A stretch of 64,000 nucleotides of DNA. It comes from a virus. The notes beneath the pieces are model-generated. The model had not been told where the DNA came from, did no database searches, and was given only the letters and a program-made list of their open reading frames with translations. Location: the IMG/VR virus record IMGVR_UViG_3300046673_000068, positions 1 to 64,000 of that record. The stretch is one strand, 5' to 3'. Below, one piece after another: positions 1-64,000 of the stretch (positions within the stretch are counted from its first letter, which is position 1; every line of letters starts with the position of its first letter). The translations under genes were made by a program, and so were the position numbers.

Positions 1-1
1 C

Positions 2-115
2 TCGTGCAAGACGAAAGGCAAGCTCCGCAACCATCCAAAGGGCATTGGACGCGCCGAAACAAGAGAGCCGTCTATGACCATAATCCGGCACGAAGCCGGG
101 CAACTGTCCGGGTAA
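2..115 (+). CDS. 3' end of an unidentified gene (cut by window start)
   Basis: An open frame enters from the left edge and ends at the TAA inside the first copy of the 15-bp dyad repeat. The 37 visible residues are basic and end in EAGQLSG. Several complete genes in this window also take their stop from a repeat copy, which supports this reading. Too little is visible to assign a function. A second open frame also crosses this stretch, so the call is moderate. Confidence 0.45.
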   Translation, partial: SCKTKGKLRNHPKGIGRAETREPSMTIIRHEAGQLSG

Positions 116-120
116 TGGAC
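106..120 (+). repeat. 15-bp dyad repeat GTCCGGGTAATGGAC
   Basis: First copy of the dispersed dyad. It lies between two genes and its TAA ends the upstream partial frame. Confidence 0.9.
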
Positions 121-159
121 TTCTCACTCAGTCTCACGGCGCTCAGGAGGGCGCGAAAC

Positions 160-483
160 ATGGACAAGATCAGGGCGCAGCGGGCAATCGAGGGTGTGCT
201 GGCGCAGTTCGACTTTGAGCCGGTACACGATCACATGTTACGGGTCAACTGGCAGTATTCGTCAGATTCTATGCGGGAACCCTCGGCGGTTCCGGGCATC
301 GACCGGCTCAAGGATATGGCGCGGGAAGTCCTTCAATCGGCGGTTTACGGGAAGTATTGCACCGAGGGCCACGCTTCCGTTAGGTGCGGCGGGTTTGAGG
401 CCCGGATTGACAGATGGCCGAACTCTGACACTTTCACGATGGCCCTTTCTTTCGTTCCGTTCCGCACCGAGGAGAGATTCTAG
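160..483 (+). CDS. Hypothetical phage protein, 107 aa
   Basis: Start chosen at the ATG after AGGAGGG (144-150), giving a protein beginning MDKIRAQRAIEG. The frame is open further upstream, and the ATG of the repeat at 106-120 is in frame (MDFSLS), but it lacks a ribosome binding site. The sequence is mixed charge with no membrane segment or recognised motif. It is the first complete gene of a run of small accessory genes. Function unknown. Confidence 0.7.
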   Translation: MDKIRAQRAIEGVLAQFDFEPVHDHMLRVNWQYSSDSMREPSAVPGIDRLKDMAREVLQSAVYGKYCTEGHASVRCGGFEARIDRWPNSDTFTMALSFVPFRTEERF

Positions 484-484
484 C

Positions 485-498
485 CGGGCGTAAGCCCG
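485..498 (+). other. Short intergenic hairpin with GTAA loop
   Basis: CGGGC and GCCCG pair around a GTAA (GNRA-type) tetraloop directly after the stop of the 107-aa gene. There is no T-run, so it is not a classical terminator. Similar small GC hairpins follow other genes in the left arm (about 3050, 4188, 8337), suggesting mRNA processing or stability elements. Confidence 0.4.
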
Positions 499-557
499 TA
501 ATGCGCCGATGGTCCGTCTCAAGTCGGACAGGTGGAAAGCAGAGAGCGGAGGAAACA

Positions 558-1187
558 ATGGAAACCACGATTCCCTTTACCGGATTTTACGAATCGGACC
601 ACGAGTCACTGATCGAGAACGAATTGGAGCAGATGTTCTCGGACAATAACGGCGACCCTTTGCCCAGTGCGGGCGACTCCTGGGAACACATCGACTGGGC
701 CAAAGTCCATCTGGCCTATGCTCAAGAGTACGCGGGGCAGTTCTTCGCGCTGCTCTCGGACGCGGCGAAGATCAAGATTCCATACAAGTTTGTGGAGTTG
801 ACTTCGCCCGGCTCCTACAACTTCACAACTGATCGAATTTTCTGCACGGTTTCGCAACGCACGGCGCGGGCCTTGTACAAGCTGGCGGACAAAACCGCGC
901 TGGACAAGCTGATCAGAGACAAATTCACGTCCTATGACGGGTTCACGTCCTACTATGACAATTCCCTCACGGCATGGCCGAAAGACGTTTTGAAGTGGGA
1001 CGCAAACCAGATCGGCACCCTGGTGGAGTCTGTTTTCTTCCAGTTCTTCGCCCGGAAGGACTTCCACGCATACGAAATGATGGTAGATGAAAACGGCGAG
1101 ATCGACTCCCTGCTGTATGACGCCTTGGACGCGGAAGGGCGCAAGATTCTCAAAACCGAGAGAGCAACGGCAGACGGCGAAGAGTAG
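558..1187 (+). CDS. Conserved phage hypothetical protein, 209 aa
   Basis: Start at the ATG after GGAGG (550-554); an in-frame ATG 19 codons upstream lacks a good site. The N-terminus METTIPFTGFYESDHESLIE, the block HIDWAKVHLAYAQEYAGQFF and the later SYNFTTDRIFC resemble a family of phage proteins of unknown function that I recognise only by pattern. Acidic, soluble, no membrane segment. Its stop TAG overlaps a degenerate copy of the dyad repeat. Confidence 0.75.
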   Translation: METTIPFTGFYESDHESLIENELEQMFSDNNGDPLPSAGDSWEHIDWAKVHLAYAQEYAGQFFALLSDAAKIKIPYKFVELTSPGSYNFTTDRIFCTVSQRTARALYKLADKTALDKLIRDKFTSYDGFTSYYDNSLTAWPKDVLKWDANQIGTLVESVFFQFFARKDFHAYEMMVDENGEIDSLLYDALDAEGRKILKTERATADGEE

Positions 1188-1201
1188 TTCATTACCCGGA
1201 C
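1187..1201 (-). repeat. 15-bp dyad repeat, reverse orientation (GTTC variant)
   Basis: GTTCATTACCCGGAC, one mismatch in the left arm. It starts at the last base of the upstream stop codon. Confidence 0.75.
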
Positions 1202-1236
1202 GGCGGGCCGGTAGATTCCCGCCACTTTTTACCGGC
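1202..1236 (+). terminator. Terminator-like hairpin with a competing pairing
   Basis: GGCGGG (1202-1207) pairs with CCCGCC (1218-1223), followed by ACTTTTT, the form of an intrinsic terminator. GCCGGTA (1207-1213), mostly in its loop, can instead pair with TACCGGC (1230-1236), which includes the last T of the T-run. The two pairings compete or form a pseudoknot, as in an attenuator. The next gene's RBS begins at 1243. Confidence 0.5.
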
Positions 1237-1252
1237 ATCATTGGAGGACAAC

Positions 1253-1501
1253 ATGGACCACCAAAAACTAGCACGGATTAACAACCTGGGGCGCGAAATT
1301 ATGGCCCTGGAATCACGGCTGGCTTCTGTCCAGTTTCACATTCAGGCCGCACGCGAGCGTTTGAATGAAGACAACCTGACTTTCCGGGATTGGAGCGAAG
1401 CCGCGCACGAGTACGGCGTATCCTCCGCTTCTGCCTTTGCCCTTGACCACCGCTTGACTATCGTCCGGGGCCGGTTTCACTTCGAGGCGGACACGATTTA
1501 G
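1253..1501 (+). CDS. Small coiled-coil hypothetical protein, 82 aa
   Basis: ATG follows GGAGG (1243-1247). Residues 1-45 are helical with heptad-like hydrophobics (LARINNLGREIMALESRL), suggesting a coiled coil. No known family recognised. Its TAG stop shares its G with the first base of the next dyad repeat, an arrangement seen again at 23281, 47284 and 49142. The hairpin just upstream could attenuate its expression. Confidence 0.7.
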   Translation: MDHQKLARINNLGREIMALESRLASVQFHIQAARERLNEDNLTFRDWSEAAHEYGVSSASAFALDHRLTIVRGRFHFEADTI

Positions 1502-1515
1502 TCCATTACCCGGAC
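1501..1515 (-). repeat. 15-bp dyad repeat, reverse orientation
   Basis: GTCCATTACCCGGAC. It overlaps the stop codon of the 82-aa gene and lies 21 bases upstream of a -35 box. Confidence 0.9.
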
Positions 1516-1536
1516 AGAGTTTTCCACGGCCTGGGC

Positions 1537-1565
1537 TTGACAACGATTTTTAACCGTGCTATGCT
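1537..1565 (+). promoter_or_regulatory. Sigma70-type promoter with DnaA-box-like element upstream
   Basis: TTGACA (1537-1542), 17-base spacer, TATGCT (1560-1565). TTTTCCACG (1520-1528), close to a DnaA box, sits 8 bases upstream of the -35. The promoter at 4833 has the related TTTTCCACA 7 bases upstream. Drives the gene at 1594 and probably those following. Confidence 0.8.
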
Positions 1566-1593
1566 AAGCACATCCTCAAGAAAGGGGCGCACA

Positions 1594-2094
1594 ATGAAGG
1601 CAGGAGACATAATTCACATCAACGCCGACACGAAAGATTGGGGGCGGGTTGCCTCAGACGGCCTCGTGGTCGCGGTCTACTCCAACCAGTTCATCCAGGT
1701 CTACGCAAATAGCATCCTGGCAACGGTCACAGTCCGCAAGGCGGAAGTTTCCCCGATTCAAAACCCGGTCGAGGACTTCGCCGAGCGCATCAACCCCACC
1801 AACCTCGGATTCTCGCCGAAAATGACCGCTCTGATCAGGGCCATTATCGGCCATGACTACGGAGTGCGGGACGGGCGCGGCGGAACGCTCACCAGCTTGT
1901 CCATTACCTCCGATGGATTCGTGATCTGCGGCAGCACGGCATCAGACGGGGGCGGCGCTTTCATCGGCTCGGCCTCGGACCTAGACAGGAACCTTGCGGA
2001 TTACCGTTTCCAACTGGCCGCTGAGAATGACGAAGACGCGGAAGAATTCGACCGGCTGTATGTCGCCAACGTCAAGGACTGGCGGAACTACTAG
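1594..2094 (+). CDS. Hypothetical protein, 166 aa
   Basis: Start at the ATG after AAAGGGG, just downstream of a consensus promoter, so this is the first gene of a transcription unit. The N-terminal 50 residues (MKAGDIIHINADTKDWG, then VVAVYSNQFIQVYA) look like a small beta barrel. The remainder contains GHDYGVRDGRGGTLTSLSI and ends in an acidic helix. No catalytic motif recognised. It contains a partial half-site of the dyad repeat near 1908. Confidence 0.75.
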   Translation: MKAGDIIHINADTKDWGRVASDGLVVAVYSNQFIQVYANSILATVTVRKAEVSPIQNPVEDFAERINPTNLGFSPKMTALIRAIIGHDYGVRDGRGGTLTSLSITSDGFVICGSTASDGGGAFIGSASDLDRNLADYRFQLAAENDEDAEEFDRLYVANVKDWRNY

Positions 2095-2119
2095 CCGTTG
2101 TTTCGTACCATACAAAACC

Positions 2120-2134
2120 GTCCAGATAATGGAC
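2120..2134 (+). repeat. 15-bp dyad repeat GTCCAGATAATGGAC
   Basis: Intergenic copy. Its ATG (2129) is in frame with the next gene, whose preferred start lies 21 bases downstream. Confidence 0.9.
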
Positions 2135-2149
2135 AGAAAAGGGGAGCCG

Positions 2150-2329
2150 ATGGCGCACGAGTATAACGAATGGTATGTGGACGTTCCCAAGCAGCCCAAC
2201 CTCGATCCGGGAATGGACAACGAGTGGGAGAACGTCCAGACCTTTGCAACTAGGGAAGAGGCTATTGCCTTTGCCAAAGAGCAGTTTGGTGCGGACGATG
2301 AAGGGCGCGTCTCGCTCGTAACCAGCTAA
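2150..2329 (+). CDS. Small acidic hypothetical protein, 59 aa
   Basis: ATG after GGGGAG; the in-frame ATG inside the dyad repeat (2129) would add MDRKGEP. Sequence MAHEYNEWYVDVPKQPNLD then a helix TREEAIAFAKEQFG. No family recognised. Probably expressed from the promoter at 1537. Confidence 0.65.
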   Translation: MAHEYNEWYVDVPKQPNLDPGMDNEWENVQTFATREEAIAFAKEQFGADDEGRVSLVTS

Positions 2330-2340
2330 TCCAACCCGCG

Positions 2341-2402
2341 CCCGCCCGGTATGGCGGGAAAACGGGAAAGTGACCCAGGCGGCCCAACCGCTGGCGAGGG
2401 TC
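2341..2402 (+). other. Two hairpins in the leader of the zinc-ribbon gene
   Basis: CCCGCC (2341-2346) pairs with GGCGGG (2353-2358). A second element pairs GACCC (2372-2376) with GGGTC (2398-2402) and has an inner GCGG/CCGC stem. The RBS of the next gene (AAAGGG) lies just after. No T-run, so more likely an mRNA leader structure than a terminator. Confidence 0.4.
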
Positions 2403-2415
2403 GAGAAAGGGTAAA

Positions 2416-2742
2416 ATGCTAAGCGGAGAGCAGTTGATAATCGTTGCCTACACGCGGGAAGATGAAGTGATCTGTCGCGCTTGCGGCGAAGCCGGACACG
2501 AGAGTATGGGTCACGCTCTGTCCGCATACGAAGCCGGGGAGTACGCGGGAGCCGATGGTCTGACCTGCGAAGACTGCGGGAAAGAAATCATCGAAGCCTA
2601 CCAGTGGGCCTGCCCGCATTGTGGCCGCTTGTACGAGGGCTTTGAAGCGGAAGACTCGGAGAACGAGGAAAACAAGACGGGGAAGTGCTTCGAGGACTGC
2701 CCCGGCGAAGACACCGAAGACGAAGACGAGGAAACGGACTGA
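2416..2742 (+). CDS. Cys-rich zinc-ribbon-like acidic protein, 108 aa
   Basis: Cysteine pairs CRAC (residues about 20-23), CEDC (about 51-54) and CPHC (about 67-70) suggest one or two zinc knuckles. The C-terminus is a long acidic tail (EDTEDEDEETD) that could mimic nucleic acid. RBS AAAGGG. The partner is unknown. The zinc prediction rests only on cysteine spacing. Confidence 0.7.
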   Translation: MLSGEQLIIVAYTREDEVICRACGEAGHESMGHALSAYEAGEYAGADGLTCEDCGKEIIEAYQWACPHCGRLYEGFEAEDSENEENKTGKCFEDCPGEDTEDEDEETD

Positions 2743-2753
2743 CTCCTCGCGGC

Positions 2754-2768
2754 GTCCAGGTAATGGAC
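2754..2768 (+). repeat. 15-bp dyad repeat GTCCAGGTAATGGAC
   Basis: Perfect consensus copy between the zinc-ribbon gene and the next small gene. Confidence 0.92.
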
Positions 2769-2805
2769 TTTTAACCCGGCCCGGATGGGCGAGAATTGAG
2801 GCGGC

Positions 2806-3039
2806 ATGAAAGTCGAATTTGTAAGAGAGTTGCCCAGGTCTGGAACGGGGGCCAGCCAGTGCCTTGTGAAGAAGGGCGAGGAGTTCTTCGTCGTGTCTTC
2901 GGTAGTCGTCATGTTTAGCGGGTTTGAAACCCTAGTCTTTCCCGCTGATAGCGCCGGGAAGATCACGGACTGGATGGAAGTTGCGGGCGGGCGCGGTGTG
3001 TCCCGCGAAACGGCCATTGAAGACCTGGAACACGTCTAG
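2806..3039 (+). CDS. Hypothetical protein, 77 aa
   Basis: ATG after GAGGCGG. Predicted mostly beta strand (EEFFVVSSVVVMFSGFETLVF), with a C-terminal helix ETAIEDLEHV. No signal peptide and no known motif. Confidence 0.65.
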   Translation: MKVEFVRELPRSGTGASQCLVKKGEEFFVVSSVVVMFSGFETLVFPADSAGKITDWMEVAGGRGVSRETAIEDLEHV

Positions 3040-3138
3040 CCTAACCGTTCGCCGGGAGCGTAACCCGGTATGACCTCAAGAGCAAGCCTTCACGCGGCGG
3101 GGTTGAGCGACTACTAATTGCTCGGAAAGCAGGACACA

Positions 3139-3390
3139 ATGGCAATGCCCAAGAAAGATTTTATCGCCCTGGCTGACAAGGTGCGCGGCCTTCAACCCCT
3201 CAACGGTCAGGGAACAATCCTGGCTCAGCGGGCCGAAGATTGGACCCGCTTGGTTTACGCTCTGGCCGACTTCTGCGCGGAGCAAAACCCGGCCTTCAAC
3301 CGCGCCCGGTGGATTGGCTACATCAAGGGCGAGTGTGGGCCAAACGGCGGCGCTGTCAAGCCGGTAAAGGCCAAGCAGTGGCTCGGATAA
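3139..3390 (+). CDS. Conserved small phage protein, 83 aa
   Basis: Start at the ATG following AGGACACA. The C-terminal half FCAEQNPAFNRARWIGYIKG resembles a motif in small proteins from many phages and bacteria. Function unknown. No membrane segment. The repeat at 3401 follows closely. Confidence 0.65.
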   Translation: MAMPKKDFIALADKVRGLQPLNGQGTILAQRAEDWTRLVYALADFCAEQNPAFNRARWIGYIKGECGPNGGAVKPVKAKQWLG

Positions 3391-3400
3391 CCATCAACCA

Positions 3401-3415
3401 GTCCATTACCTGGAC
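3401..3415 (-). repeat. 15-bp dyad repeat, reverse orientation
   Basis: GTCCATTACCTGGAC, perfect consensus, 16 bases before the start of the hexapeptide-repeat gene. Confidence 0.92.
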
Positions 3416-3431
3416 TAGAAAGGCGGCGCGT

Positions 3432-4175
3432 ATGGCCGTTCCTCAAAACGTACTCGATGCCGTCTACGGCTCAAAACCGGCAGACTGGCGTCAACACAAA
3501 AATGGTGGGGGTTGGGTGTACAAAACCGCCACAGTTGAAGACTCGGCCTATCTTCATCCAACCTCAATCGTGTTCGGCGATGCGCAGGTGTCCGGCGATG
3601 CGGGGGTGTTCGGCGATGCGCGGGTGTTCGGCGATGCGCAGGTGTCCGGCAAGGCGTGGGTGTTCGACGATGCGCGGGTGTCCGGCAAGGCGCAGGTGTC
3701 CGGCAAGGCGCAGGTGTCCGGCGATGCGTGGGTGTTCGGCGATGCGCAGGTGTTCGGCGATGCGCAGGTGTCCGGCAAGGCGTGGGTGTTCGGCGATGCG
3801 CAGGTGTCCGGCAAGGCGTGGGTGTTCGACGATGCGCGGGTGTTCGACGATGCGCGGGTGTTCGGCGATGCGCAGGTGTCCGGCGATGCGGGGGTGTTCG
3901 GCGATGCGCGGGTGTTCGGCGATGCGTGGGAAACAACCCCCCCTCTCCTGTATGGAACCAAGCACCCCCTTTCGCTTTGCTCCCTTACGCAGATCGCCAT
4001 CGGCTGTCGCGTTCACGACTTCGCCTATTGGCTCGAACACGGACCGGCCATAGGCCGCTCCGAAGGCTACACAATCGAGCAGATCGCGGAGTACAGGCGA
4101 CACTTCATGTACCTCAAGGCAATTGCCAAGAGGCTCCAGGCCGCGCAGAAGAAGGCGGCGAAAGCCAAGAAGTAA
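3432..4175 (+). CDS. Hexapeptide-repeat (beta-helix) protein, 247 aa
   Basis: Residues 1-45 are a conserved head (MAVPQNVLDAVYG). Residues 47-166 are twenty tandem six-residue units of the form V(F/S)G(D/K)A(R/Q/W), expected to fold as a left-handed parallel beta helix like the hexapeptide acyltransferases. The C-terminal 80 residues (CSLTQIAIGCRVHDFAYWLE) form a separate domain. The DNA units are nearly identical, which favours slippage and copy-number change. Role unknown; I see no acyltransferase catalytic motif. RBS is weak (AAGGCGG). Confidence 0.85.
   Translation: MAVPQNVLDAVYGSKPADWRQHKNGGGWVYKTATVEDSAYLHPTSIVFGDAQVSGDAGVFGDARVFGDAQVSGKAWVFDDARVSGKAQVSGKAQVSGDAWVFGDAQVFGDAQVSGKAWVFGDAQVSGKAWVFDDARVFDDARVFGDAQVSGDAGVFGDARVFGDAWETTPPLLYGTKHPLSLCSLTQIAIGCRVHDFAYWLEHGPAIGRSEGYTIEQIAEYRRHFMYLKAIAKRLQAAQKKAAKAKK
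3570..3929 (+). repeat. 18-bp tandem repeat, 20 units
   Basis: Unit GTGTTCGGCGATGCGCGG with few substitutions, in frame with the enclosing gene and starting on a codon boundary. Near identity at synonymous sites indicates recent expansion. Confidence 0.9.
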
Positions 4176-4243
4176 AACCCGGCCCAGCGGAACCTGGGAT
4201 GCTCCCTAATCAACCAGCGTCCAAGTCGCGGGGAGCGGGCAAC

Positions 4244-4258
4244 GTCCAGATAACGGAC
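4244..4258 (+). repeat. 15-bp dyad repeat, one mismatch
   Basis: GTCCAGATAACGGAC, intergenic. Confidence 0.8.
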
Positions 4259-4282
4259 GGCTAATGGTGAAAGAGGTTTGAA

Positions 4283-4510
4283 ATGAGTCTATCAGAGCAA
4301 GCGAGGAACTTGCATAATTGCTACGAACTAACCGAAGGGCAGGTCCGCGAGGCGACTGATGAGGCTTTCAACGCCGCACAGGCTGTGCTAAGCGACTACG
4401 GGTATTCGGTCAGCAACACCGACCCCGCCGAGGAACTTGTAGCGGCAATCTACAAGTATTTCGTGGACTCCGCCGAACCAGACGCTCCGGGGGATACGGA
4501 ATCGTGCTAG
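4283..4510 (+). CDS. Hypothetical helical protein, 75 aa
   Basis: ATG after AAAGAGG. Helical and acidic (LTEGQVREATDEAFNAAQAV), ending DAPGDTESC. Overlaps the next frame by 7 bases. No recognised family. Confidence 0.65.
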   Translation: MSLSEQARNLHNCYELTEGQVREATDEAFNAAQAVLSDYGYSVSNTDPAEELVAAIYKYFVDSAEPDAPGDTESC

Positions 4511-4722
4511 TTCGCTCCTTCATCCAACCCCCGGCAAGGCTAAGCCGCCGATCTGTTCACTCCCTGGCGGACGCCGCACACTCCTTGTCCAGCTTTCTCC
4601 GGGCCAAGGCCAAACCCCGCACGGCAAAACCGGAGTGGACGTGTACGGCTTGCTTGGCGGGAAAATGTAGTCTCTGCGTCAGCGCCCGGTGTGTTTGCGG
4701 GCAGAAAGAGGGGCACAAGTGA
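4504..4722 (+). CDS. Small Cys-rich protein, 72 aa
   Basis: GTG start overlaps the end of the previous gene. The last 30 residues hold six cysteines (CTACLAGKCSLC, CVCG), compatible with zinc binding. The N-terminal half is basic and Ser-rich. The coding call is moderate because the start is non-ATG and no separate RBS is clear. Confidence 0.5.
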   Translation: MLVRSFIQPPARLSRRSVHSLADAAHSLSSFLRAKAKPRTAKPEWTCTACLAGKCSLCVSARCVCGQKEGHK

Positions 4723-4832
4723 CCGTCCAGCAAGCCGCATGGCTCGGCGAAGACGACGTGGTAGCCTCCGCTTTTCAGCACGACCGGCTGACCCCGGTCC
4801 TGACACCGCGCCATAGTTTTCCACAGGCGGAC

Positions 4833-4861
4833 TTGACAAGCAGAGCCAGGTGCGCTATTAT
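4833..4861 (+). promoter_or_regulatory. Sigma70-type promoter with DnaA-box-like element
   Basis: TTGACA (4833-4838), 17-base spacer, TATTAT (4856-4861). TTTTCCACA (4817-4825) lies 7 bases upstream. A frame of 58 codons from GTG 4719 crosses this promoter and I do not call it a gene. Confidence 0.8.
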
Positions 4862-4910
4862 GATTTTAGCGGTCGCAGTGCTGATCTGGCTGTAGGCCCC
4901 AAACCGAAAA

Positions 4911-4925
4911 GTCCATTAACCGGAC
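4911..4925 (-). repeat. 15-bp dyad repeat, reverse orientation
   Basis: GTCCATTAACCGGAC, in the leader between the 4833 promoter and the 63-aa gene. The next copy to the right is 3.8 kb away. Confidence 0.9.
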
Positions 4926-4939
4926 AGAAATGAGACCAA

Positions 4940-5131
4940 ATGACCGGCCAGCCCAACAGCACGAGATTCTACCAGGAGGAGATCGAGAACGTCACCCTCC
5001 AACTCACGCAGGACGTGACCCCGAAGCAACGGCACGACCTCGAAACCAGGCTCCGGGTCGCTAAGCAGTATTTGGCTGAACCCACCCCTGTCCCGCACAC
5101 ACATCAGCAGCGTCTAGACGATCACCGGTAA
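4940..5131 (+). CDS. Small helical protein, 63 aa
   Basis: First gene after the promoter at 4833. Charged helix (YQEEIENVTLQLTQ) followed by a Pro/His-rich tail. RBS is weak (ATGAGA). No known family. Last gene before a module without dyad repeats. Confidence 0.55.
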   Translation: MTGQPNSTRFYQEEIENVTLQLTQDVTPKQRHDLETRLRVAKQYLAEPTPVPHTHQQRLDDHR

Positions 5132-5178
5132 AGATTTTCACCCGCGTAAACACTGGAGATAAATGAGATTTGCACAGA

Positions 5179-5187
5179 TTATCCACA
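5179..5187 (+). promoter_or_regulatory. DnaA-box match TTATCCACA
   Basis: Perfect match to the bacterial DnaA box consensus TTWTNCACA, 19 bases upstream of the -35 at 5207. Related boxes occur at 1520, 4817 and 9266, and reversed at 13232-13240. They could bind host DnaA at an origin or near promoters; which is not decidable here. Confidence 0.5.
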
Positions 5188-5192
5188 GTTTA

Positions 5193-5206
5193 GTGCGATA
5201 TTGCAC
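5193..5206 (+). promoter_or_regulatory. Operator-like near-palindrome GTGCGATATTGCAC
   Basis: 14-bp dyad abutting the -35 box at 5207. Its exact reverse complement occurs at 6678-6691 and a degenerate relative at 6237-6250. The position suggests a repressor site controlling the PP-loop operon. Confidence 0.6.
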
Positions 5207-5235
5207 TTGACATACAAAGCAGGTTTGTATACTAT
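5207..5235 (+). promoter_or_regulatory. Promoter of the PP-loop module
   Basis: TTGACA (5207-5212) with TACTAT at 5230-5235 (17-base spacer), or overlapping TATACT at 5228 (15 bases). Lies 36 bases upstream of the 42-aa gene and is flanked by an operator-like palindrome and a DnaA box. Confidence 0.75.
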
Positions 5236-5270
5236 TTAATCATGCATCTGACTTACGAAAGGCTTACAGC

Positions 5271-5399
5271 ATGAAAGAAATACCGCAAGTGTTGAACGTG
5301 ATAACCGATGTTGTCCTGTCGCACAGGCCAAAACCGAAGTCAAAAGCGGCGAAGAAGCGCAAACGGAAAGAGGACAAAAATGCAAAAACTGCTCGTTAG
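5271..5399 (+). CDS. Small basic leader-like protein, 42 aa
   Basis: ATG 36 bases after the -10 at 5207-5235. MKEIPQVLNVITDVVLSHRP is followed by a Lys/Arg-rich tail. It overlaps the start of the PP-loop gene by 20 bases, so translation of the two is probably coupled. It may be a DNA-binding peptide or only a leader for coupling. RBS is poor (AAAGG). Confidence 0.5.
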   Translation: MKEIPQVLNVITDVVLSHRPKPKSKAAKKRKRKEDKNAKTAR

Positions 5400-6192
5400 C
5401 TTTTCAGGGGGGCGATCCTCCGCTTACATGGCGTGGCATATTAAGAATGAATGGTCATCTACCCACGAACTCGCTTTTGTCTTCGCCAACACAGGTAAAG
5501 AACGAGAAGAGACGCTTGTTTTCGTGCAACGGTGCAGCGATGAATGGGGTCTGGGAGTTGTATGGGTTGAGGCTGTGGCTCACGCCGAACGAGGAATTGC
5601 TTCGACTCATCGCATTGTGAATTTTTCCACTGCATCCCGAAATGGAGAGCCGTTCGAGGACGTTATCAAAGTCTACGGTATTCCGAATATGAATTACTTG
5701 CACTGTACCCGCGAACTCAAAGCCAATGCCATTCGTAGCTACATGCGGAGCATCGGATGGGAAGAGTATTTGACCGCCCAAGGAATTCGCATTGATGAGC
5801 CAAAGCGTCTCAAACCGAAGGAAGGGGTCATCCGACCTTTGGCGGAGAATTGGCCCACAACCAAACCTGAAATCGTAGATTGGTGGAAAGATCAGAAGTT
5901 CGACCTGGGTTTGAAGGACCATCAAGGGAACTGCGATTGCTGCCACAAAAAACACATTCCAAAACTTGTTAGGATCGCGCAGGAAACCCCCAACTCCTTT
6001 AATTGGTGGGGCCATATGGAGCATCAATATGGGCTGGCCGGGCATAATGAAGACGGTACCCCTCGCACCTTTTTCCGTGGTCATAGATCAGCATCCGATA
6101 TTGTGGAGATGTCCAAACTTATGACCCTTCCGCCCATTCCAGACGAAGATGAAGACGCTGGATGCAGCGAAAGCTGTGAGGCTTTCGTATGA
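5380..6192 (+). CDS. PP-loop ATPase, PAPS reductase-like, 270 aa
   Basis: The N-terminal motif VSFSGGRSSAYM is the SGGxxS PP-loop that binds the pyrophosphate of ATP or PAPS. Later motifs are VFANTGKEREET, YLHCTRELK (about 108-116) and GNCDCCHKK (about 185-193). The Cys-containing C-terminus of classical PAPS reductase (ECGLHG) is absent, so sulfate reduction is unlikely. Phage relatives are usually annotated as PAPS reductase-like. Possible roles are nucleotide thiolation or a defence/counter-defence reaction (inference). Lower GC than its neighbours and located in a block without dyad repeats, suggesting transfer. Start chosen by the RBS GAGGAC and homology at MQKLLVSFSGG. Confidence 0.85.
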   Translation: MQKLLVSFSGGRSSAYMAWHIKNEWSSTHELAFVFANTGKEREETLVFVQRCSDEWGLGVVWVEAVAHAERGIASTHRIVNFSTASRNGEPFEDVIKVYGIPNMNYLHCTRELKANAIRSYMRSIGWEEYLTAQGIRIDEPKRLKPKEGVIRPLAENWPTTKPEIVDWWKDQKFDLGLKDHQGNCDCCHKKHIPKLVRIAQETPNSFNWWGHMEHQYGLAGHNEDGTPRTFFRGHRSASDIVEMSKLMTLPPIPDEDEDAGCSESCEAFV

Positions 6193-6236
6193 AAGCACAA
6201 AACGGAAGTCAAGTATATAATTCCCAATCGTCCTGA

Positions 6237-6250
6237 GTGCAATAGCGTAT
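6237..6250 (+). promoter_or_regulatory. Degenerate operator-like site
   Basis: GTGCAATAGCGTAT matches the left half of the 6678 palindrome. It lies in the 120-base gap between the PP-loop gene and the next gene, near a TATAAT (6216-6221) that lacks a good -35. Confidence 0.35.
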
Positions 6251-6311
6251 TTTCAACGGTTTACAACAAAAGCGCATAAGAGCATACCTTGTGCGTCAAA
6301 GGAGAAACAAA

Positions 6312-6674
6312 GTGGTAATGAAACGCGAAGTGGACAAGGAAATACCCCGGCCTCCATCAATCAAACTGAGGGATTACTTTGGGGCGCTAGCGATACAGGC
6401 GATCATCAGCCGGGGAGATTTGGACATGGACATGAACGTGATGCCCTATTGCCTGGACGCATACACGATAGCCGACGCGATGCTCGAAGTTCGGCAATTA
6501 AGCTCTACGGAGTCAAAGACCCCAAAGTTGAATGCCGCTGAAGTCCGCCTCATCCTTGCTCTAAGGGGGATTGAAGAGAGTCCCGCCGATGGGAAATGTG
6601 ACGAGATGGACTTGGTTAATGCCGCTGTTGAGGCATACATCGAGGAAACCTCCGCCGCGCGGTCCTTGCCGTAA
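6312..6674 (+). CDS. Conserved phage/prophage hypothetical protein, 120 aa
   Basis: GTG at 6312 has ideal spacing from GGAG (6301-6304); ATG at 6318 is an alternative two codons in. The N-terminus has KLRDYFGALAIQAIISRGD, like small LRDYF-type proteins of proteobacterial prophages. The C-terminal half is helical. Function unknown. Likely co-regulated with the PP-loop gene by the paired operator-like sites. Confidence 0.7.
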   Translation: MVMKREVDKEIPRPPSIKLRDYFGALAIQAIISRGDLDMDMNVMPYCLDAYTIADAMLEVRQLSSTESKTPKLNAAEVRLILALRGIEESPADGKCDEMDLVNAAVEAYIEETSAARSLP

Positions 6675-6677
6675 CAG

Positions 6678-6691
6678 GTGCAATATCGCAC
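6678..6691 (-). promoter_or_regulatory. Operator-like near-palindrome GTGCAATATCGCAC
   Basis: Exact reverse complement of the 5193-5206 element, just after the stop of the 120-aa gene. A pair 1.5 kb apart could allow looping by one regulator. Confidence 0.55.
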
Positions 6692-6702
6692 CAAAACGTA
6701 GT

Positions 6703-6724
6703 ACATCATGCAAGGGAGGAAACA
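6703..6724 (+). repeat. 22-bp leader duplication, copy 1
   Basis: Contains CATCATGCAAGGGAGG, the ribosome binding region of the 100-aa gene. Identical to 6944-6965. Confidence 0.8.
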
Positions 6725-6728
6725 AAAA

Positions 6729-7031
6729 ATGGAGATGCAGATGAAAAGGAAATTCAGGTACGCGGTAATTCTTGGCGCTGAAGATGGCGGGCGAATACTT
6801 TCCCGCCACTACCGCGATGATGATGCAGAAGCCTCGGCGAGGCGCTACCAAAATACTCCAGAGGGATGCTACTCTCATCCTTTCGTTGCGCCCATAGAAA
6901 GAGTTTCAGAAATACTCGGGCGGATCAGTGGCGCATCTGGCACACATCATGCAAGGGAGGAAACACCTATGAACAGCGACGGAAACGATGAACACCAGGA
7001 TGGGTGCGTGTGCCGGGAATGCAGGCCATAA
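6729..7031 (+). CDS. Hypothetical protein, 100 aa, with internal start module
   Basis: ATG after GGGAGG. Residues 1-75 (MKRKFRYAVILGAEDGGR) form one domain. Residue 81 is a Met at 6969 with its own strong RBS, copied from the leader of this same gene, and opens a 20-residue peptide MNSDGNDEHQDGCVCRECRP in the same frame. It may be a fusion of two genes after a stop codon was lost, or the short peptide may be made separately. Function unknown. Confidence 0.6.
   Translation: MEMQMKRKFRYAVILGAEDGGRILSRHYRDDDAEASARRYQNTPEGCYSHPFVAPIERVSEILGRISGASGTHHAREETPMNSDGNDEHQDGCVCRECRP
6944..6965 (+). repeat. 22-bp leader duplication, copy 2
   Basis: Identical to 6703-6724, located inside the preceding gene and followed by an ATG at 6969 with good spacing. 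Confidence 0.8.
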
Positions 7032-7061
7032 CAGCAGTACAGCGCATTGGAGGCGCAGGAA

Positions 7062-7649
7062 ATGATTGAACTCAAAAACATCTACGGCGCTGTGATTTAT
7101 ACAGCTCCGAACATTACGACGGTAAAAGCAACTGTGGAAGAGGCAGTATCAAGCGGTGCCGACCTGAGCGGTGCCTACCTGCGCGGTGCCGACCTGCGCG
7201 ATGCCTACCTGCGCGGTGCCGACCTGCGCGGTGCCTACCTGCGCGGTGCCGACCTGCGCGATGCCTACCTGCGCGGTGCCGACCTGCGCGGTGCCGACCT
7301 GAGCGGTGCCGACCTGAGCGGTGCCGACCTGAGCGGTGCCTACCTGAGCGATGCCTACCTGCGCGGTGCCGACCTGCGCGATGGAAGAATCTCGGCAATG
7401 CGGTGCATGGCGTACTCAGCTTACCCTTACCAGATTCAGGCTGTACTTTTCCAAGACGGCTCCCGGTGGGTGCGTATGGGGTGCCTCTGGAAGTCACTCG
7501 AAGATTGGGAAAAGATAGGTATTCGCAAGAGCAACTTGTCTGAGTTCCCCGACGACGGCTCTGATCGCAGCGAAGAGCGTATTGCGGCATTTGAGTTTGC
7601 CAAAGCAGCCACGCTTCGTATGAAACTTCCAACGGAGATCGCAAAATGA
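7062..7649 (+). CDS. Pentapeptide-repeat protein, 195 aa
   Basis: ATG after GGAGG. Residues 33-107 are fifteen A(D/Y)LxG pentapeptide units, which fold as a right-handed quadrilateral beta helix. The C-terminal 85 residues (YPYQIQAVLFQDGSRWVRMG) are a separate conserved domain. Some pentapeptide proteins (Qnr, MfpA) mimic DNA and protect gyrase; whether this one does is unknown. Units are almost identical at the DNA level. Overlaps the next gene by ATGA. Confidence 0.88.
   Translation: MIELKNIYGAVIYTAPNITTVKATVEEAVSSGADLSGAYLRGADLRDAYLRGADLRGAYLRGADLRDAYLRGADLRGADLSGADLSGADLSGAYLSDAYLRGADLRDGRISAMRCMAYSAYPYQIQAVLFQDGSRWVRMGCLWKSLEDWEKIGIRKSNLSEFPDDGSDRSEERIAAFEFAKAATLRMKLPTEIAK
7158..7382 (+). 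repeat. 15-bp tandem repeat, 15 units
   Basis: Unit GCCGACCTGAGCGGT and close variants, in frame with the pentapeptide-repeat gene. Near identity implies recent slippage expansion. Confidence 0.9.
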
Positions 7650-7744
7650 AAGCACTGCAAGCCGTACTCGACAACCGCGACGCACTAGCGCCGCTCGGAG
7701 CCTACGCAATCTTGGTTTTTGTGCTCTTTGCGCTGGCGTTTTGA
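7646..7744 (+). CDS. Small single-pass membrane protein, 32 aa
   Basis: ATGA overlap with the pentapeptide-repeat gene. A polar N-terminus (MKALQAVLDNRD) is followed by one membrane segment, GAYAILVFVLFALAF. Translational coupling supports a real gene. Function unknown. Confidence 0.6.
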   Translation: MKALQAVLDNRDALAPLGAYAILVFVLFALAF

Positions 7745-7770
7745 ACCACAATCGGCAGACTTGCTCTGCT

Positions 7771-7843
7771 CTGGCCGCTCCGAAGTCGCAAGCAAAGCTA
7801 GGAACTGAGAAGCCTAGACTTTAAGCGGGCCGGGAGCGGCCAG
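7771..7843 (+). ncRNA. Structured RNA candidate between two membrane-protein genes
   Basis: CTGGCCGCTCC (7771-7781) is the exact reverse complement of 7833-7843, an 11-bp closing stem. Inside, AAGT (7783-7786) pairs with ACTT (7818-7821) and CTAGG (7798-7802) with CCTAG (7813-7817), adjacent on the 3' side. No T-run follows, so it is not a simple terminator. No own promoter seen. It may be an mRNA leader element of the gene at 7876. Confidence 0.55.
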
Positions 7844-7875
7844 GAAAGCGCAAGATGCTAACAAGGAGAAAACAA

Positions 7876-7974
7876 ATGCTCTCAAATGAATGGGTTCTCA
7901 GGCACGAAAGATTCATCTATCGTGTAGGCTTCACAGTTATGTTTATAGCTGTGTTTATGCTTGTAGCATGGTAA
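7876..7974 (+). CDS. Small single-pass membrane protein, 32 aa
   Basis: ATG after AAGGAG. MLSNEWVLRHERFIYRV then a membrane segment GFTVMFIAVFMLVAW. Preceded by a structured leader (7771-7843). Holin-like in size only; no lysis gene is next to it. Confidence 0.55.
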   Translation: MLSNEWVLRHERFIYRVGFTVMFIAVFMLVAW

Positions 7975-8003
7975 CATTCTCGCTGTATCAAGAAAGAGGC
8001 AAC

Positions 8004-8162
8004 ATGATAGTCAAGCAAGGGAGTTTAGGCCCGACCTGGGCGGAGATAGTCGCGGCCAGGAACAAGCGGGAAGACGAGGCGGTCGCCCGGAGATTCAAAC
8101 GTGACGAGCGCAGCCAGTGGGACAACCAGTGGGACAACGGGTACGAGAGGGGGCCACGATGA
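8004..8162 (+). CDS. Small charged protein, 52 aa
   Basis: ATG after AAGAGG. Sequence MIVKQGSLGPTWAEIVAARN then a charged tail with the repeat QWDNQWDNG. Overlaps the next gene by ATGA. No known family. Confidence 0.6.
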   Translation: MIVKQGSLGPTWAEIVAARNKREDEAVARRFKRDERSQWDNQWDNGYERGPR

Positions 8163-8326
8163 AGCATCTGTCCTGTCCGAAGTGCAGCCGGGTTGTCGAT
8201 ATTGAAGCGACCTATGTGACCACGGCGATGGTCAACAACGAACTCAAGACCTTCCGCGTGGAACACGGCCACAGTACCACGAAGGGGAGCGAGTTGCAGT
8301 GCGCTTGCGGCCAGTTTCTCAAGTAA
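8159..8326 (+). CDS. Small zinc-ribbon protein, 55 aa
   Basis: Starts in an ATGA overlap. CPKC (residues 6-9) and CAC near the C-terminus form a likely zinc site, with VDIEATYVTTAMVNNELKTF between. Function unknown. Confidence 0.62.
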   Translation: MKHLSCPKCSRVVDIEATYVTTAMVNNELKTFRVEHGHSTTKGSELQCACGQFLK

Positions 8327-8336
8327 CGCAGATGGG

Positions 8337-8354
8337 CCGGACAAACCAGTCCGG
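8337..8354 (+). other. Intergenic hairpin containing a degenerate dyad-repeat arm
   Basis: CCGGAC (8337-8342) pairs with GTCCGG (8349-8354). The right arm begins GTCCGGTTAATGCGG, a copy of the 15-bp repeat with a damaged right end. Confidence 0.45.
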
Positions 8355-8406
8355 TTAATGCGGCAGCGCCCGGTTCCAAATGCCGGGGCAACGCAGAGGA
8401 GGAACA

Positions 8407-8688
8407 ATGCACGATTTAGCAACGATCATCGCCATCAATCGGCAGCCCACACCGCCCAGCATGAAAGACCGCTTCGGCTGCTTCACCGAGCAGGAACAAA
8501 TTATCCTGCAACGGGCTTTGTTGGACTTTTCGATGAAGCAGACCTCGGCCTATAGAACGGCCAATGACTTCACAATTCGGAGTTTGATGGCGGGGGGCAC
8601 TCTTCCCTTGGTCTACTTCGGAATTGAAACCACCAACCGTTTGGTGGATGAGATCAGCCAGACCGGGTCTCGACCGGAGGCCGCTTGA
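8407..8688 (+). CDS. Hypothetical protein, 93 aa
   Basis: ATG after GGAGG. N-terminus MHDLATIIAINRQPTPPS, then an amphipathic helical region with TEQEQIILQRALLDFSMKQ. Possibly has a weak hydrophobic segment (LMAGGTLPLVYFGI). No known family. Confidence 0.65.
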   Translation: MHDLATIIAINRQPTPPSMKDRFGCFTEQEQIILQRALLDFSMKQTSAYRTANDFTIRSLMAGGTLPLVYFGIETTNRLVDEISQTGSRPEAA

Positions 8689-8924
8689 TACTCTCAACCC
8701 CAACGTGTGACACTCTCGGCTGCACGAAGACTCACACAGCCTCGAACGGTTGGTGGGTTGTCCGGGTAGTGGACTTTTACAAAGAACTCTGGAAGTGGGA
8801 GGACGCAGAAGCCGTGGGCGTACTCAAGGGCCCGAAGACCTTCCACTTCTGCGGGCAAACGCACGCTCTACAGTTTCTATCCTCAGAGATGGGGAGCAAG
8901 ACAGATAAACCGGAGGAGAAATGA
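8685..8924 (+). CDS. Hypothetical protein, 79 aa (TTG start)
   Basis: Coupled by a TTGA overlap to the previous gene; GGAGG lies 5 bases upstream, a short spacing. CDTLGC and FCGQTH may bind zinc. The segment VVRVVDF is encoded by an internal dyad-repeat copy. Overlaps the next gene by ATGA. Confidence 0.55.
   Translation: MILSTPTCDTLGCTKTHTASNGWWVVRVVDFYKELWKWEDAEAVGVLKGPKTFHFCGQTHALQFLSSEMGSKTDKPEEK
8760..8774 (+). repeat. 15-bp dyad repeat inside a gene, one mismatch
   Basis: GTCCGGGTAGTGGAC, read as VRVVD in the host gene. Confidence 0.8.
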
Positions 8925-9034
8925 CCAACCACAACGACGGCCTCGGCTGCTTCCGGGGCTTAATGTACGCTCTGCCTTTGGCGCTGCTGTGCTGGGTGCT
9001 GATTATCCTGGCCGTCAGGTGGGGGATGAAATGA
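8921..9034 (+). CDS. Small membrane protein, 37 aa
   Basis: ATGA overlaps at both ends. A polar start (MTNHNDGLGCFRG) is followed by a membrane segment ALPLALLCWVLIILAV and a basic end. Coupled translation supports it. Function unknown. Confidence 0.6.
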   Translation: MTNHNDGLGCFRGLMYALPLALLCWVLIILAVRWGMK

Positions 9035-9264
9035 CCGACTTATCTCTGAGAACCACCCGGCTGAACTTCAAAACCTCGGACGCCGTTTGGGAAAGGGGGA
9101 AGCACCGGGAGGTTGTGATCGAAGCCCGCCCCCGAACCTGCACCGTGCGCCTTGCCGGAATGAGAACTTCCTTCACCATCGAGTGGTCCGCGATTCACAG
9201 CTTGGCGGCGAAGATGGCCGTCGCCGCTGAGAAAGCAGAGAAGAAGAAAGCGAAGAAAAAGTGA
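9031..9264 (+). CDS. Small protein with Lys-rich tail, 77 aa
   Basis: Coupled to the membrane protein by ATGA. Beta-rich core (TCTVRLAGMRTSFTIEW), then a helix and a tail of alternating Ala/Lys/Glu that could bind nucleic acid. No known family. Confidence 0.62.
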   Translation: MTDLSLRTTRLNFKTSDAVWERGKHREVVIEARPRTCTVRLAGMRTSFTIEWSAIHSLAAKMAVAAEKAEKKKAKKK

Positions 9265-9298
9265 GTTTTCCACAGATTTCTTTGCAAAGGTTGCGAGT

Positions 9299-9326
9299 TT
9301 GGCACGGGAATTGCTAGTAGTATAGC
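9299..9326 (+). promoter_or_regulatory. Promoter of the GIY-YIG gene
   Basis: TTGGCA (9299-9304), 16-base spacer, TATAGC (9321-9326). TTTTCCACA (9266-9274) lies 24 bases upstream. The homing endonuclease thus seems to carry its own promoter. Confidence 0.6.
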
Positions 9327-9367
9327 GGGCCAATTCAGACCCCAATTCCCTACAAAGAGGCAACTTA

Positions 9368-10198
9368 ATGCAAATTGAAGATTTTGAACGGTTTATGTCC
9401 GAACAACTGACGTGCAGCATCGACGACGTACCCGCTGGACAGGGGGCAATCTACTTGATTACGAATCTTGTCAATGGAAAAGTGTATGTTGGGCAGACTT
9501 GGGGTTCGGTGTCCGCTCGGTGGACGAGCCATCTGCACGACGCCGAGAATCGTCCGCAGTTTTATTTTCACCGCGCTCTCAACAAGTACGGGAAGGAAAA
9601 TTTTGTAGCGGGGGTTTTGGGGTGGGCCAAAACCGAAGAAGAGTTGAACGATTTGGAAATCCTTTGGATACTGCTTCTCGACTCTGCTGACCGAAAATAT
9701 GGGTACAACTCTACCCACGGCGGAAGAGGAGGAAAGTTCAACAGCGAAGCGAAAGAAAAAATGTCAGAAGCTCATAGACGACGGTATGAAGACCCGGCGG
9801 AGCGCAAGAGGCAGTCTGACTCCATGAAACGAATGTGGTCCGACCCCGACATCAGAAAGAATATACTGGCTGGCCAAACAAAATGGCTTGAAAACCCCCA
9901 AGGGAGGCCGATCCGGTCAAAACGCGCCAAGCAAGTAGCAAACCGCCCGGAGATTAAGCAGAAAATGTCCGAGAACATGACAAAACGGTGGTCTGATCCA
10001 GAAAAACGTCAGAAACAATCCGAAAAATCGAAGGAAGCCTTGGCCGACCCGAAAGTCCGAAAGAAAATCTCAGAAGGAACACGAAAGGGATTGGAAGAAG
10101 CCAAACTCCGGCGAAAAGAGCAAGGAATTGTGAAACCAAAGAGAGTTCAAAGCCGAAACGCCTTGGGAAAGTTTATTAAGGAGGAGGGGAAGAAATGA
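9368..10198 (+). CDS. GIY-YIG homing endonuclease, 276 aa
   Basis: Residues 25-115 carry the GIY-YIG nuclease fold: AIYLITNLVNGKVYVGQT (variant of GIY-10-YIG), an Arg in ARWTSHLHDA, and later NSTHGG. The rest is Lys/Arg-rich with repeated NUMOD3-like blocks (KEKMSEAHRRRYEDP, RKKISEGTRKGLEEA), typical DNA-binding modules of phage homing enzymes. Free-standing, with its own promoter and RBS (AAAGAGG), and lower GC than its neighbours: a mobile gene. Confidence 0.92.
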   Translation: MQIEDFERFMSEQLTCSIDDVPAGQGAIYLITNLVNGKVYVGQTWGSVSARWTSHLHDAENRPQFYFHRALNKYGKENFVAGVLGWAKTEEELNDLEILWILLLDSADRKYGYNSTHGGRGGKFNSEAKEKMSEAHRRRYEDPAERKRQSDSMKRMWSDPDIRKNILAGQTKWLENPQGRPIRSKRAKQVANRPEIKQKMSENMTKRWSDPEKRQKQSEKSKEALADPKVRKKISEGTRKGLEEAKLRRKEQGIVKPKRVQSRNALGKFIKEEGKK

Positions 10199-10428
10199 AA
10201 CACGTCATTGTGATTGAAACCTCGGACGACCGGCCCCTGAATAAGCGGACGCTGTGTCTATTCCGAGCGCAAGCTATCTGCGCCCTTCACGACCTGGCGA
10301 CAAAGTACGTGGGTTTGTCCTTCATTAACACGCGGTTCAACGTATCGTCCGCCACCGTCGCTATTCACGAAATGTACAATCTACCGCCCTGGAACCCGGA
10401 AACGGGAACCAGCGAGTCGTCCAGGTAA
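10195..10428 (+). CDS. Hypothetical protein, 77 aa
   Basis: ATGA overlap with the GIY-YIG gene. Sequence MKHVIVIETSDDRPLNKRT; no known motif. Its stop is the TAA inside the dyad repeat at 10419, so the last codons (TCC AGG) come from the repeat. Confidence 0.6.
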   Translation: MKHVIVIETSDDRPLNKRTLCLFRAQAICALHDLATKYVGLSFINTRFNVSSATVAIHEMYNLPPWNPETGTSESSR

Positions 10429-10433
10429 TGGAC
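10419..10433 (+). repeat. 15-bp dyad repeat GTCCAGGTAATGGAC
   Basis: Perfect copy; supplies the stop codon of the 77-aa gene. Confidence 0.92.
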
Positions 10434-10448
10434 AGAAAGTGAGATGTT

Positions 10449-10739
10449 ATGGCACAGTGGCAGCGACACTTGGACATGAAGGACGTGTGGGACAGCGGAG
10501 ACATTCCTCTTGTTGCCCGCACTGCGGCAGACCGTTTGGAGGTTTTGGCCCCCTTCGGCGGCAACTACCTGGACGACGAAAAGCTGGACCTCGTGGACGA
10601 ACTACGCGCCCTAGCCGAAGACGAAGGAGCAACAACCAGCGACTTCGACAACGTGTGGGGCCGGGTTTACGATTGGGCCGACACGCCACTCGACTCCAGC
10701 TTCGGCGGAAAGAAAGTTTGTTGGGTTGCGACGTTCTAA
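10449..10739 (+). CDS. Conserved phage hypothetical protein, 96 aa
   Basis: Starts MAQWQRHLDMKDVWDSGDIP and ends DWADTPLDSSFGGKKVCWVA, both conserved-looking blocks. RBS is weak. Acidic and soluble; function unknown. Flanked on both sides by dyad repeats. Confidence 0.7.
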   Translation: MAQWQRHLDMKDVWDSGDIPLVARTAADRLEVLAPFGGNYLDDEKLDLVDELRALAEDEGATTSDFDNVWGRVYDWADTPLDSSFGGKKVCWVATF

Positions 10740-10746
10740 ACAACAA

Positions 10747-10761
10747 GTCCAGGTAATGGAC
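10747..10761 (+). repeat. 15-bp dyad repeat GTCCAGGTAATGGAC
   Basis: Perfect copy directly before a duplicated leader (10765-10795). Confidence 0.92.
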
Positions 10762-10764
10762 AAC

Positions 10765-10795
10765 CAACCAAAACCCGAAGGAGGGTTTATGAAGC
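10765..10795 (+). repeat. 31-bp leader duplication, copy 1
   Basis: Includes the RBS GAAGGAGGGTTTATG and the first codons of the 53-aa gene. Identical over 31 bases to 11205-11235. Confidence 0.85.
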
Positions 10796-10950
10796 GATGG
10801 AAGATTGATTTCGGAGGCTCTGTAATCGTAGAGGCCGACGACCAATATGAAGCCGAAGCCTTGGCACGAGAGCGCGTTTCTTCTGACGGCGACTGGGCTG
10901 AACAGAGGCGGTGTCGGCAAATCAGCGGTTTTGACTACGAGGAGAACTAA
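10789..10950 (+). CDS. Small protein, 53 aa
   Basis: ATG after GAAGGAGGG. MKRWKIDFGGSVIVEADDQY resembles short phage proteins with a beta-hairpin followed by a helix (EAEALARERV). The repeat ATG at 10756 is in frame and could add eleven residues. Confidence 0.65.
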   Translation: MKRWKIDFGGSVIVEADDQYEAEALARERVSSDGDWAEQRRCRQISGFDYEEN

Positions 10951-11166
10951 ATGGGCTTGCAAAACCTGATTACCTATTTCTACCCCGACCATTGGCGCAC
11001 GAATGACCTAGCCGTTGAAGTCAGGCTTCTGGGCAAGCGTGTAGGGTATATTCGTCAAGAACGGCTGCGCGATTTCAAGGACGAGATCGAGAATTTGGAA
11101 GATGTGGCCCGCCGCGCCGTCGATGCCCTTGAGTGTGCAATCGAAACCTTGTCCGAACAGGTCTAA
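10951..11166 (+). CDS. Helical hypothetical protein, 71 aa
   Basis: ATG immediately follows the TAA of the previous gene; GAGGAG overlaps that gene's end. Contains VGYIRQERLRDFKDEIENLE and a C-terminal amphipathic helix, a likely coiled coil. Confidence 0.65.
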   Translation: MGLQNLITYFYPDHWRTNDLAVEVRLLGKRVGYIRQERLRDFKDEIENLEDVARRAVDALECAIETLSEQV

Positions 11167-11188
11167 CCAAAGTTGGCGGAATAACCAT

Positions 11189-11203
11189 GTCCATTAGCCG
11201 GAC
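11189..11203 (-). repeat. 15-bp dyad repeat, reverse orientation, one mismatch
   Basis: GTCCATTAGCCGGAC. It precedes the second copy of the 31-bp leader, in the orientation opposite to the repeat before the first copy. Confidence 0.82.
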
Positions 11204-11204
11204 G

Positions 11205-11235
11205 CAACCAAAACCCGAAGGAGGGTTTATGAAGC
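11205..11235 (+). repeat. 31-bp leader duplication, copy 2
   Basis: Identical to 10765-10795; contains the RBS and start of the 88-aa gene. Confidence 0.85.
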
Positions 11236-11495
11236 AAGTTGTAACAGTCACCGAAATAGAAGGCGAGGGTCTCGAAGCCTTGCTCAACGAAAACGTTCTG
11301 ATCTATTGCATGAACTACTTCTACACCGGCAAGCTCGTCGGAGTCAATGACAAGTTTGTCAAGTTGGAAGGGGCAAAGATCGTGTACGAAACCGGGCCAT
11401 CCAGCGAGAAGGACTACAAAGACGCACAGCCTTTGCCGAACAACACCTGGTACGTCCAAACTGCCGCCATCGAGTCCTTTGGCCTCGGAAAGTAG
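11229..11495 (+). CDS. Conserved hypothetical protein, 88 aa
   Basis: ATG after GAAGGAGGG. The blocks NENVLIYCMNYFYTGKL and NTWYVQTAAIESFG resemble a widespread phage/bacterial family of unknown function with a small beta-barrel pattern. It shares its leader with the 53-aa gene. Confidence 0.7.
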   Translation: MKQVVTVTEIEGEGLEALLNENVLIYCMNYFYTGKLVGVNDKFVKLEGAKIVYETGPSSEKDYKDAQPLPNNTWYVQTAAIESFGLGK

Positions 11496-11502
11496 GCCGA
11501 GC

Positions 11503-11736
11503 ATGAGGGCTAGCAAACAGAAATATCGGTCGCGGTCGTGGTCGGGGTCGCGGTCGTGGTCGTGGTCGCGGTCGTGGTCGGGGTCGCGGTCGTGGTCGTG
11601 GTCGCGGTCGTGGTCGGGGTCGCGGTCGTGGTCGGGGTCGCGGTCGTGGTCGGGGTCGCGGTCGTGGTCGGGGTCGGGGTCGCGGTCGTGGTCGTGGTCG
11701 GGGTCGCGGTCGTGGTCGTGGTCGGGGTCGTTTTAG
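11503..11736 (+). CDS. Possible Arg/Ser/Trp-repeat protein, 77 aa
   Basis: MRASKQKYRSRSW is followed by tandem SRSWSG units encoded by a 6-bp DNA repeat. The repeat leaves other frames open too (one reads Val/Ala/Gly), so coding is uncertain; there is no convincing RBS. It may be a true low-complexity protein or a non-coding satellite before the integrase. Confidence 0.35.
   Translation: MRASKQKYRSRSWSGSRSWSWSRSWSGSRSWSWSRSWSGSRSWSGSRSWSGSRSWSGSGSRSWSWSGSRSWSWSGSF
11527..11730 (+). repeat. 6-bp tandem repeat GGTCGN, 34 units
   Basis: GGTCGC, GGTCGT and GGTCGG alternate over 204 bases with no A on the plus strand. Located 34 bases upstream of the integrase start. Confidence 0.92.
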
Positions 11737-11764
11737 TCCTGCCCGCAAAAAACAAAGGAAACCC

Positions 11765-12877
11765 ATGTCCAATTTAATCAAACGCGGAGCCTCTTACCAC
11801 CTGGACCTCACATCCGGGGGGAGAAGGCTTCGCTTCTCTCTGGGCACACGCCTCCCCCAGGCCGCTCGAACCCTGGCGCGTCAGATCGAGTGCGCTATCG
11901 CTGGCGGGCCCAAGGCAGAGGAGTGGGAAGTTTTGAAGCTGGTCCTGCCCCCCAAGAGCTTCGCAATCTTGGCCTCGGGCCGGGGTCTCACGGCGCAGCC
12001 AAACATGGCAGAATTTGAAACCCTCTTTCAAGAAAAACTTGACCGGCGAGTGAAGCTCGGGGAGTTGGCGGAGAGCAGCCGGAACTTGTACCTGTGGGCG
12101 GCGGACAGGTTCTTCTCCCGCATGGCTGAACTCAAAGTCCGGAAAATGGACGCCGTTACCCCGACTCTGGCCGAGGAGTATTTGATATTCAGGAAAGAAG
12201 CCACGTTGGCCAAAGGCGGCTCGGGGCGCGGGCTTGTGACCGAAACCACCGTACTCCAAGCTGTCTTCAACCTAGCCGTGGAAGAAGGACTCATCAAGAG
12301 CAGCCCCTTGCGGAACAAGTACAAACCAGATTCAGACCCCAAAGGCCCAGACCCATTTACACCGGAAGAGATCGCCAAACTCGACGCGGCGGCTACTGGA
12401 CCAGACAGACTGCCCTTCCTTTTGCTGAGATGGACCGGCCTGAGAGGATCAGACGCGGTGACGGTGCGCTGGTCGTCCATTAACTGGACAGACAGAAAGC
12501 TGCACGTTCAAACTAGGAAGAGAAAGACCTGGGTGGTTGTTCCGCTGTACGGCGAACTGTTGGAGACGTTGGAGGCTGTCTATCTTGGCCGCACCGGAAC
12601 TGTATCGGGGGCAGACGACTCTCCCATTCTGTTCGGGCTCTCTCGCGCCAAGCTGTACAAACTCGTCGCTGACTTGGGCATCCGTGCCGGAGTCAAGAAC
12701 TGCCACCCCCACAAATTTCGGGCCTCCCTCGCCTGTACGCTACTCGAACGAGGAGCGACTCTATTCGACGTAGCCAAACTGCTCGGGGACTCACACGCGG
12801 TCGTTGAGAAATTTTACGCAGCAACAACAGACAAGCAGCAGGAACGAATCCGTGGTATAATGGAAAAGTCCGGGTAA
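11765..12877 (+). CDS. int: Tyrosine recombinase / integrase, 370 aa
   Basis: Catalytic residues are visible: R227 in TGLRGSDA, K252/K254 in the RKRK turn, H316-x-x-R319 in CHPHKFR, H344 in GDSH and the nucleophile Y351 in VVEKFYA. Residues 80-170 fit the core-binding (SAM-like) domain and 1-60 an arm-type N-terminal domain, as in phage integrases. It cuts and rejoins DNA through a 3'-phosphotyrosine link. The stop is the TAA of a dyad-repeat copy. Suggests a temperate lifestyle or a resolution function; no attachment site is identifiable here. Confidence 0.93.
   Translation: MSNLIKRGASYHLDLTSGGRRLRFSLGTRLPQAARTLARQIECAIAGGPKAEEWEVLKLVLPPKSFAILASGRGLTAQPNMAEFETLFQEKLDRRVKLGELAESSRNLYLWAADRFFSRMAELKVRKMDAVTPTLAEEYLIFRKEATLAKGGSGRGLVTETTVLQAVFNLAVEEGLIKSSPLRNKYKPDSDPKGPDPFTPEEIAKLDAAATGPDRLPFLLLRWTGLRGSDAVTVRWSSINWTDRKLHVQTRKRKTWVVVPLYGELLETLEAVYLGRTGTVSGADDSPILFGLSRAKLYKLVADLGIRAGVKNCHPHKFRASLACTLLERGATLFDVAKLLGDSHAVVEKFYAATTDKQQERIRGIMEKSG
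12475..12489 (-). repeat. 15-bp dyad repeat inside the integrase gene
   Basis: GTCCATTAACTGGAC, read as SINWTD between the catalytic R and K. Confidence 0.88.
12856..12861 (+). promoter_or_regulatory. Extended -10 element (TGGTATAATGG) at the integrase end
   Basis: CGTGGTATAATGG matches the extended -10 seen at 13257, 18181, 22791 and 35884. The dyad repeat at 12868 begins exactly where transcription would start. No clear -35. Confidence 0.5.
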
Positions 12878-12882
12878 TGGAC
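12868..12882 (+). repeat. 15-bp dyad repeat GTCCGGGTAATGGAC
   Basis: Its TAA ends the integrase gene; placed 7 bases after a -10 element. Confidence 0.92.
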
Positions 12883-12896
12883 GAGGAGGTAGCGAG

Positions 12897-13124
12897 ATGG
12901 TTGACTACAGTTTTTGTGAGGCCGTAACTGCTGGTTCTGCGAGCCGGTGGCACATTCGGCCCTTGTCCAACAAAGGAAGGAAGCCCTCCGGAGGCGCGGA
13001 TACTGCAGCTCTTTGCGGTCGTCAAGTATCTTGGGATGTGAACTGCAACATCCACCCCGCTGCCCTCGCAGGAGCGTGCTTAGTTTGCGCGGAAATTTAC
13101 AAGAACAGAGAAGGGGTAGAATGA
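12897..13124 (+). CDS. Small Cys-containing protein, 75 aa
   Basis: ATG after GAGGAGG. Sequence MVDYSFCEAVTAGSASRWHI; CNIHPAALAGACLVCAEIY may be a metal-binding cluster. Could be read from the promoter at 12856. Ends in an ATGA overlap. Confidence 0.6.
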   Translation: MVDYSFCEAVTAGSASRWHIRPLSNKGRKPSGGADTAALCGRQVSWDVNCNIHPAALAGACLVCAEIYKNREGVE

Positions 13125-13225
13125 CAGAGCAACTTTGTTTACGCTTAGAACGTTTTGCAACACAAAAGGCTCTTGCCCACAACGATTGGCAACCGCTTAC
13201 AAACTTTACGAATCCTTGGTGGTAA
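13121..13225 (+). CDS. Very small protein, 34 aa
   Basis: ATGA-coupled to the 75-aa gene. MTEQLCLRLERFATQKALAH ends NFTNPWW. Coupling is the only support. Confidence 0.45.
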   Translation: MTEQLCLRLERFATQKALAHNDWQPLTNFTNPWW

Positions 13226-13233
13226 CAATCTTG

Positions 13234-13262
13234 TGGACAAAACTAGGAATGTGTGGTATAGT
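13234..13262 (+). promoter_or_regulatory. Promoter with extended -10
   Basis: TGGACA (13234-13239), 17-base spacer, TATAGT (13257-13262) within GTGTGGTATAGTG. TTGTGGACAA around the -35 is the reverse of a DnaA-box-like sequence. Drives the 13.3-15.4 kb block. Confidence 0.72.
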
Positions 13263-13280
13263 GAACTTGAGGATTGAAAA

Positions 13281-13295
13281 GTCCATTACCTGGAC
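13281..13295 (-). repeat. 15-bp dyad repeat, reverse orientation
   Basis: GTCCATTACCTGGAC, perfect, between the 13257 promoter and the first gene of the block. Confidence 0.92.
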
Positions 13296-13324
13296 GGAGG
13301 CACCACATGTCTGAGATGAGCGCA
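13293..13324 (+). repeat. 32-bp leader duplication, copy 1
   Basis: Covers GGAGGCACCACATGTCTGAG, the RBS and first codons of the 126-aa gene, and overlaps the end of the dyad repeat. Identical to 13847-13878. Confidence 0.85.
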
Positions 13325-13687
13325 AATGAGAAGCTGGTACGGGCGGCGTGGAATAAACTGACGTTCTGCAACGACTACTACCCTGGTACAGCCTGCACAC
13401 TTCGTCTCTATGGAGAATTCAATGGTCACAGAGTAGCTCCGATCATAGCTAAACTTGTCGGCGCGACTAAAGCCTCAACATGGAAAGCCGGTGCCGAATG
13501 GATTATCAAACGCCAGCAGGAGATCACGGAGTTGCGGGAACAACTTAATCAACTCGTGAATCTAAGCGCGTGCTATTATTGTCCAGAACCTATGCAAATA
13601 ATGCAGCGCACGATAGCCCTCGTGCAATCCGCGCTCACAGAGGCGCAACGCGGCATGAAGGAGGAACCACATGGCACCACTGAGTGA
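13307..13687 (+). CDS. Hypothetical protein, 126 aa
   Basis: ATG after GGAGG. Begins MSEMSANEKLVRAAW; the helix EWIIKRQQEITELREQLNQL suggests a coiled coil. Looks like small accessory proteins of proteobacterial prophages. First gene of a block of six genes that contains no internal dyad repeats. Confidence 0.65.
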   Translation: MSEMSANEKLVRAAWNKLTFCNDYYPGTACTLRLYGEFNGHRVAPIIAKLVGATKASTWKAGAEWIIKRQQEITELREQLNQLVNLSACYYCPEPMQIMQRTIALVQSALTEAQRGMKEEPHGTTE

Positions 13688-13868
13688 CAAAACAATGACC
13701 GAGCCGGGGCATAGTGTACGAATTCCTTGGAACAGCGATACGGTAGAGCTAGTGAGCTTTGGGTATGTTCTCGTCGATAATCCTCAGCCTTTAGATGAGT
13801 TTCAACGGGAACTGGCTGAAATGGAACTGAGCTTTAGAACCGGCATGACGGAGGCACCACATGTCTGA
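13671..13868 (+). CDS. Hypothetical protein, 65 aa
   Basis: ATG after AAGGAGG, overlapping the previous gene. MAPLSDKTMTEPGHSVRIPW then acidic helix. Its last codons contain the RBS of the next gene. Confidence 0.6.
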   Translation: MAPLSDKTMTEPGHSVRIPWNSDTVELVSFGYVLVDNPQPLDEFQRELAEMELSFRTGMTEAPHV

Positions 13869-13878
13869 GATGAGCGCA
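13847..13878 (+). repeat. 32-bp leader duplication, copy 2
   Basis: Identical to 13293-13324; provides the RBS and first five codons of the ASCH-like gene. Confidence 0.85.
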
Positions 13879-14631
13879 TATCCCTACTACCGCAGAGAGG
13901 CGGAAATCGTGAAGGAAACAGGCATACTTTTTACGTCGGATAACATTCGAGCGATCCGTGAAGGGCGCAAGACTCAGACACGCCGCGTCTGGAATAAGCA
14001 GCCGTATATGTCACGAACCAGCCCTCCCAATTTCAACGATACGAAGGTTGGGAATCTGTTCATCTGCCGTGATCCGTTTCCTACCGGAGGTCCGGTTGGA
14101 CTCGTGATCGAGGAGTGTGAATCGCTAGGTGTGTATCACGGCATGGGATCAGACGCTTTCGTTAGAAAGCATGGACCAAAGAATTACGGAGTGGCGGGCG
14201 ACCGGCTCTACATCAAAGAGGGCGTGATCGTCCAAAGGAAGGGGTGGTCTGCGTTAACAGAGAGACAAGACGGGACACTCATCGGCTATTACATGGATGG
14301 ACGCCGTGTAGAAAATGAGTCAGAGAAGCGCCTGGCGGCTATGTTCATGGCAAAGCGGTACGCTAGGACTTGGCTGGAGATTACGGAAGTTCGCGTAGAG
14401 CGTGTGCAGGACATAAGCGCATACGATTGTTTTGAGGAGGGCATACCGCGTCCACAATCTTTGCTCGATGGAACAAGACTTGGTAGCGAGGTAACTTTGC
14501 GCGATAATGCACGTGGAGATTACCGTAAACTCTGGGACTCCATCAACAGAAATAAGCATCTATGGTCCAGCAATCCGTGGTGCTGGTGCTTGACGTTCAA
14601 GGTATTACTGGAAGAGAGGCGGAAGCCATGA
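13861..14631 (+). CDS. ASCH/PUA-like phage protein, 256 aa
   Basis: GILFTSDNIRAIREGRKTQT with TRR, then GDRLYIKEG and WLEITEVRVERVQDIS followed by a C-terminal LWDSIN...NPWCWCLTF match the pattern of phage proteins of the ASCH (PUA-like RNA-binding) superfamily. Likely binds RNA or a modified nucleotide; the precise role is unknown. The gene lies in a block that looks imported, shares its leader with the gene at 13307, and overlaps the next by ATGA. Confidence 0.75.
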   Translation: MSEMSAYPYYRREAEIVKETGILFTSDNIRAIREGRKTQTRRVWNKQPYMSRTSPPNFNDTKVGNLFICRDPFPTGGPVGLVIEECESLGVYHGMGSDAFVRKHGPKNYGVAGDRLYIKEGVIVQRKGWSALTERQDGTLIGYYMDGRRVENESEKRLAAMFMAKRYARTWLEITEVRVERVQDISAYDCFEEGIPRPQSLLDGTRLGSEVTLRDNARGDYRKLWDSINRNKHLWSSNPWCWCLTFKVLLEERRKP

Positions 14632-15035
14632 GCAAGACAACAGCGAATGGGACGCTGAACAACGAGGAGCTAATCGAAATAATAAACATCTGGCAGCGTT
14701 ACGGTAACACACCACTGGTCGAATACAACCTGAACATGGTAAGAGTAGACATTGCAGCCGTACTCGCCAAGCGCCCCGCGTCGTACACGCTGGAGCAGAT
14801 CAAAGCGGCGGTCACGGATGAGTTTGGCTACTGTCAGATTCCCATGCCACCAGCTTTCCTTGACGATATGATATTCCGCCTCACCGCGCCAAAGCCGAAG
14901 ACAGCGGAGGAGCGGATCAAAGATGTGCTTATAAAGCATGTCTACATCAGCGGGAGCAGGCTACAACCCAGCGATGAACTTGTGAGTGAATTATTGCTCG
15001 CTGCGCTCAAGGAAAGCGAGGCCCACAATGGCTGA
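14628..15035 (+). CDS. Hypothetical protein, 135 aa
   Basis: ATGA-coupled to the ASCH-like gene, RBS GAGGCGG. N-terminus MSKTTANGTLNNEELIEIIN; a C-terminal helix with KTAEERIKDVLIKHVYISGS. No known family. Confidence 0.62.
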   Translation: MSKTTANGTLNNEELIEIINIWQRYGNTPLVEYNLNMVRVDIAAVLAKRPASYTLEQIKAAVTDEFGYCQIPMPPAFLDDMIFRLTAPKPKTAEERIKDVLIKHVYISGSRLQPSDELVSELLLAALKESEAHNG

Positions 15036-15303
15036 GTTGAAGATACCGGAGAAGTGGCGAGATGTTTATCGGCAATGCAGCGAATTCCTTGCGCATCCTG
15101 GCGAGCCCTCTACCAAGCCAATAGAGTGGTGCGTTTCGCTTATCGAAGAACTCGCCCTCCTCGAAGAAAATATCGAGATTGTGGTTGACAATATGCCGTC
15201 GGAGAGTGTGGTACGAATTCAAGAGGGTGGAGGTTTTGAAGACATACACGCCACGCTGGCCGTGTCTGTTGCAAAGCTGTCAGATATGTGGGCGTTTAGA
15301 TGA
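15028..15303 (+). CDS. Hypothetical protein, 91 aa
   Basis: Overlaps the previous gene by 8 bases. MAELKIPEKWRDVYRQCSEF is helical; SLIEELALLEENIEIVVDN is acidic. No motif recognised. Ends in an ATGA overlap. Confidence 0.62.
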   Translation: MAELKIPEKWRDVYRQCSEFLAHPGEPSTKPIEWCVSLIEELALLEENIEIVVDNMPSESVVRIQEGGGFEDIHATLAVSVAKLSDMWAFR

Positions 15304-15410
15304 AGCTCAACATCGCTTTAGCTCTATTCGTGATCCTCGTCTTCGGGGCCGAGTTCTATCACCAGGCGCACACGCCGCCCCAAGCAGAAAATTGTGTTGT
15401 GTCCAGGTAA
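15300..15410 (+). CDS. Small secreted or membrane-anchored protein, 36 aa
   Basis: ATGA-coupled. MKLNIALALFVILVFGAEFY is a signal-anchor-like segment followed by a short polar tail with one Cys. The stop is the TAA of a dyad repeat, and the last two codons (TCC AGG) come from the repeat. Confidence 0.55.
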   Translation: MKLNIALALFVILVFGAEFYHQAHTPPQAENCVVSR

Positions 15411-15415
15411 GGGAC
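15401..15415 (+). repeat. 15-bp dyad repeat, one mismatch
   Basis: GTCCAGGTAAGGGAC; supplies the stop codon of the 36-aa gene. Confidence 0.82.
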
Positions 15416-15424
15416 GGAGGACGT

Positions 15425-15877
15425 ATGCGGATTGTCTTTCTCGATTTCGACGGGCCGATTATCCCCTCACTCTCTTATCCTCCCTCTGGAAAACAAGCTA
15501 GGGCCTGGCCGCCCTGCGTCTCCGCTTTGAACCGGATCACAGAAGAGACAGGAGCCAAGATCGTGGTCAGCAGCGTGTGGCGGACTGACGGATTGATGAA
15601 GTGTCGAGAAAATCTCCACTCTTGGGGCGTAGTGGCTCCTGTGATTGGTGTGACCCCTCGTTTATATGAAGGGTATAATCAGCTTCCTCGGGGATTAGAA
15701 ATCTCAAAGTGGTTGGAGGAATACGACCGAGAAGAGGTCGAGTCCTTTGTGATCCTGGATGATGACCACGACATGGAACATTTGCTGCCTTTCTTGGTTC
15801 ACACGCCTTTTGAAACGGGCCTGACGGAAGAGCACGCCGACCTTGCAATCAAAATTCTAACAGGTGTGTCCAGGTAA
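15425..15877 (+). CDS. HAD-superfamily hydrolase, 150 aa
   Basis: The N-terminal FLDFDGPI (residues 4-11) holds the nucleophile Asp and the acid Asp two residues later. IVVSSVWR (about 43-50) is motif II, and FVILDDDHDM (about 113-122) the acidic motif IV. The pattern is that of the HAD domain found with RNA-repair proteins (Swiss Army Knife type). Probably a small phosphatase on nucleic acid or nucleotide ends. RBS GGAGG. Stop from a dyad repeat. Confidence 0.85.
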   Translation: MRIVFLDFDGPIIPSLSYPPSGKQARAWPPCVSALNRITEETGAKIVVSSVWRTDGLMKCRENLHSWGVVAPVIGVTPRLYEGYNQLPRGLEISKWLEEYDREEVESFVILDDDHDMEHLLPFLVHTPFETGLTEEHADLAIKILTGVSR

Positions 15878-15882
15878 TGGAC
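15868..15882 (+). repeat. 15-bp dyad repeat GTCCAGGTAATGGAC
   Basis: Perfect copy; ends the HAD gene and lies 11 bases before the DNA polymerase start. Confidence 0.92.
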
Positions 15883-15893
15883 GAAAGTAGAGA

Positions 15894-18146
15894 ATGACCG
15901 ACTTCCACCTTGATTGGGAAACACGCGCAGTTCCTCCTCTTGACGAGGTGGGACTCGATGTGTATCTGGCACACCCCTCCGCCGAAATCATCATGGGTCA
16001 GTATGCTAGAGGCGACCGGGCGGTCACGGTATGGGAGCCTCACCTCCATCCACAAATCCCCGCCGAGTTAGAAGACGCGCTGCTCGACCCCTTCTGCATC
16101 ATTCACTCTTGGGGAGCTAACTTCGAAAGACAAGTATCCAAGTCGCTTCTGGGCATAGACAAGCCAGCGACTGAATGGGTTTGTACGATGTCCCATGCCA
16201 GATACGCCGGGGTTCCAGGAAAGCTGCATGAGGCGGGCGAGGTCTTGGGTCTCGGGGCCAAGGCCAAGCTGCGCCTCGGCGGGGGGAAAACCGGAAAGGG
16301 CGCGGCGCTCATTCGGTTGTTCTGCGAACCCGTGGACAAGGGCGGGAAAGAAACGTTGTTCGGCCTCTCCGGGCCTACTTTCAATACCCCCTACACCCAC
16401 CCCAAAGAGTGGGAACAGTTTCGTGAATACGGAAAAATGGACGTGGAGGCAGAGAGAGCGGCGGGGAAGAAACTAGCACAGTTCCCCATGTCCGAAGAAG
16501 AATTGGAAACCTGGAGACTGGATAGCAAGATCAACGAAACCGGGTGGCCCACGGACTCGCTTCTAGTTCAAAATGCCAGGGAGATTGCTCTACGAGCCCG
16601 GGAGCCGTTGCTGGCCCGGCTCAAGGAAATAACCCAACTCGAAAACCCAAGTTCTCGTGACCAACTGATCGGTTGGGTGCAGGAAAACGGAGGGTATCTC
16701 TTCACGTCCTTGGGAAAAGACTTCATAGCCCGGGCCCTGGCCGGAGAGTGTGACCTGACACCAGAAGGCCGCGAAGTCTTGGAACTCCGCCTGCAAACCG
16801 CCAAGTCCTCTATCTCAAAGTACACGGCGCTCGCCGACATGACCGCCGAGGACGGACGCCTTCGCTATCAGTACACCTACTACGGGGCGCACACGGGCCG
16901 CTGGGCCGCGCACGGAGTCAATGTGGGCAACTTGTTGAAGCCCACCAAAGAAGTCGAGAAGAAGTTGGACCGGGCCATCAATCTTGTCCGGGAAATGGAC
17001 TACGAAGGGATCGTCCGCGAGTTCGGAAAACCTTTGAACGTGGCTGCCGGGGTTCAGCGGTCGGCCTTCCGCGCACCCTCCGGATACAAATTCGTCGTGG
17101 CGGATTTGAACGCAATCGAAAATAGAGTGATCGGTTTTCTTGCTAGATGCCCGAGCATTCAGGGGGTGTTCACCAGTACCTTCACCTATCACGGACCCGA
17201 CTACCCTGAAAAAGAAATCTTGGATGGGATGCAGTTTCCCTTAGACCCGTACATCCAATTTGCCACTAGAATGTACAACCAGAGCTACCACGATCTGTGG
17301 GTGGAATGGAAGATCAAGGGAGATTCCAGCAAACGGACTTTCTGCAAACCCCCGGTTTTAGGTGGAGGATACGCCTTGGGCCCCGGGGATGAGTATGTGG
17401 ATAAGGACACTGGCCTGAAATACTGGACCGGCCTACAGGGGTACGCCCGCAACATGGGAATTGAACTCCCCGCTGAAGTGGCTGAGGAGTCCATTGCAGT
17501 TCTCAGAAAAGAGTGGATAGAAGTCACCTGGTTGTGGAAGGATATGGAGAGGGCGGCGGTTTTTGCTATCCGAAACCCGGGACACTTGACGGGGGTAGGG
17601 GTCCCGGAGCTACAGTGGGAAATCCAAAAATTCGAGAAACTCGGGCGCAAAGTTCTGCCCCCGGTGTTGTTCTTTAAGTGTCACTCGGACAAGGTGTTGG
17701 AGATGGTCCTTCCCTCCGGGAGACCTCTGTATTATTGGAGCCCCCGCGTAGAAGTCCAGCATAAAACATGGAATACGGGACAAATTGATCCGAGAACTCT
17801 CAAGCCCATCCTGCGCGAGTACGACCAGGACGTTATCCTCTACAAAGCCAAGAGCCAAAAGACAGGGCAGTGGGTAGAGAAGGACACGTTCGGCGGGCAC
17901 CTGGTTGAAAATGGGACTCAGGGAGAAGCGAGAGACATCCTTGTGGACGGACTGAAAGAAGCCGACCGACTAGGTTTTGAAGTGGTCGGCCACACATACG
18001 ATGAAGCGGTGACACTGGTTCGAATCAACTCAGGACTTGGAGTGAAAGAACTCTGCGCCTGCCTGTCCAAAGAACACCCGAGATACGGAGGACAGCTTCC
18101 CCTCGCTGCCGAAGGATTTGAAGACGAGGTCTACCGCAAGAATTAG
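15894..18146 (+). CDS. polA: DNA polymerase I (family A) with 3'-5' exonuclease, 750 aa
   Basis: Replicative phage polymerase. The N-terminal DWETR (D7, E9) begins a DEDD 3'-5' exonuclease domain, with D in YGKMDVEAE near residue 185. Polymerase motif A is ADLNAIENR (catalytic Asp about 404; usual DYSQIELR), motif B is KRTFCKPPVLGGGYALG (about 480-497), and motif C is HTYDEAV (about 700-706). No 5'-3' exonuclease domain. Works with the clamp (38991) and clamp loader (21401), unusual for simple T7-like phages. Contains one dyad-repeat variant. RBS is weak (AAAGTAGAG). Confidence 0.95.
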   Translation: MTDFHLDWETRAVPPLDEVGLDVYLAHPSAEIIMGQYARGDRAVTVWEPHLHPQIPAELEDALLDPFCIIHSWGANFERQVSKSLLGIDKPATEWVCTMSHARYAGVPGKLHEAGEVLGLGAKAKLRLGGGKTGKGAALIRLFCEPVDKGGKETLFGLSGPTFNTPYTHPKEWEQFREYGKMDVEAERAAGKKLAQFPMSEEELETWRLDSKINETGWPTDSLLVQNAREIALRAREPLLARLKEITQLENPSSRDQLIGWVQENGGYLFTSLGKDFIARALAGECDLTPEGREVLELRLQTAKSSISKYTALADMTAEDGRLRYQYTYYGAHTGRWAAHGVNVGNLLKPTKEVEKKLDRAINLVREMDYEGIVREFGKPLNVAAGVQRSAFRAPSGYKFVVADLNAIENRVIGFLARCPSIQGVFTSTFTYHGPDYPEKEILDGMQFPLDPYIQFATRMYNQSYHDLWVEWKIKGDSSKRTFCKPPVLGGGYALGPGDEYVDKDTGLKYWTGLQGYARNMGIELPAEVAEESIAVLRKEWIEVTWLWKDMERAAVFAIRNPGHLTGVGVPELQWEIQKFEKLGRKVLPPVLFFKCHSDKVLEMVLPSGRPLYYWSPRVEVQHKTWNTGQIDPRTLKPILREYDQDVILYKAKSQKTGQWVEKDTFGGHLVENGTQGEARDILVDGLKEADRLGFEVVGHTYDEAVTLVRINSGLGVKELCACLSKEHPRYGGQLPLAAEGFEDEVYRKN
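16986..17000 (+). repeat. 15-bp dyad repeat in the polymerase gene, one mismatch
   Basis: GTCCGGGAAATGGAC, read as VREMD. Confidence 0.8.
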
Positions 18147-18158
18147 CGAAATTTCTTG

Positions 18159-18186
18159 TTGACAGCCAACGATCCTGTGGTATACT
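18159..18186 (+). promoter_or_regulatory. Sigma70-type promoter with extended -10
   Basis: TTGACA (18159-18164), 16-base spacer, TATACT (18181-18186) within TGTGGTATACTGATTTTG. The bases after the -10 match the 22791 promoter. Lies just after the polymerase stop. Confidence 0.82.
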
Positions 18187-18220
18187 GATTTTGCTAGGAA
18201 AGTTAGGAAAAGGAGAGCAA

Positions 18221-19030
18221 ATGTGCAAAGCATTTAGCGGGCTGGTCGATTTCAACGACAAAGTAACTTGGAAGTTGGGTGTGGATTCGCACGCGGACTT
18301 GGCCGAGCTCGGCGGGTACTTGGATACTCAGCTAGGGGAATTTGCCAAGTTCGAGTACACCCCCAAGAATGGCAACTACCTGAACCCCGATGAATGGGTT
18401 TTCCGCTGGGACGAGGACGTGTTGCCCCCGTGGTGCGGGACGAAGCAAAAGGAACTCGCTTTGGCCGCGCACAAAAACTGGCTCAAGCAGTTGGAGAAGT
18501 TTATCAACCGGCATCCTGTAGTACATCCGTTCAAGCTGCCCCCGCCTTCAATCGAGCGCAAGCACATTCTACTCCTCAAAAAGTGGGGCTCGGTTTGGGG
18601 CTCGGTTTGGGACTCGGTTGGGGACTCGGTTTGGGGCTCGGTTGGGGGCTCGGTTTGGGGCTCGGTTGGGGGCTCGGTTCGGGACTCGGTTGGGGGCTCG
18701 GTTCGGGACTCGGTTCGGGACTCGGTTTGGGGCTCGGTTTGGGACTCGGTTCGGGACTCGGTTTGGGGCTCGGTTCGGGACTCGGTTTGGGACTCGGTTC
18801 GGGACTCGGTTTGGGGCTCGGTTTGGGCGTACACCGGCTCCTTCTTCAAAATCCCGGTCTGGAAGTACGTCAAACACCCCAAGGGCAAGTATCCGTTCCA
18901 GCCCCTTGTTACCCTGTGGAATCAAGGGCTTGTGCCCTCGTTCGACGGCACGACCTGGAGGCTGCACGGCGGACCGAAAGCTGCTGTTTTGTTCTCCATC
19001 TCGAAGGCGGAGTTGGGGAAGTACAAGTAA
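18221..19030 (+). CDS. Tandem (W/R/G)(G/D)SV-repeat protein, 269 aa
   Basis: ATG after AAAGGAGAG; directly promoted from 18159. Residues 1-120 form a head ([20 protein letters not shown]), residues 122-201 are twenty four-residue units with alternating Trp, Gly or Arg, and the C-terminal 68 residues ([19 protein letters not shown]) form a tail domain. Similar SVW/SVR repeats occur in other phage and bacterial proteins of unknown function. Codon-level near identity of units points to slippage-driven length variation. Confidence 0.82.
18584..18823 (+). repeat. 12-bp tandem repeat, 20 units
   Basis: Unit TGGGGCTCGGTT and variants (GGGGAC, CGGGAC), in frame with the enclosing gene. Confidence 0.9.
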
Positions 19031-19031
19031 A

Positions 19032-19046
19032 GTCCGGATAATGGAC
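19032..19046 (+). repeat. 15-bp dyad repeat GTCCGGATAATGGAC
   Basis: Perfect intergenic copy, 18 bases before the next start. Confidence 0.92.
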
Positions 19047-19063
19047 AAATCCTCGGAGGAAGA

Positions 19064-19477
19064 ATGAAAATTGTAATCAACAGATGCTGGGGCGTTTTCG
19101 GCCTGAGCGCCAAAGCTACCAAGAGGTTGGCAGAACTCAACGGAAGAGACTGCTATTTCTTCGTGCAAGATTACTCAAGCAGGAAACTTACGCCCATCTC
19201 CCCGGAAGACGCGGATGCAGAACGAAAATACTGGTCCGCCTACGATATTCCGAACCCCACAGAAAAAGGATCGGACAAACATTTCGTCCACTACTCCGGA
19301 AGTGTCGAGCGTACCGATCCGAAATTGATCCAAGTAGTGGAAGAGCTTGGAGAAGAGGCCGCAAGCGGGTCTTTGTCCAAACTCCGAATTATCGAAATTC
19401 CGGAAGGGACTGCCTGGGAAATCGACGACTACGACGGAATGGAATCGGTCGAAGAAGTCCACCAGAGTTGGAACTAG
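19064..19477 (+). CDS. Conserved phage hypothetical protein, 137 aa
   Basis: ATG after GGAGGAAG. MKIVINRCWGVFGLSAKA, the block DPKLIQVVEELGEEA and the C-terminal IIEIPEGTAWEIDDYDGMES match a well-spread phage family of unknown function. Soluble, mixed alpha/beta. Confidence 0.78.
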   Translation: MKIVINRCWGVFGLSAKATKRLAELNGRDCYFFVQDYSSRKLTPISPEDADAERKYWSAYDIPNPTEKGSDKHFVHYSGSVERTDPKLIQVVEELGEEAASGSLSKLRIIEIPEGTAWEIDDYDGMESVEEVHQSWN

Positions 19478-19485
19478 GAGGAGCC

Positions 19486-19731
19486 ATGTACCAAGAAGAC
19501 CTTGTAGACGAAATCGTTGAGATCGCCTTCCACTCAGAGCCCTCAGACCCAAACCGCTACACCAACGAACGAATGAAGCGTGCGGAAATCTGGGACCTGA
19601 TCCAAACCTACGACAAGGAACGCGAGAAGGAAGAAGGCGAACTCCTGTCCGACCAGCTTGAAGACGCGGAAGACACAATCCAAGCTCAGAAAACCGAACT
19701 CTTGCGGTACCGACCGGAGGCCCCCGAATGA
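19486..19731 (+). CDS. Acidic helical protein, 81 aa
   Basis: ATG after GGAGGAG. Contains NRYTNERMKRAEIWDLIQTY and a long charged helix (EDAEDTIQAQKTEL), a likely coiled coil. ATGA-coupled to the next gene. Confidence 0.68.
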   Translation: MYQEDLVDEIVEIAFHSEPSDPNRYTNERMKRAEIWDLIQTYDKEREKEEGELLSDQLEDAEDTIQAQKTELLRYRPEAPE

Positions 19732-19922
19732 GCAACAGAGAACTAGAAATCTGGGCGTGGAGTTGCCTTGCCTTTGGGTGGGTTTTCGAGCTTGCCGGAA
19801 CTTATTTGGGAGACCCCAACGTCTATTGGGTGGCTGTAATCCTGTTTGGAGTGGCCGCCCTCGCGCTCTTCGCCGTTTTTATTGCACAAGCCTCGGGCGG
19901 GGGGCCTTTGAAACCCGCATAG
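19728..19922 (+). CDS. Two-pass membrane protein, 64 aa
   Basis: ATGA-coupled. Segments IWAWSCLAFGWVFELAGTYL and YWVAVILFGVAALALFAVFI are membrane helices; the tail is Gly/Pro-rich. Holin-like in layout, but it has no lysis neighbours. Confidence 0.65.
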   Translation: MSNRELEIWAWSCLAFGWVFELAGTYLGDPNVYWVAVILFGVAALALFAVFIAQASGGGPLKPA

Positions 19923-19928
19923 GACACC

Positions 19929-20117
19929 ATGACCGACTTAGAGATTATTGAAGGGCAGCACAAAGTAATAGTGCAGCAGGCAAAGCACATCAAGAAACTC
20001 ACACGCCGACTCCTGGAGAAAAAGAAGTACGAGCTTGAGTTCTTGAAGATGGCCGGGGCTTCAACCGAGTACCGGCAAAACATTGATGCAAAAGACAGAA
20101 AGGCTTTGGAGGAGTAA
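19929..20117 (+). CDS. Basic coiled-coil protein, 62 aa
   Basis: MTDLEIIEGQHKVIVQQAKH followed by LTRRLLEKKKYELEFLK is one long charged helix. TAATG overlap with the next gene. Confidence 0.62.
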   Translation: MTDLEIIEGQHKVIVQQAKHIKKLTRRLLEKKKYELEFLKMAGASTEYRQNIDAKDRKALEE

Positions 20118-20308
20118 TGGACAAACCGAGGTATTATCAGCTACTTTCGCCCGACGATATTCCGGAAATATACACCTGCGACGGGTGCGGGGACGAAGAC
20201 GACACGTTTTTATCCACACCCGAAGGACTCTGGCTGTGCCCCGTGTGTTATACTGCATACCGGGAAGTAAAGTTCCCGAGCAACGAGGAGGAAGAGTGCG
20301 AGAACTAA
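20117..20308 (+). CDS. Zinc-ribbon protein, 63 aa
   Basis: Starts within a TAATG overlap after GGAGG. CDGC (residues 21-24) and CPVC (about 41-44) form a four-Cys zinc ribbon; acidic tail. May bind nucleic acid or protein. Confidence 0.68.
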   Translation: MDKPRYYQLLSPDDIPEIYTCDGCGDEDDTFLSTPEGLWLCPVCYTAYREVKFPSNEEEECEN

Positions 20309-21054
20309 ACCCACACGATCTGAATTGGGCGGTGCGTTTGCTGCCCGTCCGGCTTCGCAACCAAATGCTTGAGTACGGGCCGCGCCTGGTCCTGGGCGGA
20401 GGCTACCTTCGGTCCACAGTCTCGGGGGAAAAACCCAACGACCTGGACTTGTTTACGCAGACAGCGGAAGACGCCAAGTTGTTTGCCGAGGCTCTGGCCA
20501 AAGAAGCAAAGAAGAAGACTTATGAAACAGGCAATGCTTTGTCCGTTAAGCTATCGCCCCGGCATTTTGTCCAATATATTCACCGTTGGTCGTTCCCAAC
20601 CCCGGCGTACCTTTTGGAGTCCTTCGACTTCACTATCGCTTGTGCCGCAATTTGGTTCGAGTCCGGGAAATGGACAAGCCTGATCGACGACGAGTTCTAC
20701 TCGGACTTGGCGGCTAAACGATTGGTGTACCGTTCGCCCGACCGAAATGAAGACGCGGGTGGGAGTCTCCTTCGGGTCTTGAAGTTCTATCAGCGCGGAT
20801 TTCGTATACCCTTGGATTCCCTGGGGGCTGTCGTCGCCCGAATGGTTGACAGCGTAGACCTAAAAGGGATCGAGGTTATCGACACTGGAGCCTTCGTGGG
20901 AACATCCAGCATCGGGGACACAACTGAAAAGCGGTGGGCTTCTGTAATCACGGGCCTCCTGCGGGAAGTAGATCCCCAGGTTGATCCTGAACACTTCTCC
21001 CACTTGCCCAGCACGCCCGTCGAAGTCAAACCCGAGGAGGAAACCAATGGCTGA
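20296..21054 (+). CDS. Nucleotidyltransferase-fold protein, 252 aa
   Basis: GTG start after GGAGG, 12 bases inside the zinc-ribbon gene. LVLGGGYLRSTVSGEKPNDLDLF (about 32-54; quoted in two parts: LVLGGGYLRS and NDLDLF) has the GG...DxD signature of polymerase-beta-like nucleotidyltransferases. The C-terminal part (LLRVLKFYQRGFRIPLDSLG) resembles the helical region of CCA-adding and related enzymes. Could be a template-independent nucleotidyltransferase or an inactive relative; the substrate is unknown. Confidence 0.72.
   Translation: MRELNPHDLNWAVRLLPVRLRNQMLEYGPRLVLGGGYLRSTVSGEKPNDLDLFTQTAEDAKLFAEALAKEAKKKTYETGNALSVKLSPRHFVQYIHRWSFPTPAYLLESFDFTIACAAIWFESGKWTSLIDDEFYSDLAAKRLVYRSPDRNEDAGGSLLRVLKFYQRGFRIPLDSLGAVVARMVDSVDLKGIEVIDTGAFVGTSSIGDTTEKRWASVITGLLREVDPQVDPEHFSHLPSTPVEVKPEEETNG
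20661..20675 (+). repeat. 15-bp dyad repeat in a gene, one mismatch
   Basis: GTCCGGGAAATGGAC, read as SGKWT. Confidence 0.8.
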
Positions 21055-21235
21055 CATCAAGCAAGCGGCAAAGTGGATGCAGGGAGGCGAGGTAGTCAAG
21101 CGCACGTCTTGGGGAGGATCACCAGTCCGGCTGCACGTCTGCAATCCGTGGGAGAAGGTCATGGACGATCTGGAACGTGAGGCTGATTTTACAGCACTGG
21201 AACTGCTCGCCGACGATTGGGAGGTAGCTGAATGA
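21047..21235 (+). CDS. Small DUF2829-like protein, 62 aa
   Basis: Overlaps the nucleotidyltransferase gene by 8 bases. MADIKQAAKWMQGGEVVKRT and the following W resemble small phage proteins of the DUF2829 type. ATGA-coupled to the next gene. Confidence 0.62.
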   Translation: MADIKQAAKWMQGGEVVKRTSWGGSPVRLHVCNPWEKVMDDLEREADFTALELLADDWEVAE

Positions 21236-21408
21236 ACATCCTTGAAGCGGCGGAGTTCCTGATCCAAGGGAAGAAAATCTTTAGTGAACGTCCAAACTTT
21301 CCCGTACACCTAGACCCACGGGGGTTGGTGGTTTTCGACAGCGGGGAAGCCCCTCCCGTCCACATTCAAGACCTGTTGTCCGACAAATGGAGCGTGGTAG
21401 ATGAGTAA
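21232..21408 (+). CDS. Small paralogue-like protein, 58 aa
   Basis: ATGA-coupled. MNILEAAEFLIQGKKIFSER has the same pattern (aaxxL/MxxGkxvxR) as the preceding gene, so the two may be a tandem duplication. Overlaps the clamp-loader start by 8 bases. Confidence 0.62.
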   Translation: MNILEAAEFLIQGKKIFSERPNFPVHLDPRGLVVFDSGEAPPVHIQDLLSDKWSVVDE

Positions 21409-22357
21409 CCTGGCCGAAATTTTAGCCCCAACCCGATTGGACCAAGTCCTGGGCCAGGAACACGCCAAGAAAGCAATAGCGTCCTGGATCGAGAAGGACA
21501 ACTTCCCCCGCTGCCAGCTTTACACAGGGCCCGTGGGGACAGGAAAGTCCACTTTGGCCGGGATCGTAGCCCGGGCTTGCCAAGGACCTGGAAGTTGGGA
21601 AGGGTCGGACATCCGGCAGATCAACGCCGGGGTTGTGGGCAAAGTGGACGACATGCGGGCCTTGACGGAGGAAGCGAAAAGCGTTCCTTTCGTCGGGCGA
21701 TACCGCGTCTTTATCTTGGAAGAGGCTCAGCGGGTTACAGAGGCCGCAGCCGACGCCCTCCTAGTTCCAATGGAAACCTGTCTGAGTACCGTGTGGATTC
21801 TGACAAGCTCGGAACCGGCAAAACTACCGGCAGCAATCAGGTCCCGGTGCGCGGCAGCTACGTTCGATTTGAAGCCTTTGAACCGGGGGCAGTTAAGTTC
21901 TTTGGTACGCGACGTTCTTCTCCGAGAATCAATAGACACGGAGAGGGGCGAACCGGGTTTGACCGATTTCTTGTGGAAGCATGGGATCACAGCCCCGCGT
22001 GAAATCCTAGGTGTCCTCGACCAGTACCTGGCGGGCGTCCCCCTCGAAGAAGCAATCCACGGCTCTGAGCACGAGCCTCTGTACCCGGAAATTGCTACCA
22101 CTGTTCTGTCCGGGAACTGGACAAAAACCTCAGCTTTGCTCAAGAAGGTCCCGACCGGGGACTATCGGGCGATGGTGGCCGTGGTTTCTGCTAAACTGAG
22201 TTGGGCTCTGCTTGACTCCGACTTTGGACCAAGGGCCGACGCTCTGGCAACGTGCCTGGTCGGCCTCGGGAACTCCGGATTTGCTGACGGGGTTGCGTAT
22301 TCGAGTTTGAAAGGTTTGCTGTATAAGGCTTGCAAGGCGTTGGGGGCGAAACAATGA
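21401..22357 (+). CDS. AAA+ clamp loader ATPase, 318 aa
   Basis: Loads the sliding clamp on primed DNA. Residues 15-25 (LGQEHAKKAI) match the RFC/DnaX N-terminal box, Walker A is GPVGTGKST (43-51), Walker B VFILEEAQ (about 104-111), and SRC (about 148-150) carries the arginine finger. The C-terminal 130 residues form a helical collar-like domain. A single large-subunit gene with no small subunit visible. Contains a dyad-repeat variant near residue 237. Confidence 0.92.
   Translation: MSNLAEILAPTRLDQVLGQEHAKKAIASWIEKDNFPRCQLYTGPVGTGKSTLAGIVARACQGPGSWEGSDIRQINAGVVGKVDDMRALTEEAKSVPFVGRYRVFILEEAQRVTEAAADALLVPMETCLSTVWILTSSEPAKLPAAIRSRCAAATFDLKPLNRGQLSSLVRDVLLRESIDTERGEPGLTDFLWKHGITAPREILGVLDQYLAGVPLEEAIHGSEHEPLYPEIATTVLSGNWTKTSALLKKVPTGDYRAMVAVVSAKLSWALLDSDFGPRADALATCLVGLGNSGFADGVAYSSLKGLLYKACKALGAKQ
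22108..22122 (+). repeat. 15-bp dyad repeat, two mismatches
   Basis: GTCCGGGAACTGGAC inside the clamp loader gene, read as SGNWT. Confidence 0.65.
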
Positions 22358-22557
22358 TGTCCGTTTATAAGACCATCCACCATTGCCTGGATAAGCCCGC
22401 CTACTCCTCGCACGGGGAAGCTGTCCGGGCGATGTATCGGGCGGTCTTGCGCAAGAACTGCATCAACCCCCGAATCCACCCTTATGAATGTGCCTTCGCT
22501 CCACATTTTCACCTTGGAAAAACCAGACAAGAAAGACAGGAAAGGAAAGCAGCATGA
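22354..22557 (+). CDS. Hypothetical protein, 67 aa
   Basis: ATGATG start overlaps the clamp-loader stop. MSVYKTIHHCLDKPAYSSHG then a helical basic segment. No family recognised; ATGA-coupled to the next gene. Confidence 0.6.
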   Translation: MMSVYKTIHHCLDKPAYSSHGEAVRAMYRAVLRKNCINPRIHPYECAFAPHFHLGKTRQERQERKAA

Positions 22558-22760
22558 CCAGATTCATCGAAATTGAGCAGGATGGGAAAAAGGGGTATGT
22601 GAACGTGGACCACGTGGCCCTCGTGCTCCCGACTCAGATAATAGGAACCTCGGCGGTCGTCATTGACGCGCAACCCGCTTTGTCCCTTACCATCAAAGGC
22701 TCGGTCGAACAAGCGGTCACCCGGCTGGAAGGAAAAGATACTCTCCTCCTGGAAGCGTAA
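22554..22760 (+). CDS. Hypothetical protein, 68 aa
   Basis: ATGA-coupled, RBS AGGAAAG. MTRFIEIEQDGKKGYVNVDH begins a small beta-barrel-like fold; the C-terminus is a helix. No known family. Confidence 0.62.
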   Translation: MTRFIEIEQDGKKGYVNVDHVALVLPTQIIGTSAVVIDAQPALSLTIKGSVEQAVTRLEGKDTLLLEA

Positions 22761-22768
22761 AAAAGATG

Positions 22769-22796
22769 TTGCGCCGGGGCAGAAGTGTGGTATAAT
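22769..22796 (+). promoter_or_regulatory. Promoter of the structured RNA
   Basis: TTGCGC (22769-22774), 16-base spacer, TATAAT (22791-22796) in the extended form GTGTGGTATAATG. Transcription would start within a few bases of the first stem base (22799). Confidence 0.72.
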
Positions 22797-22798
22797 GA

Positions 22799-22970
22799 TT
22801 TTGGTGGTGATGATTGCGGGCGAGACTCCTTCGGGGTCTGATTGACAACGCAACAGCGGGACGCCCCGTGTACCGATTCAAGTCGGGCCACCACCAAAAA
22901 GTTTGTGGGGAAGCGCCGGAAGCCCCAAGCGGGCCGTAGCAGCGCCGGATTTCCCAAGCGGGCCCCACAA
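22799..22970 (+). ncRNA. Two-domain structured RNA upstream of the 96-aa gene
   Basis: Domain 1: TTTTGGTGGTG (22799-22809) is the exact complement of 22889-22899. Inside are AGAC-CC closed on a TTCG tetraloop with GG-GTCT (22823-22839) and CCGA/TCGG (22873-22886). Domain 2: TTGTGGGG (22903-22910) pairs with CCCCACAA (22963-22970) and encloses two 24-base direct repeats (22912-22935, 22941-22964), each able to form a small CCC/GGG hairpin. A promoter ends two bases upstream and the next gene's RBS AGGAGG follows at 22981. It could be a riboswitch-like leader or a free ncRNA. I cannot match it to a known RNA class. Confidence 0.72.
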
Positions 22971-22990
22971 TTCAAGTTTTAGGAGGAAAA

Positions 22991-23281
22991 ATGGTAACCG
23001 ATTTGCATGAGTTCTATGAGGAGCACAACGACGAGTTCCTCAAGTTCGACCGAGTCGAGAACAAGCTGTCTCTCCGGCCAGACCTTCACGCCTTTCTGCT
23101 GTTGGACAAGCTCCTGCCCGGGAAGGAGGACATCGTTGCCTCAGCAGAGCATGACGAAATCTATTTGGACGTGGATGTCGAAAAGCTGCTCGAAGCAGCA
23201 AACAAGGCGGAGTTGATTGATCTCCATCGTTGCGGAGTTCTTGTCTTCTCAGAATATGACAGCCTGGGAATGTTTGTTTAG
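22991..23281 (+). CDS. Conserved phage hypothetical protein, 96 aa
   Basis: ATG after AGGAGG, downstream of the structured RNA, which probably controls it. RPDLHAFLLLDKLLPG and the block SAEHDEIYLDVDVEKL resemble a widespread phage family of unknown function. Its TAG overlaps the next dyad repeat. Confidence 0.75.
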   Translation: MVTDLHEFYEEHNDEFLKFDRVENKLSLRPDLHAFLLLDKLLPGKEDIVASAEHDEIYLDVDVEKLLEAANKAELIDLHRCGVLVFSEYDSLGMFV

Positions 23282-23295
23282 TCCATTAACCGGAC
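23281..23295 (-). repeat. 15-bp dyad repeat, reverse orientation
   Basis: GTCCATTAACCGGAC, sharing its first base with the upstream stop codon; 11 bases before the RecT start. Confidence 0.92.
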
Positions 23296-23306
23296 AAGGA
23301 GAAGTA

Positions 23307-24599
23307 ATGAGCATGGATTTTACGGAAGCAGAATTAGTGGCCATCCGAGCGGAATACTGCAAGGGGGCGACCGATACGCAGTTCGAGCTTTTCATCAGCG
23401 AATGCAAAGCGCGAGCCCTGAGACCGGGACCCCATGTCGTTTTCCAACTCAGGAACGCCAAGGAGTGGGACGCAGACACAGGGGCTTCCCGGTTTGTGAA
23501 AAAGCCCTATTGGATTACCACCATTGGAGCTTTGCGGCTTATCGCTCTGCGCACGGGGCAATATGGGGGGTCTACCCCGGCGGAATACATCTACCTCGAC
23601 GACAACGGAGACCCCACTGTTATCTCTCAAATTCCTCTGCCGAGCAAGACCAACAAGTCTCTCCCCCGGGAACCTTGGGCCGTCCGGATTTCTGTCAAGC
23701 GCAAGGACTTCGACGAGCCAATCACCAGCATTGTCCGGTTTGACTCCGTCGCCGCCACCCAAAAGAGGGATAACATCCTTGTTTTGACAGATATGTGGCA
23801 AAAGCGAGGCGATGCCCAGACCGCCAAATGTTCTGAGGCAGACGCTCTGCGCAAGGCTTTTCCAGAGGAACTCGGGTCGCTCTACCTGTCCGAAGAAATC
23901 AAGAACGAGGAAGAGCCGCACCAAGCAGCTACCGCCCCGGCCTCCGTCGTCCCCCTTCCTCCCCCTGTGCCAAAAGTGAATCAGGAGCCAGCCAAACCCG
24001 TCGAGGCTCCGAGGCCGAACGAGCCTTGGAGGGGAAACGCTTCAAAACTTCAAGAGGCTGAAATGATTCCCGGGGTAAAAGACCGAGAAAAGCCTGCCGT
24101 TCCCCCCGTCAACCCCGAGTTGGAGAAAGCCCTAGCCGCCCTTCCCCCGGGGACTGTTAAGCCCGCCGCCGAACTTCCTCCTCCAGCAAAGAAGAAAGGT
24201 GGTCGTCCCAAGAAGGTAGAAAGTCCGGATAATGGACAACCGGCCCCGGTCGATCAGGGTATCACCCAGGCGGACATCGAGAATGCGGGGAAACCGGCCC
24301 CGGCGGTAGACGAAGCAGCAAACAAGGCGGCTGCCGAAGAGTTCGTGGAGGCCCTAGACCCAACCCCAACCAAAGAAGAGCAAGCAGGGTTCTCCTCCAG
24401 AGTTAGGGCGCTGGCGGCTGCGGGAGCCAACACCCAGGACTTGAGAAACTACATCCTGGCCGTGGGGCACAAGGACGAGCCCAAGCAACTGACGGTCGCA
24501 AACTGGAATGATGCTTTGACCCGGCTCGAAACCGCCTTGGGAGAAGGCAAAGACAAGCTGTTGGAGGCCACCAAGAATGCGCCATTACCGGCTTTCTAA
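23307..24599 (+). CDS. recT: RecT/Bet-family single-strand annealing protein, 430 aa
   Basis: Promotes annealing of complementary ssDNA in phage recombination. Residues 1-200 match the family: TQFELFISECKARALRPGP, TTIGALRLIALRTGQYGG, AVRISVKRKDFDEPI and CSEADALRKAFPEE. Residues 205-335 are a Pro/Ala-rich disordered linker, and the C-terminal 90 residues are an extra helical domain (VRALAAAGANTQDLRNYILA), so it is longer than typical RecT (about 270). Partner nuclease is probably the Cas4-like gene (31931). The linker holds a dyad repeat (SPDNGQ). RBS AAGGAG. Confidence 0.9.
   Translation: MSMDFTEAELVAIRAEYCKGATDTQFELFISECKARALRPGPHVVFQLRNAKEWDADTGASRFVKKPYWITTIGALRLIALRTGQYGGSTPAEYIYLDDNGDPTVISQIPLPSKTNKSLPREPWAVRISVKRKDFDEPITSIVRFDSVAATQKRDNILVLTDMWQKRGDAQTAKCSEADALRKAFPEELGSLYLSEEIKNEEEPHQAATAPASVVPLPPPVPKVNQEPAKPVEAPRPNEPWRGNASKLQEAEMIPGVKDREKPAVPPVNPELEKALAALPPGTVKPAAELPPPAKKKGGRPKKVESPDNGQPAPVDQGITQADIENAGKPAPAVDEAANKAAAEEFVEALDPTPTKEEQAGFSSRVRALAAAGANTQDLRNYILAVGHKDEPKQLTVANWNDALTRLETALGEGKDKLLEATKNAPLPAF
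24223..24237 (+). repeat. 15-bp dyad repeat in recT
   Basis: GTCCGGATAATGGAC, read as SPDNGQ in the disordered linker. Confidence 0.92.
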
Positions 24600-25110
24600 A
24601 AGGAAGGGTTGGATTGAAGACGGCATAGGACACATTCCCTTAACCCAAGGACAGGTCGTTTTCGTAGACGCCGAAGATGTAGAATCCCTCAGCCAATGGA
24701 AATGGTATGCCGCTTGGAATAAAACCACCCAAAGCTACTATGCACAACGTAGCCGTTGGGTGCCCGAAACAGACACTCTCGAAACCATTTTGATGCACCG
24801 TTTTATCCTTGGTTTAGAGGCAAATGATCTCAGAACAGGAGACCACCACGATGTCAATTCTCTCAACAACCAAAAACACAACCTTCGGATAGCTACTGAC
24901 GCGGAGCAAGCGCGAAACCAAAAACTTCGAAAAACCAATAAAAGCGGATTCAAAGGAGTGTGTAAAATCAACGAGAACCGATACGTCGCTCATATAACCT
25001 TCAACAGAAAAACCATTTATTTGGGGGTTCGCAACACTGCCGAAGAAGCCTCCGAGCTTTATTCCGTAGCAGCCGAAAAATATCACGGGGCTTTTGCGAG
25101 GCTTGTATGA
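24577..25110 (+). CDS. HNH homing endonuclease with AP2-like domain, 177 aa
   Basis: Starts 23 bases inside recT. An N-terminal WKWYAAWNKTTQSYYAQR segment is followed by the HNH core MHRFILGLEANDLRTGDHHD with NSLNNQKHNLRIAT, and a C-terminal KTNKSGFKGVCKINENRYVA typical of AP2 DNA-binding domains in phage homing enzymes. Lower GC than its neighbours. A mobile gene that has landed on the recT stop without disrupting it. Confidence 0.9.
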   Translation: MRHYRLSKRKGWIEDGIGHIPLTQGQVVFVDAEDVESLSQWKWYAAWNKTTQSYYAQRSRWVPETDTLETILMHRFILGLEANDLRTGDHHDVNSLNNQKHNLRIATDAEQARNQKLRKTNKSGFKGVCKINENRYVAHITFNRKTIYLGVRNTAEEASELYSVAAEKYHGAFARLV

Positions 25111-25289
25111 TTCAACACTATGAAGTTTACCTGAAAGACAACCCGATACCACTCCCGATAGACGCGGACAAAATGTGCTGCGACGAGCTTGGGTATGTGG
25201 TATTTTACTCGCGGCCTGCCCCCGGAGAGAAATTCGGAGAGGTTGCACGAATCAAATCTCCCAACATGAAAGGAATCAAGGAGACCTGA
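25107..25289 (+). CDS. Hypothetical protein, 60 aa
   Basis: ATGA-coupled to the HNH gene. MIQHYEVYLKDNPIPLPIDA and two adjacent Cys; beta-rich. No known family. Confidence 0.6.
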   Translation: MIQHYEVYLKDNPIPLPIDADKMCCDELGYVVFYSRPAPGEKFGEVARIKSPNMKGIKET

Positions 25290-25790
25290 ATGTTACCCAT
25301 TATCCGAAACATCCTCTGGGAAAAGAAGCCCTATTTCATCGTGGTGTCGGACGAAGGCCCGGCCTCAAGCCCAAAACAGCACCCGGACTTTGCCTCGGCC
25401 TACAACGAGAGTCTGCGTCTGGCCAAACTCCACCCCAACATCAAATTCGGGGTGTTCGAATACAAGGGGCACGCTGACAGCGCCCGGTTGAAGACGAAGG
25501 TAACCAAGTGGTTTGCCGTGTACAACAACAACGGTTCCGGAAATTTCAGGGTGTGCAAGGAAGACCTTTGGGACCAAAGCGATAGCCCCAAGAGCAAGCT
25601 ATTTGACACCAAACAAGAAGCCCTAGAAAGCATTGAAGGATTCCCCGCGCCTATTGGGGCCTTCCCCATCGAAACCGAAGTTCCCGCTGAAACCCCCGTT
25701 CGGTTCAACACGTACACCGATCCGTATCCAATCCGGCGAATCTGGCAAAACGGCGAGTTGTGGCCCATCTACACCGGCCCACAGAACTAA
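25290..25790 (+). CDS. Hypothetical protein, 166 aa
   Basis: ATG directly after the previous TGA, RBS AAGGAGA. MLPIIRNILWEKKPYFIVVS; several Trp/Tyr-rich beta segments and a Pro-rich C-terminus. Function unknown. Confidence 0.68.
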   Translation: MLPIIRNILWEKKPYFIVVSDEGPASSPKQHPDFASAYNESLRLAKLHPNIKFGVFEYKGHADSARLKTKVTKWFAVYNNNGSGNFRVCKEDLWDQSDSPKSKLFDTKQEALESIEGFPAPIGAFPIETEVPAETPVRFNTYTDPYPIRRIWQNGELWPIYTGPQN

Positions 25791-25800
25791 AGTTCTAACC

Positions 25801-25815
25801 GTCCATTACCTGGAC
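25801..25815 (-). repeat. 15-bp dyad repeat, reverse orientation
   Basis: GTCCATTACCTGGAC, perfect, 11 bases before the next start. Confidence 0.92.
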
Positions 25816-25826
25816 AAAGGAGAAGT

Positions 25827-26387
25827 ATGCCAACGTTCGTTATCAAAACCGACGATCCTTCCGTTGACTTCGCAATCGAAGCCGAAGAATTTAACCTGAC
25901 CCGGGACAACACCTACGCCTTCTACGACGAAGAATGTGACCTCGTGGCCGAGCTTAACGCTGTGCAGGTCCGGGCCATCATCCGGGAAGACCACCTGCTC
26001 ACGTCCGACTACGGGGACGAGGACGACGTGTGCGACGACTGCCGGACCGGTGAACTCCTGGACGACCCGGCCTTCTGCAACGCTGTTTTTGACCTCAGCG
26101 AGGGGTATCACGCCACGATTGCCGAGGACGAAGCACCAGCGGCCCCCCAAGTTTCCCCGGCGGACCCAAACTCGCCCCCAGTCTCCTACCCGGTCGAGTA
26201 CAGAAAGACACCAGTTGGCCCTTGTTGGGGGATCGTGAATGTGGAGCGAAATCACTTCGTCCCCTTCGGCTCCGAAGCAGGCGCGAGGGTCATGGTGGAA
26301 AGATACGCCGACCCTCAGAGCCCAGACGGATGGGCGGTTGAATCTCTCTCCAACTGCCCGTTAGTGGAGGTTCCGTCCAATGGCTAA
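25827..26387 (+). CDS. Acidic hypothetical protein, 186 aa
   Basis: ATG after AAAGGAG. MPTFVIKTDDPSVDFAIEAE, then CDDCRTG, a Pro-rich linker (about 105-125) and a C-terminal domain with GPCWGIVNVERNHFVPFGS. Overlaps ssb by 8 bases, suggesting co-expression with replication genes. Confidence 0.68.
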   Translation: MPTFVIKTDDPSVDFAIEAEEFNLTRDNTYAFYDEECDLVAELNAVQVRAIIREDHLLTSDYGDEDDVCDDCRTGELLDDPAFCNAVFDLSEGYHATIAEDEAPAAPQVSPADPNSPPVSYPVEYRKTPVGPCWGIVNVERNHFVPFGSEAGARVMVERYADPQSPDGWAVESLSNCPLVEVPSNG

Positions 26388-26832
26388 AGGATTCTCTTTT
26401 GCGCAAGTAGGCGGGGGTTTGGGGCGTGATCCTGATATTCGCTCTACCCCCAACGGAGTCAAAGTGGCCAATTTCAGCGTGGCCGTGGACAAGGGTTTCG
26501 GAGACAAGAAATCTACCCATTGGTTTAATGTGGTGGCTTTCAAGGACCTCGCAGAGTTCGCCCAAAAGTACCTCAAGAAGGGATCGACCGTGAATGTGAC
26601 GGGAGACCTCCAAACCAAGTCCTGGGTGGACAAGCAAACGGGGGCTAACCGAACAGCAACCGAAATCGTTGCCTTGCGGATTGACTTTGCCGACGGAGGC
26701 TCCAAGTCCGACTCCGGCCAACCGGCTCGAACGTTGGCTCCGGCGCAAACCAGGCAGCAAGCAGCCCCGGCCCCACGAGCAACAACCCCCGCAGCCGACG
26801 ACGATCCTTTCGGGGATAACGAACCGTTCTAG
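26380..26832 (+). CDS. ssb: Single-stranded DNA-binding protein, 150 aa
   Basis: OB-fold SSB: GGGLGRDPDIRSTPNGVKVA, STHWFNVVAFKDLAEFAQKY and GSTVNVTGDLQTKSW within residues 10-90. Disordered linker, then the acidic tip DDDPFGDNEPF that recruits partners in bacterial SSBs. Coats ssDNA for replication and RecT-mediated annealing. Confidence 0.95.
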   Translation: MAKGFSFAQVGGGLGRDPDIRSTPNGVKVANFSVAVDKGFGDKKSTHWFNVVAFKDLAEFAQKYLKKGSTVNVTGDLQTKSWVDKQTGANRTATEIVALRIDFADGGSKSDSGQPARTLAPAQTRQQAAPAPRATTPAADDDPFGDNEPF

Positions 26833-26840
26833 GAGGAACC

Positions 26841-27077
26841 ATGCAAACGAAATTCTGGTACGTGTTCAAACGCGGGGGAGGGGCTCCTTCGTATAGGCAC
26901 CCCACTTACAACTCAGCGGTCGAGGAAGCACAGAGACTGGTAGATGACCTCGGGGGTGAGTACGAAATCCTCGAATGTCAATCTATCGTCAAGGCTGCCC
27001 CGAGGTGGATCGTCGAACCGACGCAGGACGCGGGCTTAATCTCGAAAGAGCAAGACCCCCAAGACTGCCCGTTTTAG
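26841..27077 (+). CDS. Hypothetical protein, 78 aa
   Basis: ATG after AGGAGG. MQTKFWYVFKRGGGAPSYRH, helix SAVEEAQRLVDDLGGEYEIL, resembling short phage proteins with a beta-alpha-beta pattern. Ends QDCPF. Confidence 0.65.
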   Translation: MQTKFWYVFKRGGGAPSYRHPTYNSAVEEAQRLVDDLGGEYEILECQSIVKAAPRWIVEPTQDAGLISKEQDPQDCPF

Positions 27078-27086
27078 GAGGCCACC

Positions 27087-27347
27087 ATGAAAATCCAGGT
27101 CACACAACAGCACATCAATTCGGGGTCTATGGGTTCGTGTACAAACGACCCCATCGCTCTTGCCCTAAAAGACTCCGGGTTTTGCGAGGCGTGGGTATCT
27201 CCGGCCCAGATTCGGGCCAGAACGGCAAGGGGGGAACCCATGATCGACCACCCCATGCCGGAAGAGGTTCTGGCTTTTATGTACAACTTTGACAACGGGC
27301 GTCCGCAATGCGCGGCACCGTTTGAGTTTGAATTGGAGGAAGTATGA
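27087..27347 (+). CDS. Hypothetical protein, 86 aa
   Basis: ATG after AGGAGG. MKIQVTQQHINSGSMGSCTN and ALKDSGFCEAWVSPAQIRAR resemble a phage family of unknown role. ATGA-coupled to the next gene. Confidence 0.66.
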   Translation: MKIQVTQQHINSGSMGSCTNDPIALALKDSGFCEAWVSPAQIRARTARGEPMIDHPMPEEVLAFMYNFDNGRPQCAAPFEFELEEV

Positions 27348-27529
27348 CACCAGACGAAATTCGCAATATCAACATCCCGACCTATGTCTGCGGCAATCCC
27401 GCCGACGAGCAGAACACTGCTTTGCTGCTCCTAGCCCGAGAGTTCGTGGCCCAATACGCAGAGGCCGTCGAAATTTCCAGGAAGGCAATCGGCCCGGCCC
27501 TAGCCGTAACGGCTTCAGGAGGCCCATAG
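27344..27529 (+). CDS. Hypothetical protein, 61 aa
   Basis: ATGA-coupled. MTPDEIRNINIPTYVCGNPA then a helix LLLLAREFVAQYAEAVEISR. No known family. Confidence 0.62.
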   Translation: MTPDEIRNINIPTYVCGNPADEQNTALLLLAREFVAQYAEAVEISRKAIGPALAVTASGGP

Positions 27530-27548
27530 AAGAAGCTTTGAATGGCTA

Positions 27549-27563
27549 GTCCGGATAATGGAC
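27549..27563 (+). repeat. 15-bp dyad repeat GTCCGGATAATGGAC
   Basis: Perfect intergenic copy, 13 bases before the next start. Confidence 0.92.
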
Positions 27564-27576
27564 GAAAGGAGGGGTG

Positions 27577-27789
27577 ATGGCTTTATTTTGTTTGATCGTC
27601 GGATTGCTTCTGGTAACGTGGGGTATTTGGAAAGGACCCATTTTTAATATCAAGCACTATCTGATCGAAGACGGAGAGGACACCGGAAGAATACTGTTCT
27701 TTGGGTCAGTAATGGCGTTCAGCTTCGGTGTTGTGGTTGTTGGCATTTCCATTATGTTCTTGACCGGACTTTTGCCCAAGGCCCACTAA
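27577..27789 (+). CDS. Two-pass membrane protein, 70 aa
   Basis: ATG after AAAGGAGG; a GTG one codon earlier is possible. Membrane helices MALFCLIVGLLLVTWGIW and SVMAFSFGVVVVGISIMFLT with a charged loop between. Function unknown. Confidence 0.68.
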   Translation: MALFCLIVGLLLVTWGIWKGPIFNIKHYLIEDGEDTGRILFFGSVMAFSFGVVVVGISIMFLTGLLPKAH

Positions 27790-27810
27790 GAAACCAGTCC
27801 CGAGGAGCGT

Positions 27811-28842
27811 ATGGATACTGTCCGCACGAAAAAGAACGAGAAGAAAGACTCTCCTCCCCCCAATGAAGAGCAACTAGACGCGATCAACTTTGGCGAAGGG
27901 TACGCTTGTGTGGAAGCCGGACCAGGCTCTGGAAAAAGTTTCGTCCTGGTTCAACGCTTTGCCCGGTTGATCCGGGACGGAGTTTCTCCGGACGATACTT
28001 TGAGTTTGAGCTTCACCCGGACGGCAGCGAAGAACCTCCGGGACCGGGTCGAAGCCCAAGTAGGAAAACTAACCACAACACGCACAGCAGGCGCACAGAC
28101 CTTTCATGCTCTGGGGCTCGCTTTTGCTATGGAGGAACGAGATGCTTTTCCCTACGAGTTGGCCGAATTCCCCTTGGCGGGGGAGCCTGTCTCCGCAAAA
28201 TTGTCCGGAGACGCTGCCAGACGATACGAACTTGATCCCCGCGCTTTTCGGCCCTTGGTCAGCCTTTGGAAACGGAAACGGCTTCGTGCTCCTTCGCTCA
28301 TCCGAGATTTTGAAGATAAGGTGGACGCAAAGAGTCTGAGGATGGCCCTGGCCTACAAGGACTATGACAAGCGCATGAAAGCCGCTGGCGTTCTCGATTT
28401 TGATAGCTTGATTTTGGAAATGGTCGAAATCCTGGACAAGAATCCCGAAGTGAGAAAACGGTGGGTTCGAGACTGGCTTCAACTAGACGAGGCCCAGGAT
28501 ATGTCCAGAATCGAATGGGATTTAGCCAAGCTGATCTCTGGTAAGTCGGTGTGTGCGGTGGGCGACGTTTCGCAGGGTATCTACGGATTTCGAGGATCAG
28601 ATTCTCGCCTGTTCCTAGAAATGGAAAGTATGTTCCCGGGAACCGAAACCCTCTTCTTATCCGCTAATTTTCGCAGCAGCCCTGAAATCGTGAACTTTAT
28701 CCGGCCCATTGCAGCAACGCAAGACCTGGCCTCGAAGTTCCACACACAAAACCCCTCGGGGCCGGAGGTTTCTATACGGGGTTTCAACTCGACTGGGGAC
28801 GAAGCGGCTTGGGTTATTTCAGAGATAAAAGGAGAAGTATAA
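27811..28842 (+). CDS. UvrD/Rep-like helicase, N-terminal half, 343 aa
   Basis: Superfamily 1A helicase motifs I-IV: GPGSGKS (37-43), TLSLSFTRTAAKNLRDRV (Ia), LDEAQD (about 226-230), GDVSQGIYGFRG (about 251-262) and SANFRSSPEIV. It stops after EAAWVISEIKGEV, exactly where intact relatives continue toward DIAILxRTN. Motifs V and VI are encoded separately at 29387-30238, after an HNH insertion. The halves may assemble into an active enzyme or the function may be impaired. Confidence 0.9.
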   Translation: MDTVRTKKNEKKDSPPPNEEQLDAINFGEGYACVEAGPGSGKSFVLVQRFARLIRDGVSPDDTLSLSFTRTAAKNLRDRVEAQVGKLTTTRTAGAQTFHALGLAFAMEERDAFPYELAEFPLAGEPVSAKLSGDAARRYELDPRAFRPLVSLWKRKRLRAPSLIRDFEDKVDAKSLRMALAYKDYDKRMKAAGVLDFDSLILEMVEILDKNPEVRKRWVRDWLQLDEAQDMSRIEWDLAKLISGKSVCAVGDVSQGIYGFRGSDSRLFLEMESMFPGTETLFLSANFRSSPEIVNFIRPIAATQDLASKFHTQNPSGPEVSIRGFNSTGDEAAWVISEIKGEV

Positions 28843-29161
28843 GTGGCCCCAAAACGAATGGAAATGATAGGAAAGAAGTTTGGAAAACTTAACTTTCGAC
28901 ATCGAGCCGGAGGACATAAACATACCCGAACTATGCCCAATTTTAGGTGTCAGGCTAAAATCTAATGTTGGTGGCCACATGAAAACGAACAGTCCGTCAT
29001 TAGATAGAATTATTCCGGAATTGGGATATGTTCGAGGAAATATAGAGGTGATAAGCCGCCGAGCGAACACCATAAAAAATGACGGAACTGCTGAAGAGCA
29101 TCGGAAAATAGCAGACCATATCGACTCGTTCGTGGTAAAATGTATCAAGGAGGGGTTATGA
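28843..29161 (+). pseudogene. HNH endonuclease with a probable frameshift
   Basis: GTG at 28843, right after the helicase stop and with GGAG at 28831, opens MIGKKFGKLNF in one frame. From base 28898 the next frame reads DIEPEDINIPELCPILG, SPSLDRIIPELGYVRGN and VISRRANTIKND, the typical end of a small phage HNH nuclease. One extra base at 28897 would explain the break. Translation of the second part alone could start at TTG 28880. It sits between the two halves of a helicase gene. Confidence 0.62.
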
Positions 29162-29259
29162 ACACGGACACGATAATAGACCTGGCTCTGTGCGCTCTGA
29201 GCCTAGCCGTGCTTATCTGGTATTGGAAGCGCGGCGACTGGGAGGGCTGGGGGTGGTGA
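29158..29259 (+). CDS. Small membrane protein, 33 aa
   Basis: ATGA-coupled to the HNH frame, RBS AAGGAGG. MNTDTIIDLALCALSLAVLI is one membrane helix, followed by a Trp-rich tail. Confidence 0.52.
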   Translation: MNTDTIIDLALCALSLAVLIWYWKRGDWEGWGW

Positions 29260-29387
29260 TGAGAAAACTCTGGTACGTCCTTAAAAAACTGATAGATGGG
29301 GGATACGACCGACCCCAGCACCAGCCAGGCACCGACCCAAACTGCCCGTTTTGTCAAGAAATGAAGCGCACTAAGGAGTCCAGATAA
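29259..29387 (+). CDS. Small zinc-knuckle-like protein, 42 aa
   Basis: TGATG overlap with the previous gene. MRKLWYVLKKLIDGGYDRPQ then CPFC. Its TAA comes from a dyad repeat and overlaps the ATG of the helicase C-terminal half. Confidence 0.55.
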   Translation: MRKLWYVLKKLIDGGYDRPQHQPGTDPNCPFCQEMKRTKESR

Positions 29388-29392
29388 TGGAC
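29378..29392 (+). repeat. 15-bp dyad repeat GTCCAGATAATGGAC
   Basis: Supplies both the stop (TAA) of the 42-aa gene and the start (ATG) of the helicase C-terminal half. Confidence 0.92.
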
Positions 29393-30238
29393 AGTACGGC
29401 CATACTTTCGAGGACCAATCTCGGCCTCCGCCCCTTCGAGCAGGCGCTGACCGAGGCGGGGGTGCCCTATCACCTAGTTGGGAAGTCCGGTTTCTGGAGT
29501 CAGCCGGAGGTCCGCGTCGGCCTGGCCTTTCTCCAGGCCGCCGTCTACCCCTCGGACTACGCTCTCGGAACCTGCATAAGAAGTCCGTTTTGGATCGCCA
29601 AGTTTCTGCCCAAAGCTAGACTTATGGAGGCCCTGAAAAAGGAAAAGGACCTCAACAACGTTTCGTATTGGAACTCCTTGGTTGCCGCCCGAGGATTTTT
29701 AGTTGACGCAAAGAATCAAGAAGCACTGACCAACTTTACGTCCTTCATCCACTCGCTGAGTCGATACAAAAGCCTGGCCGCCGCTGATGCCTTCAAGCAA
29801 ATCCTGGGGGCCCTCCGAGCCGGGGACTACTATTCCGAAGAAGAGGCAAGCCCAGACAATGATCCTCTAGGAAATTTGGCAGAATTGAGCAAGCTCGCCT
29901 CCCGGTTTCAGACTATCAAGGAGTTTTTGGACTACTGCCGGAAAGTGACCGCCGCTTCTAAGAGCCGCAAGGGCGTTGCCTTGTCTACGGTGCACAGCTT
30001 CAAGGGGTCCGAGGCGGACGTAATTTATGTCGTTGGGGTGTCTGACGGAGTGCTCCCGCATTCCAAGGCGACTGATCTTCAAGAAGAGCGGAATATCTGG
30101 TTCACGGCTTGCTCGCGCCCCCGTCACCGGCTCGTGATAACGTACAGCGGGCCCCCCTCCCCCTTCCTAAAAGGGATGAAGTGTGTTATAATGGAACCTG
30201 AGAAGGAGCAAAAGGATGCAAACCAAACCCATGTTTAA
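29387..30238 (+). CDS. UvrD/Rep-like helicase, C-terminal half, 283 aa
   Basis: Begins MDSTAILSRTNLGLRPFEQA, the sequence that normally follows the point where the 27811 gene stops. Motif V is TVHSFKGSEADVIYVVGV and motif VI is EERNIWFTACSRPRHRL. The start codon is that of the dyad repeat, with AAGGAG just upstream. Only about 10 residues of the usual linker seem missing between the halves. Best read as one helicase split by a homing-gene insertion. Confidence 0.88.
   Translation: MDSTAILSRTNLGLRPFEQALTEAGVPYHLVGKSGFWSQPEVRVGLAFLQAAVYPSDYALGTCIRSPFWIAKFLPKARLMEALKKEKDLNNVSYWNSLVAARGFLVDAKNQEALTNFTSFIHSLSRYKSLAAADAFKQILGALRAGDYYSEEEASPDNDPLGNLAELSKLASRFQTIKEFLDYCRKVTAASKSRKGVALSTVHSFKGSEADVIYVVGVSDGVLPHSKATDLQEERNIWFTACSRPRHRLVITYSGPPSPFLKGMKCVIMEPEKEQKDANQTHV
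30164..30192 (+). promoter_or_regulatory. Weak promoter candidate
   Basis: TATAAT (30187-30192) within GTGTGTTATAATGG, with TTCCTA 17 bases upstream. Lies in the end of the helicase gene, 23 bases before the next start. Confidence 0.4.
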
Positions 30239-30770
30239 CTTTGGAGACTATGTCTACCACGCTTATCTTGAGGCCAGTACAAAGTGGGTTCCCTGTGTGA
30301 GTTGCTCTGGCTCGGGGTATTTGACCATCATTCTCAACGGAGAAACCTTTACCATCGACTGCGAGGACTGCAAACGAGGGTATGAAGGCTCGAACGGAAG
30401 CAGAAGCGGTTACACCTTTGAACCAGCCACCAGAGAGGGGCGCATCTGCGGAGTAGAAAAACAAACCTATGAACCCTTCGACTTCGAGTATCGAATCTCC
30501 GCCGGAAGTAACAGTTCTTGGGTCCTGAAAGAGCCCGATGTCTTCGCTACCGAGGAAGAAGCTCTGGCACGAGCCGAAGAGTTGAAGACGAAAAGCGAAG
30601 CAGAAGAAGCCAAACGCCTTCTCTCCAAGACTAAACCGGACAAAACATGGGCTTGGCATGTCCGCTACTATCAGGGACAGATCAGGGAGGCGCAAAAGAC
30701 AATCGAGCGAGCAACTATCCAACTCGACTCCGCCAAGCGGCACGCCAAGGAGAAGACCGATGTTTCCTGA
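30216..30770 (+). CDS. DnaJ-type zinc-finger-like protein, 184 aa
   Basis: ATG after AAGGAG. CVSCSGSG and CEDCKRG (about 27-60) mimic the CxxCxGxG motif of DnaJ zinc fingers, with no J domain. The C-terminal half is a charged helix. Overlaps the helicase end by 23 bases. Could bind nucleic acid or protein; function unknown. Confidence 0.7.
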   Translation: MQTKPMFNFGDYVYHAYLEASTKWVPCVSCSGSGYLTIILNGETFTIDCEDCKRGYEGSNGSRSGYTFEPATREGRICGVEKQTYEPFDFEYRISAGSNSSWVLKEPDVFATEEEALARAEELKTKSEAEEAKRLLSKTKPDKTWAWHVRYYQGQIREAQKTIERATIQLDSAKRHAKEKTDVS

Positions 30771-31092
30771 ACCTGACAGCATCTGGCACAAGTATCCTTT
30801 GATGGCCAAGCTGGAAAAGATTATGCCCAAGAAACCGAAGGAGGGGCCCGACGACCCGTGGATGTTCAGAGTCCAATATGAGCCCATCCGGATCAGCGCC
30901 GAAGCATTTGTCCATTACCTGGACAGCGACCTACCTACGAACGAAAAAGAGCTTCGAGATGTCTTGTGGGTTTTCGGAGAACTCCTCTGCGGGTATATGG
31001 AAAAAATGCTCAACCAGTCCTTCAAAATCGCAGATGATTTAGCCGCTTGCACAATCAACCCCGTCCGGATAATGGACAAGGAGTCTCAATGA
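30760..31092 (+). CDS. Hypothetical protein, 110 aa
   Basis: Overlaps the previous gene by 11 bases. MFPEPDSIWHKYPLMAKLEK; contains two dyad-repeat copies, read as VHYLD and VRIMD. Helical; no known family. Confidence 0.66.
   Translation: MFPEPDSIWHKYPLMAKLEKIMPKKPKEGPDDPWMFRVQYEPIRISAEAFVHYLDSDLPTNEKELRDVLWVFGELLCGYMEKMLNQSFKIADDLAACTINPVRIMDKESQ
30910..30924 (-). repeat. 15-bp dyad repeat in a gene, reverse orientation
   Basis: GTCCATTACCTGGAC, read as VHYLD. Confidence 0.92.
31063..31077 (+). repeat. 15-bp dyad repeat in a gene end
   Basis: GTCCGGATAATGGAC, read as VRIMD, 12 bases before the next start. Confidence 0.92.
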
Positions 31093-31304
31093 AACGCTTA
31101 GTCATCGACGGCACCAAACCCGGACCCCTCGACCTGCGGATAGAGGACAACAACTCTCCCTGGGGCTGGTTTCTGAGGAGACACATGCTGATGCAACCCG
31201 ACGAGTTCCACGAACTGATCCTGCAAGGGAGCGACAAGTTTGTGGACTTCTTGAAAGAAGTAGTAGACTACGGATGTGGAGGAAAACATGACCTGGTGGA
31301 ATAA
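31089..31304 (+). CDS. Hypothetical protein, 71 aa
   Basis: ATGA-coupled, RBS AAGGAG. MKRLVIDGTKPGPLDLRIED then helix PDEFHELILQGSDKFVDFLK. No known family. Confidence 0.64.
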   Translation: MKRLVIDGTKPGPLDLRIEDNNSPWGWFLRRHMLMQPDEFHELILQGSDKFVDFLKEVVDYGCGGKHDLVE

Positions 31305-31731
31305 AAAGCCGAAGAAAGAACCCGAGACAGAAGAATCATTTCAGTCGGGATATGCTTGTTTGACAAATCACCACGTTCTTAGGACGGCCTGGGCGGTTTC
31401 CCCAACACCCAAAAACCCTTGGATAGTTTGCCCGGACTGCGGAGATTGTATGAAACCGGCAGTCCTCCGAATAGTCGAACACGCACAGAAAGGAGGGTGG
31501 TTGCGGGAGGTGCCTTTGAGTGTAGAATTTGTCCGTTACCTGGACGAACCCAAACCCGAAAAGAAACCCAAAAGTGTGGCTCAGTACGAGTTGTGGCTGA
31601 TCGAAGTTGAAAAGTACCTTCGTCGTTCCTTGTACCGGACAGAGATGTGCTTGGCCGCCGGGCTCTACACACAACCATCTACTGCGAAAGATGCGGCGGC
31701 GGAGATTCGGAGATTGAGAGGGAAAAAATGA
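31288..31731 (+). CDS. Cys-containing hypothetical protein, 147 aa
   Basis: ATG after GGAGG, inside the end of the previous gene. CPDCGDC (about 49-55) may be a zinc site. The segment FVRYLDE is a dyad-repeat copy. The helical C-terminus (KDAAAEIRRLRGKK) is basic. Confidence 0.66.
   Translation: MTWWNKKPKKEPETEESFQSGYACLTNHHVLRTAWAVSPTPKNPWIVCPDCGDCMKPAVLRIVEHAQKGGWLREVPLSVEFVRYLDEPKPEKKPKSVAQYELWLIEVEKYLRRSLYRTEMCLAAGLYTQPSTAKDAAAEIRRLRGKK
31531..31545 (-). repeat. 15-bp dyad repeat in a gene, one mismatch
   Basis: GTCCGTTACCTGGAC, read as VRYLD. Confidence 0.8.
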
Positions 31732-31934
31732 GCCTGTGCGCCTCGCATTGGAAACCAACCGGGGAATGCGATTGCCCTTTTACGGGCTTTTGTTGTGAAT
31801 GCGGGTCCCCTTGTAAGGACCACGATCTTGTTGGGAACGCTACAGAGCAGGACGGCCTGGGCGAGTGGCCAAAACATTGGTGTAACAACTGTATTAACAC
31901 GCACCTAGAAGAAGATGCAAGGAGTAACGCATGA
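31728..31934 (+). CDS. Cys-rich protein, 68 aa
   Basis: ATGA-coupled. Nine cysteines (CDCPFTGFCCECGSPC, CNNC) imply one or two zinc sites. ATGA-coupled to the nuclease gene. Role unknown. Confidence 0.65.
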   Translation: MSLCASHWKPTGECDCPFTGFCCECGSPCKDHDLVGNATEQDGLGEWPKHWCNNCINTHLEEDARSNA

Positions 31935-33118
31935 GTTTTCTGTACACCAGCGCCTCGGGGCGGGAAGTCGCCCACGGGTCTTCGTCGTCATTGGATCAGT
32001 TCCGGTTCTGCCGCCGCAAGTTCCGGCTGTCCCGCGTAGACGGGTGGAAGGAAAAGGCTAAGAAAGCCAGTTTGGAATTTGGAAAGTGCATCGAGGCCGC
32101 GATCCAGTTCTACTGCGACAACGGGAAGAAACCAGGAGAAGCTACTTCGGAATTCGAGCGCCTGTGGCTCAAGTGGTCCGATAACAAGGAACTGGTCTAC
32201 ACCGCCCAGGAGAACAACTGGTTCGATCTCTACACGATGGGCAAGGAGATGACTAAGCTCTTCGAGATTCTGCTCCCGACCCTGCCCATCAGGAATCCGA
32301 AGTGGCAGCTACAATTCTTGAAGAAGCTGTGGCCCGGGACCGACCTGGACGACCTGGAATTCATGGCATACATCGACTTGCTGTCTACCCTGGAAGACGG
32401 ATCACGCTTGGTGCTCGACATCAAAACCGCAAAATCTGCTTTGGAAGCAGACCCTAAGTTGTTGACTATGGACGGACAACTTCGAAAATATGCGTGGGTT
32501 ACAGGATGCCGGGACGTGGGATTCCTCAATTTCGTGAAGGCCGGGAATCCAAACGAGTTCCGCAAAGGAACGGTAGTAACTCTGCTTTCGGACGTTCGAG
32601 AACTTGGGTGGGACGCCGGACGACCTTTGGTAGTAGTAAAAACCGAGGAGATAACCGACCCCCTTGTCAACAGCAAGCTCGCTCTCGTCGTTGGGGTCGC
32701 CGAAGATGTCCGGATAATGGACGAAGCCTTGGAGCAGATAAAAGGAAAGGGAAGCACCGAAGCCAAATCCCAAGTGTTGGCGGACTACCTGTTGGAAGGA
32801 AAGTTGTGTAAAGTAACCCGCGAATCCGTGACCCGCGTAAAAATCCAACTGGTGAAAGGCACAATACCCGAAGAAGAAATGGCCGAGATCGGGCAGCAGA
32901 TTGGTACGGACATGATGGCAATCCGAGAAGCCTCTAAGTCCAATGCTTTCTTTATGGATGGCGGTACGAGATTTCCGAACGCAATCTGTGTATGGTGTTC
33001 CTTCAATTCTATCTGCCTTCGAGACAACAAGAGGCGCGATGAAACTTTAGTCAAGATCGGTCCCGCAGCAAAAGAGGATGACTGGCTTACCGAATTAGAA
33101 GCCGGGGAGGAAGAATAA
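31931..33118 (+). CDS. Cas4/RecB-type PD-(D/E)xK nuclease, 395 aa
   Basis: SSLDQFRFCRRKFRLS at the N-terminus, the catalytic LVLDIKTAKS (about 159-168), and Q in MDGQLRKYAW fit the Cas4/AddB nuclease fold. C27 with C352, C355 and C361 (CVWCSFNSIC) would hold a 4Fe-4S cluster. Probably the exonuclease that makes ssDNA for RecT. ATGA-coupled at its start; a TAATG overlap leads to the next gene. Contains a dyad repeat (VRIMD). Confidence 0.85.
   Translation: MSFLYTSASGREVAHGSSSSLDQFRFCRRKFRLSRVDGWKEKAKKASLEFGKCIEAAIQFYCDNGKKPGEATSEFERLWLKWSDNKELVYTAQENNWFDLYTMGKEMTKLFEILLPTLPIRNPKWQLQFLKKLWPGTDLDDLEFMAYIDLLSTLEDGSRLVLDIKTAKSALEADPKLLTMDGQLRKYAWVTGCRDVGFLNFVKAGNPNEFRKGTVVTLLSDVRELGWDAGRPLVVVKTEEITDPLVNSKLALVVGVAEDVRIMDEALEQIKGKGSTEAKSQVLADYLLEGKLCKVTRESVTRVKIQLVKGTIPEEEMAEIGQQIGTDMMAIREASKSNAFFMDGGTRFPNAICVWCSFNSICLRDNKRRDETLVKIGPAAKEDDWLTELEAGEEE
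32708..32722 (+). repeat. 15-bp dyad repeat in the nuclease gene
   Basis: GTCCGGATAATGGAC, read as VRIMD. Confidence 0.92.
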
Positions 33119-33438
33119 TGTTCACACGACTCAGAAACGCTTGGGCAGTTCTCCGGAGCAAAACGGTTATGCCACAAAGCATCTATGTCTACCCCGCCGA
33201 GCATAACCCGAACAACCCCTTTCTGCCCGACCCAGAGTTCGACAAACGCTTTTGGGCGGCCTGGCCGCGCTGGCATTTTATCAACTGTTGGAAAAGCTAC
33301 CAAGGACTCCGTAGCTTTAGCTTATTGGGGGTGTGGCGGGCTAAAGGAGGTTCTTTCGGCCTGAACCTGTTTAATTTTGCGGTCGAGTTTAACCCTCACC
33401 ACAAGGAGAACCGAAAGGATTTCAAAACATGCGCGTAG
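33118..33438 (+). CDS. Hypothetical protein, 106 aa
   Basis: TAATG overlap with the nuclease. Aromatic-rich (FDKRFWAAWPRWHFINCWKS) and beta-rich C-terminus. No known family. Confidence 0.64.
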   Translation: MFTRLRNAWAVLRSKTVMPQSIYVYPAEHNPNNPFLPDPEFDKRFWAAWPRWHFINCWKSYQGLRSFSLLGVWRAKGGSFGLNLFNFAVEFNPHHKENRKDFKTCA

Positions 33439-34196
33439 TTCTCATAAGCGACACGCACGGCCAGCACCGGAAATTTGCAATCCCGGAGGGAGACGTTTTG
33501 ATCCACGCAGGGGACTTCATGTACTCCGGACGATACATGATGGAGATCAGTGACTTCAACGATTGGCTGGGCTCCCTCCCACACAAGCATAAAGTTGTGG
33601 TGGCAGGAAATCACGACATCCTGTTTGAAACGCAGCACGGTTCTCGGGCTCTGTTGACCAACGCAACCTACTTGGAAAACTCCGGGGCGGTGATTGAGGG
33701 GCTCAAATTTTGGGGTTCCCCCGTCCAACCGGAGTTTAACGACTGGGCATTCAACGTAAAAAGAGGGCAGGACATTAAGAAATACTGGGATATGATCCCC
33801 GACGACACCGACGTTCTGATTACGCACGGTCCTCCGTGGGGACTGCTAGATCAGATTCGTCCGGGACGGGAAGTTGAGCATCTGGGTTGCGGGGAGTTGC
33901 TCAAAGCTGTCCGCCGAATCAAACCAAAGCTGCATGTCTTCGGGCACATCCACGGGGGGTATGGGACGTTCAAAGAAGGACCCACCCAATTTGTAAATGC
34001 TTCTCTCTTGAATGAAGCATACAAGCCGGTGAATGCTCCAATTGTAGTAGACTTTCAAAGCGAGAAAGACTTGGTAGCCAAACTCCCCGCGTTTCCCCTC
34101 CCCCGGCAGAAAGAACTTACGGATCGGGAGCTTGCGCTGTTGGTTGACATGCTGACCGAAGAACCGAAAATTGTGGGCGGGAAGTTGTCCGAATAG
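33429..34196 (+). CDS. Calcineurin-like metallophosphoesterase, 255 aa
   Basis: All five metal-binding motifs are visible: DTHGQH (8-13), HAGDF (about 26-30), GNHD (about 60-63), THGPP and GHIHGG. The fold hydrolyses phosphodiesters with two metals. Extra C-terminal 60 residues. Adjacent to a second member of the superfamily and to the Cas4-like nuclease, so a DNA-end processing role is plausible. Confidence 0.88.
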   Translation: MRVVLISDTHGQHRKFAIPEGDVLIHAGDFMYSGRYMMEISDFNDWLGSLPHKHKVVVAGNHDILFETQHGSRALLTNATYLENSGAVIEGLKFWGSPVQPEFNDWAFNVKRGQDIKKYWDMIPDDTDVLITHGPPWGLLDQIRPGREVEHLGCGELLKAVRRIKPKLHVFGHIHGGYGTFKEGPTQFVNASLLNEAYKPVNAPIVVDFQSEKDLVAKLPAFPLPRQKELTDRELALLVDMLTEEPKIVGGKLSE

Positions 34197-34702
34197 TGGC
34201 AAACATATTCTTCATCTCGGATACCCATTTCGGACATGCGGGGATTCTTTCCTTCAAGAAAGAGGATGGTTCTCCCCTTCGGCACTTTGCTTCTGTCCAG
34301 GAAATGGACCAACACACCATCGACCGATGGAACTCCGTCGTGCGCCCGCAGGACCATGTCTACCATTTGGGCGATGTGGCAATGAAGAAGTCATGTTTGG
34401 AGACGATCTCCCGCTGCAACGGACATCTACGCCTGGTGAGGGGAAACCACGACATATTCCCTACCAAAGAATATCTGAAGTTCTTCGACGAAATCTACGG
34501 GGTGCGCGTGCTCGACGGCATGATTTTCACCCACATACCGATCCATCCCGAGAGCCTGGGACGGTTCAAGGCCAACGTACACGGCCATACCCACGGATCG
34601 CCTTACGGAAAGTTCGGGCCCCGGTACATCCATGTCAGCGTCGAGGCCGTGGACTACGTTCCGGTTTCGCTGGAAGATTTGAAACTGAGGTTGTCCGAAT
34701 AA
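34196..34702 (+). CDS. Second metallophosphoesterase, 168 aa
   Basis: GTG start overlaps the TAG of the previous gene. Motifs DTHFGH (8-13), LGDVAM, RGNHD and GHTHG. Compact single-domain form, common in phages. Its stop is the TAA of a dyad repeat, and it contains another repeat (VQEMD). Confidence 0.88.
   Translation: MANIFFISDTHFGHAGILSFKKEDGSPLRHFASVQEMDQHTIDRWNSVVRPQDHVYHLGDVAMKKSCLETISRCNGHLRLVRGNHDIFPTKEYLKFFDEIYGVRVLDGMIFTHIPIHPESLGRFKANVHGHTHGSPYGKFGPRYIHVSVEAVDYVPVSLEDLKLRLSE
34295..34309 (+). repeat. 15-bp dyad repeat in a gene, one mismatch
   Basis: GTCCAGGAAATGGAC, read as VQEMD. A further degenerate copy, GTCCGAATAGTGGCA, spans the junction at 34188-34202. Confidence 0.8.
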
Positions 34703-34707
34703 TGGAC
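34693..34707 (+). repeat. 15-bp dyad repeat, one mismatch
   Basis: GTCCGAATAATGGAC; its TAA ends the phosphoesterase gene. Confidence 0.85.
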
Positions 34708-34717
34708 AGGAGAACAG

Positions 34718-35119
34718 ATGCCAGCCAGAGTAGTTGATGGAGACGCAATCTACCTCTCCGGAAAAGTCAAAGCCTTGAAGCCAGAACACCGGGCAGAGTA
34801 TTCGTACCTGATCCCCCTGGCCGAGGCTAATGGTGTGTTCGAAGCAGACCCTAACAGAATCTGGGCCAAGGCTTACGCATACCTGCGGGATGGGATTGAT
34901 CCGGGATGGGTCCGGGACTTGCTTGAAGACTTTAAGAGTGTTGATTTGCTCCGCACATGGGAAGAAAATGGAAAGATTTGGGGGTGGTGGACCGGGATTG
35001 ACAAGACAGGGAGGCTCCCTTCCAAGAAACATTTGGACCGATACAAGAACCTACCGCCAAGTGCCCCCCTTTCAGTAACTTCCGACTGTCCGGGAGAGTC
35101 CGGGACTGGTCCGGAGTAG
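34718..35119 (+). CDS. Possible replication accessory protein, 133 aa
   Basis: ATG after AGGAGA. ADPNRIWAKAYAYLRDGIDP, then IWGWWTGIDKTGRLPSKKHL and a RYKNLPP tail, a pattern seen in phage replisome-organiser-like proteins. The C-terminus is disordered. Assignment is tentative. Confidence 0.6.
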   Translation: MPARVVDGDAIYLSGKVKALKPEHRAEYSYLIPLAEANGVFEADPNRIWAKAYAYLRDGIDPGWVRDLLEDFKSVDLLRTWEENGKIWGWWTGIDKTGRLPSKKHLDRYKNLPPSAPLSVTSDCPGESGTGPE

Positions 35120-35125
35120 TCCCGC

Positions 35126-35158
35126 TAGGATTGGTATTGGTTTGGTATAGGATTGGTA
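35126..35158 (+). repeat. Direct repeat TAGGATTGGTA, two copies
   Basis: Copies at 35126-35136 and 35148-35158 in a 100-base gap otherwise without genes; TTGGTAT-like variants lie between. Could be a protein-binding site or replication element. Confidence 0.4.
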
Positions 35159-35169
35159 AGGATAGGAAC

Positions 35170-35190
35170 GGAGCCTGCGGCGCTCTTTTT
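35170..35190 (+). terminator. Weak terminator candidate
   Basis: GAGC (35171-35174) pairs with GCTC (35182-35185), followed by TTTTT. The stem is short; treat as low confidence. Confidence 0.35.
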
Positions 35191-35222
35191 CAAAAACTTT
35201 TTAAGACGGACAAGGAGAAGAA

Positions 35223-35852
35223 ATGAAAATCAAGAAAGAACTTCAAGCAGTGTGTGCAGGATTTGGGGTTAAGGCCGGGGGCTACCAATCGACCTGGGAG
35301 GAGATTCAAACGCTGGCGACCGTCCACTCGGTCGGGGCTGTTGTCAGAGACTTCGAGGATTGGATGCAGGAGTACCGGGGTGACGATTTCCCGCAGGGGG
35401 CCGTCTCGAAGTACCTCCACGTCGCTGCGGAGCGCCTGGGGGCCGATTCTTCCCCCGCAGCAGCCTCTCTGAAGTCCCCAGAGGTAGTTTCCCTTGTCCG
35501 GGAGCTTGTCTACGCAGCAGACGGCCAACTGAGCTTCATAGACAAGCAAAAGATTCGACTAGCGGAAGTCCTGAAAGAGTTCTCGCAGGAAGAAGTGGTC
35601 TCCGTCTTCAAGACCTGGCTCAAGGACCAAGACCTGACCGACGCCAAAAACCTATCGTTTGCCCCGGGGAAGTTCGTCCAGGTAGTGGACAGCTTCGCCT
35701 ACTGTGCCCGAAGGCGGAGGGAAGAAGCCAAGCGGACGGCGGTTCTTCGAGAAGCGGCAGTTGCCCAACTCCAGGCCCAGGCCGAAGAAGAGAGAGCGGA
35801 GTCCGAGAAGAAGAAAATGGCGGAAGACTCTCAGTTTGACCCTTTGGCTTGA
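35223..35852 (+). CDS. Hypothetical protein with charged coiled-coil tail, 209 aa
   Basis: ATG after AAGGAG. Three helical repeats are suggested by alternating FEDWMQEYRG and FKTWLKDQDL blocks; the C-terminal 50 residues are Arg/Glu-rich coiled coil. It precedes the primase operon, so a helicase-loader-like role is possible but unproven. Confidence 0.62.
   Translation: MKIKKELQAVCAGFGVKAGGYQSTWEEIQTLATVHSVGAVVRDFEDWMQEYRGDDFPQGAVSKYLHVAAERLGADSSPAAASLKSPEVVSLVRELVYAADGQLSFIDKQKIRLAEVLKEFSQEEVVSVFKTWLKDQDLTDAKNLSFAPGKFVQVVDSFAYCARRRREEAKRTAVLREAAVAQLQAQAEEERAESEKKKMAEDSQFDPLA
35676..35690 (+). repeat. 15-bp dyad repeat in a gene, one mismatch
   Basis: GTCCAGGTAGTGGAC, read as VQVVD. Confidence 0.8.
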
Positions 35853-35860
35853 AAATAGTT

Positions 35861-35875
35861 GTCCGGGTAATGGAT
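35861..35875 (+). repeat. 15-bp dyad repeat overlapping a -35 position
   Basis: GTCCGGGTAATGGAT, one mismatch, 8 bases upstream of the TATAAT at 35884, so it covers the -35 region. Confidence 0.85.
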
Positions 35876-35883
35876 TTCTGTGG

Positions 35884-35889
35884 TATAAT
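35884..35889 (+). promoter_or_regulatory. Extended -10 promoter (TGTGGTATAATG)
   Basis: TATAAT preceded by CTGTGG and followed by GAGTTTTG, as at 18181 and 22791. No consensus -35; the dyad repeat occupies that place. Drives the 35910 to primase operon. Confidence 0.65.
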
Positions 35890-35909
35890 GAGTTTTGTAG
35901 GAGGTAACC

Positions 35910-36125
35910 ATGAAATACGAAAACGTGAAACAAGCGATCATCGAGGCACACACCTTCATAGACAAGGCCACCGACCTTCTTATCTTGACGGACAAAGAGG
36001 GCCTGAACAACCTTGACACCGTGGTCCAGGGGTCCGGCGCGGCCTCAACCCGAAGGGCCTCCCTCGAACTTACTAAAGCTCTCGCACGGATGCGAGCTTC
36101 GGACTGGGTGGAGGTGGGGGCATGA
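35910..36125 (+). CDS. Hypothetical helical protein, 71 aa
   Basis: ATG after AGGAGG, 20 bases after the -10 at 35884. MKYENVKQAIIEAHTFIDKA; helical throughout. ATGA-coupled to the next gene. Confidence 0.64.
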   Translation: MKYENVKQAIIEAHTFIDKATDLLILTDKEGLNNLDTVVQGSGAASTRRASLELTKALARMRASDWVEVGA

Positions 36126-36295
36126 GCGGATTCGACAAGAAGTCCAACGCAAATTTCATCAACGACGTTGTGAACCAGGACCTCCTGGACACAGCCGTTG
36201 TCTGGATCGGGGACAACCTCCAACCGGAAGATGTGTTTTCCCAGAGAGAGCTTGAAGACTGGGCGTTCGCCGACGGATTTAGGAAATTCGAGTAG
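36122..36295 (+). CDS. Small acidic protein, 57 aa
   Basis: ATGA-coupled. MSGFDKKSNANFINDVVNQD then a C-terminal QRELEDWAFADGFRKFE, which resembles short phage proteins. Function unknown. Confidence 0.62.
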   Translation: MSGFDKKSNANFINDVVNQDLLDTAVVWIGDNLQPEDVFSQRELEDWAFADGFRKFE

Positions 36296-36304
36296 GAGGA
36301 AGAG

Positions 36305-36616
36305 ATGAATCAGCAAGATTGGGTCGAAAAGTTCAAAGCAATTCGCGCTCTCAGCCCCCTCGATACGGGATTGTTTATGCGGAACGACGGAAGTTGGTAT
36401 TTTCTCCAACACGGTGTCGAACGCAAAGAAGGCGGGTGCTCAAGCAGTGGATATGAGGCCGGGAGTTGCCCAGAACAAGCGACACACCAACGGTGGGCCT
36501 GGCTTACCAATCCGAAGTATTACCTTGTCCTTAATTCCTCTCGGGAAAACCGCAGGGCCGTCCGGTGGAACAGTTTCATGTGGGAAGATGTTGTAGAGGA
36601 GAAGCGGGTTGACTGA
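36305..36616 (+). CDS. Hypothetical protein, 103 aa
   Basis: ATG after AGGAGGAAG. MNQQDWVEKFKAIRALSPLD then a beta-rich middle with SWYFLQHGVERKEGG. Overlaps the primase start by 8 bases. Confidence 0.64.
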   Translation: MNQQDWVEKFKAIRALSPLDTGLFMRNDGSWYFLQHGVERKEGGCSSSGYEAGSCPEQATHQRWAWLTNPKYYLVLNSSRENRRAVRWNSFMWEDVVEEKRVD

Positions 36617-38483
36617 GGACCTCGATGCCCTAAAATCCGACCCCGGAGTTCTCCGGATATACGGGCAACTTGTTCCCGGTCTGAAGAAGGCAGGGAACAA
36701 GTACGTCGGCTGCTGTCCATTACCCGGACACAACGACAAAACACCCAGTTTCACGATCTTCCAGGACATGCGGTGCTCCTGCTTCGGTTGCGGGGAAAAC
36801 CTCAACATTTTCCAACTCATCCAAAAAGTGGAAAACTGCGATTTTGCAACGGCGGTCGAGCGCGTGAAGAAAGAACTGGGACAGTCCGATTGGGAAGCTA
36901 CTAAGCAGAAAGTGGAGTCTACTTTCAAGCCCGTTGCCGAGCCTAAGACCTACCGGACACTACCCCTATCTTCCTGGACCAAGCTGGAAACTGCTCTGGC
37001 CAACTCCAAGGATGCTGTCCATTATCTGGACAAAGAGCGCGGAATAACACTTGCGACTGCGCAGCAGCTTAGACTTGGGTTTGTGCAGAACATTGGTAAC
37101 CTGACAGGAGAGCAGGGAGCCGACATCGCCGACCAAGGCTGGTTGGCCTTCCCTTGCATAGAGGGCAACCAGATCGTCTCTGTCAAATACCGCAGCCTGC
37201 AAAGGAAAAAGCCTGGTGGGTTTGCCCGGCAGCCAGGAATGGCGACTGCTCTGTGGAACACGGAAGCCATCGACTGTTTTGAACCTGTCTACCTCGTAGA
37301 AGGAGAATTTGATTGTGCTATCTTAGCGCAGGCCGGGTACAACGCTGTTTCTGTTCCAAGCGCCGGGACAAAACTAACCCCAGCCCAGAAAGACCAACTG
37401 ATGCAAGCCTCGATGGTTATCCTATCCGGGGACACCGACCAGACGGGCTCTTCTTATATGTCGAAACTTTGGCAAGAGCTTGGGACGAAATGCTATCTGC
37501 TTTCCTGGCCTTCGCCAATGAAAGACGCGAACCAGACGTTTCTTGAGCACTGCGGACGAGACTTAGACAAGTTCCGGGCCCTGGTCGAGGAACTGACGAG
37601 CAAGGCTAAGTCACAGCCGATGCCCGACATCTATTCCATTCAGGAAGTCATGCAACACGGAGAAGACACTAGCCTCGTGGACCGAGCCGACCGGCTGCGA
37701 TTTCCTTGGAAAGCGGTGGACGAAATGGCGGTGCTGCTTCCGGGCTCCGTACTGGGTTTGATGAGCACCAGCACCGGCCAAGGCAAGACTTGCTATTCTT
37801 TGCAATTTAGTTTATTTGGGTCTAGGAAATACAACGAAGTTGTGATAAATTGGCAATGCGAATTGTCCCCGTCTGAACTCGCCGTAATGGTAGCGGCTCA
37901 GGTTCTACATAAGAACAGGAATTTCCTATCCAAAGCAGATTTGAAACAGGCGGCGGATCAACTCAGTGACGCTCAATACTACGTGGGCAATAATTCAACC
38001 ATCAACAACATCATGGACGTTCTGGATTTGATGGAGGCTGCTGTTCGGCGCACCGGGGCTACAGTTTGTGTACTGGATAACTTGACCTTTTACACAACGG
38101 GAGTGGATGACGAGGTTCGAGTTCAAGCAGCAGCAATGAAGCGCATCAAGCAAATGGCCATTCAATATGGATTGAAATTTATTGTCGTAAGTCAGCCAAG
38201 GAAGGCTTCGGCTCAGTCCAAAGGAAAGAAAACACATATCTCTGACGCAAAAGGATCAGCCAGTCTTGGAGACACGTGCGACAGCTTCATGGCCCTTCAT
38301 CGGGAATTGTCCAAGGATACGGACGGGACTGGTGTCAATGATCCGTATGAAGAGAAAACGCTAATCGAGATGCTGAAGACGAGGTCTAAAGGTTTGGGAA
38401 AGTCCAGCACGACTCTCCAGTTCTTCGGAGAGTTCGCAGAATTTCAAGCCATCGAGAATAATTACGAAGGAGCACCAGAATGA
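36609..38483 (+). CDS. Bifunctional primase-helicase, 624 aa
   Basis: TTG start after GGAGAAG, overlapping the previous gene. N-terminal CHC2-type zinc motif: C36, H41, C58, C61 in CCPLPGH and CSCFGCG. Toprim catalytic core VYLVEGEFDCAIL (about 225-237) with VILSGDTDQTG. C-terminal DnaB-like helicase with Walker A STGQGKT (about 387-393) and Walker B CVLDNL. Makes primers and unwinds the fork, like T7 gp4. The zinc motif itself is encoded by a dyad-repeat copy (CPLPGH). Confidence 0.93.
   Translation: MTEDLDALKSDPGVLRIYGQLVPGLKKAGNKYVGCCPLPGHNDKTPSFTIFQDMRCSCFGCGENLNIFQLIQKVENCDFATAVERVKKELGQSDWEATKQKVESTFKPVAEPKTYRTLPLSSWTKLETALANSKDAVHYLDKERGITLATAQQLRLGFVQNIGNLTGEQGADIADQGWLAFPCIEGNQIVSVKYRSLQRKKPGGFARQPGMATALWNTEAIDCFEPVYLVEGEFDCAILAQAGYNAVSVPSAGTKLTPAQKDQLMQASMVILSGDTDQTGSSYMSKLWQELGTKCYLLSWPSPMKDANQTFLEHCGRDLDKFRALVEELTSKAKSQPMPDIYSIQEVMQHGEDTSLVDRADRLRFPWKAVDEMAVLLPGSVLGLMSTSTGQGKTCYSLQFSLFGSRKYNEVVINWQCELSPSELAVMVAAQVLHKNRNFLSKADLKQAADQLSDAQYYVGNNSTINNIMDVLDLMEAAVRRTGATVCVLDNLTFYTTGVDDEVRVQAAAMKRIKQMAIQYGLKFIVVSQPRKASAQSKGKKTHISDAKGSASLGDTCDSFMALHRELSKDTDGTGVNDPYEEKTLIEMLKTRSKGLGKSSTTLQFFGEFAEFQAIENNYEGAPE
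36715..36729 (-). repeat. 15-bp dyad repeat in the primase zinc motif
   Basis: GTCCATTACCCGGAC, read as (C)PLPG within CCPLPGH. Confidence 0.92.
37017..37031 (-). repeat. 15-bp dyad repeat in the primase gene
   Basis: GTCCATTATCTGGAC, read as VHYLD. Confidence 0.9.
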
Positions 38484-38493
38484 GTGACACTTG

Positions 38494-38994
38494 GTGAAAC
38501 CCGGGGAGTTGCCCGCCAATTGGGGTTTGTACGTCGCGCAGAAGACCAAACTGAAGTGCGTAGCTCCCTGCCCGAAGATGGAACCCTTACCGATGGACCG
38601 AGGAATGCTGACAGCCCTGCTTTACGCCGTGCAGACGAAGCACTTAAAATTGGACGCTTCTGTCCTCACCAAAGCTCGGAACGACGGCTACGCAGAAGGA
38701 GTTGCTCGGACTCAAGAGGGAACCTACGAGAAAGCATATCGAGAACTTCAGGAGAGAGTCGAAGCCTTTGATAAAGCGTCGGGGATTGATGTTCAATATG
38801 GTTGGAAAGTAGAAAAAATAGGAGAGGCTGTTCGTGTTATAATGAGTGGAGACTCGGAGATAAAGAGACTTTTATCCCAAGCCAAGTACGGGGTGCAGTC
38901 GGCGGAGAGACTAAAGACGGAACTACAGAACCACGCCGACATTTTGGAATCTGTGCTCTCTAAGCTACCCCAAGAAAAGGATGAAGAAGAATGA
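38494..38994 (+). CDS. Hypothetical protein with disrupted start, about 166 aa
   Basis: The primase stop overlaps an ATG (38480, RBS AAGGAG) that reads only MSDTW and stops. One extra T at 38490 would join it in frame to VKPGELPANWGLYVAQKTKL. As it stands, translation must begin at TTG 38491 or GTG 38494. N-terminal half has CVAPCPKMEPLP; the rest is helical coiled coil ending at the clamp gene (ATGA overlap). Function unknown. Confidence 0.6.
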   Translation: MKPGELPANWGLYVAQKTKLKCVAPCPKMEPLPMDRGMLTALLYAVQTKHLKLDASVLTKARNDGYAEGVARTQEGTYEKAYRELQERVEAFDKASGIDVQYGWKVEKIGEAVRVIMSGDSEIKRLLSQAKYGVQSAERLKTELQNHADILESVLSKLPQEKDEEE

Positions 38995-40061
38995 ACATCG
39001 CCGCCACCGACCTCAAACATGCCCTCAAGCGCCTATCCGGCGTGAAGACGGAGACCTACCAAGTCAGCGAGACCTCGGTCTCCGCACAAGACAGTGATGC
39101 CTGGGTTGTCGTCGATTGTCCATTATCCGGACTTGGTTCGGCCTTCAACATCGCGGGCAAGAAGTTATCGTCCGTGGTCAACAGGATGTCGGGCCAAATC
39201 GAGATTCTACGCGAAGACAAGAAGCTGACACTCCGTTCTGCCAAGGCGAGGATCGAGCTTGAAATCCAACCGGCAAAAACACCGGCAACCCCGAGCCAAC
39301 CGGACAAGGTGCTGTCCCTGCCTGCCGCAGAATTCAAACAGGCTCTGGCCCTCGCTTTTGCCTCCGCATCTCCCGCCAAATCAGCGCCGTTCGGGGGCTG
39401 TGTCCAGCTTCAAAGCTTGGGTTTGGGTCTTGAGGAGGAAGGACCGAAGGGCTACCGGATCACCGGCACAGATGGTATCATTCTGACCACGGTCAACGCC
39501 AAAGTGGAACTTCCCTTCGAGTTCCGGATGCTCCTGAACCTGACTGCGGCATCCATTGTCCAACTAATGGATGGGGCCCAAATCGAAGTGGGTGAAACCA
39601 ATACCCACCTGAAGATAACCTCCGGCGGCACAACGGTCTACGCCTCGAAGCCAATCCAGACGTACCCAAATTATGACAGCTTGCTGTCCGCCGTTCCTCA
39701 CACAAAACTGAGCTTTCTCGCGGAAGACCTGCTGTCCGTCCTGCGCACGGTCGAGCCTATGGTTGATGAATCAGTAGACCAAGGGGCTGTCGCTTTACAT
39801 TTCAAAGACGGTGTGGTACAATGTCTTAGTGGGGGAGTGGGGAGCGCGGCCCAGGACGAAACGGTTTACGAGCAGATTGACCCCGACCCGATCTTCGAAC
39901 CCCGAGAAGTCCGCTTGAAGCTGAACGTCAAGTACCTGTCCAGTTTCCTTTCCAAGACTAAAGGACCGGCGGTTTTGAGCATTACGAACAAGCCCGTCTT
40001 TCTGGAGTCCGGAAACATGCTGGTACTGACCATGCCGATGCTTACCAAGGAGAAGAAATGA
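38991..40061 (+). CDS. dnaN: DNA polymerase sliding clamp (DnaN-like), 356 aa
   Basis: Length and three-domain layout fit the bacterial beta clamp: MNIAATDLKHALKRLSGV, VVVDCPLSGLGSAFNIAGKK, LSLPAAEFKQALALAFASAS and the C-terminal VKYLSSFLSKTKGPAVLSI with VLTMPML. Forms a ring that tethers the polymerase; loaded by the AAA+ gene at 21401. Coupled by ATGA on both sides. Contains a dyad repeat (CPLSGL). Confidence 0.88.
   Translation: MNIAATDLKHALKRLSGVKTETYQVSETSVSAQDSDAWVVVDCPLSGLGSAFNIAGKKLSSVVNRMSGQIEILREDKKLTLRSAKARIELEIQPAKTPATPSQPDKVLSLPAAEFKQALALAFASASPAKSAPFGGCVQLQSLGLGLEEEGPKGYRITGTDGIILTTVNAKVELPFEFRMLLNLTAASIVQLMDGAQIEVGETNTHLKITSGGTTVYASKPIQTYPNYDSLLSAVPHTKLSFLAEDLLSVLRTVEPMVDESVDQGAVALHFKDGVVQCLSGGVGSAAQDETVYEQIDPDPIFEPREVRLKLNVKYLSSFLSKTKGPAVLSITNKPVFLESGNMLVLTMPMLTKEKK
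39118..39132 (-). repeat. 15-bp dyad repeat in the clamp gene
   Basis: GTCCATTATCCGGAC, read as PLSGL. Confidence 0.92.
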
Positions 40062-40417
40062 AGCGCATAATCCTGTTTCTCACTTTACTGTTGGCTCCTG
40101 CGCTGTACGCGCAGACGGTTAAGCCTGCACTACCAACCACGGCGACGGACAATGCTGCTATCAAGCCAGCACTACCGACTATTACAGTACCTCCGGCAAG
40201 TTTGCTGCATTCTGACAACCTCGTCGATTTTTCTACTATTGCGTCGTTTGTTGTTCCGTTGTGCGGGTGGCAGGGTCGCGAGCGAGACGATGGCCAGTGC
40301 GAGATTACAATAACTGCTCCACCTGATTACGAAAACTTCAAATGCACAGTCCATCAACATAAGCAGGGTGAACTGTACGTCATCACCTGCACATGGAAAC
40401 CGAAGGCCAAGCCATGA
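40058..40417 (+). CDS. Secreted protein with signal peptide, 119 aa
   Basis: ATGA-coupled to the clamp gene. MKRIILFLTLLLAPALYAQ is a Sec signal peptide with likely cleavage after AYA-type residues (LYA-Q). The mature part has a Pro/Thr linker with two KPALPT repeats and four cysteines, suitable for disulfides. Periplasmic or surface exposed. Unexpected inside a replication operon; possibly superinfection exclusion or a morons-type gene (inference). Confidence 0.7.
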   Translation: MKRIILFLTLLLAPALYAQTVKPALPTTATDNAAIKPALPTITVPPASLLHSDNLVDFSTIASFVVPLCGWQGRERDDGQCEITITAPPDYENFKCTVHQHKQGELYVITCTWKPKAKP

Positions 40418-41121
40418 CCGATCTTGAAATTCTTCCCCCGGTCAACTCAGAAGCGGCGCAGCAGAAACAGACAGAGATCGACGGGCTTCTCGAACAAATC
40501 TCTGCCCACGAGCTACGCCTGGCCAAACACTTCGCTCGCCTCTCCCGCTTGGTCCGGGAAGTGAAGGTCGAGCAGTATTGGATTCCCTTGGGGTATGACC
40601 GCTTCACCTCCTACTTGGAAGTAATCCGAAAGAAGATAGGGAGGGAACGCAGCCAGATGTACGCCGTGCTCTCCGTGTCAGAAGTTTTACACCCTTTTCT
40701 GACAGACGAGGAGCTTGAGACCGTCGGAATCACAAAGGCGCACGAACTCAAGCGCCTGGTCAAACAAGGAGGCAGGGTAGACGCGGAGGTTCCCGGGCTT
40801 TTGAGCCCCGTCCGGATAATGGACTTTGCTGCTGATCCAAAGACAACAGCTTTAATGCTCCGCGCCAAAGTCAGCGAGTTGCTACACGTCCACGAAGCTC
40901 CGAAGGGGTTGTGGTACGAGTTTGACCCTCCCGGGTTCTACGCCACCGCAGACGAACGGAAAGAGATCGCGGAGTTTTGGGAACTCGGAAAACTGATTTT
41001 GCAGGATACGTTCGAGTCCGAGCACGAAGAAAAGAAGCAGGTGTTCTTGGCCGCAGCCCGGGAATCCACATCAACTTGGAGAGGGGAGTTGGCGAATGCC
41101 GAGCAAACTCGTCCGCGTTGA
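40414..41121 (+). CDS. Hypothetical helical protein, 235 aa
   Basis: ATGA-coupled. Long helical N-terminus with EQISAHELRLAKHFARLSRL and YWIPLGYDRFTSYLEVIRKK; resembles phage or plasmid DNA-binding proteins of unknown role. Contains a dyad repeat (VRIMD). Overlaps the next gene by 26 bases. Confidence 0.64.
   Translation: MTDLEILPPVNSEAAQQKQTEIDGLLEQISAHELRLAKHFARLSRLVREVKVEQYWIPLGYDRFTSYLEVIRKKIGRERSQMYAVLSVSEVLHPFLTDEELETVGITKAHELKRLVKQGGRVDAEVPGLLSPVRIMDFAADPKTTALMLRAKVSELLHVHEAPKGLWYEFDPPGFYATADERKEIAEFWELGKLILQDTFESEHEEKKQVFLAAARESTSTWRGELANAEQTRPR
40810..40824 (+). repeat. 15-bp dyad repeat in a gene
   Basis: GTCCGGATAATGGAC, read as VRIMD. Confidence 0.92.
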
Positions 41122-41506
41122 ACTCGGGGATGAAGGACGCCCAATCCGAATTTTCAGGGACAAGTCCTGGCTGACGTGCGAGAACCCCGTCCAGTTAATG
41201 GACAGAGCTAGGGCTGTTCTCTCGATTAGAGAGCAGGTGTTTTGGCGGGCGAGAGACTTCAAGAATATGCGCCCCGTATTTTGTATCGAAGCCTACGCCT
41301 GTGAACGCTGCGGACGACGAATAACCTGGGAGACCTTTGAAATGAACGAAATCCGGCCCAAGGGGGCCGGGGGAGGTAAGACCGGCGGAGAAGTTTCCCT
41401 CGAAAATTGTGAGGCATTGTGCCACCAATGCCACCAGGGTAGTCCAGATTCCGCTCACGGGAATCGGCGGTGGCAAACAGCAAAACTCGATCCCGAAGGA
41501 TCATAA
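41096..41506 (+). CDS. HNH endonuclease-like protein, 136 aa
   Basis: CERCGRRITWETFEMNEIRP, then SLENCEALCHQCH and a final H in SAHGNR form the Cys-rich HNH fold with two CxxC zinc pairs. Compact, phage type; may be a homing or packaging-associated nuclease. Contains a dyad repeat (VQLMD). RBS AGAGGGGAG. Confidence 0.8.
   Translation: MPSKLVRVELGDEGRPIRIFRDKSWLTCENPVQLMDRARAVLSIREQVFWRARDFKNMRPVFCIEAYACERCGRRITWETFEMNEIRPKGAGGGKTGGEVSLENCEALCHQCHQGSPDSAHGNRRWQTAKLDPEGS
41189..41203 (+). repeat. 15-bp dyad repeat in the HNH gene
   Basis: GTCCAGTTAATGGAC, read as VQLMD. Confidence 0.88.
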
Positions 41507-42025
41507 ATGGACGCTCTCAAATACCAACCCGTAATCAAAGATGTCATGGCCAAACTGAAGGTGCGTAAAAACCAGCAGGAGGATATGACACAAGAATGCT
41601 ACTTGGCTCTGCTTGCCGGAGAAGATAAGCTGAAAGCAGCAGACGACGACATGGGGTACGCAGCTACAATCTGCCGGAACAGAATTCGACAGTGTTGGTC
41701 GAAGGAGCGATTCGGGATTCCAAATTTCAACCAGATAAAAGACGACCCGCCCCAGATCAGATTCGATTCCTTGTCTGAGCCTAAGATACAGAGGAAGGCG
41801 GCCAAGGTTGCTTCTCTTTCTCCGGCCCCGGACGCTGGGCTTTTATTCATGGACCTGCGGGCGGCTGTTTCCAAGCTCTCGGAGGAGGAACAAGACGTGG
41901 TTCAAAGGATTCTTGGGGGCGAGTCCCGGGAGCAGATAGCAGCCGCTTTGGGGCTTAGTCGGAGAGCAGTGGGCAGGCGGTACAAAGCCGCTGTCGAGAA
42001 ACTGAAGAAAGTGCTGGGGGTTTGA
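41507..42025 (+). CDS. Phage RNA polymerase sigma factor (sigma70/ECF-like), 172 aa
   Basis: Region 2-like segment QQEDMTQECYLALLAGEDKL through YAATICRNRIRQCWSKERFG, a 40-residue linker, then region 4-like LSEEEQDVVQRILGGESREQ with the helix-turn-helix AAALGLSRRAVGRRYK. Short two-region layout like ECF sigma factors. It could redirect host RNA polymerase to phage promoters, for example the TGTGGTATAATG set. ATG directly follows the HNH stop, RBS AAGGAT. Confidence 0.82.
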   Translation: MDALKYQPVIKDVMAKLKVRKNQQEDMTQECYLALLAGEDKLKAADDDMGYAATICRNRIRQCWSKERFGIPNFNQIKDDPPQIRFDSLSEPKIQRKAAKVASLSPAPDAGLLFMDLRAAVSKLSEEEQDVVQRILGGESREQIAAALGLSRRAVGRRYKAAVEKLKKVLGV

Positions 42026-42026
42026 A

Positions 42027-42425
42027 ATGGGCGTATCGAAAACAGTAACGGTTATTTGCGATTATTCCAAATGTTTGGGCAACAAAACCGGCCCGGCTGT
42101 GGTACAATGGAATGAGACGGATGTCTCGTCTGGAAAAGCCGAACTTCCGGAAGAAGCAAAGTACCTGGTCCTCATCACGCACAACAACATTCAAAAAGCC
42201 TTTTGCTGTCAACTACACGCGGCGGAATACTTCCTTCCCCCCGGGTACGAAGCGAAGCAGAAACAAGTGATTGAGTTTCCAACCCCGAAGGAAGAGCCGG
42301 GACCTTGCCCGCCGATGCGTGCTTGGGTGGATGAACCGCTTCGGTCAGAAGAAAGTCCGGATAATGGACAATCCGGTTTTGTCTACGGCGAGAAGAACAA
42401 CGGACCGGGAGGAATCAACGAATGA
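42027..42425 (+). CDS. Cys-containing hypothetical protein, 132 aa
   Basis: Starts just after the sigma gene. MGVSKTVTVICDYSKCLGNK with a later AFCCQLHAAEYFLPP suggests a small metal-binding domain; the C-terminus is disordered and includes the dyad-repeat peptide SPDNGQ. ATGA-coupled to the next gene. Confidence 0.64.
   Translation: MGVSKTVTVICDYSKCLGNKTGPAVVQWNETDVSSGKAELPEEAKYLVLITHNNIQKAFCCQLHAAEYFLPPGYEAKQKQVIEFPTPKEEPGPCPPMRAWVDEPLRSEESPDNGQSGFVYGEKNNGPGGINE
42355..42369 (+). repeat. 15-bp dyad repeat in a gene
   Basis: GTCCGGATAATGGAC, read as SPDNGQ. Confidence 0.92.
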
Positions 42426-42787
42426 TTACTACTTCCGACTACTCCAATGCCACCATAGCCACCGCTTGCTGGCGGGCGGCCCGGGGGGAGCTACACTCGG
42501 TCATGCTGTCTGTCTGCATGGTCTTCAAGAACCGGGCGGACGCTGGGTGGTTCGAACACGACCTTTATCAGAACTGCGTTCAGTGGCTGATCGAAAACCC
42601 CGGGGAGTTTCCGGACACACGCGACCCAGAGTTCCGACAAATGCTGGCCAGGCTTGACTCCGTAACCTCGGGGTTGGTGCCTGACCGAACAGGTGGGGCT
42701 ATGTACTTCTGCCCCAAGTCTCAACTGCCCGAAAAGATCGAGGGGCAAATAACCACAACGATTGGTGGTGTTGTGTTCATCCGGTGA
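42422..42787 (+). CDS. Cell wall hydrolase candidate (SleB-like), 121 aa
   Basis: ACWRAARGELHSVMLSVCMV followed by FKNRA and, near the end, DRTGGAMYFCPKSQLP follows the SleB pattern (EARGE...NR...TxGAxyF). SleB enzymes cleave peptidoglycan; a phage version could be the endolysin or a virion lysin. No signal peptide. The small membrane protein at 42793 could be a partner. Assignment rests on motif spacing only. Confidence 0.55.
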   Translation: MITTSDYSNATIATACWRAARGELHSVMLSVCMVFKNRADAGWFEHDLYQNCVQWLIENPGEFPDTRDPEFRQMLARLDSVTSGLVPDRTGGAMYFCPKSQLPEKIEGQITTTIGGVVFIR

Positions 42788-42792
42788 GGGAT

Positions 42793-42891
42793 ATGGACGA
42801 GAAATTTCAGTGGTGGGAGTTCCTGGCCGGGGTCTGCATTGGGGCCTGCCTCATGTTCCTTGGCCTGTTCCTCGCTGCCTTTTTCGAATAG
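42793..42891 (+). CDS. Small membrane protein, possible holin, 32 aa
   Basis: MDEKFQWWEFLAGVCIGACL continues into one membrane helix LMFLGLFLAAFFE. Directly follows the hydrolase candidate, the usual neighbour of a holin. No other support. Confidence 0.5.
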   Translation: MDEKFQWWEFLAGVCIGACLMFLGLFLAAFFE

Positions 42892-42897
42892 GAGATT

Positions 42898-43062
42898 ATG
42901 CCGATTCAAACGTTTACTTGTACGAACTGCGGGCACAAGTTCGAGGAAATCGTCAGGCAGGGTGCGCCGCCTCTTCCCTGCCCGAAGTGCGGAGAGCCCA
43001 CTGTTCAGGTGTGGAGTGTACCAGCCGTCGCTTTTTGGAAATGTTCGAGAGGGAGCTTGTGA
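42898..43062 (+). CDS. FmdB-type zinc-ribbon protein, 54 aa
   Basis: ATG after GGAG. MPIQTFTCTNCGHKFEEIVR and CPKCGEP form the zinc ribbon typical of small FmdB-family proteins, which bind DNA or protein. TGATG overlap with the next gene. Confidence 0.78.
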   Translation: MPIQTFTCTNCGHKFEEIVRQGAPPLPCPKCGEPTVQVWSVPAVAFWKCSRGSL

Positions 43063-43565
43063 TGGGAATATCAAAGCACGGCGGAAACCCGAACTATAAA
43101 CCGCCAACGAAGAAAGCCAAGACGCAAGCGCAACTCGACCGCGCCACAGACCTTCGGCTGCAAAAAGCGTACAACATCACCTTAGCCGACTATGAAAAAA
43201 TGGAGAAGACCCACGGGGGCAAGTGTTGGATAAGCGGAAGACCTCCAGGTTCAAGGCGGTTGCACGTCGATCACGACCATAGCTGGAAGAAGGTAAAAAT
43301 CACCACCAGCAAACTTTCCGAAACGGGCAATTGGGTGGCAACAGCGAATTACCTTCACACGGACTACACGGGGTACGGAGCCAAGAAGTCTTTGGCTGTT
43401 CGAGAAGTCAAACGTAAACTGCTTCGTGCTTCGGTTCGGGGGCTGCTCACATACTCCATCAATGCGGGGTTGCAGAAATTTTCAGACGACCCAAAACTTC
43501 TTAGAGTGGCGGCGGACTACCTTGAGAAACACCAAGGTCCATTAACTGGACAGGAGACAACATGA
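43062..43565 (+). CDS. Recombination endonuclease VII-like protein, 167 aa
   Basis: LRLQKAYNITLADYEKMEKT, then GGKCWISGRPPGSRRLHVDH with DH match the endonuclease VII/HNH core, although the usual second Cys of the first CxxC knuckle is missing (C-W-I-S). T4 endonuclease VII resolves branched DNA before packaging. The C-terminal half is unlike T4. Ends with a dyad-repeat peptide GPLTGQE. ATGA-coupled to the next frame. Confidence 0.72.
   Translation: MGISKHGGNPNYKPPTKKAKTQAQLDRATDLRLQKAYNITLADYEKMEKTHGGKCWISGRPPGSRRLHVDHDHSWKKVKITTSKLSETGNWVATANYLHTDYTGYGAKKSLAVREVKRKLLRASVRGLLTYSINAGLQKFSDDPKLLRVAADYLEKHQGPLTGQETT
43537..43551 (-). repeat. 15-bp dyad repeat at a gene end
   Basis: GTCCATTAACTGGAC, read as GPLTGQ; 10 bases before the next start. 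Confidence 0.9.
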
Positions 43566-44046
43566 CCGAACCCATTCCAGATTTCGCAACACCTCGCAAG
43601 TGTGGTATCTGCCAAGAGCCCGCTAACTGCTGGCACTTCCGTCCAAACAGATCGCGGCGGAATCTCCCGTCGCATCCGTCCGCGAAGAAGCTCGCCGTTT
43701 GGTGCGGGTTACGGGTGAGCGCGTGGAGTTTGTCGATCACATGGTCGCCTGCCCACGGTGCGACGGAATGAATCTCTCTTGCGAGTTCTGTGATGGAAGA
43801 GGACATGTATTATCCTCGCAGGCGCGGGAGTACCGGCGGCAGTTCAACGTTGACGAGCTGATCCGCCACGATGAATCACGCACTGACGAAAAGCTCTTAC
43901 ATGCAATTGCAGCGGCGGACGCGGAGGCGGACCGTGATGACGGCAGAGAGCCTGGCGACACTAGAGACGAGGAATCTCTGGAAGATCACAACATTCAAGG
44001 ACTCGGAGCCTTTCGGGACGTGTTCGATGCGGGCGGTGAGCAATGA
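43562..44046 (+). pseudogene. Zinc-finger gene with probable frameshift
   Basis: ATG 43562 (RBS AGGAGAC) reads MTEPIPDFATPRKCGICQEP then ANCWHF. Near 43641 the natural-looking sequence moves to another frame: SKQIAAESPVASVREEARRL, VACPRCDGMNLSCEFCDGRG and so on to 44046. The first frame runs on to 43771 with unnatural sequence. Loss of one base near 43641 is the simplest explanation. If intact, the protein would have about 160 residues and a DnaJ-like zinc finger. GTG 43702 or ATG 43744 could still express the second part. Confidence 0.58.
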
Positions 44047-44351
44047 GCGATGACGAAATGGTTGTCAAGTCGGTTTGGAAGAGCGCCCATGCTGTGCGGG
44101 ATTGGCCGGGAATGGTAACGATCCGCCGCTTTAGCCCGTTCAAGAATGAACAAGTTGAGGGCCAAGGCGCAACGGAAGCGGATGCTTGGAAGAACGTGGC
44201 CGACAAAATTCGCGCTATTGGGAAGCCTGAGTGGACTGTCGATGTTATTACGTCAGAGCAACAGGCGATTGCCGATGAAGCCGACTGGCAGGCAATGGTT
44301 GACGAAAAGGAAAAAGAAAGACGACGTGCGAATCGAAAGGCGGACCGATAA
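44043..44351 (+). CDS. Hypothetical protein, 102 aa
   Basis: ATGA-coupled. MSDDEMVVKSVWKSAHAVRD and a basic helical tail (EKEKERRRANRKADR). Part of a short block without dyad repeats; resembles accessory genes of other phages. TAATG overlap with the next gene. Confidence 0.64.
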   Translation: MSDDEMVVKSVWKSAHAVRDWPGMVTIRRFSPFKNEQVEGQGATEADAWKNVADKIRAIGKPEWTVDVITSEQQAIADEADWQAMVDEKEKERRRANRKADR

Positions 44352-44734
44352 TGAAGCCCATCGACAGAATGTGCCCAGCTTGCAAGGTTCCTCCTGGCGT
44401 TGGTTGCCTACCGTTTGGCGTTAAACCTGGCTGTGGGTATCCGATGAAAGGGTTCCACTGGGAACGGCGCACGCGGACGGAAAGCATTAGCGCCGGTCCT
44501 ATTGAGGGCCCAGGGCGGTGCGACATCGAGATTCGCTGGAATGCGCAGGCTAGAGCGTTCTTTGTGGACTATGGCAATGTGCACTTTTCGGTGACGCGGT
44601 TAGGCGCGATTCTCCTCGGAGACGCTTTGCGCGAAGCTGTAAGGACTCTAACGGTTGCTCAGTATACCGGACATGACGACGACGATCTTATGACGAAACG
44701 GTGGTACGCGGCAGGTTGCCGCAAGGAGGATTGA
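44351..44734 (+). CDS. Zinc-finger hypothetical protein, 127 aa
   Basis: CPACKVPPGVGC (8-19) and a following FHWERR match small CxxC...C...H phage zinc fingers. The remainder is beta-rich. Function unknown. Confidence 0.66.
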   Translation: MKPIDRMCPACKVPPGVGCLPFGVKPGCGYPMKGFHWERRTRTESISAGPIEGPGRCDIEIRWNAQARAFFVDYGNVHFSVTRLGAILLGDALREAVRTLTVAQYTGHDDDDLMTKRWYAAGCRKED

Positions 44735-44795
44735 CAATCGCACCAAACCACAGTACAAATCAACACAGCGGTAATCAACCGCACAAGGAGCAGCA

Positions 44796-44969
44796 ATGAA
44801 ACTGCCTGACTCAGTGGTTGAAGGTTTGAGAAAGATAGCGGGCCGCCCCCTGTTGGACTACACCTTCGCCTTCGGGGAAGACCGCGACATCTACGAAGCG
44901 GGAGTCCTGGACGGGGGAGCAAGCTTGGCGCAGTATGTTCTGGACGGTCTTGAAAAGGAGTCCGAATAA
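44796..44969 (+). CDS. Small acidic protein, 57 aa
   Basis: ATG after AAGGAG. MKLPDSVVEGLRKIAGRPLL; the stop TAA lies in a dyad repeat and overlaps the next gene's ATG. Confidence 0.64.
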   Translation: MKLPDSVVEGLRKIAGRPLLDYTFAFGEDRDIYEAGVLDGGASLAQYVLDGLEKESE

Positions 44970-44974
44970 TGGAC
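44960..44974 (+). repeat. 15-bp dyad repeat acting as stop/start junction
   Basis: GTCCGAATAATGGAC; TAA ends one gene and ATG starts the next. Confidence 0.88.
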
Positions 44975-45154
44975 AAAACTGATGAAGAATTGGTGGAGTT
45001 GACCCTGGCGGGGATGACTCCCGAGGAAGCAAAAGAAGTAGTCAAGGAGATAAGCTATCGGGCGGCCCTCCTTCTCGGTTTGCCTGTTCAATACCCTTGG
45101 TTAACAGATATGTTTAAGAAAACTCTCAAGAAAGAGGAGGTCTCGAATGCCTAA
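44969..45154 (+). CDS. Hypothetical helical protein, 61 aa
   Basis: Start codon supplied by the dyad repeat, with AAGGAG at its upstream edge. MDKTDEELVELTLAGMTPEE is helical. Overlaps the next gene by 8 bases. Confidence 0.66.
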   Translation: MDKTDEELVELTLAGMTPEEAKEVVKEISYRAALLLGLPVQYPWLTDMFKKTLKKEEVSNA

Positions 45155-46625
45155 GACAACCCCCGTACCCGAATACCTGAAGAAGTCAGTCCACCAGATT
45201 CATTCCTTGCATCCCGAAACATCGGCGCGGACGATTGCCAAGCAAATAGGTCTTCATCACAAGACCGTTTCGAGAATACTCAAACAGCAGGAAGTGGACG
45301 AGATTGTGCAGGGGATTCAAGCGGACGATCAGGAGCCCGTCCAGTTACTGGACGAGACAGCGAATGAAGTTCCCAACGGACAGTGGGTGGAGGGGAAGTC
45401 CTACGTCTACAACGGAACAAGTGACAGCTATGTTACAGTCCTCAAGTGCCGCCCGAAACCCCTGGTAATGACGGGAACCAAATTCCGAGCCATGAAAAAG
45501 GCGTACAGCAACTGGGACGGAAACCCGGCGACGATCAACGAAATATGCCGTAGATTTGCTGTTCCCCGGGATCAGTTCATCGAACTAAAAGCCATTCATG
45601 GTTGGACCCACGAGCAGGAGCCATATACCCGGGAAGAGGTGATGTCTCGTGAAGTTGACGACCTCGCCGACGACGCTTTCCAGCAACGCAGGCAGTCTAT
45701 CTGGGAAGGGTTTGAGAAGAAAAAGTGGCACCAGACCAAGGAGGACGCTCAGAAGTGGAACAACTTGGAGCAGAACTTCATGCTCCCCTTGCAAGATCAA
45801 CTGTCCACTTTGATTCCTTCTTATGAGCCTCCTCGCTTGAACTTAAAGACTTCTCGTAATCCTTTTGCGGTTGTGACCAGCGCGGGAGAACTTCACTACG
45901 GGGGGAGCGGCTGGGTTCTGGAAACTGGGGAAGAGTTTAACCGAGCAGATGCGGAAGAGCGTCTGATTTATGCCCGAACCAGGATGCTAGAAGAAGTGGC
46001 GGACAAGGGGAGGCCCGAGAAGTTCTTCTATTGTGTGGGCCATGACTTCTTAACAGTTGACACCGATTTCGGAACCACGACCAAGGGAACTCCGCAGGAA
46101 ATGGACGGAACCGCCGCTCAGATTCTGGCGGAAGGCTTCGATCTGGCTGTTCGAGACATTGACGCTCTCCGAAGCGTATCTCGAATTCAGATTCTGTCAA
46201 TTCCCGGGAACCACGACAGACTTTTGACTGTGGCCTTGCTCAAATTCCTCCAAGCCTGGTACAGAAACCAGGACGACGTGGAAATCGAATTCAGCGCCAA
46301 GTCTCGGTCGTATGCTGCCTATGGAGACACGCTGCTTGGGTTTGCACACGGGGATGGGGCCTTAAAACCCAAGGACTACATGGCGACAATGGCCAAGGAG
46401 GCTCCTGGGTTGTGGGCAAACACGATCTATCGGGCCTTCTTTACAGGGCACCTGCATTCGGAAGTTGTCCGCGAGTTGGTGGGGGGCACCCACTATCAGA
46501 TGCCGTCTCTCAGAGGACGCGACCGATTCCACGAACGTCAAGCCTACCTGTCTGAAGCAGCTTTGGCGAGTTATGTAGTAGACCGAGCAAAAGGGATCAC
46601 TAGCACGATCTACACGCGAGTCTGA
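45147..46625 (+). CDS. HTH plus metallophosphoesterase protein, 492 aa
   Basis: N-terminal helix-turn-helix SARTIAKQIGLHHKTVSRIL (about 26-45) and a second HTH-like region NPATINEICRRFAVPRDQF. The C-terminal half is a calcineurin-like phosphoesterase: VGHDFLTVDTDF, IPGNHDR, FAHGDG and FTGHLHSE. Phages often carry this two-domain protein; a site-specific nuclease or regulator role is plausible. As the clearest phage DNA-binding protein here it is one candidate reader of the dyad repeats. Contains a repeat (VQLLD). Confidence 0.78.
   Translation: MPKTTPVPEYLKKSVHQIHSLHPETSARTIAKQIGLHHKTVSRILKQQEVDEIVQGIQADDQEPVQLLDETANEVPNGQWVEGKSYVYNGTSDSYVTVLKCRPKPLVMTGTKFRAMKKAYSNWDGNPATINEICRRFAVPRDQFIELKAIHGWTHEQEPYTREEVMSREVDDLADDAFQQRRQSIWEGFEKKKWHQTKEDAQKWNNLEQNFMLPLQDQLSTLIPSYEPPRLNLKTSRNPFAVVTSAGELHYGGSGWVLETGEEFNRADAEERLIYARTRMLEEVADKGRPEKFFYCVGHDFLTVDTDFGTTTKGTPQEMDGTAAQILAEGFDLAVRDIDALRSVSRIQILSIPGNHDRLLTVALLKFLQAWYRNQDDVEIEFSAKSRSYAAYGDTLLGFAHGDGALKPKDYMATMAKEAPGLWANTIYRAFFTGHLHSEVVRELVGGTHYQMPSLRGRDRFHERQAYLSEAALASYVVDRAKGITSTIYTRV
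45339..45353 (+). repeat. 15-bp dyad repeat in a gene, one mismatch
   Basis: GTCCAGTTACTGGAC, read as VQLLD; the outer arms here are a perfect dyad. Confidence 0.82.
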
Positions 46626-46627
46626 CA

Positions 46628-47284
46628 ATGATCGAGTCCATAAAAACTAAGATTTGTGCGGGTTGTCGATCTTTACTGGAGGCCGACAACTTTCACAAAA
46701 ACCAAAACTCTCCAGACGGGCTTTGCCGACTGTGTAAGGGCTGCACGAGAGAGTATCAAAAAAGATGGAGAGCAGACAACAAGGAGTCTATAAAAACTCG
46801 TTTTCAAAACAGACCGAAGGCTCGGAAAGAGAGGGACAACGCCCGAACAAGGGCCTGGACGGCGGAGCATCCCGAAGAAAAGAAAGCAATGGATGCCCAA
46901 TATCGAAGTCTCCACAAGGACGAGAAGAAGAAACGACACGACCTCCGGATGGGAAATGATGTTCAGTACAAGTTAGCGTGCGACTTGCGTTGGAGAATGA
47001 ATCGGGCTATTCGTCTCTGTTCTAAGTCTGGATCGGCTGTCAAGGATTTGGGGTGCTCAATTGAAGAACTCAAGAAGCACCTCGAATCAAAATTTCAACC
47101 GGGAATGACTTGGGACAATTGGGGGTTTGGGGAAGGTTGTTGGCATATCGACCATGTTCGTCCTCTAATATCCTTCAACTTGGAAGATCGAACGCAGTTT
47201 CTAATCGCTTGTAACTTTCGTAATCTTCAACCCTTATGGGCGAAAGAAAACATTTCAAAGGGCGGAAAATTTACGCGAGTTTAG
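46628..47284 (+). CDS. HNH homing endonuclease with zinc finger, 218 aa
   Basis: CAGCRSLLEADNFHKN with CRLCKGCTREY form an N-terminal zinc finger, then a basic linker, and the HNH core WHIDHVRPLISFNLEDRTQF with ACNFRNLQPLW and KENISKGGK. Typical free-standing phage homing enzyme, lower GC than neighbours. Its TAG shares a base with the next dyad repeat. Confidence 0.9.
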   Translation: MIESIKTKICAGCRSLLEADNFHKNQNSPDGLCRLCKGCTREYQKRWRADNKESIKTRFQNRPKARKERDNARTRAWTAEHPEEKKAMDAQYRSLHKDEKKKRHDLRMGNDVQYKLACDLRWRMNRAIRLCSKSGSAVKDLGCSIEELKKHLESKFQPGMTWDNWGFGEGCWHIDHVRPLISFNLEDRTQFLIACNFRNLQPLWAKENISKGGKFTRV

Positions 47285-47298
47285 TCCGGATAATGGAC
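47284..47298 (+). repeat. 15-bp dyad repeat GTCCGGATAATGGAC
   Basis: Perfect copy overlapping the HNH stop codon. Confidence 0.92.
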
Positions 47299-47308
47299 AG
47301 GAGGAATC

Positions 47309-47521
47309 ATGTCAGACGGTTTGAAGATGAAGTATTTCGTGCTGAAACCCGAGGGGACGGACGACTACGCTCGGGCTTCGAGAGCCGCGATGATGACGTA
47401 TGCGGATTTTATCGTCACAAAGAACCCGGAGCTTACAGAAGAACTTCGGGCCTGGGCTGGCCGAGAATTCATCAATGCTCTTGAAACTGGGGAGAAGGAA
47501 CGAGAGGCGGCAAGACAGTAA
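47309..47521 (+). CDS. Hypothetical protein, 70 aa
   Basis: ATG after AGGAGG. KMKYFVLKPEGTDDYARASR and a helical end resemble a small phage family of unknown role. TAATG overlap with the HAD gene. Confidence 0.68.
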   Translation: MSDGLKMKYFVLKPEGTDDYARASRAAMMTYADFIVTKNPELTEELRAWAGREFINALETGEKEREAARQ

Positions 47522-47907
47522 TGGCCTACCAGAAAACCATTTGTGTCGATTTCGATGGCACCATAGTAGACCACGAGTTCCCAAAGATCGGTGCGCTCAA
47601 ACCCGGGGCCCGGTCTGCGCTCCAGGCTTTCCGTCGGATGGGATTCCGCATCATTGTTTGGTCCTGCCGAACTTGTAAGTGGCAGGAAGACACCTTCGGG
47701 AGTTGGGACTGCCCGACTTTGGAACGGCCTCTAGTCCGGGAGATGATTGAGTTCTTGGACAAAGAAGGTGTTCCCTACGACGAGATTGACGACGGGGAAA
47801 AGGGTAAACCCTTGGCTGATCTTTACCTCGACGACAAAGCTCTCCGGGTCGAGGATAACTGGGGAGACGTAGCGCAATGGGTGCGTGAGAACGGGGGGCG
47901 GCTTTGA
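47521..47907 (+). CDS. HAD-like hydrolase, 128 aa
   Basis: CVDFDGTIVDHEFP (8-21) has the nucleophile and acid Asp, IIVWSCRT (about 43-50) motif II, and LADLYLDDKA the acidic motif. A compact phosphatase, probably on nucleotides, next to the nucleotide diphosphohydrolase-like gene. Confidence 0.85.
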   Translation: MAYQKTICVDFDGTIVDHEFPKIGALKPGARSALQAFRRMGFRIIVWSCRTCKWQEDTFGSWDCPTLERPLVREMIEFLDKEGVPYDEIDDGEKGKPLADLYLDDKALRVEDNWGDVAQWVRENGGRL

Positions 47908-48224
47908 GCTTACTGCCGAGCGGAGCAAAAAAGCGGAAGGAAACCCCAATAGCCACAGGAGTCCTCGACTACTTCCCCAAGTCTATGGCCGAGATTTCAC
48001 GTGTGTCTCTGGCGGGCAACAGGCAGCATTTTCCTCCTGGGACTCCTTTGCACTGGGACCGGGATAAGTCCGTGGACGACGCGGATGCCCTTATTCGACA
48101 TTTCATCGAGAGAGGGACAGTAGACGAGAACGGAATCAGGGCCACCGCCCGCATGGCTTGGAGAGCTTTGGCTGTTTTGGAGCGGGAACTGGACGCCGTC
48201 GAAGTTACCGTTCAGGAATCTTAA
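47904..48224 (+). CDS. dATP/dGTP diphosphohydrolase-like protein (DUF5664), 106 aa
   Basis: TTGA-coupled to the HAD gene. GVLDYFPKSMAEISRVSLAG, then HWDRDKSVDDADALIRHFIE and MAWRALAVLERELD match the DUF5664 all-helical MazG-like family. Members remove dATP or dGTP pools, and one branch (MazZ) serves 2-aminoadenine genomes. No PurZ is visible in this window, so a general dNTP-pool role is safer. Confidence 0.8.
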   Translation: MSLLPSGAKKRKETPIATGVLDYFPKSMAEISRVSLAGNRQHFPPGTPLHWDRDKSVDDADALIRHFIERGTVDENGIRATARMAWRALAVLERELDAVEVTVQES

Positions 48225-48267
48225 CGCAATACCGGCTTAGGACCAGAATAATGTTCCCGAGCGGGAA

Positions 48268-48282
48268 GTCCATTAACCGGAC
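48268..48282 (-). repeat. 15-bp dyad repeat, reverse orientation
   Basis: GTCCATTAACCGGAC, 5 bases before the DUF1643 gene. Confidence 0.9.
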
Positions 48283-48287
48283 AGACT

Positions 48288-48794
48288 ATGTACAAAGAAG
48301 CAGTTATTAGCGACGACGAGGTTTATCGCTATTCTCTTTACCGAGAGTGGTCGGAGGACCTGTTTGATGTTCGGATTCTAAACTTCGTTATGTTGAACCC
48401 CAGTACCGCCGACGCCGACAAGGACGATCCGACTATACGAAAATGCGTGGGGTTAGCAAAACTTGGGAACTTTAATGCAATCCGGGTAGTCAATTTATTT
48501 GCCTTCAGAGCAACTAAGCCCGGAGACATGCAGTGGTCACATATCAATGGTGGGGACATAGTAGGGCCAAACAACGATTCCTATGTCCAGGAAATTCCTC
48601 CCAAAGAGACTGTAGTAGCTGCCTGGGGAGCAACCTTCAAGAACGAATACTTCTGGAAAAGACGAGTTAGTAAAACCATAGAACTTCTTAATCGGAGTTT
48701 GTGGTGCCTGAAGAAAACCAAAGATGGAAATCCGTGGCATCCTTTGTATGTGCCCTACGGACCGCTGATTGAGTTTCAAAACGTCAACACTTAA
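48288..48794 (+). CDS. DUF1643 family protein, 168 aa
   Basis: FVMLNPSTADADKDDPTIRK with AIRVVNLFAFRATKPGDMQW is the DUF1643 signature. Members occur in phages and bacteria, function unknown. No clear RBS: the dyad repeat occupies that position, leaving only GGACAG. Confidence 0.85.
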   Translation: MYKEAVISDDEVYRYSLYREWSEDLFDVRILNFVMLNPSTADADKDDPTIRKCVGLAKLGNFNAIRVVNLFAFRATKPGDMQWSHINGGDIVGPNNDSYVQEIPPKETVVAAWGATFKNEYFWKRRVSKTIELLNRSLWCLKKTKDGNPWHPLYVPYGPLIEFQNVNT

Positions 48795-48815
48795 CCACAA
48801 GTAATGAGGAGAAAC

Positions 48816-49142
48816 ATGGAGCACACTCGGGAATTTATAGCCGGATACCGGCAAGCGGTTGGAGAGGCGACAGAGCCTTTTCCACTGCTTGAAGTTCCGG
48901 GGAAGACCGTCAACAATTTGATGGAAGACCGGCGAAAGAAACTGCTCACCAAGAAGGTAACCCGGTGGCTGATCGTAATACCGGCTACCGAACAAGGGTG
49001 CGTGTCTGACCCGGCCAGGCAGTATGAATACTACTCGTCGGATCGACTTCTTTACGACTCCAAAGAATCCGCAGAGGCCGCTTCAGTCCGTTATGAAGAA
49101 ACCTTTGGCATATTCCCCGTCGAAATCGAAGTACCACTTTAG
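48816..49142 (+). CDS. Hypothetical protein, 108 aa
   Basis: ATG after AGGAG; an upstream ATG at 48804 is less well placed. MEHTREFIAGYRQAVGEATE, then KKVTRWLIVIPATEQGC. Last plus-strand gene; its TAG overlaps a dyad repeat. Confidence 0.66.
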   Translation: MEHTREFIAGYRQAVGEATEPFPLLEVPGKTVNNLMEDRRKKLLTKKVTRWLIVIPATEQGCVSDPARQYEYYSSDRLLYDSKESAEAASVRYEETFGIFPVEIEVPL

Positions 49143-49156
49143 TCCGGGTAATGGAC
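49142..49156 (+). repeat. 15-bp dyad repeat GTCCGGGTAATGGAC
   Basis: Perfect copy at the end of the plus-strand gene block, overlapping the stop codon. Confidence 0.92.
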
Positions 49157-49251
49157 AAGGTTCTCGAAGGCCGGTGTCGCATCCGCCATCAGTCGGAGCC
49201 GGTCTCATAAAGCAAGCCGCCTGTCTTGTGAGAAAAACAGGCACACAAAAA

Positions 49252-49272
49252 GGCCCTCCGTTTTGGAGGGCC
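49252..49272. terminator. Bidirectional terminator between convergent blocks
   Basis: GGCCCTCC (49252-49259) and GGAGGGCC (49265-49272) form an 8-bp stem with a 5-base loop. On the minus strand a TTTTTGTG tail follows, a good intrinsic terminator for the virion genes; on the plus strand the tail (TTAGTGTTT) is weaker. Confidence 0.85.
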
Positions 49273-49296
49273 TTAGTGTTTGTAGCGGGTTGTTAG

Positions 49297-49938
49297 TTAT
49301 TCTTCTAGTCTGAGCTTCTTCATTTCTTTCGGGTCCTTGTCTGGCATGTTTCCCTCCCCCTTGTATGAGGGAGTATACACCCTGTCCGGTGTTCCGGTAT
49401 TGGTCCAGGCGTGTGTTTGTCCCGCGTATTTATCTGCCGCATCTCCGCTAGAAAAGACTCCAAGATGTTCTTTGGTTTTGACGTAGTGTTTCTTGGCCTC
49501 CTCGTACAAAGCGTCGTTAGCCTCCTTGTCTTTTTCGTCCGGTTTCTTTCCGGAGGAGGTCAAGAACTTACCGTCGGCTATCTGCGGGATCAGGGCGTAC
49601 CTCGGGGCGTGGTCGTAATCTTCTTCCGGCCACAGTTCTCCCTTTTCATCGAGGGGGATGGTTGCTGAATAAATACTGCTATAGGAGCCATCCTCGTTCC
49701 GAATTCCAGGACGGTGGTTGACATCAATATTTCCGGACTGAACCATGCCGGGAACAGGCGTTCCTTGAAGCGGCCCCACGTCGTAAACAGGAGGGGGAAC
49801 CGGCTGCGGGTTTGGTTTGGTTGTTCCGGGGGTCGGGACTCCGGAGTCCATCACATACCCAGCCGGAAGAGCCGCGTCTAATACATACCCCGGGGGAGGG
49901 GTTGGTTGTCCGGATAATGGACTTGCTGGGCTACCCAT
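49297..49938 (-). CDS. Virion-associated protein, 213 aa
   Basis: Pro-rich N-terminus (about 1-70), then SGNIDVNHRPGIRNEDGSYS and KTKEHLGVFSSGDAADKYAG, a segment often seen in phage structural proteins and virion lysin fusions. Overlaps the end of the 3043-residue gene by 8 bases. Last gene of the minus-strand operon, followed by the terminator. Confidence 0.75.
   Translation of the reverse strand: MGSPASPLSGQPTPPPGYVLDAALPAGYVMDSGVPTPGTTKPNPQPVPPPVYDVGPLQGTPVPGMVQSGNIDVNHRPGIRNEDGSYSSIYSATIPLDEKGELWPEEDYDHAPRYALIPQIADGKFLTSSGKKPDEKDKEANDALYEEAKKHYVKTKEHLGVFSSGDAADKYAGQTHAWTNTGTPDRVYTPSYKGEGNMPDKDPKEMKKLRLEE
49908..49922 (+). repeat. 15-bp dyad repeat in a minus-strand gene
   Basis: GTCCGGATAATGGAC, read on the minus strand as SPLSGQ. 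Confidence 0.92.
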
Positions 49939-52900
49939 TTATAGGTTCTCCCGTTTGGCGATCAACCCAATTGTGCCCGTCATTCGAAGCGACCTGGTGT
50001 CCTGTTATCGGATGAGTTGCCGTGTGAAGATACTGTTGGACGCCCGCGTTAAGATGTGCTGCTTCTTGCTGAACCGCAGGAGGAATAACAGGAGCGGGTG
50101 CCGCCGATGCTTGCGGGATTCCCCCTGGGTGCATCATGTTCAGAATCCTCTGGAGCACCGGGTCCTTGGCTCTTTCAGAGGGAGTCATGTCCTTCATGGC
50201 CTTGGCTGTGTACCGTTTCATCACCGACTGAGTTAAGGGGATGAGCGCGGTTTTCTCGCTGTTGTTCATTGTATCGAACAGCTTGAAAAACTCAGCAGCG
50301 GGCAGCCTAGATGCTCTCGTGTACAACGAGGCCATCGTGGAGTCCATGCCTTTTGTCTTGGTCAGGTTGAGTTGGATTTTCTTCAGTTCGGACTCTTTGA
50401 GTTGGTCTGTGTTATAAGCCAACTTGACCAACTCCGGCCACGAAGTTTCCCCGGACCTTACCTGATCTTCCAGGTCCATGATTCTCCGGTGCCTGTCCAT
50501 TTGAGCCTTGTCTATCGGGCCGTCTTCGTTGTGATTTGCGGCAAGCTCGGCTGCCATCTTCTGTGCAGGAGTAGCGTACACTTGGGCGGTTCCGCCCCCC
50601 GCTTTCCAAACCTGGCCCACGGTTCCAACTTGGGGCCCGGTTCCGGTGACAGCCTGTCCGATAGCCTGTCCAGGGATAGGCATCATGTTGTGGAACACGT
50701 CAGCCCACAGGTCTTCCGGACCTAGCTTACGCCCGAAGGAGTCGCGCTGCGTCAGTAGTTCTTGTCCGGCATGAATTGTGGGCGACAACCGGCCCTTGAT
50801 GAAGCCCACAGGGTCTGTAGCAGCGTGAAGAAGGTCAGTCGGCAACGTCCTCATCCCGAAGATGATTTCCTTGCCTTCCTTGTTCTTGACAGCCAAGCCG
50901 AAGGGGGCTTCCAAGTGCGGACTTCCCGTGGACAAGGTGTTGAGGACTCTTGCGATTCCCCACATTCCCAGGGTCATCATCACGACCTGTTTGCGGCCTA
51001 TGTTACCTTCTTCTCGGTTGAAGAGTCGGGCCCCACTTCTCATTTCCGATTCTAACCAGTCCGGGGCCAGAAGCATTAAGCGGCCCCAGTCCTGCGTAGT
51101 TGTGGAGCGCCCCATCGCTCTCCAATTGATACCGCCAAAACTTTCGTTTGCGTGCAGAGCCGCAGCTTTGGCCACGCGGTCATTGGACCACTCTGGGTGA
51201 GACGCTCGGTACTGGTCAAACAAGTGCTCGCCCGCCGTCGCTTTCATGGCAGGAATGTAACGTTTGAACAAGAAGTCCTGATACCAGTTCATGGAGTTGG
51301 CAATTGTGTTTCCAATTCCTGGAATCCTGCGCAAGGCATCACCCCCCGTGGACAAGCCTTCGGACATCTGTTGTTGGCCCCGGAAGTCCGTTCCAGTGGT
51401 GTAGCCCTGGCGAACCATTGCCAGGAGCTTCGTTTCTGAATGTGGATTAGATGGGTCGATCTTAGCCCCATCCAAAAGGTCAGGTCCGTGGAGAGTAAAC
51501 GGGTTGATCCCAGTCATCACACCACGGAGCCCAATCTGGACCATGTGGAATGGAGACAGAGACAGCAGGACATGCTTAGCCGCAGACCCCGCGCCCAACA
51601 ACGCTTTGCCTATGGGGTTTTTGGCGATTCCAGACTCTTCCAAGCCCAGCCTGTTCTTCAGGTACTGAGCAAATTCGGGGTGGGCCTTGATGTCGGCATC
51701 AACTAGGATACCGTGCCCGGCGGAGTCGTTGGTCACAAAGTTCCAGCCGCGCATAGCGTTGTGATCCAGCGTGACGTAGTCCTGCGGGTCCCAGGCATAG
51801 ACGGGCTTCTGTGCGCCGTTGAACTCGCGCAGGCCCGAGTAGTCTTTGTTCGCCAGCATGGACTTCAGGTACATGAGGTCGGTCCGAAGTTTATTGTTTC
51901 CCATTTCGTCGTACTGTGCGTTCTTACTCAGAGCCTGCTTTTCCAGACGATCAATTGCCATCCCGATGTTGTCCGGATGAACGTGGGGCGTTATGTCCTT
52001 GATGGTGCCGTCGGCCAGGAAGCGGTCGAAGTACCCCGTCTTCTTCATTTCGTCAATGTTGCTCTGCGCGATGTTGATTTTCTGCACGCGGTCCGGGGAG
52101 ATGAATGTCTTGGGGTCTTCCCCGTCTTGACCAGTTACAACTCTGCCCGATCCCGCGAGAACCACCGCCGGTCGGCCATCGCTTCCCCGGGAGAAATCGT
52201 CTCTCAGGCTACGAATGAACTGCCGGTTGGCTGCGGCCTTGATGATTTCGGCTCTGCCCCTGGCCATGTTGTTCACTATGTCGAACTTCAACTGCTTGGG
52301 GGATTTCAACAGCCCGGTCAAGGTTGAGTCATATACGCGGCGGCGTGCCATCGTTACGTTGGTGGCAAACTTTCCGTTCTTGGCATCAGAGGATATAACT
52401 CGACCTTCCGGGTTGGAGTTATCCCATGTCCGCTGGAAGTAGTCGTCGATGTAGTGTTGCAATATGTCGTTTGTCGAGCCTATTTCGAAGCTGCGGTCGT
52501 GCTCGTTCCTGATGAAGTCCATTGCGGATTTCATCTGGGGGTCAGGCGCGGTGGTTGCCGCTTTCCTATGCACACTCATCACCAAGTCCCGGTATTCCTT
52601 GGGCTTGTCTTTGAAGACGTTATTCTGGATCATGTCGTCGATGTTCGGCGGGAGATGTCCATTATCCGGACTTTCTCTTGAGAACAGCGGCTGACCTTGA
52701 TGCAGGACAGACTCACGCATGGAATCTGTGATGGGGAAGTAGGGAACAGCAGAAGTTTTGACTTCCTTTTGGATATTTAACTTTCCGCCGATTTTTTCTG
52801 CGTAGGCTTCCGATCCAAAATCCCGTACAGCTTCTGCAAAAGGAATCCGGCTATAACGCACTTCATAAGCAACAGCCCGGGCTTGCCCCTCAAGTTGAGT

Positions 52901-55900
52901 TCCTTCTGCTTCCGAAGCTATTTTGTCTAGGTCCGCTGTCGATAGGGTCGGTCCCTCATATATTCTTGTTTTAGACCCGTCAGATACCTTGATCTTCGTC
53001 TCCCCAACCTTAGCCCCAAACTGTTTTCCAAGTTTGTTGGCAACCTGCGGGGTGATCTGATCGTAGTAGCTTTCGAATCCTTCCTTCCGGGGCATGCTCG
53101 CTCCGGTTGGCTCTGTCTGCATCCGATCCCAGAGTTTCTTGGTGACAGCGTCTACCTTCTCACGACCAGCAATATGCAGGACCCGGTGTACAATTGCTCT
53201 CAGGTCGGCTTGGGACTTTACTTGTCCTCCACTTTTGTTGAGCAATCCCCGGCGCGTAGCTTCGCCTTCTAGATCAACCCCTCCGGCATTTCCGCCGTGC
53301 TGATATGTTCCAGCAACCGTCCATTTTCCGTCTTCGGTCTTTTCCCAATCGAAGCGTTCCGACCCCCACCGGTTGAAGTGTTCAACTCCCGGGGTCCACG
53401 AGATTCCATCATATCCGTTTTCGGCGGCGTATCGGATCATTCTCTTGAAGAATAATCCGGTCCATTCGTCTGTCTTCTTGAAGGGGGCGTCGGGGACTCC
53501 AGAATGGACAGTCTCTTTGCTGATTTCGTTCAGACGAGCCTGTAGCTCCGGATGAACGTCTCCGGCGTCCGGTCTTGTTGAGTGGGTCCGGTCGTATTCT
53601 CGGGGGTCTAGTTCTCCCGTTTCCGGGTCTATCGCATGAACCTTGACACTCCAAACACGATCCCATCCCTTTCCGTTGGGGTCTGCGGGATGGAAAGAGA
53701 TTACCTTGTCTTTTCCTCCGTAGCTGTTTACAATATTTCCTGGCTTGAAGTAGTTCGCAAGTTCTTCGTCGGTTACCGGGTCCTTCAGTCTTTCGCGGAG
53801 ATCGGACGCTTCCTTACGGAGACTCTCAATTCTTGCTGGGTCGAGATTGTACCCCTGTGTCCTTCCTTTCTGGTGCCAATCAGATTGCAGTTCTTCCAGG
53901 TGCAGCAGCTTCTCGCCGTTGGGGCCTGTGCGGTCGTTGAAGCGGACATGGCCTACTACGTTGGGTTCGTCCCAGTGAGCGGAGCGGAAGTCCTCGTTAT
54001 AATCGAATACATTCTTCGATTGCCCGTAGTTTGGAAGCGTCATCAACAACTCTCGGTACGAACCTGGTTCTGCTCCGGGGAGGGTGTATGTGCCGAATTT
54101 GGCGGGGTCAAATTTTTCTCCGGCATCCCACCTGTTTACCGCACTATCAACGACCTCTCTTTGGTCTTCAGAAAGACCACCATAATCTCTTCCATAAAGC
54201 TGTCTGGAAATCCTATCCGGCGGGGGAGTGTTTTCCTGTTTCGTAACCTCTTGTACCTGCAAGTTATTCGCCGCCAGGTAGTCCTTGACTTCTTCCGGAC
54301 GCACGGGGGCGCTTCCCTTCTCGCGGAGGAAGTCAGAGAGACCTGTGTATTTTAGCTCGTCCGGTTTTACGCCGTTGTTCTCCAGCATTTTGAGAACGGT
54401 GTCGGCGGGCATGGGTCCTTGCATCCGGCTATCAACTAGCTGGTTGGACTTCAAGTACCAGACGGGAGCGCGGTTATCCTTCTCTTTGGAAAACAGTCCA
54501 TTATCCGGACCGAATTCTGTGTCAAATAATGAAGCTCCTGATTTCCGAGCAAGGTGTGAGGCTATCCGCGAGTCTCTGCGGGCGGCTTCGAGTCTACCAG
54601 CCGCGTTAAGAAGTTCAGGACTAGAGCCCGCAGCTTCTCCGGTGGAAGGTTTTCTTGGGACGTAGGTTTCGAGTTTTGTGTCGAGGGCATTGAGGTCTCC
54701 TCCAAGTTTCTTGATTACGCCCCTGATTTCGGGGTTGGTTTTGAGCATGTCCGCAAAGTCAGCAGAGTGTTGGGCCACAAGTTCGGGTGTTAGCAGTCCT
54801 TGCTTGATAATTTCTTGCGGGGGTATCCAGCGGTCGTTCCCCCAACCAGACAGTTCGGCCAGAGATTTGATGAAGCACCAGATTGCGGCCTGCGCCTGGC
54901 GAGGCTCGACGCCCTCCGCCTTGGCCGCTTCGCGGACCTTGGCAGACATGGCGTCATAAACTGCTGGTTTGTTAATCCGATTCGGGTCGTGATCTCCGAA
55001 GACCGCCATCCAGGTGTCGTTTGTGACCCGGCTTGAATCCTTGCCCAGGTTCTTTGTGAAAGAAGATACCTTGGGGCCGGATAGAGGCTCTCCCTGTAAG
55101 GCGTGAATAGCGTTGCCCATTCTTGCAGGCAGGTCTACGCCTTGTGTTTCTCCACGACCGGCGAGAACTCTGTAGAGAGAAGCGTTCTTGCTGGCGACCT
55201 TCCCGTCTTTCCAGGTTACGTCCTGGGGGCGGCCCGCCTTGTCCCACTTGGCCCAGAGGTTGAGGGCCATGCGCAGGTTGGCTTGAACCGGCTGAACCGG
55301 GGATAGAGCGGCGGTAAAGTTCAGGAACTTGTCTTTGTCCGCTTTCCCCAGCCACGGAATTCCAGAGTCGATCAGAGCGTCGAAGGCCCGGGTCGATCTT
55401 TCATACCACAACTGTCCGGCTTTGCCCGCACGAATAGCAGCCGTCCACTCTTCGTGGTCGGGCATGGAGTTGAAGGCGGCGGTGAGCAGGTTCTGCTTTT
55501 CGGGTGTGTCGTGCTTCTGAACTTCCTCTGGGGTAAGGTGGGACTTGATGTCTTCCCACTCTGCGGGTTTTTCTCGGGAAGCCAGTCCGGATAATGGACT
55601 GATTGGTTCTCCGCGAAGAGCAGCTTTTTGAACGGCTTCCCCGCCTTGGTATGAGTCTACCCGTACCCCTTGTCCGGGTTCGTAAGGTCCTTTGTACGTT
55701 GGGTCATACGCCATGAACACAACGTCGGGATGGCCACCGTTGTACTGCTTCATTTTGTCGTAGTTCCAACCTTCGGGGGCATATGCGTCATTCCACGGAA
55801 GACGAGCCACGACCTTCATTCCCTCCCGAGCGTTTATTGCCGGAAGGTAGGTATCGAATCCGTCGGACCGACGCCCTCCATTTTCAATAGCAACGCGCAT

Positions 55901-58900
55901 CAAATTGGCATTAGCTCTTGGGGTATCAGTAGGATGAGAGAACTTCGACACAATAAGGTCTCCATCCAGAGCGATTCCGGTCTTTCCGTCCGGGCTCATA
56001 AAGGTTTTCATTCCTTTATACTCTTCTGGAGAGTAGACAGAAAGCTGCTGATCCGCTCCGGAGGACTCGTGCGCTTTCTTGACTTGGGAAATAGCAGAGT
56101 GGAACTTCTCCGCCGACGTTGGCACTATGCCATAGTCACGGAAAACTTTGACAGGTTCGAAGGATTTGACTACGTTTTGGGCTCTGTACCCGGAGAAGCC
56201 TTTTTGCTGAAGCAGCTTTTCGAGGTTATATTCAATCGGATCGCCATTTTTGCGAGTTAATTTGCGGGCCTGGTCTACAAGACTGAGCGGGTCTTTCGCC
56301 CTGTCGTAGATTTTGTTGTAGTCAAGGTTCGCAAAATACTTCTTGGAGTTTCCCTGGACAGCGGGTTCTCTGTAGGATTCTTCTCCGAAGTACGTTCCTG
56401 GAACCTGTAAACGATCCCGTTCGGCCCCGCGCACACCTGTTCCTGCCAACTCCGGGTTGGTTTCCGTGAAGTCTGGTTTTCTGCTCCAATGGTAGACGCG
56501 GCGAAGGTCCTTGTTTTCGTCCAGTTCCCGGACGCGGGAAGCTAGACCTTGCTGTTTTCCTTTAGTAGGCTCAAATCGAACTTCAGCCTGAGTGCCCTCA
56601 GATTCTGCTGCTTTGGTAGCTTCTTCGTGGGTTGGGAAAGAATCTAGGAGATGGCCTTCCCCGTCGTAGACGTACCATTCTCCTTCAGCACCTTGGCCAG
56701 CCCCGCCTTCCCCTCCTTCTTCCAGGCGTCGTACACTTCCAGCGCCCGTTCCTTGCTCGGCCAACCCACTTGCTCTTGCTTCTGCTGCTTGTCTTTCGGC
56801 ATAAATGTCCTCCACGTGTTGTCTTGCAATTTCGTTGATGCGGGCAAATTTCTCCCGCGCTTGGGGTCCGTGCTTGGCTTCAAGTTCCTTGAAATACTCA
56901 TCTAGGAAATTGATTCTCTCTGTTTTTGATGCGCCCGTGTCCACGCCCGCCTGATATTTAGCAGCGGTCTCGGCCACACGAACAACCGGGTTTTGGTCAT
57001 AATCCAGCGAATCAAAATATGAATGAGTCACTGTTGGTATTATACCATGTAAACGGTCCCAGGGGGAACCCGGTTCCACTTTAATTTCTCCGCTTGGAAG
57101 CCTTGTGGCCCCGTCTAGGAGGTTGTATACCTCCCCGTTTTGGGAGAGCCATCTTTGCTCGGCGTGTTGAGCTTCTTCTTGTGCAACTAGAATTGAAAAC
57201 TCAGGATTCTCCCCCGGGGTTTTGAGGACAGATGTAGGTCCGGCGAGTTGACGGGCCTTGGAAATCAACTGTCCGATTGAACTCTCTGGATTGAAACGAC
57301 TTAGGAGGATGTCCGCTTCCCTCGGAGAGTAGTTTACGCCCGTGCCCGGAGCTTGAGCAATCGTTTGAAAGTCGCCGTAATCTTCTGGACTGAGCCAAAC
57401 AACAGGCCGACCATCTGAGCCTACACGCACTTCTCCCGAAGAGGTAGTAGCAACGGACTTGGTTCCTGCTCTCGGCGGGGCTTCGTTGTCGGCTAGAGGG
57501 GTTCCCAGCGGGGCCGGTATGGGCTGGTACTCTCCACCACCTTGGGCTTCAACCAAAACGTTATGTAGTACCCGCGCCTTTTCCGGGTCGGTTTCTGTCG
57601 CTATACGGGTTTGGCATTCGGCGAGGCGCTCGGTATTGAAGGCTTTATCCTCTTTGGACAAACCGAGAACTGGGTGTGCTTTTCGGAGACCTAGCAGGTC
57701 GAAGGCTGTGTTGTACTTGTTGACAGCGTCCTGCTCAGCGACCGCGTGGGCGGCCTCCCTGTCCTTGTTGACTCTCTCTATTGCCAACCAGCGGTCGGAC
57801 AGCCTGGGAACGTCTGTGGAGCCTAGCAGGGGGTTAAACAACTCGCCCGCCGAGCGCAAAGCGTGCGGGGCCCCCAAAGCTCCCATAGCCCCGGAGGCGA
57901 ACATTTCTGTTCCATATTCCCAAGCGTGATCGGCGTCCCCTTCTTTCAGGGCGTCGAAGAACCGGGGCGACATCTGAGCCGCTGTTTCCAACTGTTGGTA
58001 GGTGAATCCCCAGTTCATCACAGTGTTCGCCGTGTCGGCGGCCTTGGTCAGGGCCCCAAAAGACACATCGGGCGCTGCTTTGTGCAGAATCTGGAAGGCT
58101 CCTCTTTGGAGAAGGTTTCCTCCCAGAAGGTCCTTGGTCACGTCCAGTTTTTTATCGGACAGTATGGCAGTTGCTTTTTTCCAATTGTCTACGTTGTACC
58201 CGGCGTCACGAACCGCGTCAGCCAGGGGGAGGAAACCGGACTTGGCTTTGGCTACCGTATCGCCCGTATCCGACAGAGCCTTCAGTTCGTCGGTGGAAAA
58301 CCCGGGCATCTTTGTGTTCGCCGTGGCGATAGCAGACCTTTCCGCTTCGGAAAGTGTTCCTTCCTTTAGGGCAGTCCTCTGTGCTTCGCTCAAGCCTACT
58401 TCAGACAGGTTCTTCTGAAGTTCTTCCGAGGCTAGTTCTGCGTCCCTGTTGATGGGGAAGGTTAGAGCCCGGGCTCGTTCCAACAAACCCAGGTCGTGTC
58501 CGCCCGCTTTCAGGGCACCAGAGATGACCGGCTCAATATCGGGCATACTCTTGGCGGTCTTCAGCGCGATTTTTGACGCACTTATGGCGTCGGCGATCTG
58601 AGCGGCGGTAAATTCCCCAGACTCTTTGAGCGCAGTTTCGCCCGCTCCGGCGATAAATCCTCCGGAGCCGAAAGTTGCGGCAGCTAGAGCCAGCGAAAGT
58701 GGACTCGTGAGACCCGCCGCGATGTGCTCCACACCGCGCCCAAACCCGCCCATTCCCAAATCTTCGGGAAGACCAAAGACAGAGGAGTCGAGCAGGGGGG
58801 TGTTCGCCCAATCCCAAGCGCGAGAGTACCAGCTTTGACTTGGGTCTTGGTACAAGTGCTGAGGAGGAGTGGCGGGGCCAACAGATTGTTGTCCATTACC

Positions 58901-59062
58901 CGGACTAGAAGCGGAAGAACCCCCAAATAATAGGCCAAACGCAGAAGACCCAGAACCCCCAACAGCCGGGGCCGCTGCGCCAACGGCGGCCTCTCCTGTC
59001 GAAGGAGTCTGGGTTTCTTTGTTTTCCGAAGAGAAAAGCAGGGAGTAAGCTGAATCGGGCAT
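49931..59062 (-). CDS. Giant polyvalent internal virion protein, 3043 aa
   Basis: Very long protein with features of phage large polyvalent proteins, which are thought to be injected with the DNA. The N-terminal 140 residues are Gly/Ser-rich with a hydrophobic stretch. ILVAQEEAQHAEQRW (about 630) resembles a zincin site lacking its first His. VYHWSRKPDF to YFGEESY (about 857-890) resembles an ADP-ribosyltransferase-like module. LHLEELQSDWHQKGRTQGY (about 1720) and RMIRYAAENGYDGISWTPG (about 1875) are hallmarks of LPD domains. WGRLMLLAPDWLESEMRSGA (about 2660) marks a C-terminal LPD. Order in the operon parallels T7 gp16. RBS AGGACA. Confidence 0.88.
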   Translation of the reverse strand: MPDSAYSLLFSSENKETQTPSTGEAAVGAAAPAVGGSGSSAFGLLFGGSSASSPGNGQQSVGPATPPQHLYQDPSQSWYSRAWDWANTPLLDSSVFGLPEDLGMGGFGRGVEHIAAGLTSPLSLALAAATFGSGGFIAGAGETALKESGEFTAAQIADAISASKIALKTAKSMPDIEPVISGALKAGGHDLGLLERARALTFPINRDAELASEELQKNLSEVGLSEAQRTALKEGTLSEAERSAIATANTKMPGFSTDELKALSDTGDTVAKAKSGFLPLADAVRDAGYNVDNWKKATAILSDKKLDVTKDLLGGNLLQRGAFQILHKAAPDVSFGALTKAADTANTVMNWGFTYQQLETAAQMSPRFFDALKEGDADHAWEYGTEMFASGAMGALGAPHALRSAGELFNPLLGSTDVPRLSDRWLAIERVNKDREAAHAVAEQDAVNKYNTAFDLLGLRKAHPVLGLSKEDKAFNTERLAECQTRIATETDPEKARVLHNVLVEAQGGGEYQPIPAPLGTPLADNEAPPRAGTKSVATTSSGEVRVGSDGRPVVWLSPEDYGDFQTIAQAPGTGVNYSPREADILLSRFNPESSIGQLISKARQLAGPTSVLKTPGENPEFSILVAQEEAQHAEQRWLSQNGEVYNLLDGATRLPSGEIKVEPGSPWDRLHGIIPTVTHSYFDSLDYDQNPVVRVAETAAKYQAGVDTGASKTERINFLDEYFKELEAKHGPQAREKFARINEIARQHVEDIYAERQAAEARASGLAEQGTGAGSVRRLEEGGEGGAGQGAEGEWYVYDGEGHLLDSFPTHEEATKAAESEGTQAEVRFEPTKGKQQGLASRVRELDENKDLRRVYHWSRKPDFTETNPELAGTGVRGAERDRLQVPGTYFGEESYREPAVQGNSKKYFANLDYNKIYDRAKDPLSLVDQARKLTRKNGDPIEYNLEKLLQQKGFSGYRAQNVVKSFEPVKVFRDYGIVPTSAEKFHSAISQVKKAHESSGADQQLSVYSPEEYKGMKTFMSPDGKTGIALDGDLIVSKFSHPTDTPRANANLMRVAIENGGRRSDGFDTYLPAINAREGMKVVARLPWNDAYAPEGWNYDKMKQYNGGHPDVVFMAYDPTYKGPYEPGQGVRVDSYQGGEAVQKAALRGEPISPLSGLASREKPAEWEDIKSHLTPEEVQKHDTPEKQNLLTAAFNSMPDHEEWTAAIRAGKAGQLWYERSTRAFDALIDSGIPWLGKADKDKFLNFTAALSPVQPVQANLRMALNLWAKWDKAGRPQDVTWKDGKVASKNASLYRVLAGRGETQGVDLPARMGNAIHALQGEPLSGPKVSSFTKNLGKDSSRVTNDTWMAVFGDHDPNRINKPAVYDAMSAKVREAAKAEGVEPRQAQAAIWCFIKSLAELSGWGNDRWIPPQEIIKQGLLTPELVAQHSADFADMLKTNPEIRGVIKKLGGDLNALDTKLETYVPRKPSTGEAAGSSPELLNAAGRLEAARRDSRIASHLARKSGASLFDTEFGPDNGLFSKEKDNRAPVWYLKSNQLVDSRMQGPMPADTVLKMLENNGVKPDELKYTGLSDFLREKGSAPVRPEEVKDYLAANNLQVQEVTKQENTPPPDRISRQLYGRDYGGLSEDQREVVDSAVNRWDAGEKFDPAKFGTYTLPGAEPGSYRELLMTLPNYGQSKNVFDYNEDFRSAHWDEPNVVGHVRFNDRTGPNGEKLLHLEELQSDWHQKGRTQGYNLDPARIESLRKEASDLRERLKDPVTDEELANYFKPGNIVNSYGGKDKVISFHPADPNGKGWDRVWSVKVHAIDPETGELDPREYDRTHSTRPDAGDVHPELQARLNEISKETVHSGVPDAPFKKTDEWTGLFFKRMIRYAAENGYDGISWTPGVEHFNRWGSERFDWEKTEDGKWTVAGTYQHGGNAGGVDLEGEATRRGLLNKSGGQVKSQADLRAIVHRVLHIAGREKVDAVTKKLWDRMQTEPTGASMPRKEGFESYYDQITPQVANKLGKQFGAKVGETKIKVSDGSKTRIYEGPTLSTADLDKIASEAEGTQLEGQARAVAYEVRYSRIPFAEAVRDFGSEAYAEKIGGKLNIQKEVKTSAVPYFPITDSMRESVLHQGQPLFSRESPDNGHLPPNIDDMIQNNVFKDKPKEYRDLVMSVHRKAATTAPDPQMKSAMDFIRNEHDRSFEIGSTNDILQHYIDDYFQRTWDNSNPEGRVISSDAKNGKFATNVTMARRRVYDSTLTGLLKSPKQLKFDIVNNMARGRAEIIKAAANRQFIRSLRDDFSRGSDGRPAVVLAGSGRVVTGQDGEDPKTFISPDRVQKINIAQSNIDEMKKTGYFDRFLADGTIKDITPHVHPDNIGMAIDRLEKQALSKNAQYDEMGNNKLRTDLMYLKSMLANKDYSGLREFNGAQKPVYAWDPQDYVTLDHNAMRGWNFVTNDSAGHGILVDADIKAHPEFAQYLKNRLGLEESGIAKNPIGKALLGAGSAAKHVLLSLSPFHMVQIGLRGVMTGINPFTLHGPDLLDGAKIDPSNPHSETKLLAMVRQGYTTGTDFRGQQQMSEGLSTGGDALRRIPGIGNTIANSMNWYQDFLFKRYIPAMKATAGEHLFDQYRASHPEWSNDRVAKAAALHANESFGGINWRAMGRSTTTQDWGRLMLLAPDWLESEMRSGARLFNREEGNIGRKQVVMMTLGMWGIARVLNTLSTGSPHLEAPFGLAVKNKEGKEIIFGMRTLPTDLLHAATDPVGFIKGRLSPTIHAGQELLTQRDSFGRKLGPEDLWADVFHNMMPIPGQAIGQAVTGTGPQVGTVGQVWKAGGGTAQVYATPAQKMAAELAANHNEDGPIDKAQMDRHRRIMDLEDQVRSGETSWPELVKLAYNTDQLKESELKKIQLNLTKTKGMDSTMASLYTRASRLPAAEFFKLFDTMNNSEKTALIPLTQSVMKRYTAKAMKDMTPSERAKDPVLQRILNMMHPGGIPQASAAPAPVIPPAVQQEAAHLNAGVQQYLHTATHPITGHQVASNDGHNWVDRQTGEPING
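52657..52671 (-). repeat. 15-bp dyad repeat in the giant gene
   Basis: GTCCATTATCCGGAC; on the minus strand it reads SPDNGH. Confidence 0.92.
54496..54510 (-). repeat. 15-bp dyad repeat in the giant gene
   Basis: GTCCATTATCCGGAC; on the minus strand it reads GPDNGL. Confidence 0.92.
55585..55599 (+). repeat. 15-bp dyad repeat in the giant gene
   Basis: GTCCGGATAATGGAC; on the minus strand it reads SPLSGL, so this copy is inverted relative to the other three in the gene. Confidence 0.92.
58891..58905 (-). repeat. 15-bp dyad repeat in the giant gene
   Basis: GTCCATTACCCGGAC; on the minus strand it reads SPGNGQ. Confidence 0.92.
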
Positions 59063-59074
59063 GTTGTCCTATAT

Positions 59075-60895
59075 TTACCGAGAGGCGCTGGTTGTTACGT
59101 TCGAAGAATTCAAATTGGGATAGGGAGACATTACGCGGCCATCGGTTGGGCGGGGGGCAACAGTGATCCCCTTCTCCTGCGCCTGTTGAATTACTTTCCG
59201 AAGAGCAGCTTCTCGGGACATGGGGGTCTTAGCTATCAATTGATCGGCGGCTTCCGTGGCTCTTATCCAAGGCATCGGAGTTTTGGAATCCCGCAGCGCG
59301 GCTTGTTGGTCCTCTGGTTTGAGATTAGAAGACGTGATATACCTGTAAGCGTCCGGGGTTCCTGGCTGAATTTTATCATCCTGTTGCATCTTACCCAAGA
59401 GCAGGGATGAAGGCGCATCGGGCGGAGGTGGCGGGTTAACTATGTCTTCTTTCTTCTTCTTGGTTCCGGGATGTAGCTCGTGGTACTTGTCCACGACAGC
59501 TTTCCAACCGTCGTCCATTTGCGTCTGAAGAGCTTTGTAATTTGGGTCTGTTGGTTGCAATTCTTTCTGTTGCTTCAAAAGCTCGTCGTTCTGTGCCTTA
59601 GTTAGGTCGAACAAGTCCTTGTATTCCCTCTCCCCCTGCTCTCTGCTTGCGTTAGTATTCGCACGGTTCATATTTTGTTGCGCTCTAAATTGATTTCCCA
59701 ACCCAATAACTCGGTCAAGAGACATGTTGACAGTGCCTTCGGGATTCGGGAACACCGTTTCTCCCGCGAGTTTGTTTACCTGCGCCTTGTCCATAGGGAA
59801 CAACTTAGTCATAGAATCTACCGGAACGTCGTAAATTCGAACGTTGGTATTCGCGGTCTTGTCCATTGGCTTGCCCGTGGTTTGATCCGTCCAAGCGTTT
59901 TGGTCTGGGTCCCATTTCTCTTGGTCCCCAGTAATCGTGTCCACGAAAATGCGATGTGAGTTTTGTTCTGTCGGATCATTATCCGGGTGTAGCGCAGCCC
60001 CTTTAGTCTCCACGACTTTGTCTCGAAGAGCATAGAAATTCATAATCGGGGGCAAGTCTTTAGGGTCTTGGGCCCCCCGCGCCTCTAGCGTGTCCATTAT
60101 GACTCTTGTCGAATCATTGATCTTGTCAATACGACCCTGATCCTCAAAGTCCATTGTGTGCTGGGACTCTATGATGTTGTGCTGATACATTTTTATTTGG
60201 GCTTGTGACACCAGCTTTTGTTGGTAAGCAGTATCAGCCTTCTGTGCATCTTCAGTCGCCTGCCGCTGGTTCTGCCATTGTTCTTGTGCTTGGTCGTGGG
60301 CCCGCGCTCTTGCTTTGTCTTGCATTTCGGTTGCGGCGTTCCAGCCCATACCAGCACCAGCAACACCGTGCCCCGCTCCGGAGGCGGCCCCGGCCAAAAC
60401 CCCGGCCAGGAGATTGCGGAAGAAGAAGCCAGGAGAGTTTTGTTTTGGCTGATTGACCGGAGCCCCTGTAGGATTTCCATCCGCGTCTACCGGCTGAACA
60501 TATTGGTCGCTCTTGCCTTCGATGGCTTGCATGATCTTTGAATGAAGAAAACCGTGCTGCACGACGGGGTCCGATAGAGTGGTATGAAACGGCTTTCCAA
60601 CATCGGACATCGGCACAAACCCGACGGTCTTCCGAACAGCAGGAGCCGCCCCCTCAGCAGGGGTTCCGCCTGCCCTCGAAGCGGGGGCCGTCGTGGTTTG
60701 AGCCGGAGCTTGAGTAGGCGCAGGAGTTCCCGGGGTCGTGTTCGCCGCCGCAGCGGGGGGAACAGAAGACACGGTAGGCGGCACCTGGGCTGCTGCGGCG
60801 TCCCCGTTAGGCGACGGGGAAAAGCCCGACATATTGGAAGTTGCTGCGGGGGAGGGGGTTGCCATTGCGTTTGGGGAGTCGGTTGGTCCTGGCAT
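59075..60895 (-). CDS. Internal virion protein candidate, 606 aa
   Basis: N-terminal 90 residues Pro/Ala/Thr-rich and disordered. A Gly/Ala-rich hydrophobic stretch (LLAGVLAGAASGAGHGVAGA, about 160-180) is followed by long helical, Gln-rich coiled coil. Position between gp14-like and giant gp16-like genes suggests a gp15-like injection protein (inference from order only). TAATG overlap with the upstream gene; RBS GGAGAAC. Confidence 0.68.
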   Translation of the reverse strand: MPGPTDSPNAMATPSPAATSNMSGFSPSPNGDAAAAQVPPTVSSVPPAAAANTTPGTPAPTQAPAQTTTAPASRAGGTPAEGAAPAVRKTVGFVPMSDVGKPFHTTLSDPVVQHGFLHSKIMQAIEGKSDQYVQPVDADGNPTGAPVNQPKQNSPGFFFRNLLAGVLAGAASGAGHGVAGAGMGWNAATEMQDKARARAHDQAQEQWQNQRQATEDAQKADTAYQQKLVSQAQIKMYQHNIIESQHTMDFEDQGRIDKINDSTRVIMDTLEARGAQDPKDLPPIMNFYALRDKVVETKGAALHPDNDPTEQNSHRIFVDTITGDQEKWDPDQNAWTDQTTGKPMDKTANTNVRIYDVPVDSMTKLFPMDKAQVNKLAGETVFPNPEGTVNMSLDRVIGLGNQFRAQQNMNRANTNASREQGEREYKDLFDLTKAQNDELLKQQKELQPTDPNYKALQTQMDDGWKAVVDKYHELHPGTKKKKEDIVNPPPPPDAPSSLLLGKMQQDDKIQPGTPDAYRYITSSNLKPEDQQAALRDSKTPMPWIRATEAADQLIAKTPMSREAALRKVIQQAQEKGITVAPRPTDGRVMSPYPNLNSSNVTTSASR

Positions 60896-61290
60896 TATTT
60901 GTTCTCCAAGAAGTAGCTAAGTGGTGTGGTCCGGGAAATGGACGTGTCTTTCAGGGCCCTCTTCAGGAACTTCAAAATCTGATCTTGTCCAAGTTTTTCA
61001 TTGAATCCCAAGACCCTCATAAGGTTTTCGAGTTTGTCGTCCTTTTTAATACCGGCGCGAGACTCCCCTTTGATCTTGATCTCCAGGTCAAAGCAAGAAG
61101 CACGATACCCGGCGAGCCACGACGTAAACAACCTCATGCCTTTTTCATCTATCGAGTTTTTGCCCGGGCGACTGAAGTTCAAGACTCCAATTGGATTACG
61201 AGCCTGGTAGAGGTCTCCATCGGGGTTTGTGGTTGCCCCTTTGAGGTGCGCCAAAGCATCAACTAGGGCTTCTACGCGATTAACGGACAT
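60895..61290 (-). CDS. Hypothetical virion-operon protein, 131 aa
   Basis: MSVNRVEALVDALAHLKGAT and GMRLFTSWLAGYRASCFDLE; helical. Contains a dyad-repeat variant near its end (TSISRTT). RBS AGAAGG. No known family. Confidence 0.66.
   Translation of the reverse strand: MSVNRVEALVDALAHLKGATTNPDGDLYQARNPIGVLNFSRPGKNSIDEKGMRLFTSWLAGYRASCFDLEIKIKGESRAGIKKDDKLENLMRVLGFNEKLGQDQILKFLKRALKDTSISRTTPLSYFLENK
60929..60943 (+). repeat. 15-bp dyad repeat in a minus-strand gene, one mismatch
   Basis: GTCCGGGAAATGGAC; on the minus strand it reads SISRT. Confidence 0.8.
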
Positions 61291-61344
61291 GGCGTACCTT
61301 CTCTCTGTGCTTTTGCTTTTGCGAGTAAGTATTCAAACATCAGG

Positions 61345-62058
61345 CTATCCTCCCGACATCACTTTAGCGGCCCCGCCCATAGCTCCGGTAGCCAGACCCA
61401 TGATGTTGTTCATCTCTTCTTGGTTGGCAGCCTGAACGGCGTTGGCCTCGGAGTTGGCGGAGTTGCTCATGCCCGTGGCGGCGTTGGCCATACCCGTAGC
61501 GTTTTGCTGACCGGCCACACTTAGTTCTCCGGATAAGGCGTTGTTGTAGTTCTGATAGCCTTGGTTGTAGCTGGCTTGCAGGTTTTGGGTCAGGCCGGAT
61601 TGGGTTTCGTTTGCGGCGGCGGTTGCGAGGGTGGCCGCTTGCTGCGAAGCTACGCCGGAGGGCAGCATGGAGTTTCCTCCACCTTGGGCGGCTTGGTTTT
61701 CTTGCAGAGTCTTTTTCGCCGAGGCGTACTGCTGTCCAGTATTCTGAATCACCGAGGAGTTCAGGGTGTTCATTTCCTGCGTGTTGTAGCCCTGCTGGTT
61801 CGAACCCGCAGCGATTACAGAAGCGAACGTCGTGTTCAAAGACCCCAGGATGCTTTGGTTCGCCGCAAACTGTGTGTTTACGTCGTCAAGATAAGTCTTT
61901 TGCGCGGCAAGCTCGGCGTCCTGAGCTTGTGTTTGGGCTGCCGAAGCACCTTTCAGGAGAGCAAAGGGGCCCGTCCGGGTAATGGACTTTTCATAGAGCA
62001 GGATATAGCGGGATTGGCGCTCGCTCCAAACATAGACTGCTTTTGTAGTGACCTTCAT
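61345..62058 (-). CDS. Internal virion protein candidate (gp14-like), 237 aa
   Basis: Ala/Gln/Asn-rich helical protein (AAQTQAQDAELAAQKTYLDD, QAATLATAAANETQSG) with a Gly/Met-rich hydrophobic C-terminus (NNIMGLATGAMGGAAKVM). Composition, size and operon position resemble podophage internal virion proteins. ATG follows the upstream TAA directly. Contains a dyad repeat (SITRT). Confidence 0.65.
   Translation of the reverse strand: MKVTTKAVYVWSERQSRYILLYEKSITRTGPFALLKGASAAQTQAQDAELAAQKTYLDDVNTQFAANQSILGSLNTTFASVIAAGSNQQGYNTQEMNTLNSSVIQNTGQQYASAKKTLQENQAAQGGGNSMLPSGVASQQAATLATAAANETQSGLTQNLQASYNQGYQNYNNALSGELSVAGQQNATGMANAATGMSNSANSEANAVQAANQEEMNNIMGLATGAMGGAAKVMSGG
61973..61987 (+). repeat. 15-bp dyad repeat in a minus-strand gene
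   Basis: GTCCGGGTAATGGAC; on the minus strand it reads SITRT. Confidence 0.92.
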
Positions 62059-62469
62059 TTAGCCCTCTAATTCTCTGATCTTAACGCGGTAAACGGACCA
62101 AGGCAGCTTCTCAAAGACTTCCTGGTTCGTTGTCATGTGGTTCGTTCCGTCCTGTGTCCCCAGGAAATAAATCTCACCCACGCCCTTGAGGTGGGCTTGC
62201 GTAACCGTCTCCTGAAATAATTCTTTCATCGCGGTTGCAATTTGAAGCTTGGTGGCTCCCGGGCGGGCGGCGAAGCTGTCCATTATGAACGCTTGCTGAA
62301 TCGGTTGGTAGGCCAAGGCCCCGTCTTTGTCGTAGGCGCAGAGCACGAACGTAGACGGGTATTTGACAACCTCCGGGTCGAACTCGTTGTCCGGGGTCTC
62401 CAGGGACCAGTCTACAAATTTCTTCGTATCGTCAGGTTTTGCAGGCCGCACGAAAACAAGATTGTGCAT
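62059..62469 (-). CDS. GNAT-like / internal virion protein candidate, 136 aa
   Basis: Start chosen at MHNLVFVRPAKPDDTKKFVD after GGAGAAAC; a longer frame begins upstream without an RBS. The N-terminal RPAKPDD and the ATKLQIATAMKELFQETVTQ helix resemble GNAT-fold phage proteins found before internal virion genes. No acetyl-CoA loop is convincing. Confidence 0.66.
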   Translation of the reverse strand: MHNLVFVRPAKPDDTKKFVDWSLETPDNEFDPEVVKYPSTFVLCAYDKDGALAYQPIQQAFIMDSFAARPGATKLQIATAMKELFQETVTQAHLKGVGEIYFLGTQDGTNHMTTNQEVFEKLPWSVYRVKIRELEG

Positions 62470-62483
62470 TGTTTCTCCTTTAA

Positions 62484-62870
62484 CTATTTCCAAAAATGCC
62501 CTACGGCGTACATTATGGCGGCTAAGAACAAGGGCCAAAACTTTTCCAGCAAGCTCTTCTCACCGGACGAAGAGTCACGACTTGCCCGCAGGTCGTCTAT
62601 CTCCTCGCAAAGCCGCTGATGCTCCCGGTCGTACACCTCTCGCTTGACAAAGTCCGCCCGGTCTTCGGCGAGTTGTTCCTTTGTCCTGTTTAGGTGTACC
62701 AAGTGAATATCAGTTGCTGCCTTCGCCAAATCAAGAGCTTTGGCTTCCAGCCGATGGGTCTCCGGGTGCTGATCCTGCCACTTCTCAACCACCGCCAGGC
62801 GAACAAAGATCGACGGAAGAGCGGCGTGAACCTTCTCGAATTCTTTTGAAAGGTGATCTATGTCGGTCAT
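62484..62870 (-). CDS. Coiled-coil protein with C-terminal membrane anchor, 128 aa
   Basis: MTDIDHLSKEFEKVHAALPS and a long charged coiled coil end in a membrane segment FWPLFLAAIMYAVGHFW. ATG directly follows the previous TAG. Layout resembles small phage membrane proteins sometimes annotated as holin or spanin parts; unproven. Confidence 0.64.
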   Translation of the reverse strand: MTDIDHLSKEFEKVHAALPSIFVRLAVVEKWQDQHPETHRLEAKALDLAKAATDIHLVHLNRTKEQLAEDRADFVKREVYDREHQRLCEEIDDLRASRDSSSGEKSLLEKFWPLFLAAIMYAVGHFWK

Positions 62871-63239
62871 CTACGGCATCCTTGAGAGTAAGATGTTGAT
62901 GCTGTCGCTTAAACGAGAAAACCCGTCTCGTAGGTCTTCTCGCAAGCCGTATAAAGCGTCGTTGGTCTTGTCCAGCTTATCGTTGGTCTTTTCCTGCTCG
63001 GCTTGAATGTGCGCTAAATGGTTGTCTTTGATTTGGACAAGGTCGCCGCTGGCGGTATCAAGCTTATCCCCGTATTTTTCAAACTTACGGGCGACAGAAT
63101 ACAGCCGCTGAAGAAATAGCAGGAGCGCAGCCCAGCCCGCAACATACTGCCAGTTTTGAGAGAGCCACACACCGGGGTTCCAAGGAGAATTAAACATTTG
63201 TCGGCCTAAAGCAAGGGATGAGTCTCTAACGTAGTCCAT
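62871..63239 (-). CDS. Membrane plus coiled-coil protein, 122 aa
   Basis: Start codon is the ATG of a dyad repeat (minus-strand reading GGATAATGGAC). One membrane helix near residues 30-45 (YVAGWAALLLFLQRLY) and a coiled coil (DKLDKTNDALYGLREDLRDG). Pairs with the next gene, mirror-like in topology. Confidence 0.64.
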   Translation of the reverse strand: MDYVRDSSLALGRQMFNSPWNPGVWLSQNWQYVAGWAALLLFLQRLYSVARKFEKYGDKLDTASGDLVQIKDNHLAHIQAEQEKTNDKLDKTNDALYGLREDLRDGFSRLSDSINILLSRMP

Positions 63240-63248
63240 TATCCGGAC
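63234..63248 (-). repeat. 15-bp dyad repeat at a minus-strand gene start
   Basis: GTCCATTATCCGGAC; on the minus strand its ATG starts the 122-aa gene. Confidence 0.92.
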
Positions 63249-63751
63249 TAATTTACTGCAATAATGCTGAAAGTCCCCCCGGCGGTTGCGGGGTGTGTCA
63301 CGGTAATCTGCCCGTTGTTGGACTTCCCCGAAATATATACACCCGTCATGGCAGCGGCTGTCGCGTTGGTCGGGGTGAGCGTTACCGAACTGTTGGAAGT
63401 CACCCCCACGATTGTGACTATGTCCGAAGTTGAAGCTGTAGTAGTTAGCGTGCCAGTTAAAGACTTAGCCGGAGCGAGTGCCGGGGCTAACGTCGGAACA
63501 ACAGCAGCGGGACTAGCAGTTAAAGCAGCGGCGGGGGTAAGCCTGTACTGCGGAATTTGCCCTCCGGTCTGATATTGACGAAGGCCATCAGGCGTTGAAG
63601 CCGTGGGCATGATCGGCAAGGGGCAGCGCAGAATCGGGCTCACTCCCGAGGTGGGCAAAGGAGGATGTGGTAGACTCCGGGGGGGAATTGGTCCTGCCCC
63701 CACAGCACCGGAGCGTGGTTCGGAATCGAGTCTGGAGGCTATGCTTGGCAT
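63248..63751 (-). CDS. Tail-associated or surface beta-sheet protein, 167 aa
   Basis: Pro-rich N-terminus, Ala/Thr/Pro linker, and a C-terminal beta domain (IVGVTSNSSVTLTPTNATAA, VYISGKSNNGQITVTHPATA) of the kind used in phage fibre or decoration domains. TAATG overlap with the upstream gene. Confidence 0.6.
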   Translation of the reverse strand: MPSIASRLDSEPRSGAVGAGPIPPRSLPHPPLPTSGVSPILRCPLPIMPTASTPDGLRQYQTGGQIPQYRLTPAAALTASPAAVVPTLAPALAPAKSLTGTLTTTASTSDIVTIVGVTSNSSVTLTPTNATAAAMTGVYISGKSNNGQITVTHPATAGGTFSIIAVN

Positions 63752-64000
63752 TACAATTCCTGTTCCCAGTCCCCGAACAAGGACAAGCTAAGTAGCTCAT
63801 TCTTAACCACATCAGACCCAAAATTGACTTGTACCTGAAGGTGACGGCAGAGCGCGGGTTCTTCAGTTTGAGACAGCCAGAATCTTTGTGCTTCTACCGA
63901 GAGACTGGGAGACAACTGCGGGGGGTCTGTTGTGTAGACCGTCAGGGGTTCGAAATACCCGGAGGACACAGGAGCTATCTCGTCCAACTGTACAGCCAGA
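63751..64000 (-). CDS. 3' end of a structural gene cut by the window
   Basis: The frame is open to the right edge; the only start inside is a TTG at 63987, so the gene probably continues. Visible 82 residues include SVEAQRFWLSQTEEPALCRH and VVKNELLSLSLFGDWEQEL. Upstream in the virion operon; no family named. Confidence 0.6.
   Translation of the reverse strand, partial: LAVQLDEIAPVSSGYFEPLTVYTTDPPQLSPSLSVEAQRFWLSQTEEPALCRHLQVQVNFGSDVVKNELLSLSLFGDWEQEL

Follow-up and report, generated by a model that had tools for sequence, protein, structure and literature searches.

A dispersed 15-bp dyad maintained by selection in large soil phages, with a ParB-like phage protein as candidate binder

The question raised by this viral DNA, analyzed over a stretch of 64,000 nt (the window), is why a short, nearly symmetric sequence recurs about once every 1.2 kb, and what might read it. 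A scan with GTCCRGRTAATGGAC allowing two mismatches gave 56 matches (35 on the + and 21 on the - strand), close to the 54 copies (34 and 20) claimed in an earlier note, while dinucleotide shuffles of the window averaged 0.30 matches (maximum 2), well below one as that note had estimated and nowhere similar to the real count. In the complete 68,442-bp record, 33 matches were exact, 22 had one mismatch, three had two and three had three, one of these last being an existing site read backwards; since almost no three-mismatch matches occurred, the set is sharply bounded. The arms GTCC/GGAC were nearly invariant and the centre asymmetric, as previously described. Little information was found beyond the 15-mer (no G at -1, no C at +16/+17), and flanks were not conserved past 15-17 bp. 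The sites from the scan are listed below by coordinates and strand ("compared" marks those also used in the cross-genome site comparison).

106-120, +, dyad GTCCGGGTAATGGAC, 39 nt before start codon, conserved in G005
1187-1201, -, dyad GTCCGGGTAATGAAC, compared
1501-1515, -, dyad GTCCGGGTAATGGAC, adjoins TAG stop, compared
2120-2134, +, dyad GTCCAGATAATGGAC
2754-2768, +, dyad GTCCAGGTAATGGAC
3401-3415, -, dyad GTCCAGGTAATGGAC, compared
4244-4258, +, dyad GTCCAGATAACGGAC, compared
4911-4925, -, dyad GTCCGGTTAATGGAC, compared
8760-8774, +, dyad GTCCGGGTAGTGGAC, compared
10419-10433, +, dyad GTCCAGGTAATGGAC, compared
10747-10761, +, dyad GTCCAGGTAATGGAC
11189-11203, -, dyad GTCCGGCTAATGGAC, compared
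12137-12151, +, dyad GTCCGGAAAATGGAC, within integrase ORF, compared
12475-12489, -, dyad GTCCAGTTAATGGAC, within integrase ORF
12868-12882, +, dyad GTCCGGGTAATGGAC, directly 3' of TATAAT-like -10, compared
13281-13295, -, dyad GTCCAGGTAATGGAC, 11 nt before a start
15401-15415, +, dyad GTCCAGGTAAGGGAC, compared
15868-15882, +, dyad GTCCAGGTAATGGAC, 11 nt before DNA polymerase start, compared
16986-17000, +, dyad GTCCGGGAAATGGAC, within DNA polymerase ORF
19032-19046, +, dyad GTCCGGATAATGGAC
20661-20675, +, dyad GTCCGGGAAATGGAC, in frame where T at position 8 gives TAA, compared
22108-22122, +, dyad GTCCGGGAACTGGAC, within clamp-loader ORF, in frame where T8 gives TAA, compared
23281-23295, -, dyad GTCCGGTTAATGGAC, compared
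24223-24237, +, dyad GTCCGGATAATGGAC, within RecT-like ORF, compared
25801-25815, -, dyad GTCCAGGTAATGGAC
27549-27563, +, dyad GTCCGGATAATGGAC, compared
29378-29392, +, dyad GTCCAGATAATGGAC, overlaps ATG of called ORF 29387-30238, compared
30910-30924, -, dyad GTCCAGGTAATGGAC
31063-31077, +, dyad GTCCGGATAATGGAC, compared
31531-31545, -, dyad GTCCAGGTAACGGAC
32708-32722, +, dyad GTCCGGATAATGGAC
34295-34309, +, dyad GTCCAGGAAATGGAC
34693-34707, +, dyad GTCCGAATAATGGAC
35676-35690, +, dyad GTCCAGGTAGTGGAC
35861-35875, +, dyad GTCCGGGTAATGGAT, closely upstream of GTGGTATAAT -10 element
36715-36729, -, dyad GTCCGGGTAATGGAC, within primase-helicase ORF
37017-37031, -, dyad GTCCAGATAATGGAC, within primase-helicase ORF
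39118-39132, -, dyad GTCCGGATAATGGAC
39558-39572, +, weak dyad GTCCAACTAATGGAT, 15.5 bits
40810-40824, +, dyad GTCCGGATAATGGAC, within candidate binder gene
41189-41203, +, dyad GTCCAGTTAATGGAC
42355-42369, +, dyad GTCCGGATAATGGAC
43537-43551, -, dyad GTCCAGTTAATGGAC
44960-44974, +, dyad GTCCGAATAATGGAC
45339-45353, +, dyad GTCCAGTTACTGGAC
47284-47298, +, dyad GTCCGGATAATGGAC, 10 nt before a start
48268-48282, -, dyad GTCCGGTTAATGGAC
49142-49156, +, dyad GTCCGGGTAATGGAC
49908-49922, +, dyad GTCCGGATAATGGAC
52657-52671, -, dyad GTCCGGATAATGGAC, within 9.1-kb ORF
54496-54510, -, dyad GTCCGGATAATGGAC, within 9.1-kb ORF
55585-55599, +, dyad GTCCGGATAATGGAC, within 9.1-kb ORF
56519-56533, -, dyad GTCCGGGAACTGGAC, within 9.1-kb ORF
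58891-58905, -, dyad GTCCGGGTAATGGAC, within 9.1-kb ORF
60929-60943, +, dyad GTCCGGGAAATGGAC
61973-61987, +, dyad GTCCGGGTAATGGAC
63234-63248, -, dyad GTCCGGATAATGGAC

Three decayed copies had also been named: the one at 39558 is real although weak, and 34188, reading gtccgaatagtggca, is plausible. A Twister-P5 ribozyme was observed at 8327-8386; position 8349 lies within it and is therefore no dyad copy.

The motif was found in close relatives of this phage, extending to about 10 related phage lineages: a 99%-identical 97-kb record held 80 copies, and 13 related records held 12-80 per genome vs. 0-2.3 expected. More distant relatives carried other 15-bp dyads, namely the fully palindromic GTYCGGAWTCCGRAC (class II, about 40 copies) and GTMCGGAAAACGKAY (class III, 109-115 copies in two genomes), the latter sharing with class I its symmetric arms and asymmetric centre. 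The nearest isolate found, Tunturi_3, showed neither the motif nor any comparable repeat. All 20 sites compared between G001 and the 82%-identical G005 were conserved, as were 9 of 10 at 69% identity and 8/8 between G021 and G018, and at the orthologous positions of 142 shared sites the substitution rate was 0.046 vs. 0.171 in the flanks. Moreover, in the coding frame where the consensus T8 would create TAA, A8 was present in 8/8 sites (P 2e-8), indicating that the site has been fitted into genes. The dyad is a DNA site maintained by natural selection, and very probably a protein-binding one, whichever protein binds. Functionless spread of a selfish or neutral repeat (REP/MITE-like), to which the many copies and their intergenic enrichment might point, is highly unlikely given this purifying selection, the conservation at orthologous positions, the adaptation to reading frame, a minimum spacing and the unconserved flanks.

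A second reading takes the motif as RNA, in which a 5-bp stem GUCCR/UGGAC is closed by a GRUAA pentaloop and an antitermination-type protein would bind the hairpin. Its shape resembles lambda boxB and its orientation is biased to the sense strand, but the arms do not covary, which argues for a DNA site rather than an RNA hairpin; A5-C11 mismatches occur, the class III arm pair 3-13 is complementary in only ~30% of sites, and antisense copies are kept as well as sense ones (42/48 and 103/113, respectively). We consider this reading very improbable.

The arrangement of the sites was examined across genomes. Spacing was more even than chance, with 18 gaps <300 bp vs. ~86 expected in seven genomes, and 185 of 382 sites lay outside called genes, an approximately 3-fold intergenic enrichment with about half of the sites genic. 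Ratios of sites along to against transcription were 47:29, 43:25, 29:17, 36:15, 21:9, 50:15 and 19:8, with 81:26 and 76:22 for the class III phages; orientation followed transcription in 10/10 tested genomes with an asymmetric motif (2:1 to 3.5:1, a partial though significant bias) and again in two small flipped gene blocks, while GC skew did not decisively separate replication from transcription direction. A strictly orientation-dependent stoperator is disfavoured, because the 25-35% of sites opposing transcription are equally conserved.

These patterns bear on several functions proposed earlier. A start-associated sequence does not fit, as half of the copies are genic and the start-proximal ones end upstream of the Shine-Dalgarno. 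A promoter or sigma-factor site, also considered here, was rejected: no conserved flank was present at -35 distance, and promoter-like GTGGTATAAT elements were mostly elsewhere, few adjoining a dyad. No positive evidence was obtained for a recombination boundary, nor for a packaging mark, yet a packaging or architectural role may apply. The host phylum is likely Acidobacteriota. Three genomes of this phylum, chosen for having a copy, held one per 3.7-6.1 Mb and showed no enrichment, lending the suggested DNA uptake signal no support; among the matches listed in bacterial genomes each was single in its genome, as chance predicts, and a host or uptake motif was rejected on these grounds.

The suggested likeness to repressor, nucleoid or stoperator sites fits the finding of conserved, even, transcription-oriented sites whose class changes together with a ParB-HTH-like protein. 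Of 137 genes called in the 97-kb record, just three (g69, g72 and g108) tracked the dyad, occurring in every genome with a dyad and missing from each of four relatives without one; the restricted families are a primase-helicase (g69), a histidine phosphatase and ORF 40393-41121 (g72). The genes concerned are:

36609-38483, +, primase-helicase (g69), one of three families restricted to dyad-bearing relatives
40393-41121, +, g72, candidate binding protein, 242 aa, predicted ParB-type helix-turn-helix without ParB CTPase domain
41507-42025, +, g73, phage sigma-factor-like protein, neighbour of g72, alternative DNA-binding candidate

The best Foldseek matches of g72, which lies in the replication cluster, were ParB/Spo0J-parS complexes (probability 0.66, rising to 0.89 once further sequences were included; E 0.24); hhalign placed it helix to helix on the ParB HTH (E 8e-4, probability 24.5), and NCBIfam borfam_49 (replication/partitioning protein) matched 10 of 17 family members (best E 0.0024). 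Although no test by itself brought the likeness to normal significance (Foldseek E was 0.24 or higher), this weak but repeated support leads us to predict a ParB-type helix-turn-helix, with a recognition helix at about residues 87-99. That region differs among the three motif classes, a parallel change that could reflect shared descent rather than co-evolution. Pfam gave no match, DUF3102, considered for g72, was absent from the genomes searched, and no relatives were found in the named-phages collection; the N-terminus of the model comprises two helices and no ParB-type N-domain. Another candidate, g113 (166 aa, 85-95% conserved), was discarded because it is the major capsid protein, interrupted by intron-like inserts.

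We propose that a single sequence-specific protein encoded by the phage, most likely g72, recognizes the 15-mer as double-stranded DNA. It would sit as a dimer on the GTCC/GGAC arms, and the asymmetric centre would lend the complex its direction; once occupied, the sites would serve as genome-wide operators or elongation roadblocks, in a stoperator-like control. Binding by g72 is probable, whereas a transcriptional role is put forward more tentatively, and the account as a whole, a genome-wide operator network of a phage ParB-type protein acting on transcription as stoperators do, seems to us about evenly balanced. More speculative is that a ParB/Noc-domain relative devoid of the CTPase domain reads 50-115 sites, imposes genome-wide elongation control or chromatin-like order, and switches specificity together with its sites between lineages.

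A different binder is improbable. It could be the primase-helicase (lagging-strand priming with Okazaki-like spacing), whose phyletic distribution equals that of g72 and which the ~1.2 kb spacing would suit, the sigma-like neighbour of g72, or a host protein; but the sigma-like gene was not detected in two class III genomes, host genomes lack enrichment, and the motif differs among phages of apparently one host group. To our knowledge, primases and sigma factors do not read 15-bp dyads on both strands. The main rival reading, less likely than the one proposed, is that this protein-site network organizes the phage chromosome for folding, segregation, protection or packaging (Noc/NBS or ParB/parS-like), with secondary effects on transcription: even spacing across coding and non-coding DNA (five copies in one 9.1-kb gene), the scarcity of adjoining promoter-like elements, the predicted ParB/Noc-like fold and the adjacent replication genes favour it, against the orientation with transcription, the enrichment between genes, the missing CTPase domain in the structure model and the lack of any ParA-like gene (no KGGxGK[TS] ORF). 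As for lysogeny, the window has an integrase gene (11765-12877), patchy among relatives. No cI-like or HTH repressor family was found in 83 small proteins, and none of ~396 sampled Acidobacteriota genomes carried the dyad system in its chromosome, so that a prophage-silencing role is without support.

Dispersed phage operator networks are best known from actinobacteriophages, and the present network appears to be independent, in large soil phages probably of Acidobacteriota. It is denser than stoperators. Its three natural motif classes, minimum spacing and named candidate binder open two questions to direct test: how a single protein and ~100 sites can shift their specificity in concert, and whether the regular placement of sites benefits control of transcription or the architecture of the genome.

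Among dispersed phage repressor sites, those of phiC31 CIR and the P1 c1 operators (asymmetric in P1) have fewer copies than the dyad and other binders. Start-associated sequences of cluster K mycobacteriophages are repeated 13-bp sites with symmetric outer parts, an asymmetric centre and mostly one orientation, located 3-7 bp from start codons, containing AGGAG and restricted to the non-structural half, with 11-19 copies (PMC3203893). The dyad shares their symmetric arms, asymmetric centre, repetition and orientation bias, but lies genome-wide, upstream of the Shine-Dalgarno or within genes. NBS (Noc) and parS (ParB) are palindromic 14-16 bp sites, NBS being scattered round the chromosome; ParB uses a helix-turn-helix, and specificity shifts via residues in or near the recognition helix (PMC7383237, PMC4331003). 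Similar are the dyad's length and genome-wide presence and the class-varying recognition helix in the predicted ParB HTH of g72; the dyad is, however, much denser and transcription-oriented, and g72 has neither CTPase domain nor ParA partner. KorB of plasmid RK2 is a ParB-family global transcriptional regulator with OB operators near and far from promoters (PMC11790492), the role proposed here for a ParB-type candidate, although here the sequence differs, the sites are far more numerous, and neither KorA nor a CTPase domain was detected. Cluster A mycobacteriophages (L5, Bxb1) have stoperators, phage-specific short sites dispersed in >20 copies mostly in short intergenic gaps and oriented with transcription; from one related phage to another, their motif drifts along with its binder. 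In the L5 type, a monomer with HTH and Stoperator domains binds an asymmetric 13-bp site and halts transcription elongation, silencing the prophage of a temperate phage (PMC9283540, PMC6550527). Unlike these, the site described here is a 15-bp dyad, palindromic in class II, with 50-115 copies, half of them genic, an orientation bias of only 2:1 to 3.5:1, no L5-type repressor found and a probably different host phylum. It resembles them in its >20 dispersed copies (56 within the window, 80 for the 97-kb record and 109-115 for class III) and its motif drift among related phages, and in part in its intergenic enrichment and its orientation with transcription.

Many copies of a 15-bp imperfect dyad (arms GTCC/GGAC, asymmetric centre) had been claimed in the earlier note, and this repetition proved real and far above chance, with 56 matches at up to two mismatches in the 64-kb window vs. 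0.3 expected. In the whole 68,442-bp record, 58 copies had two mismatches or fewer and just three had three mismatches, so that copies are either good or gone. The edges of the 15-mer were sharp, and beyond them only an absence of G in the preceding position and of C in the following one could be recognized. The position 8349, listed in the earlier note as a decayed copy, turned out to belong to a Twister-P5 self-cleaving ribozyme (8327-8386, + strand; RF02684, 46.9 bits, E 2e-6). Coding DNA also contained four arrays of tandem repeats (3570-3930, 7153-7380, 11528-11731 and 18584-18827), whose units measure 12-24 bp, and some small proteins matched pentapeptide repeats.

The window lies within a 96,970-bp IMG/VR contig (G001, 99% identical; 80 sites). 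When the dyad was sought in relatives, many of whose contigs are fragments, the same motif (class I) was found in approximately ten lineages at 68-82% nucleotide identity, at densities of 0.35 to 1.1 per kb and with lineage-specific drift (GTCCGAATAATGGAC in the relative G021, mostly TTCCAGATAATGGAA in G022). Among named isolates, the nearest one found was Tunturiibacter phage Tunturi_3, an Acidobacteriota podovirus of 97.6 kb whose major capsid protein is 39% identical; a search showed it to be without the motif. A more distant syntenic relative (H120), located inside an Acidobacteriota genome and with 80% identity in the capsid protein, lacked the class I motif and carried approximately 40 copies of a palindrome, GTYCGGAWTCCGRAC (class II), vs. 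2-11 in the null. Further phages, retrieved with an alignment of the candidate binder g72 (described below), bear a third dyad, GTMCGGAAAACGKAY (class III), with 115 copies in 92,960 bp and 109 copies in 91,482 bp (null approximately 2.7). Judging by one isolate and a single MAG contig, the hosts are probably Acidobacteriota. The major capsid gene (L247:345-1829; approximately 79.6-81 kb of G001, outside the window) is interrupted by intron-like inserts with homing-endonuclease-like ORFs, and the dyad sites at G001 79700 and 80217 lie within these inserts. Six clustered tRNA genes (L247:15676-16238, - strand) lie towards the right end of this 97-kb record.

In aligned DNA, sites were kept in 20 of 20 cases between G001 and G005 (82% identity), in 9 of 10 with G017 (69%), 8 of 10 with G008 and 1 of 4 with G022, as well as in 8 of 8 between G021 and G018. 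Based on 142 shared sites, the substitution rate was 0.046 within sites vs. 0.171 in their flanks; changes fell mainly on positions 5, 6, 7 and 11, while T2, A9, G12 and A14 were invariant. The sense strand would form a hairpin resembling lambda boxB, yet a functional RNA hairpin was contradicted by pairing and antisense evidence: no covariation of paired positions was detected within any genome, the third pair was open in approximately 70% of class III copies, A5-C11 mismatches were present, and sites in both strand orientations relative to genes were equally conserved. This makes the dyad a feature of the DNA. A dimeric binder is suggested by the palindrome of class II, and the asymmetric centre in classes I and III would give it a direction.

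A comparison of the 137 genes called in G001 left just three families that were detectable in every class I genome tested, in class II and in the two class III genomes, and that were missing from Tunturi_3 as well as from three further relatives without a dyad:

36609-38483, + strand, primase-helicase
40393-41121, + strand, g72 (242 aa)
outside the window, histidine phosphatase

AlphaFold models of g72 were nearly all-helical (pLDDT 75.6, then 80.9), and the best PDB matches were ParB/Spo0J DNA-binding domains on parS, with Noc lower. Its helix-turn-helix region was aligned by hhalign onto that of ParB (E 8e-4, probability 24.5), and 10 of 17 orthologs made weak contact with the replication/partitioning model borfam_49 of NCBIfam. 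Individually weak, these lines jointly point one way, to g72 as a candidate ParB-like helix-turn-helix protein. The recognition-helix region of the family reads RSQ-x-YA-x-LSVAE in class I, RTQLYHAVGVAE in class II and RT(A/V)LY(A/S)(Y/C)KSVA in class III, variants that parallel the three motif classes, as in the switch of specificity between ParB and Noc (PMC7383237). Among 83 other proteins, no family of cI-like repressors was detected, and the next DNA-binding candidate, a phage sigma-like protein (41507-42025), was undetected in class III. Elsewhere in the window, a phosphoadenosine phosphosulfate reductase auxiliary gene (5308-6192, + strand) was observed, together with a 3,043-aa ORF (49931-59062, - strand) showing 52-63% conservation in the clade, the C-terminal part of which matched no PHROG.

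Across seven genomes, 185 of 382 sites lay outside genes called with a custom script (which performed poorly on some fragmentary contigs), though coding sequence makes up approximately 84% of the DNA. Many non-genic sites end 10-19 nt upstream of a start codon, between the previous stop and the Shine-Dalgarno, which we read as free room left by a compact genome and not as a translation signal. Genic sites avoided the TAA-reading frame or changed T8 to A (8/8, P 2e-8). A promoter-like phage element, GTGGTATAAT, some copies of which have a TTGACA-like -35, occurred at 16 places in G021 and at several in G001, G017 and G022, mostly not adjoining a dyad site. Gaps below 300 bp were depleted about fivefold relative to a location-matched control, and sites were spaced more evenly than at random in 6 of 7 genomes and likewise in more distant ones. 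The ratio of sites pointing along transcription to those pointing against it was approximately 2:1 for class I and between 3:1 and 3.5:1 for class III. Every lineage had the same sign, although the pooled P value exaggerates the strength of the bias because the genomes are related.

The favoured reading of these sequence patterns is a genome-wide operator network of the candidate binder g72, which would occupy evenly spaced, mostly co-oriented sites and thereby regulate or block transcription in a stoperator-like manner. The main rival, a Noc/ParB-like role in genome architecture instead of transcription control, agrees with the even spacing, which continues inside a 9.1-kb gene, but architecture alone leaves the orientation bias unexplained. 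Prophage silencing was unsupported: the integrase gene has a patchy distribution among relatives, and a search of approximately 396 Acidobacteriota genomes found the system in no chromosome.

The dyad system passed the full membership test of no known kind, whether stoperators, KorB operators or NBS sites: L5 stoperators have an L5-type repressor and ParB-type systems a CTPase domain and ParA, none of which was found here, and the site itself is a 15-bp dyad with more numerous copies, half of them genic. The operator network proposed for g72 would nonetheless work in the manner of these three kinds.

What the first reader, a model, noticed from the sequence alone, without database searches (positions are those of the whole stretch)
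22769..22990. A promoter-driven two-domain structured RNA of unknown class
A strong extended -10 ends two bases before an 11-bp perfect stem (22799-22809 with 22889-22899) enclosing a TTCG-capped hairpin and a CCGA/TCGG hairpin. A second 8-bp stem (22903-22910 with 22963-22970) encloses two 24-base direct repeats that each fold alike. It sits directly before the RBS of a conserved phage gene. It could be a tandem-aptamer riboswitch, a thermosensor or an anti-host ncRNA.
Basis: partly seen in the sequence, partly recalled or inferred. Interest (0 to 1): 0.8.

Follow-up and report, generated by a model that had tools for sequence, protein, structure and literature searches.

The report
Swappable tRNA-like phage leader RNA
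Just downstream of a phage promoter lies a real, folded, non-coding RNA whose shape is kept by paired mutations, and related phages swap it for other RNAs closed by a similar outer stem, some with tRNA-like parts, independently of the neighbouring genes, so it is probably a free-standing RNA tool of the phage rather than a switch for the next gene.

Summary
The anatomy is real: perfect extended -10, 11-bp stem, three-hairpin domain 1 (22799-22899), 8-bp-closed domain 2 (22903-22970) with two 24-nt repeats, then RBS and a 96-aa gene. Domain 1 folds better than shuffles (z -3.3); domain 2 does not (z -1.2), and its repeats do not fold alike. One homologue (L031) has the same domain 1: all 27 pairs kept, four with changes on both sides in three helices, internal loops identical, although its neighbouring genes are unrelated (24% and 18% aa identity). 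Conversely L004 has nearly the same promoter, RBS and genes (85% and 92% aa) but another RNA, whose two closing stems persist with compensatory changes. L027 and L032 show presence/absence. So the RNA is an independently exchanged module, not a sensor for the 96-aa gene. In relatives at the same spot the GGUGGUG closing stem abuts canonical tRNA T-arms (L063, L027); these phages carry large tRNA arrays with remodelled tRNAs. No Rfam or ARAGORN match. Best reading: a fast-changing tRNA-like phage ncRNA, probably acting in trans as a tRNA mimic; function not shown. Riboswitch and thermosensor are disfavoured; a 5'-end mRNA stabiliser is the main rival.

The parts
21401..22357 (+). clamp-loader gene (context anchor used to find relatives)
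   Evidence: PHROG clamp loader E 2.8e-42; Pfam DNA_pol3_delta2
22554..22760 (+). p68, small upstream gene of unknown function; the RNA lies directly after it in six phages
   Evidence: relatives; no Pfam or PHROG match
22788..22796 (+). extended -10 promoter TGGTATAAT; predicted start about 22803
   Evidence: exact consensus; TGTGnTATAATG also follows p68 in relatives L004, L020, L021, L032 and, with small changes, L027, L031, L037
22799..22899 (+). RNA domain 1: multi-branched domain closed by P1
   Evidence: z -3.27; compensatory changes against L031
22799..22809 (+). P1 5' arm TTTTGGTGGTG (pairs with 22889-22899); probably transcribed from about 22803
   Evidence: kept in L004 with one two-sided change and in L031 with G-U changes
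22889..22899 (+). P1 3' arm CACCACCAAAA
22814..22853 (+). P2 (22814-22818 with 22849-22853) with its internal loop 22819-22822 / 22840-22848, identical in L031
22823..22839 (+). hairpin 1 (UUCG type); two two-sided changes against L031
22856..22869 (+). hairpin 2; one two-sided change against L031
22873..22886 (+). hairpin 3 CCGA-UUCAAG-UCGG next to P1, degenerate T-arm-like; one two-sided change against L031
   Evidence: canonical T-arms stand at this place in L063 and L027
22903..22970 (+). RNA domain 2, closed by TTGTGGGG/CCCCACAA; two two-sided changes in that stem against L004
   Evidence: energy not exceptional
22912..22964 (+). two 24-nt direct repeats (22912-22935, 22941-22964), found nowhere else in IMG/VR
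22981..22986 (+). ribosome-binding site AGGAGG of the 96-aa gene
22991..23281 (+). p96 gene, no known family; its homologues elsewhere lack this leader

Best explanation
Domain 1 is a real, sequence-constrained non-coding RNA of a tRNA-rich phage group. It is made from its own extended -10 promoter and begins at or near its closing stem. It is an independently exchanged module: at this locus (after p68) related phages carry different RNAs closed by a similar GGUGGUG-type stem, in some cases stacked on a T-arm-like hairpin, with the interior replaced. The likeliest mechanism (inferred) is action in trans as a tRNA mimic, presenting an acceptor/T-arm-like end to a tRNA-binding host protein (a tRNA-targeting defence nuclease or a tRNA-processing or modifying enzyme), with the interior changing under an arms race. 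Being the first element of the transcript it may also protect the downstream mRNA. Shown: structure, promoter conservation, module exchange, tRNA-like parts in relatives. Inferred: expression, trans action, target.
For: Window vs L031: 27/27 pairs kept in both, 4 two-sided changes in 3 helices, none when the partner strand is slid by 1-3 columns; P2 and its internal loops identical, while the upstream protein is 24% and the downstream 18% identical. Window vs L004: promoter and RBS nearly unchanged, upstream and downstream stretches 88% and 90% identical in DNA, RNA interior replaced, both closing stems kept with two-sided changes. L027 vs L031: downstream gene 83% identical, RNAs unlike. L027 vs L032: p68 89% identical with similar promoter, RNA and following gene absent in L032. 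T-arms with 5-bp stem and canonical loop: one in L063, two in L027, against about 8 per 1.6 million strand-bases expected by shuffling. Similar promoter-proximal closed RNAs at other loci in G002 and G004, one followed by its own next promoter. Arrays of 20-31 tRNAs in relatives, with remodelled members missed by ARAGORN.
Against: Only one true homologue of domain 1 exists in the collections searched, so covariation rests on two sequences (column-shuffle control 28/500). The window's own T-arm-like hairpin is off by one from a canonical T-arm, and L031's loop is UUCGCG. No encoded NCCA end in register and no anticodon arm. No expression data. A trans role is not tested by anything here.
Confidence: 0.38

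Rival explanations
1. A cis-acting 5'-terminal structure that protects the mRNA: the 5' triphosphate end is buried in P1, blocking RppH/RNase E entry; domain 2 insulates the RBS. The interior is free to vary.
For: Predicted start lies in P1; downstream genes differ between phages; closing stems are kept while interiors change.
Against: Internal-loop sequence is identical between window and L031 although the adjacent proteins are only 18-24% identical, more than stem stability needs; canonical T-arms in L063 and L027; in L031 the stem begins about 14 nt after the expected start.
Confidence: 0.3
2. A strongly remodelled tRNA (or a tRNA relic) that still enters translation or tRNA processing.
For: The group encodes tRNAs with lost D-arms or enlarged cores but with 7-bp acceptor, T-arm and NCCA; hairpin 1 of the window could be read as an anticodon arm with loop CCUUCGG.
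Against: No NCCA in register; L031 has a 4-nt loop there; ARAGORN finds nothing; Rfam tRNA does not match; 33 is C.
Confidence: 0.12
3. A riboswitch or thermosensor controlling the 96-aa gene.
For: Position directly before the RBS; conserved internal loop.
Against: Same RNA before an unrelated gene in L031; 96-aa homologues without it; RBS outside both closing stems (partly accessible); no terminator; no Rfam riboswitch match even at E 10.
Confidence: 0.07
4. Chance GC-rich structure without function.
For: Whole-leader energy z only -1.10; only two aligned sequences.
Against: Domain 1 z -3.27; four two-sided changes, no broken pair.
Confidence: 0.04

Closest known systems
Phage T4 stable RNAs C and D
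   Same: Small phage RNAs of unknown role from a tRNA-bearing phage, transcribed from the tRNA region (PMC3014915); tRNA-like features are recalled from memory. Possible relatives L080 and L068b lie in or at the head of tRNA arrays.
   Different: The window RNA has its own promoter next to replication genes, away from the array; no sequence relation was tested; swapping of whole interiors is not described there as far as I know.
Phage tRNAs that evade or neutralise tRNA-targeting defences
   Same: Would work like them if it is a mimic or decoy; literature: PMC10264068, PMC11555353 (titles and abstracts).
   Different: Those are genuine tRNAs with anticodons; this RNA has none.
5'-terminal mRNA-stabilising stem-loops (ompA 5' UTR type, from memory)
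   Same: Stem at the 5' end before the RBS.
   Different: Much larger, with conserved internal loops and T-arm-like parts in relatives.
DUF3800-VII RNA (Rfam RF02967)
   Same: Weak chance-level match of domain 2 (14.5 bits, E 5.7).
   Different: Far below the gathering score of 36.2.

Membership tests
tRNA | 7-bp acceptor stem followed by N and CCA | tested here: not met
   P1 GGUGGUG/CACCACC is followed by AAAA; no NCCA in register also in L063 and L027
tRNA | T-arm of 5 bp with 7-nt UUCRANY loop | tested here: not met
   window hairpin is 4 bp with 6-nt loop UUCAAG; canonical T-arms exist only in the relatives L063 and L027
tRNA | anticodon arm with U33 | tested here: not met
   window loop CCUUCGG (C33), L031 loop UCCC
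tRNA | recognised by ARAGORN or the Rfam tRNA model | tested here: not met
tmRNA | matches the tmRNA model or ARAGORN tmRNA search | tested here: not met
   none; only a 17-nt T-arm piece of L027 matches (11.3 bits against 47)
riboswitch | stays with one regulated gene or pathway | tested here: not met
   different downstream genes in window and L031; homologues of the 96-aa gene without the leader
riboswitch | expression platform (terminator or sequestered RBS) | tested here: not met
   no T-run after either domain; RBS outside the stems, mean P(unpaired) about 0.6
riboswitch | ligand binding | not testable with these tools
   needs in-line probing
T4 RNA C / RNA D | sequence or structure homology to RNA C or D | not tested
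   their sequences were not compared; a search of 50,697 phage records with this leader found nothing
any Rfam 15 family | gathering score | tested here: not met

The most novel reading that the evidence does not exclude
A tRNA-array phage group carries a rapidly diversifying class of promoter-proximal RNAs with a tRNA acceptor/T-arm-like outer half and exchangeable cores, inherited independently of neighbouring genes, serving as decoys or inhibitors against tRNA-targeting host proteins.
Probability: 0.22. Interest if true: 0.85.

Novelty: new variant of a known kind. Interest (0 to 1): 0.6.

Why it matters
Small stable RNAs of tRNA-bearing phages (T4 RNA C and D) have had no known role for decades. 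Here natural comparisons (same genes with another RNA, same RNA with other genes, RNA present or absent) show that such an RNA is selected as a unit of its own, which points to trans action and names a compact 100-nt element that can be expressed and tested. If it is a tRNA mimic, it extends phage counter-defence from tRNAs to tRNA-shaped RNAs.

Tried and rejected
Riboswitch and thermosensor for the 96-aa gene: rejected on gene context. Tandem-aptamer reading of the two repeats: they pair with each other and occur nowhere else. A covariance-model hit in L098 (24 bits, E 0.0024): lies inside a homing-endonuclease-like reading frame (my reading of its translation) and breaks 8 pairs, rejected. 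DUF3800-VII: chance level. Canonical tRNA or tmRNA: not found. A short reading frame ATG at 22810 (MIAGETPSGSD): its start codon is ACG in L031, so not conserved as a normal ORF. Homologues of the core in 84,980 bacterial and archaeal genomes and in GenBank phages: none. RecT-profile search of cellular genomes: none confirmed. General enrichment of closing stems behind all 304 extended -10 sites: weak only, so the class is a minority of promoters. The alignment of L004 domain 1 beyond P1 is ambiguous (its minimum-energy fold differs), so only its closing stems are used.

Full report
What is there. Window 22769-22990 lies between a 68-aa gene (p68, 22554-22760) and a 96-aa gene (p96, 22991-23281), in a replication and recombination region with a clamp loader before and a RecT protein after. 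The window is part of a 68-kb virus record. TGGTATAAT at 22788-22796 is a perfect extended -10. The -35 side (TTGCGC) is poor, so the simple two-hexamer scan did not list it. By normal spacing the transcript starts near G22803. It would then begin GGUGGUG, which pairs with CACCACC at 22889-22895. Domain 1 alone folds better than dinucleotide shuffles (z -3.27) and domain 2 does not (z -1.16); the repeats pair with each other instead of each folding alike.

Evidence that domain 1 is a functional RNA. A clamp-loader profile brought in 16 loci. In L031 the same RNA is found after p68. On the two-row alignment all 27 pairs of the proposed structure are standard in both sequences. Four pairs in three different helices have changes on both sides, and sliding the partner strand by 1 to 3 columns removes every one of them. 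With two sequences the column-shuffle control is modest (28 of 500 reach it). P2 and the internal loop (22814-22822 and 22840-22853) are identical, although p68 is only 24% identical between the two phages and the downstream genes are unrelated (18%). So the RNA is more conserved than its neighbours.

Evidence that it is an exchangeable module. (1) L004 has nearly the same promoter and RBS, p68 85% and p96 92% identical in protein and flanking DNA 88% and 90% identical, but nothing alignable inside the leader. Both closing stems persist with two-sided changes: P1 has U-A for G-C next to the shared GUGGUG/CACCAC; the domain 2 stem is UUGCGCG/CGCGCAA instead of UUGUGGG/CCCACAA. Its clamp loader and RecT are only about 50% identical, so the p68-RNA-p96 block itself has moved between phages. 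(2) L031 has the RNA with other genes. (3) L027 and L031 share the downstream gene (83%) but not the RNA. (4) L027 and L032 share p68 (89%) and a similar promoter, but L032 lacks the RNA and its following gene. The 96-aa gene has relatives without any such leader (L005-L007, L010, L022, L029). This speaks against a cis-regulatory switch for p96.

tRNA-like character. At the same locus L063/L037 has GGUGGUGG...GCCGGUUUGAAUCCGGC-CCACCACC, i.e. an 8-bp closing stem directly on a 5-bp T-arm, and L027 has GGUGGUG with two canonical T-arms and CGCCGCC. T-arm hairpins of this form are rare by chance: four in shuffles of half of the fetched phage pieces, both strands. These leaders were picked by synteny, not for T-arms. 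In the window the corresponding hairpin is CCGA-UUCAAG-UCGG, one nucleotide off a canonical T-arm, and in L031 the loop is UUCGCG; so the window RNA itself is at most T-arm-like. Rfam at permissive thresholds gives only sub-threshold tRNA-like echoes for the relatives (mascRNA and a tmRNA piece for L027, tRNA-Sec for L063) and none for the window. Other promoter-proximal closed RNAs in the same phages are L080 and L083 (each with two closed domains), L068b and a 145-nt RNA in L095 that is followed by the next gene's own promoter and is therefore a free-standing unit. Their kinship to the window RNA is one of layout, not of sequence. The phages carry arrays of 20 to 31 tRNAs (G002, G004, G008, G010; the record G011, which holds the window's own sequence, has at least 8). 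The arrays contain further tRNAs that ARAGORN misses, with 7-bp acceptor, T-arm and NCCA but a remodelled core, for instance an Arg-CCU without a D-arm.

Mechanism. Shown: conserved promoter, base-paired structure, independent exchange. Inferred: a trans-acting tRNA mimic whose core changes under an arms race (0.38). The main rival is a 5'-terminal stabiliser or insulator of the mRNA (0.30); identical internal loops in L031 argue against a purely mechanical role, but both could hold at once.

Comparison with the known. It is not a tRNA, tmRNA or Rfam riboswitch by the features tested. The nearest known kind is the small stable RNAs C and D of T4, transcribed from its tRNA region and of unknown role (PMC3014915). 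Phage tRNAs as counter-defence against tRNA-targeting systems are documented (PMC10264068, PMC11555353), which is why the mimic reading is preferred over other trans roles. I rate it a new variant of a known kind.

Noticed in passing
whole window, e.g. 106, 2120, 10419, 12868, 23281, 31063, 47284, 61973: About 50 copies (61 matches to GTCC-N6..8-GGAC, about 3 expected) of a 15-bp near-palindrome GTCC(A/G)G(A/G)TAATGGAC, in both orientations, roughly one per kb, often between a stop codon and the next RBS but also inside genes; also in relatives L020, L022, L027, L031. Resembles dispersed operator (stoperator-like) or gene-boundary sites; in L027 and L031 it stands between the RNA and the next gene.
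   Followed up: partly
L062, L067, L070, L082 (related phage records, leaders after TGTGnTATAATG): Two adjacent hairpins with complementary 6-nt loops that change together (CUGAUC/GAUCAG, CUGACC/GGUCAG, CCUCAC/GUGAGG), directly before genes that look like HNH or GIY-YIG endonucleases: a probable kissing-loop regulator of homing endonuclease genes.
   Followed up: no
L087, L094, L098, L105, L118, L129 (tRNA arrays of related phages): tRNAs missed by ARAGORN with normal acceptor, T-arm and NCCA but aberrant cores: Arg-CCU and Arg-CCG without a D-arm and with a long variable region, Ile-UAU with a 58-nt core, others with enlarged loops.
   Followed up: partly
8327-8386 +: Type-P5 twister ribozyme above the Rfam gathering score (46.9 bits) in a phage.
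   Followed up: no
18191-19030 +: Gene with a tandem (W/R)GSV / RDSV repeat segment.
   Followed up: no
L031 5457-5480: AGCTCAGTTGGT, the consensus tRNA D-arm string, overlaps the start of the closing stem of the homologous RNA; may be a relic of tRNA origin or chance.
   Followed up: no
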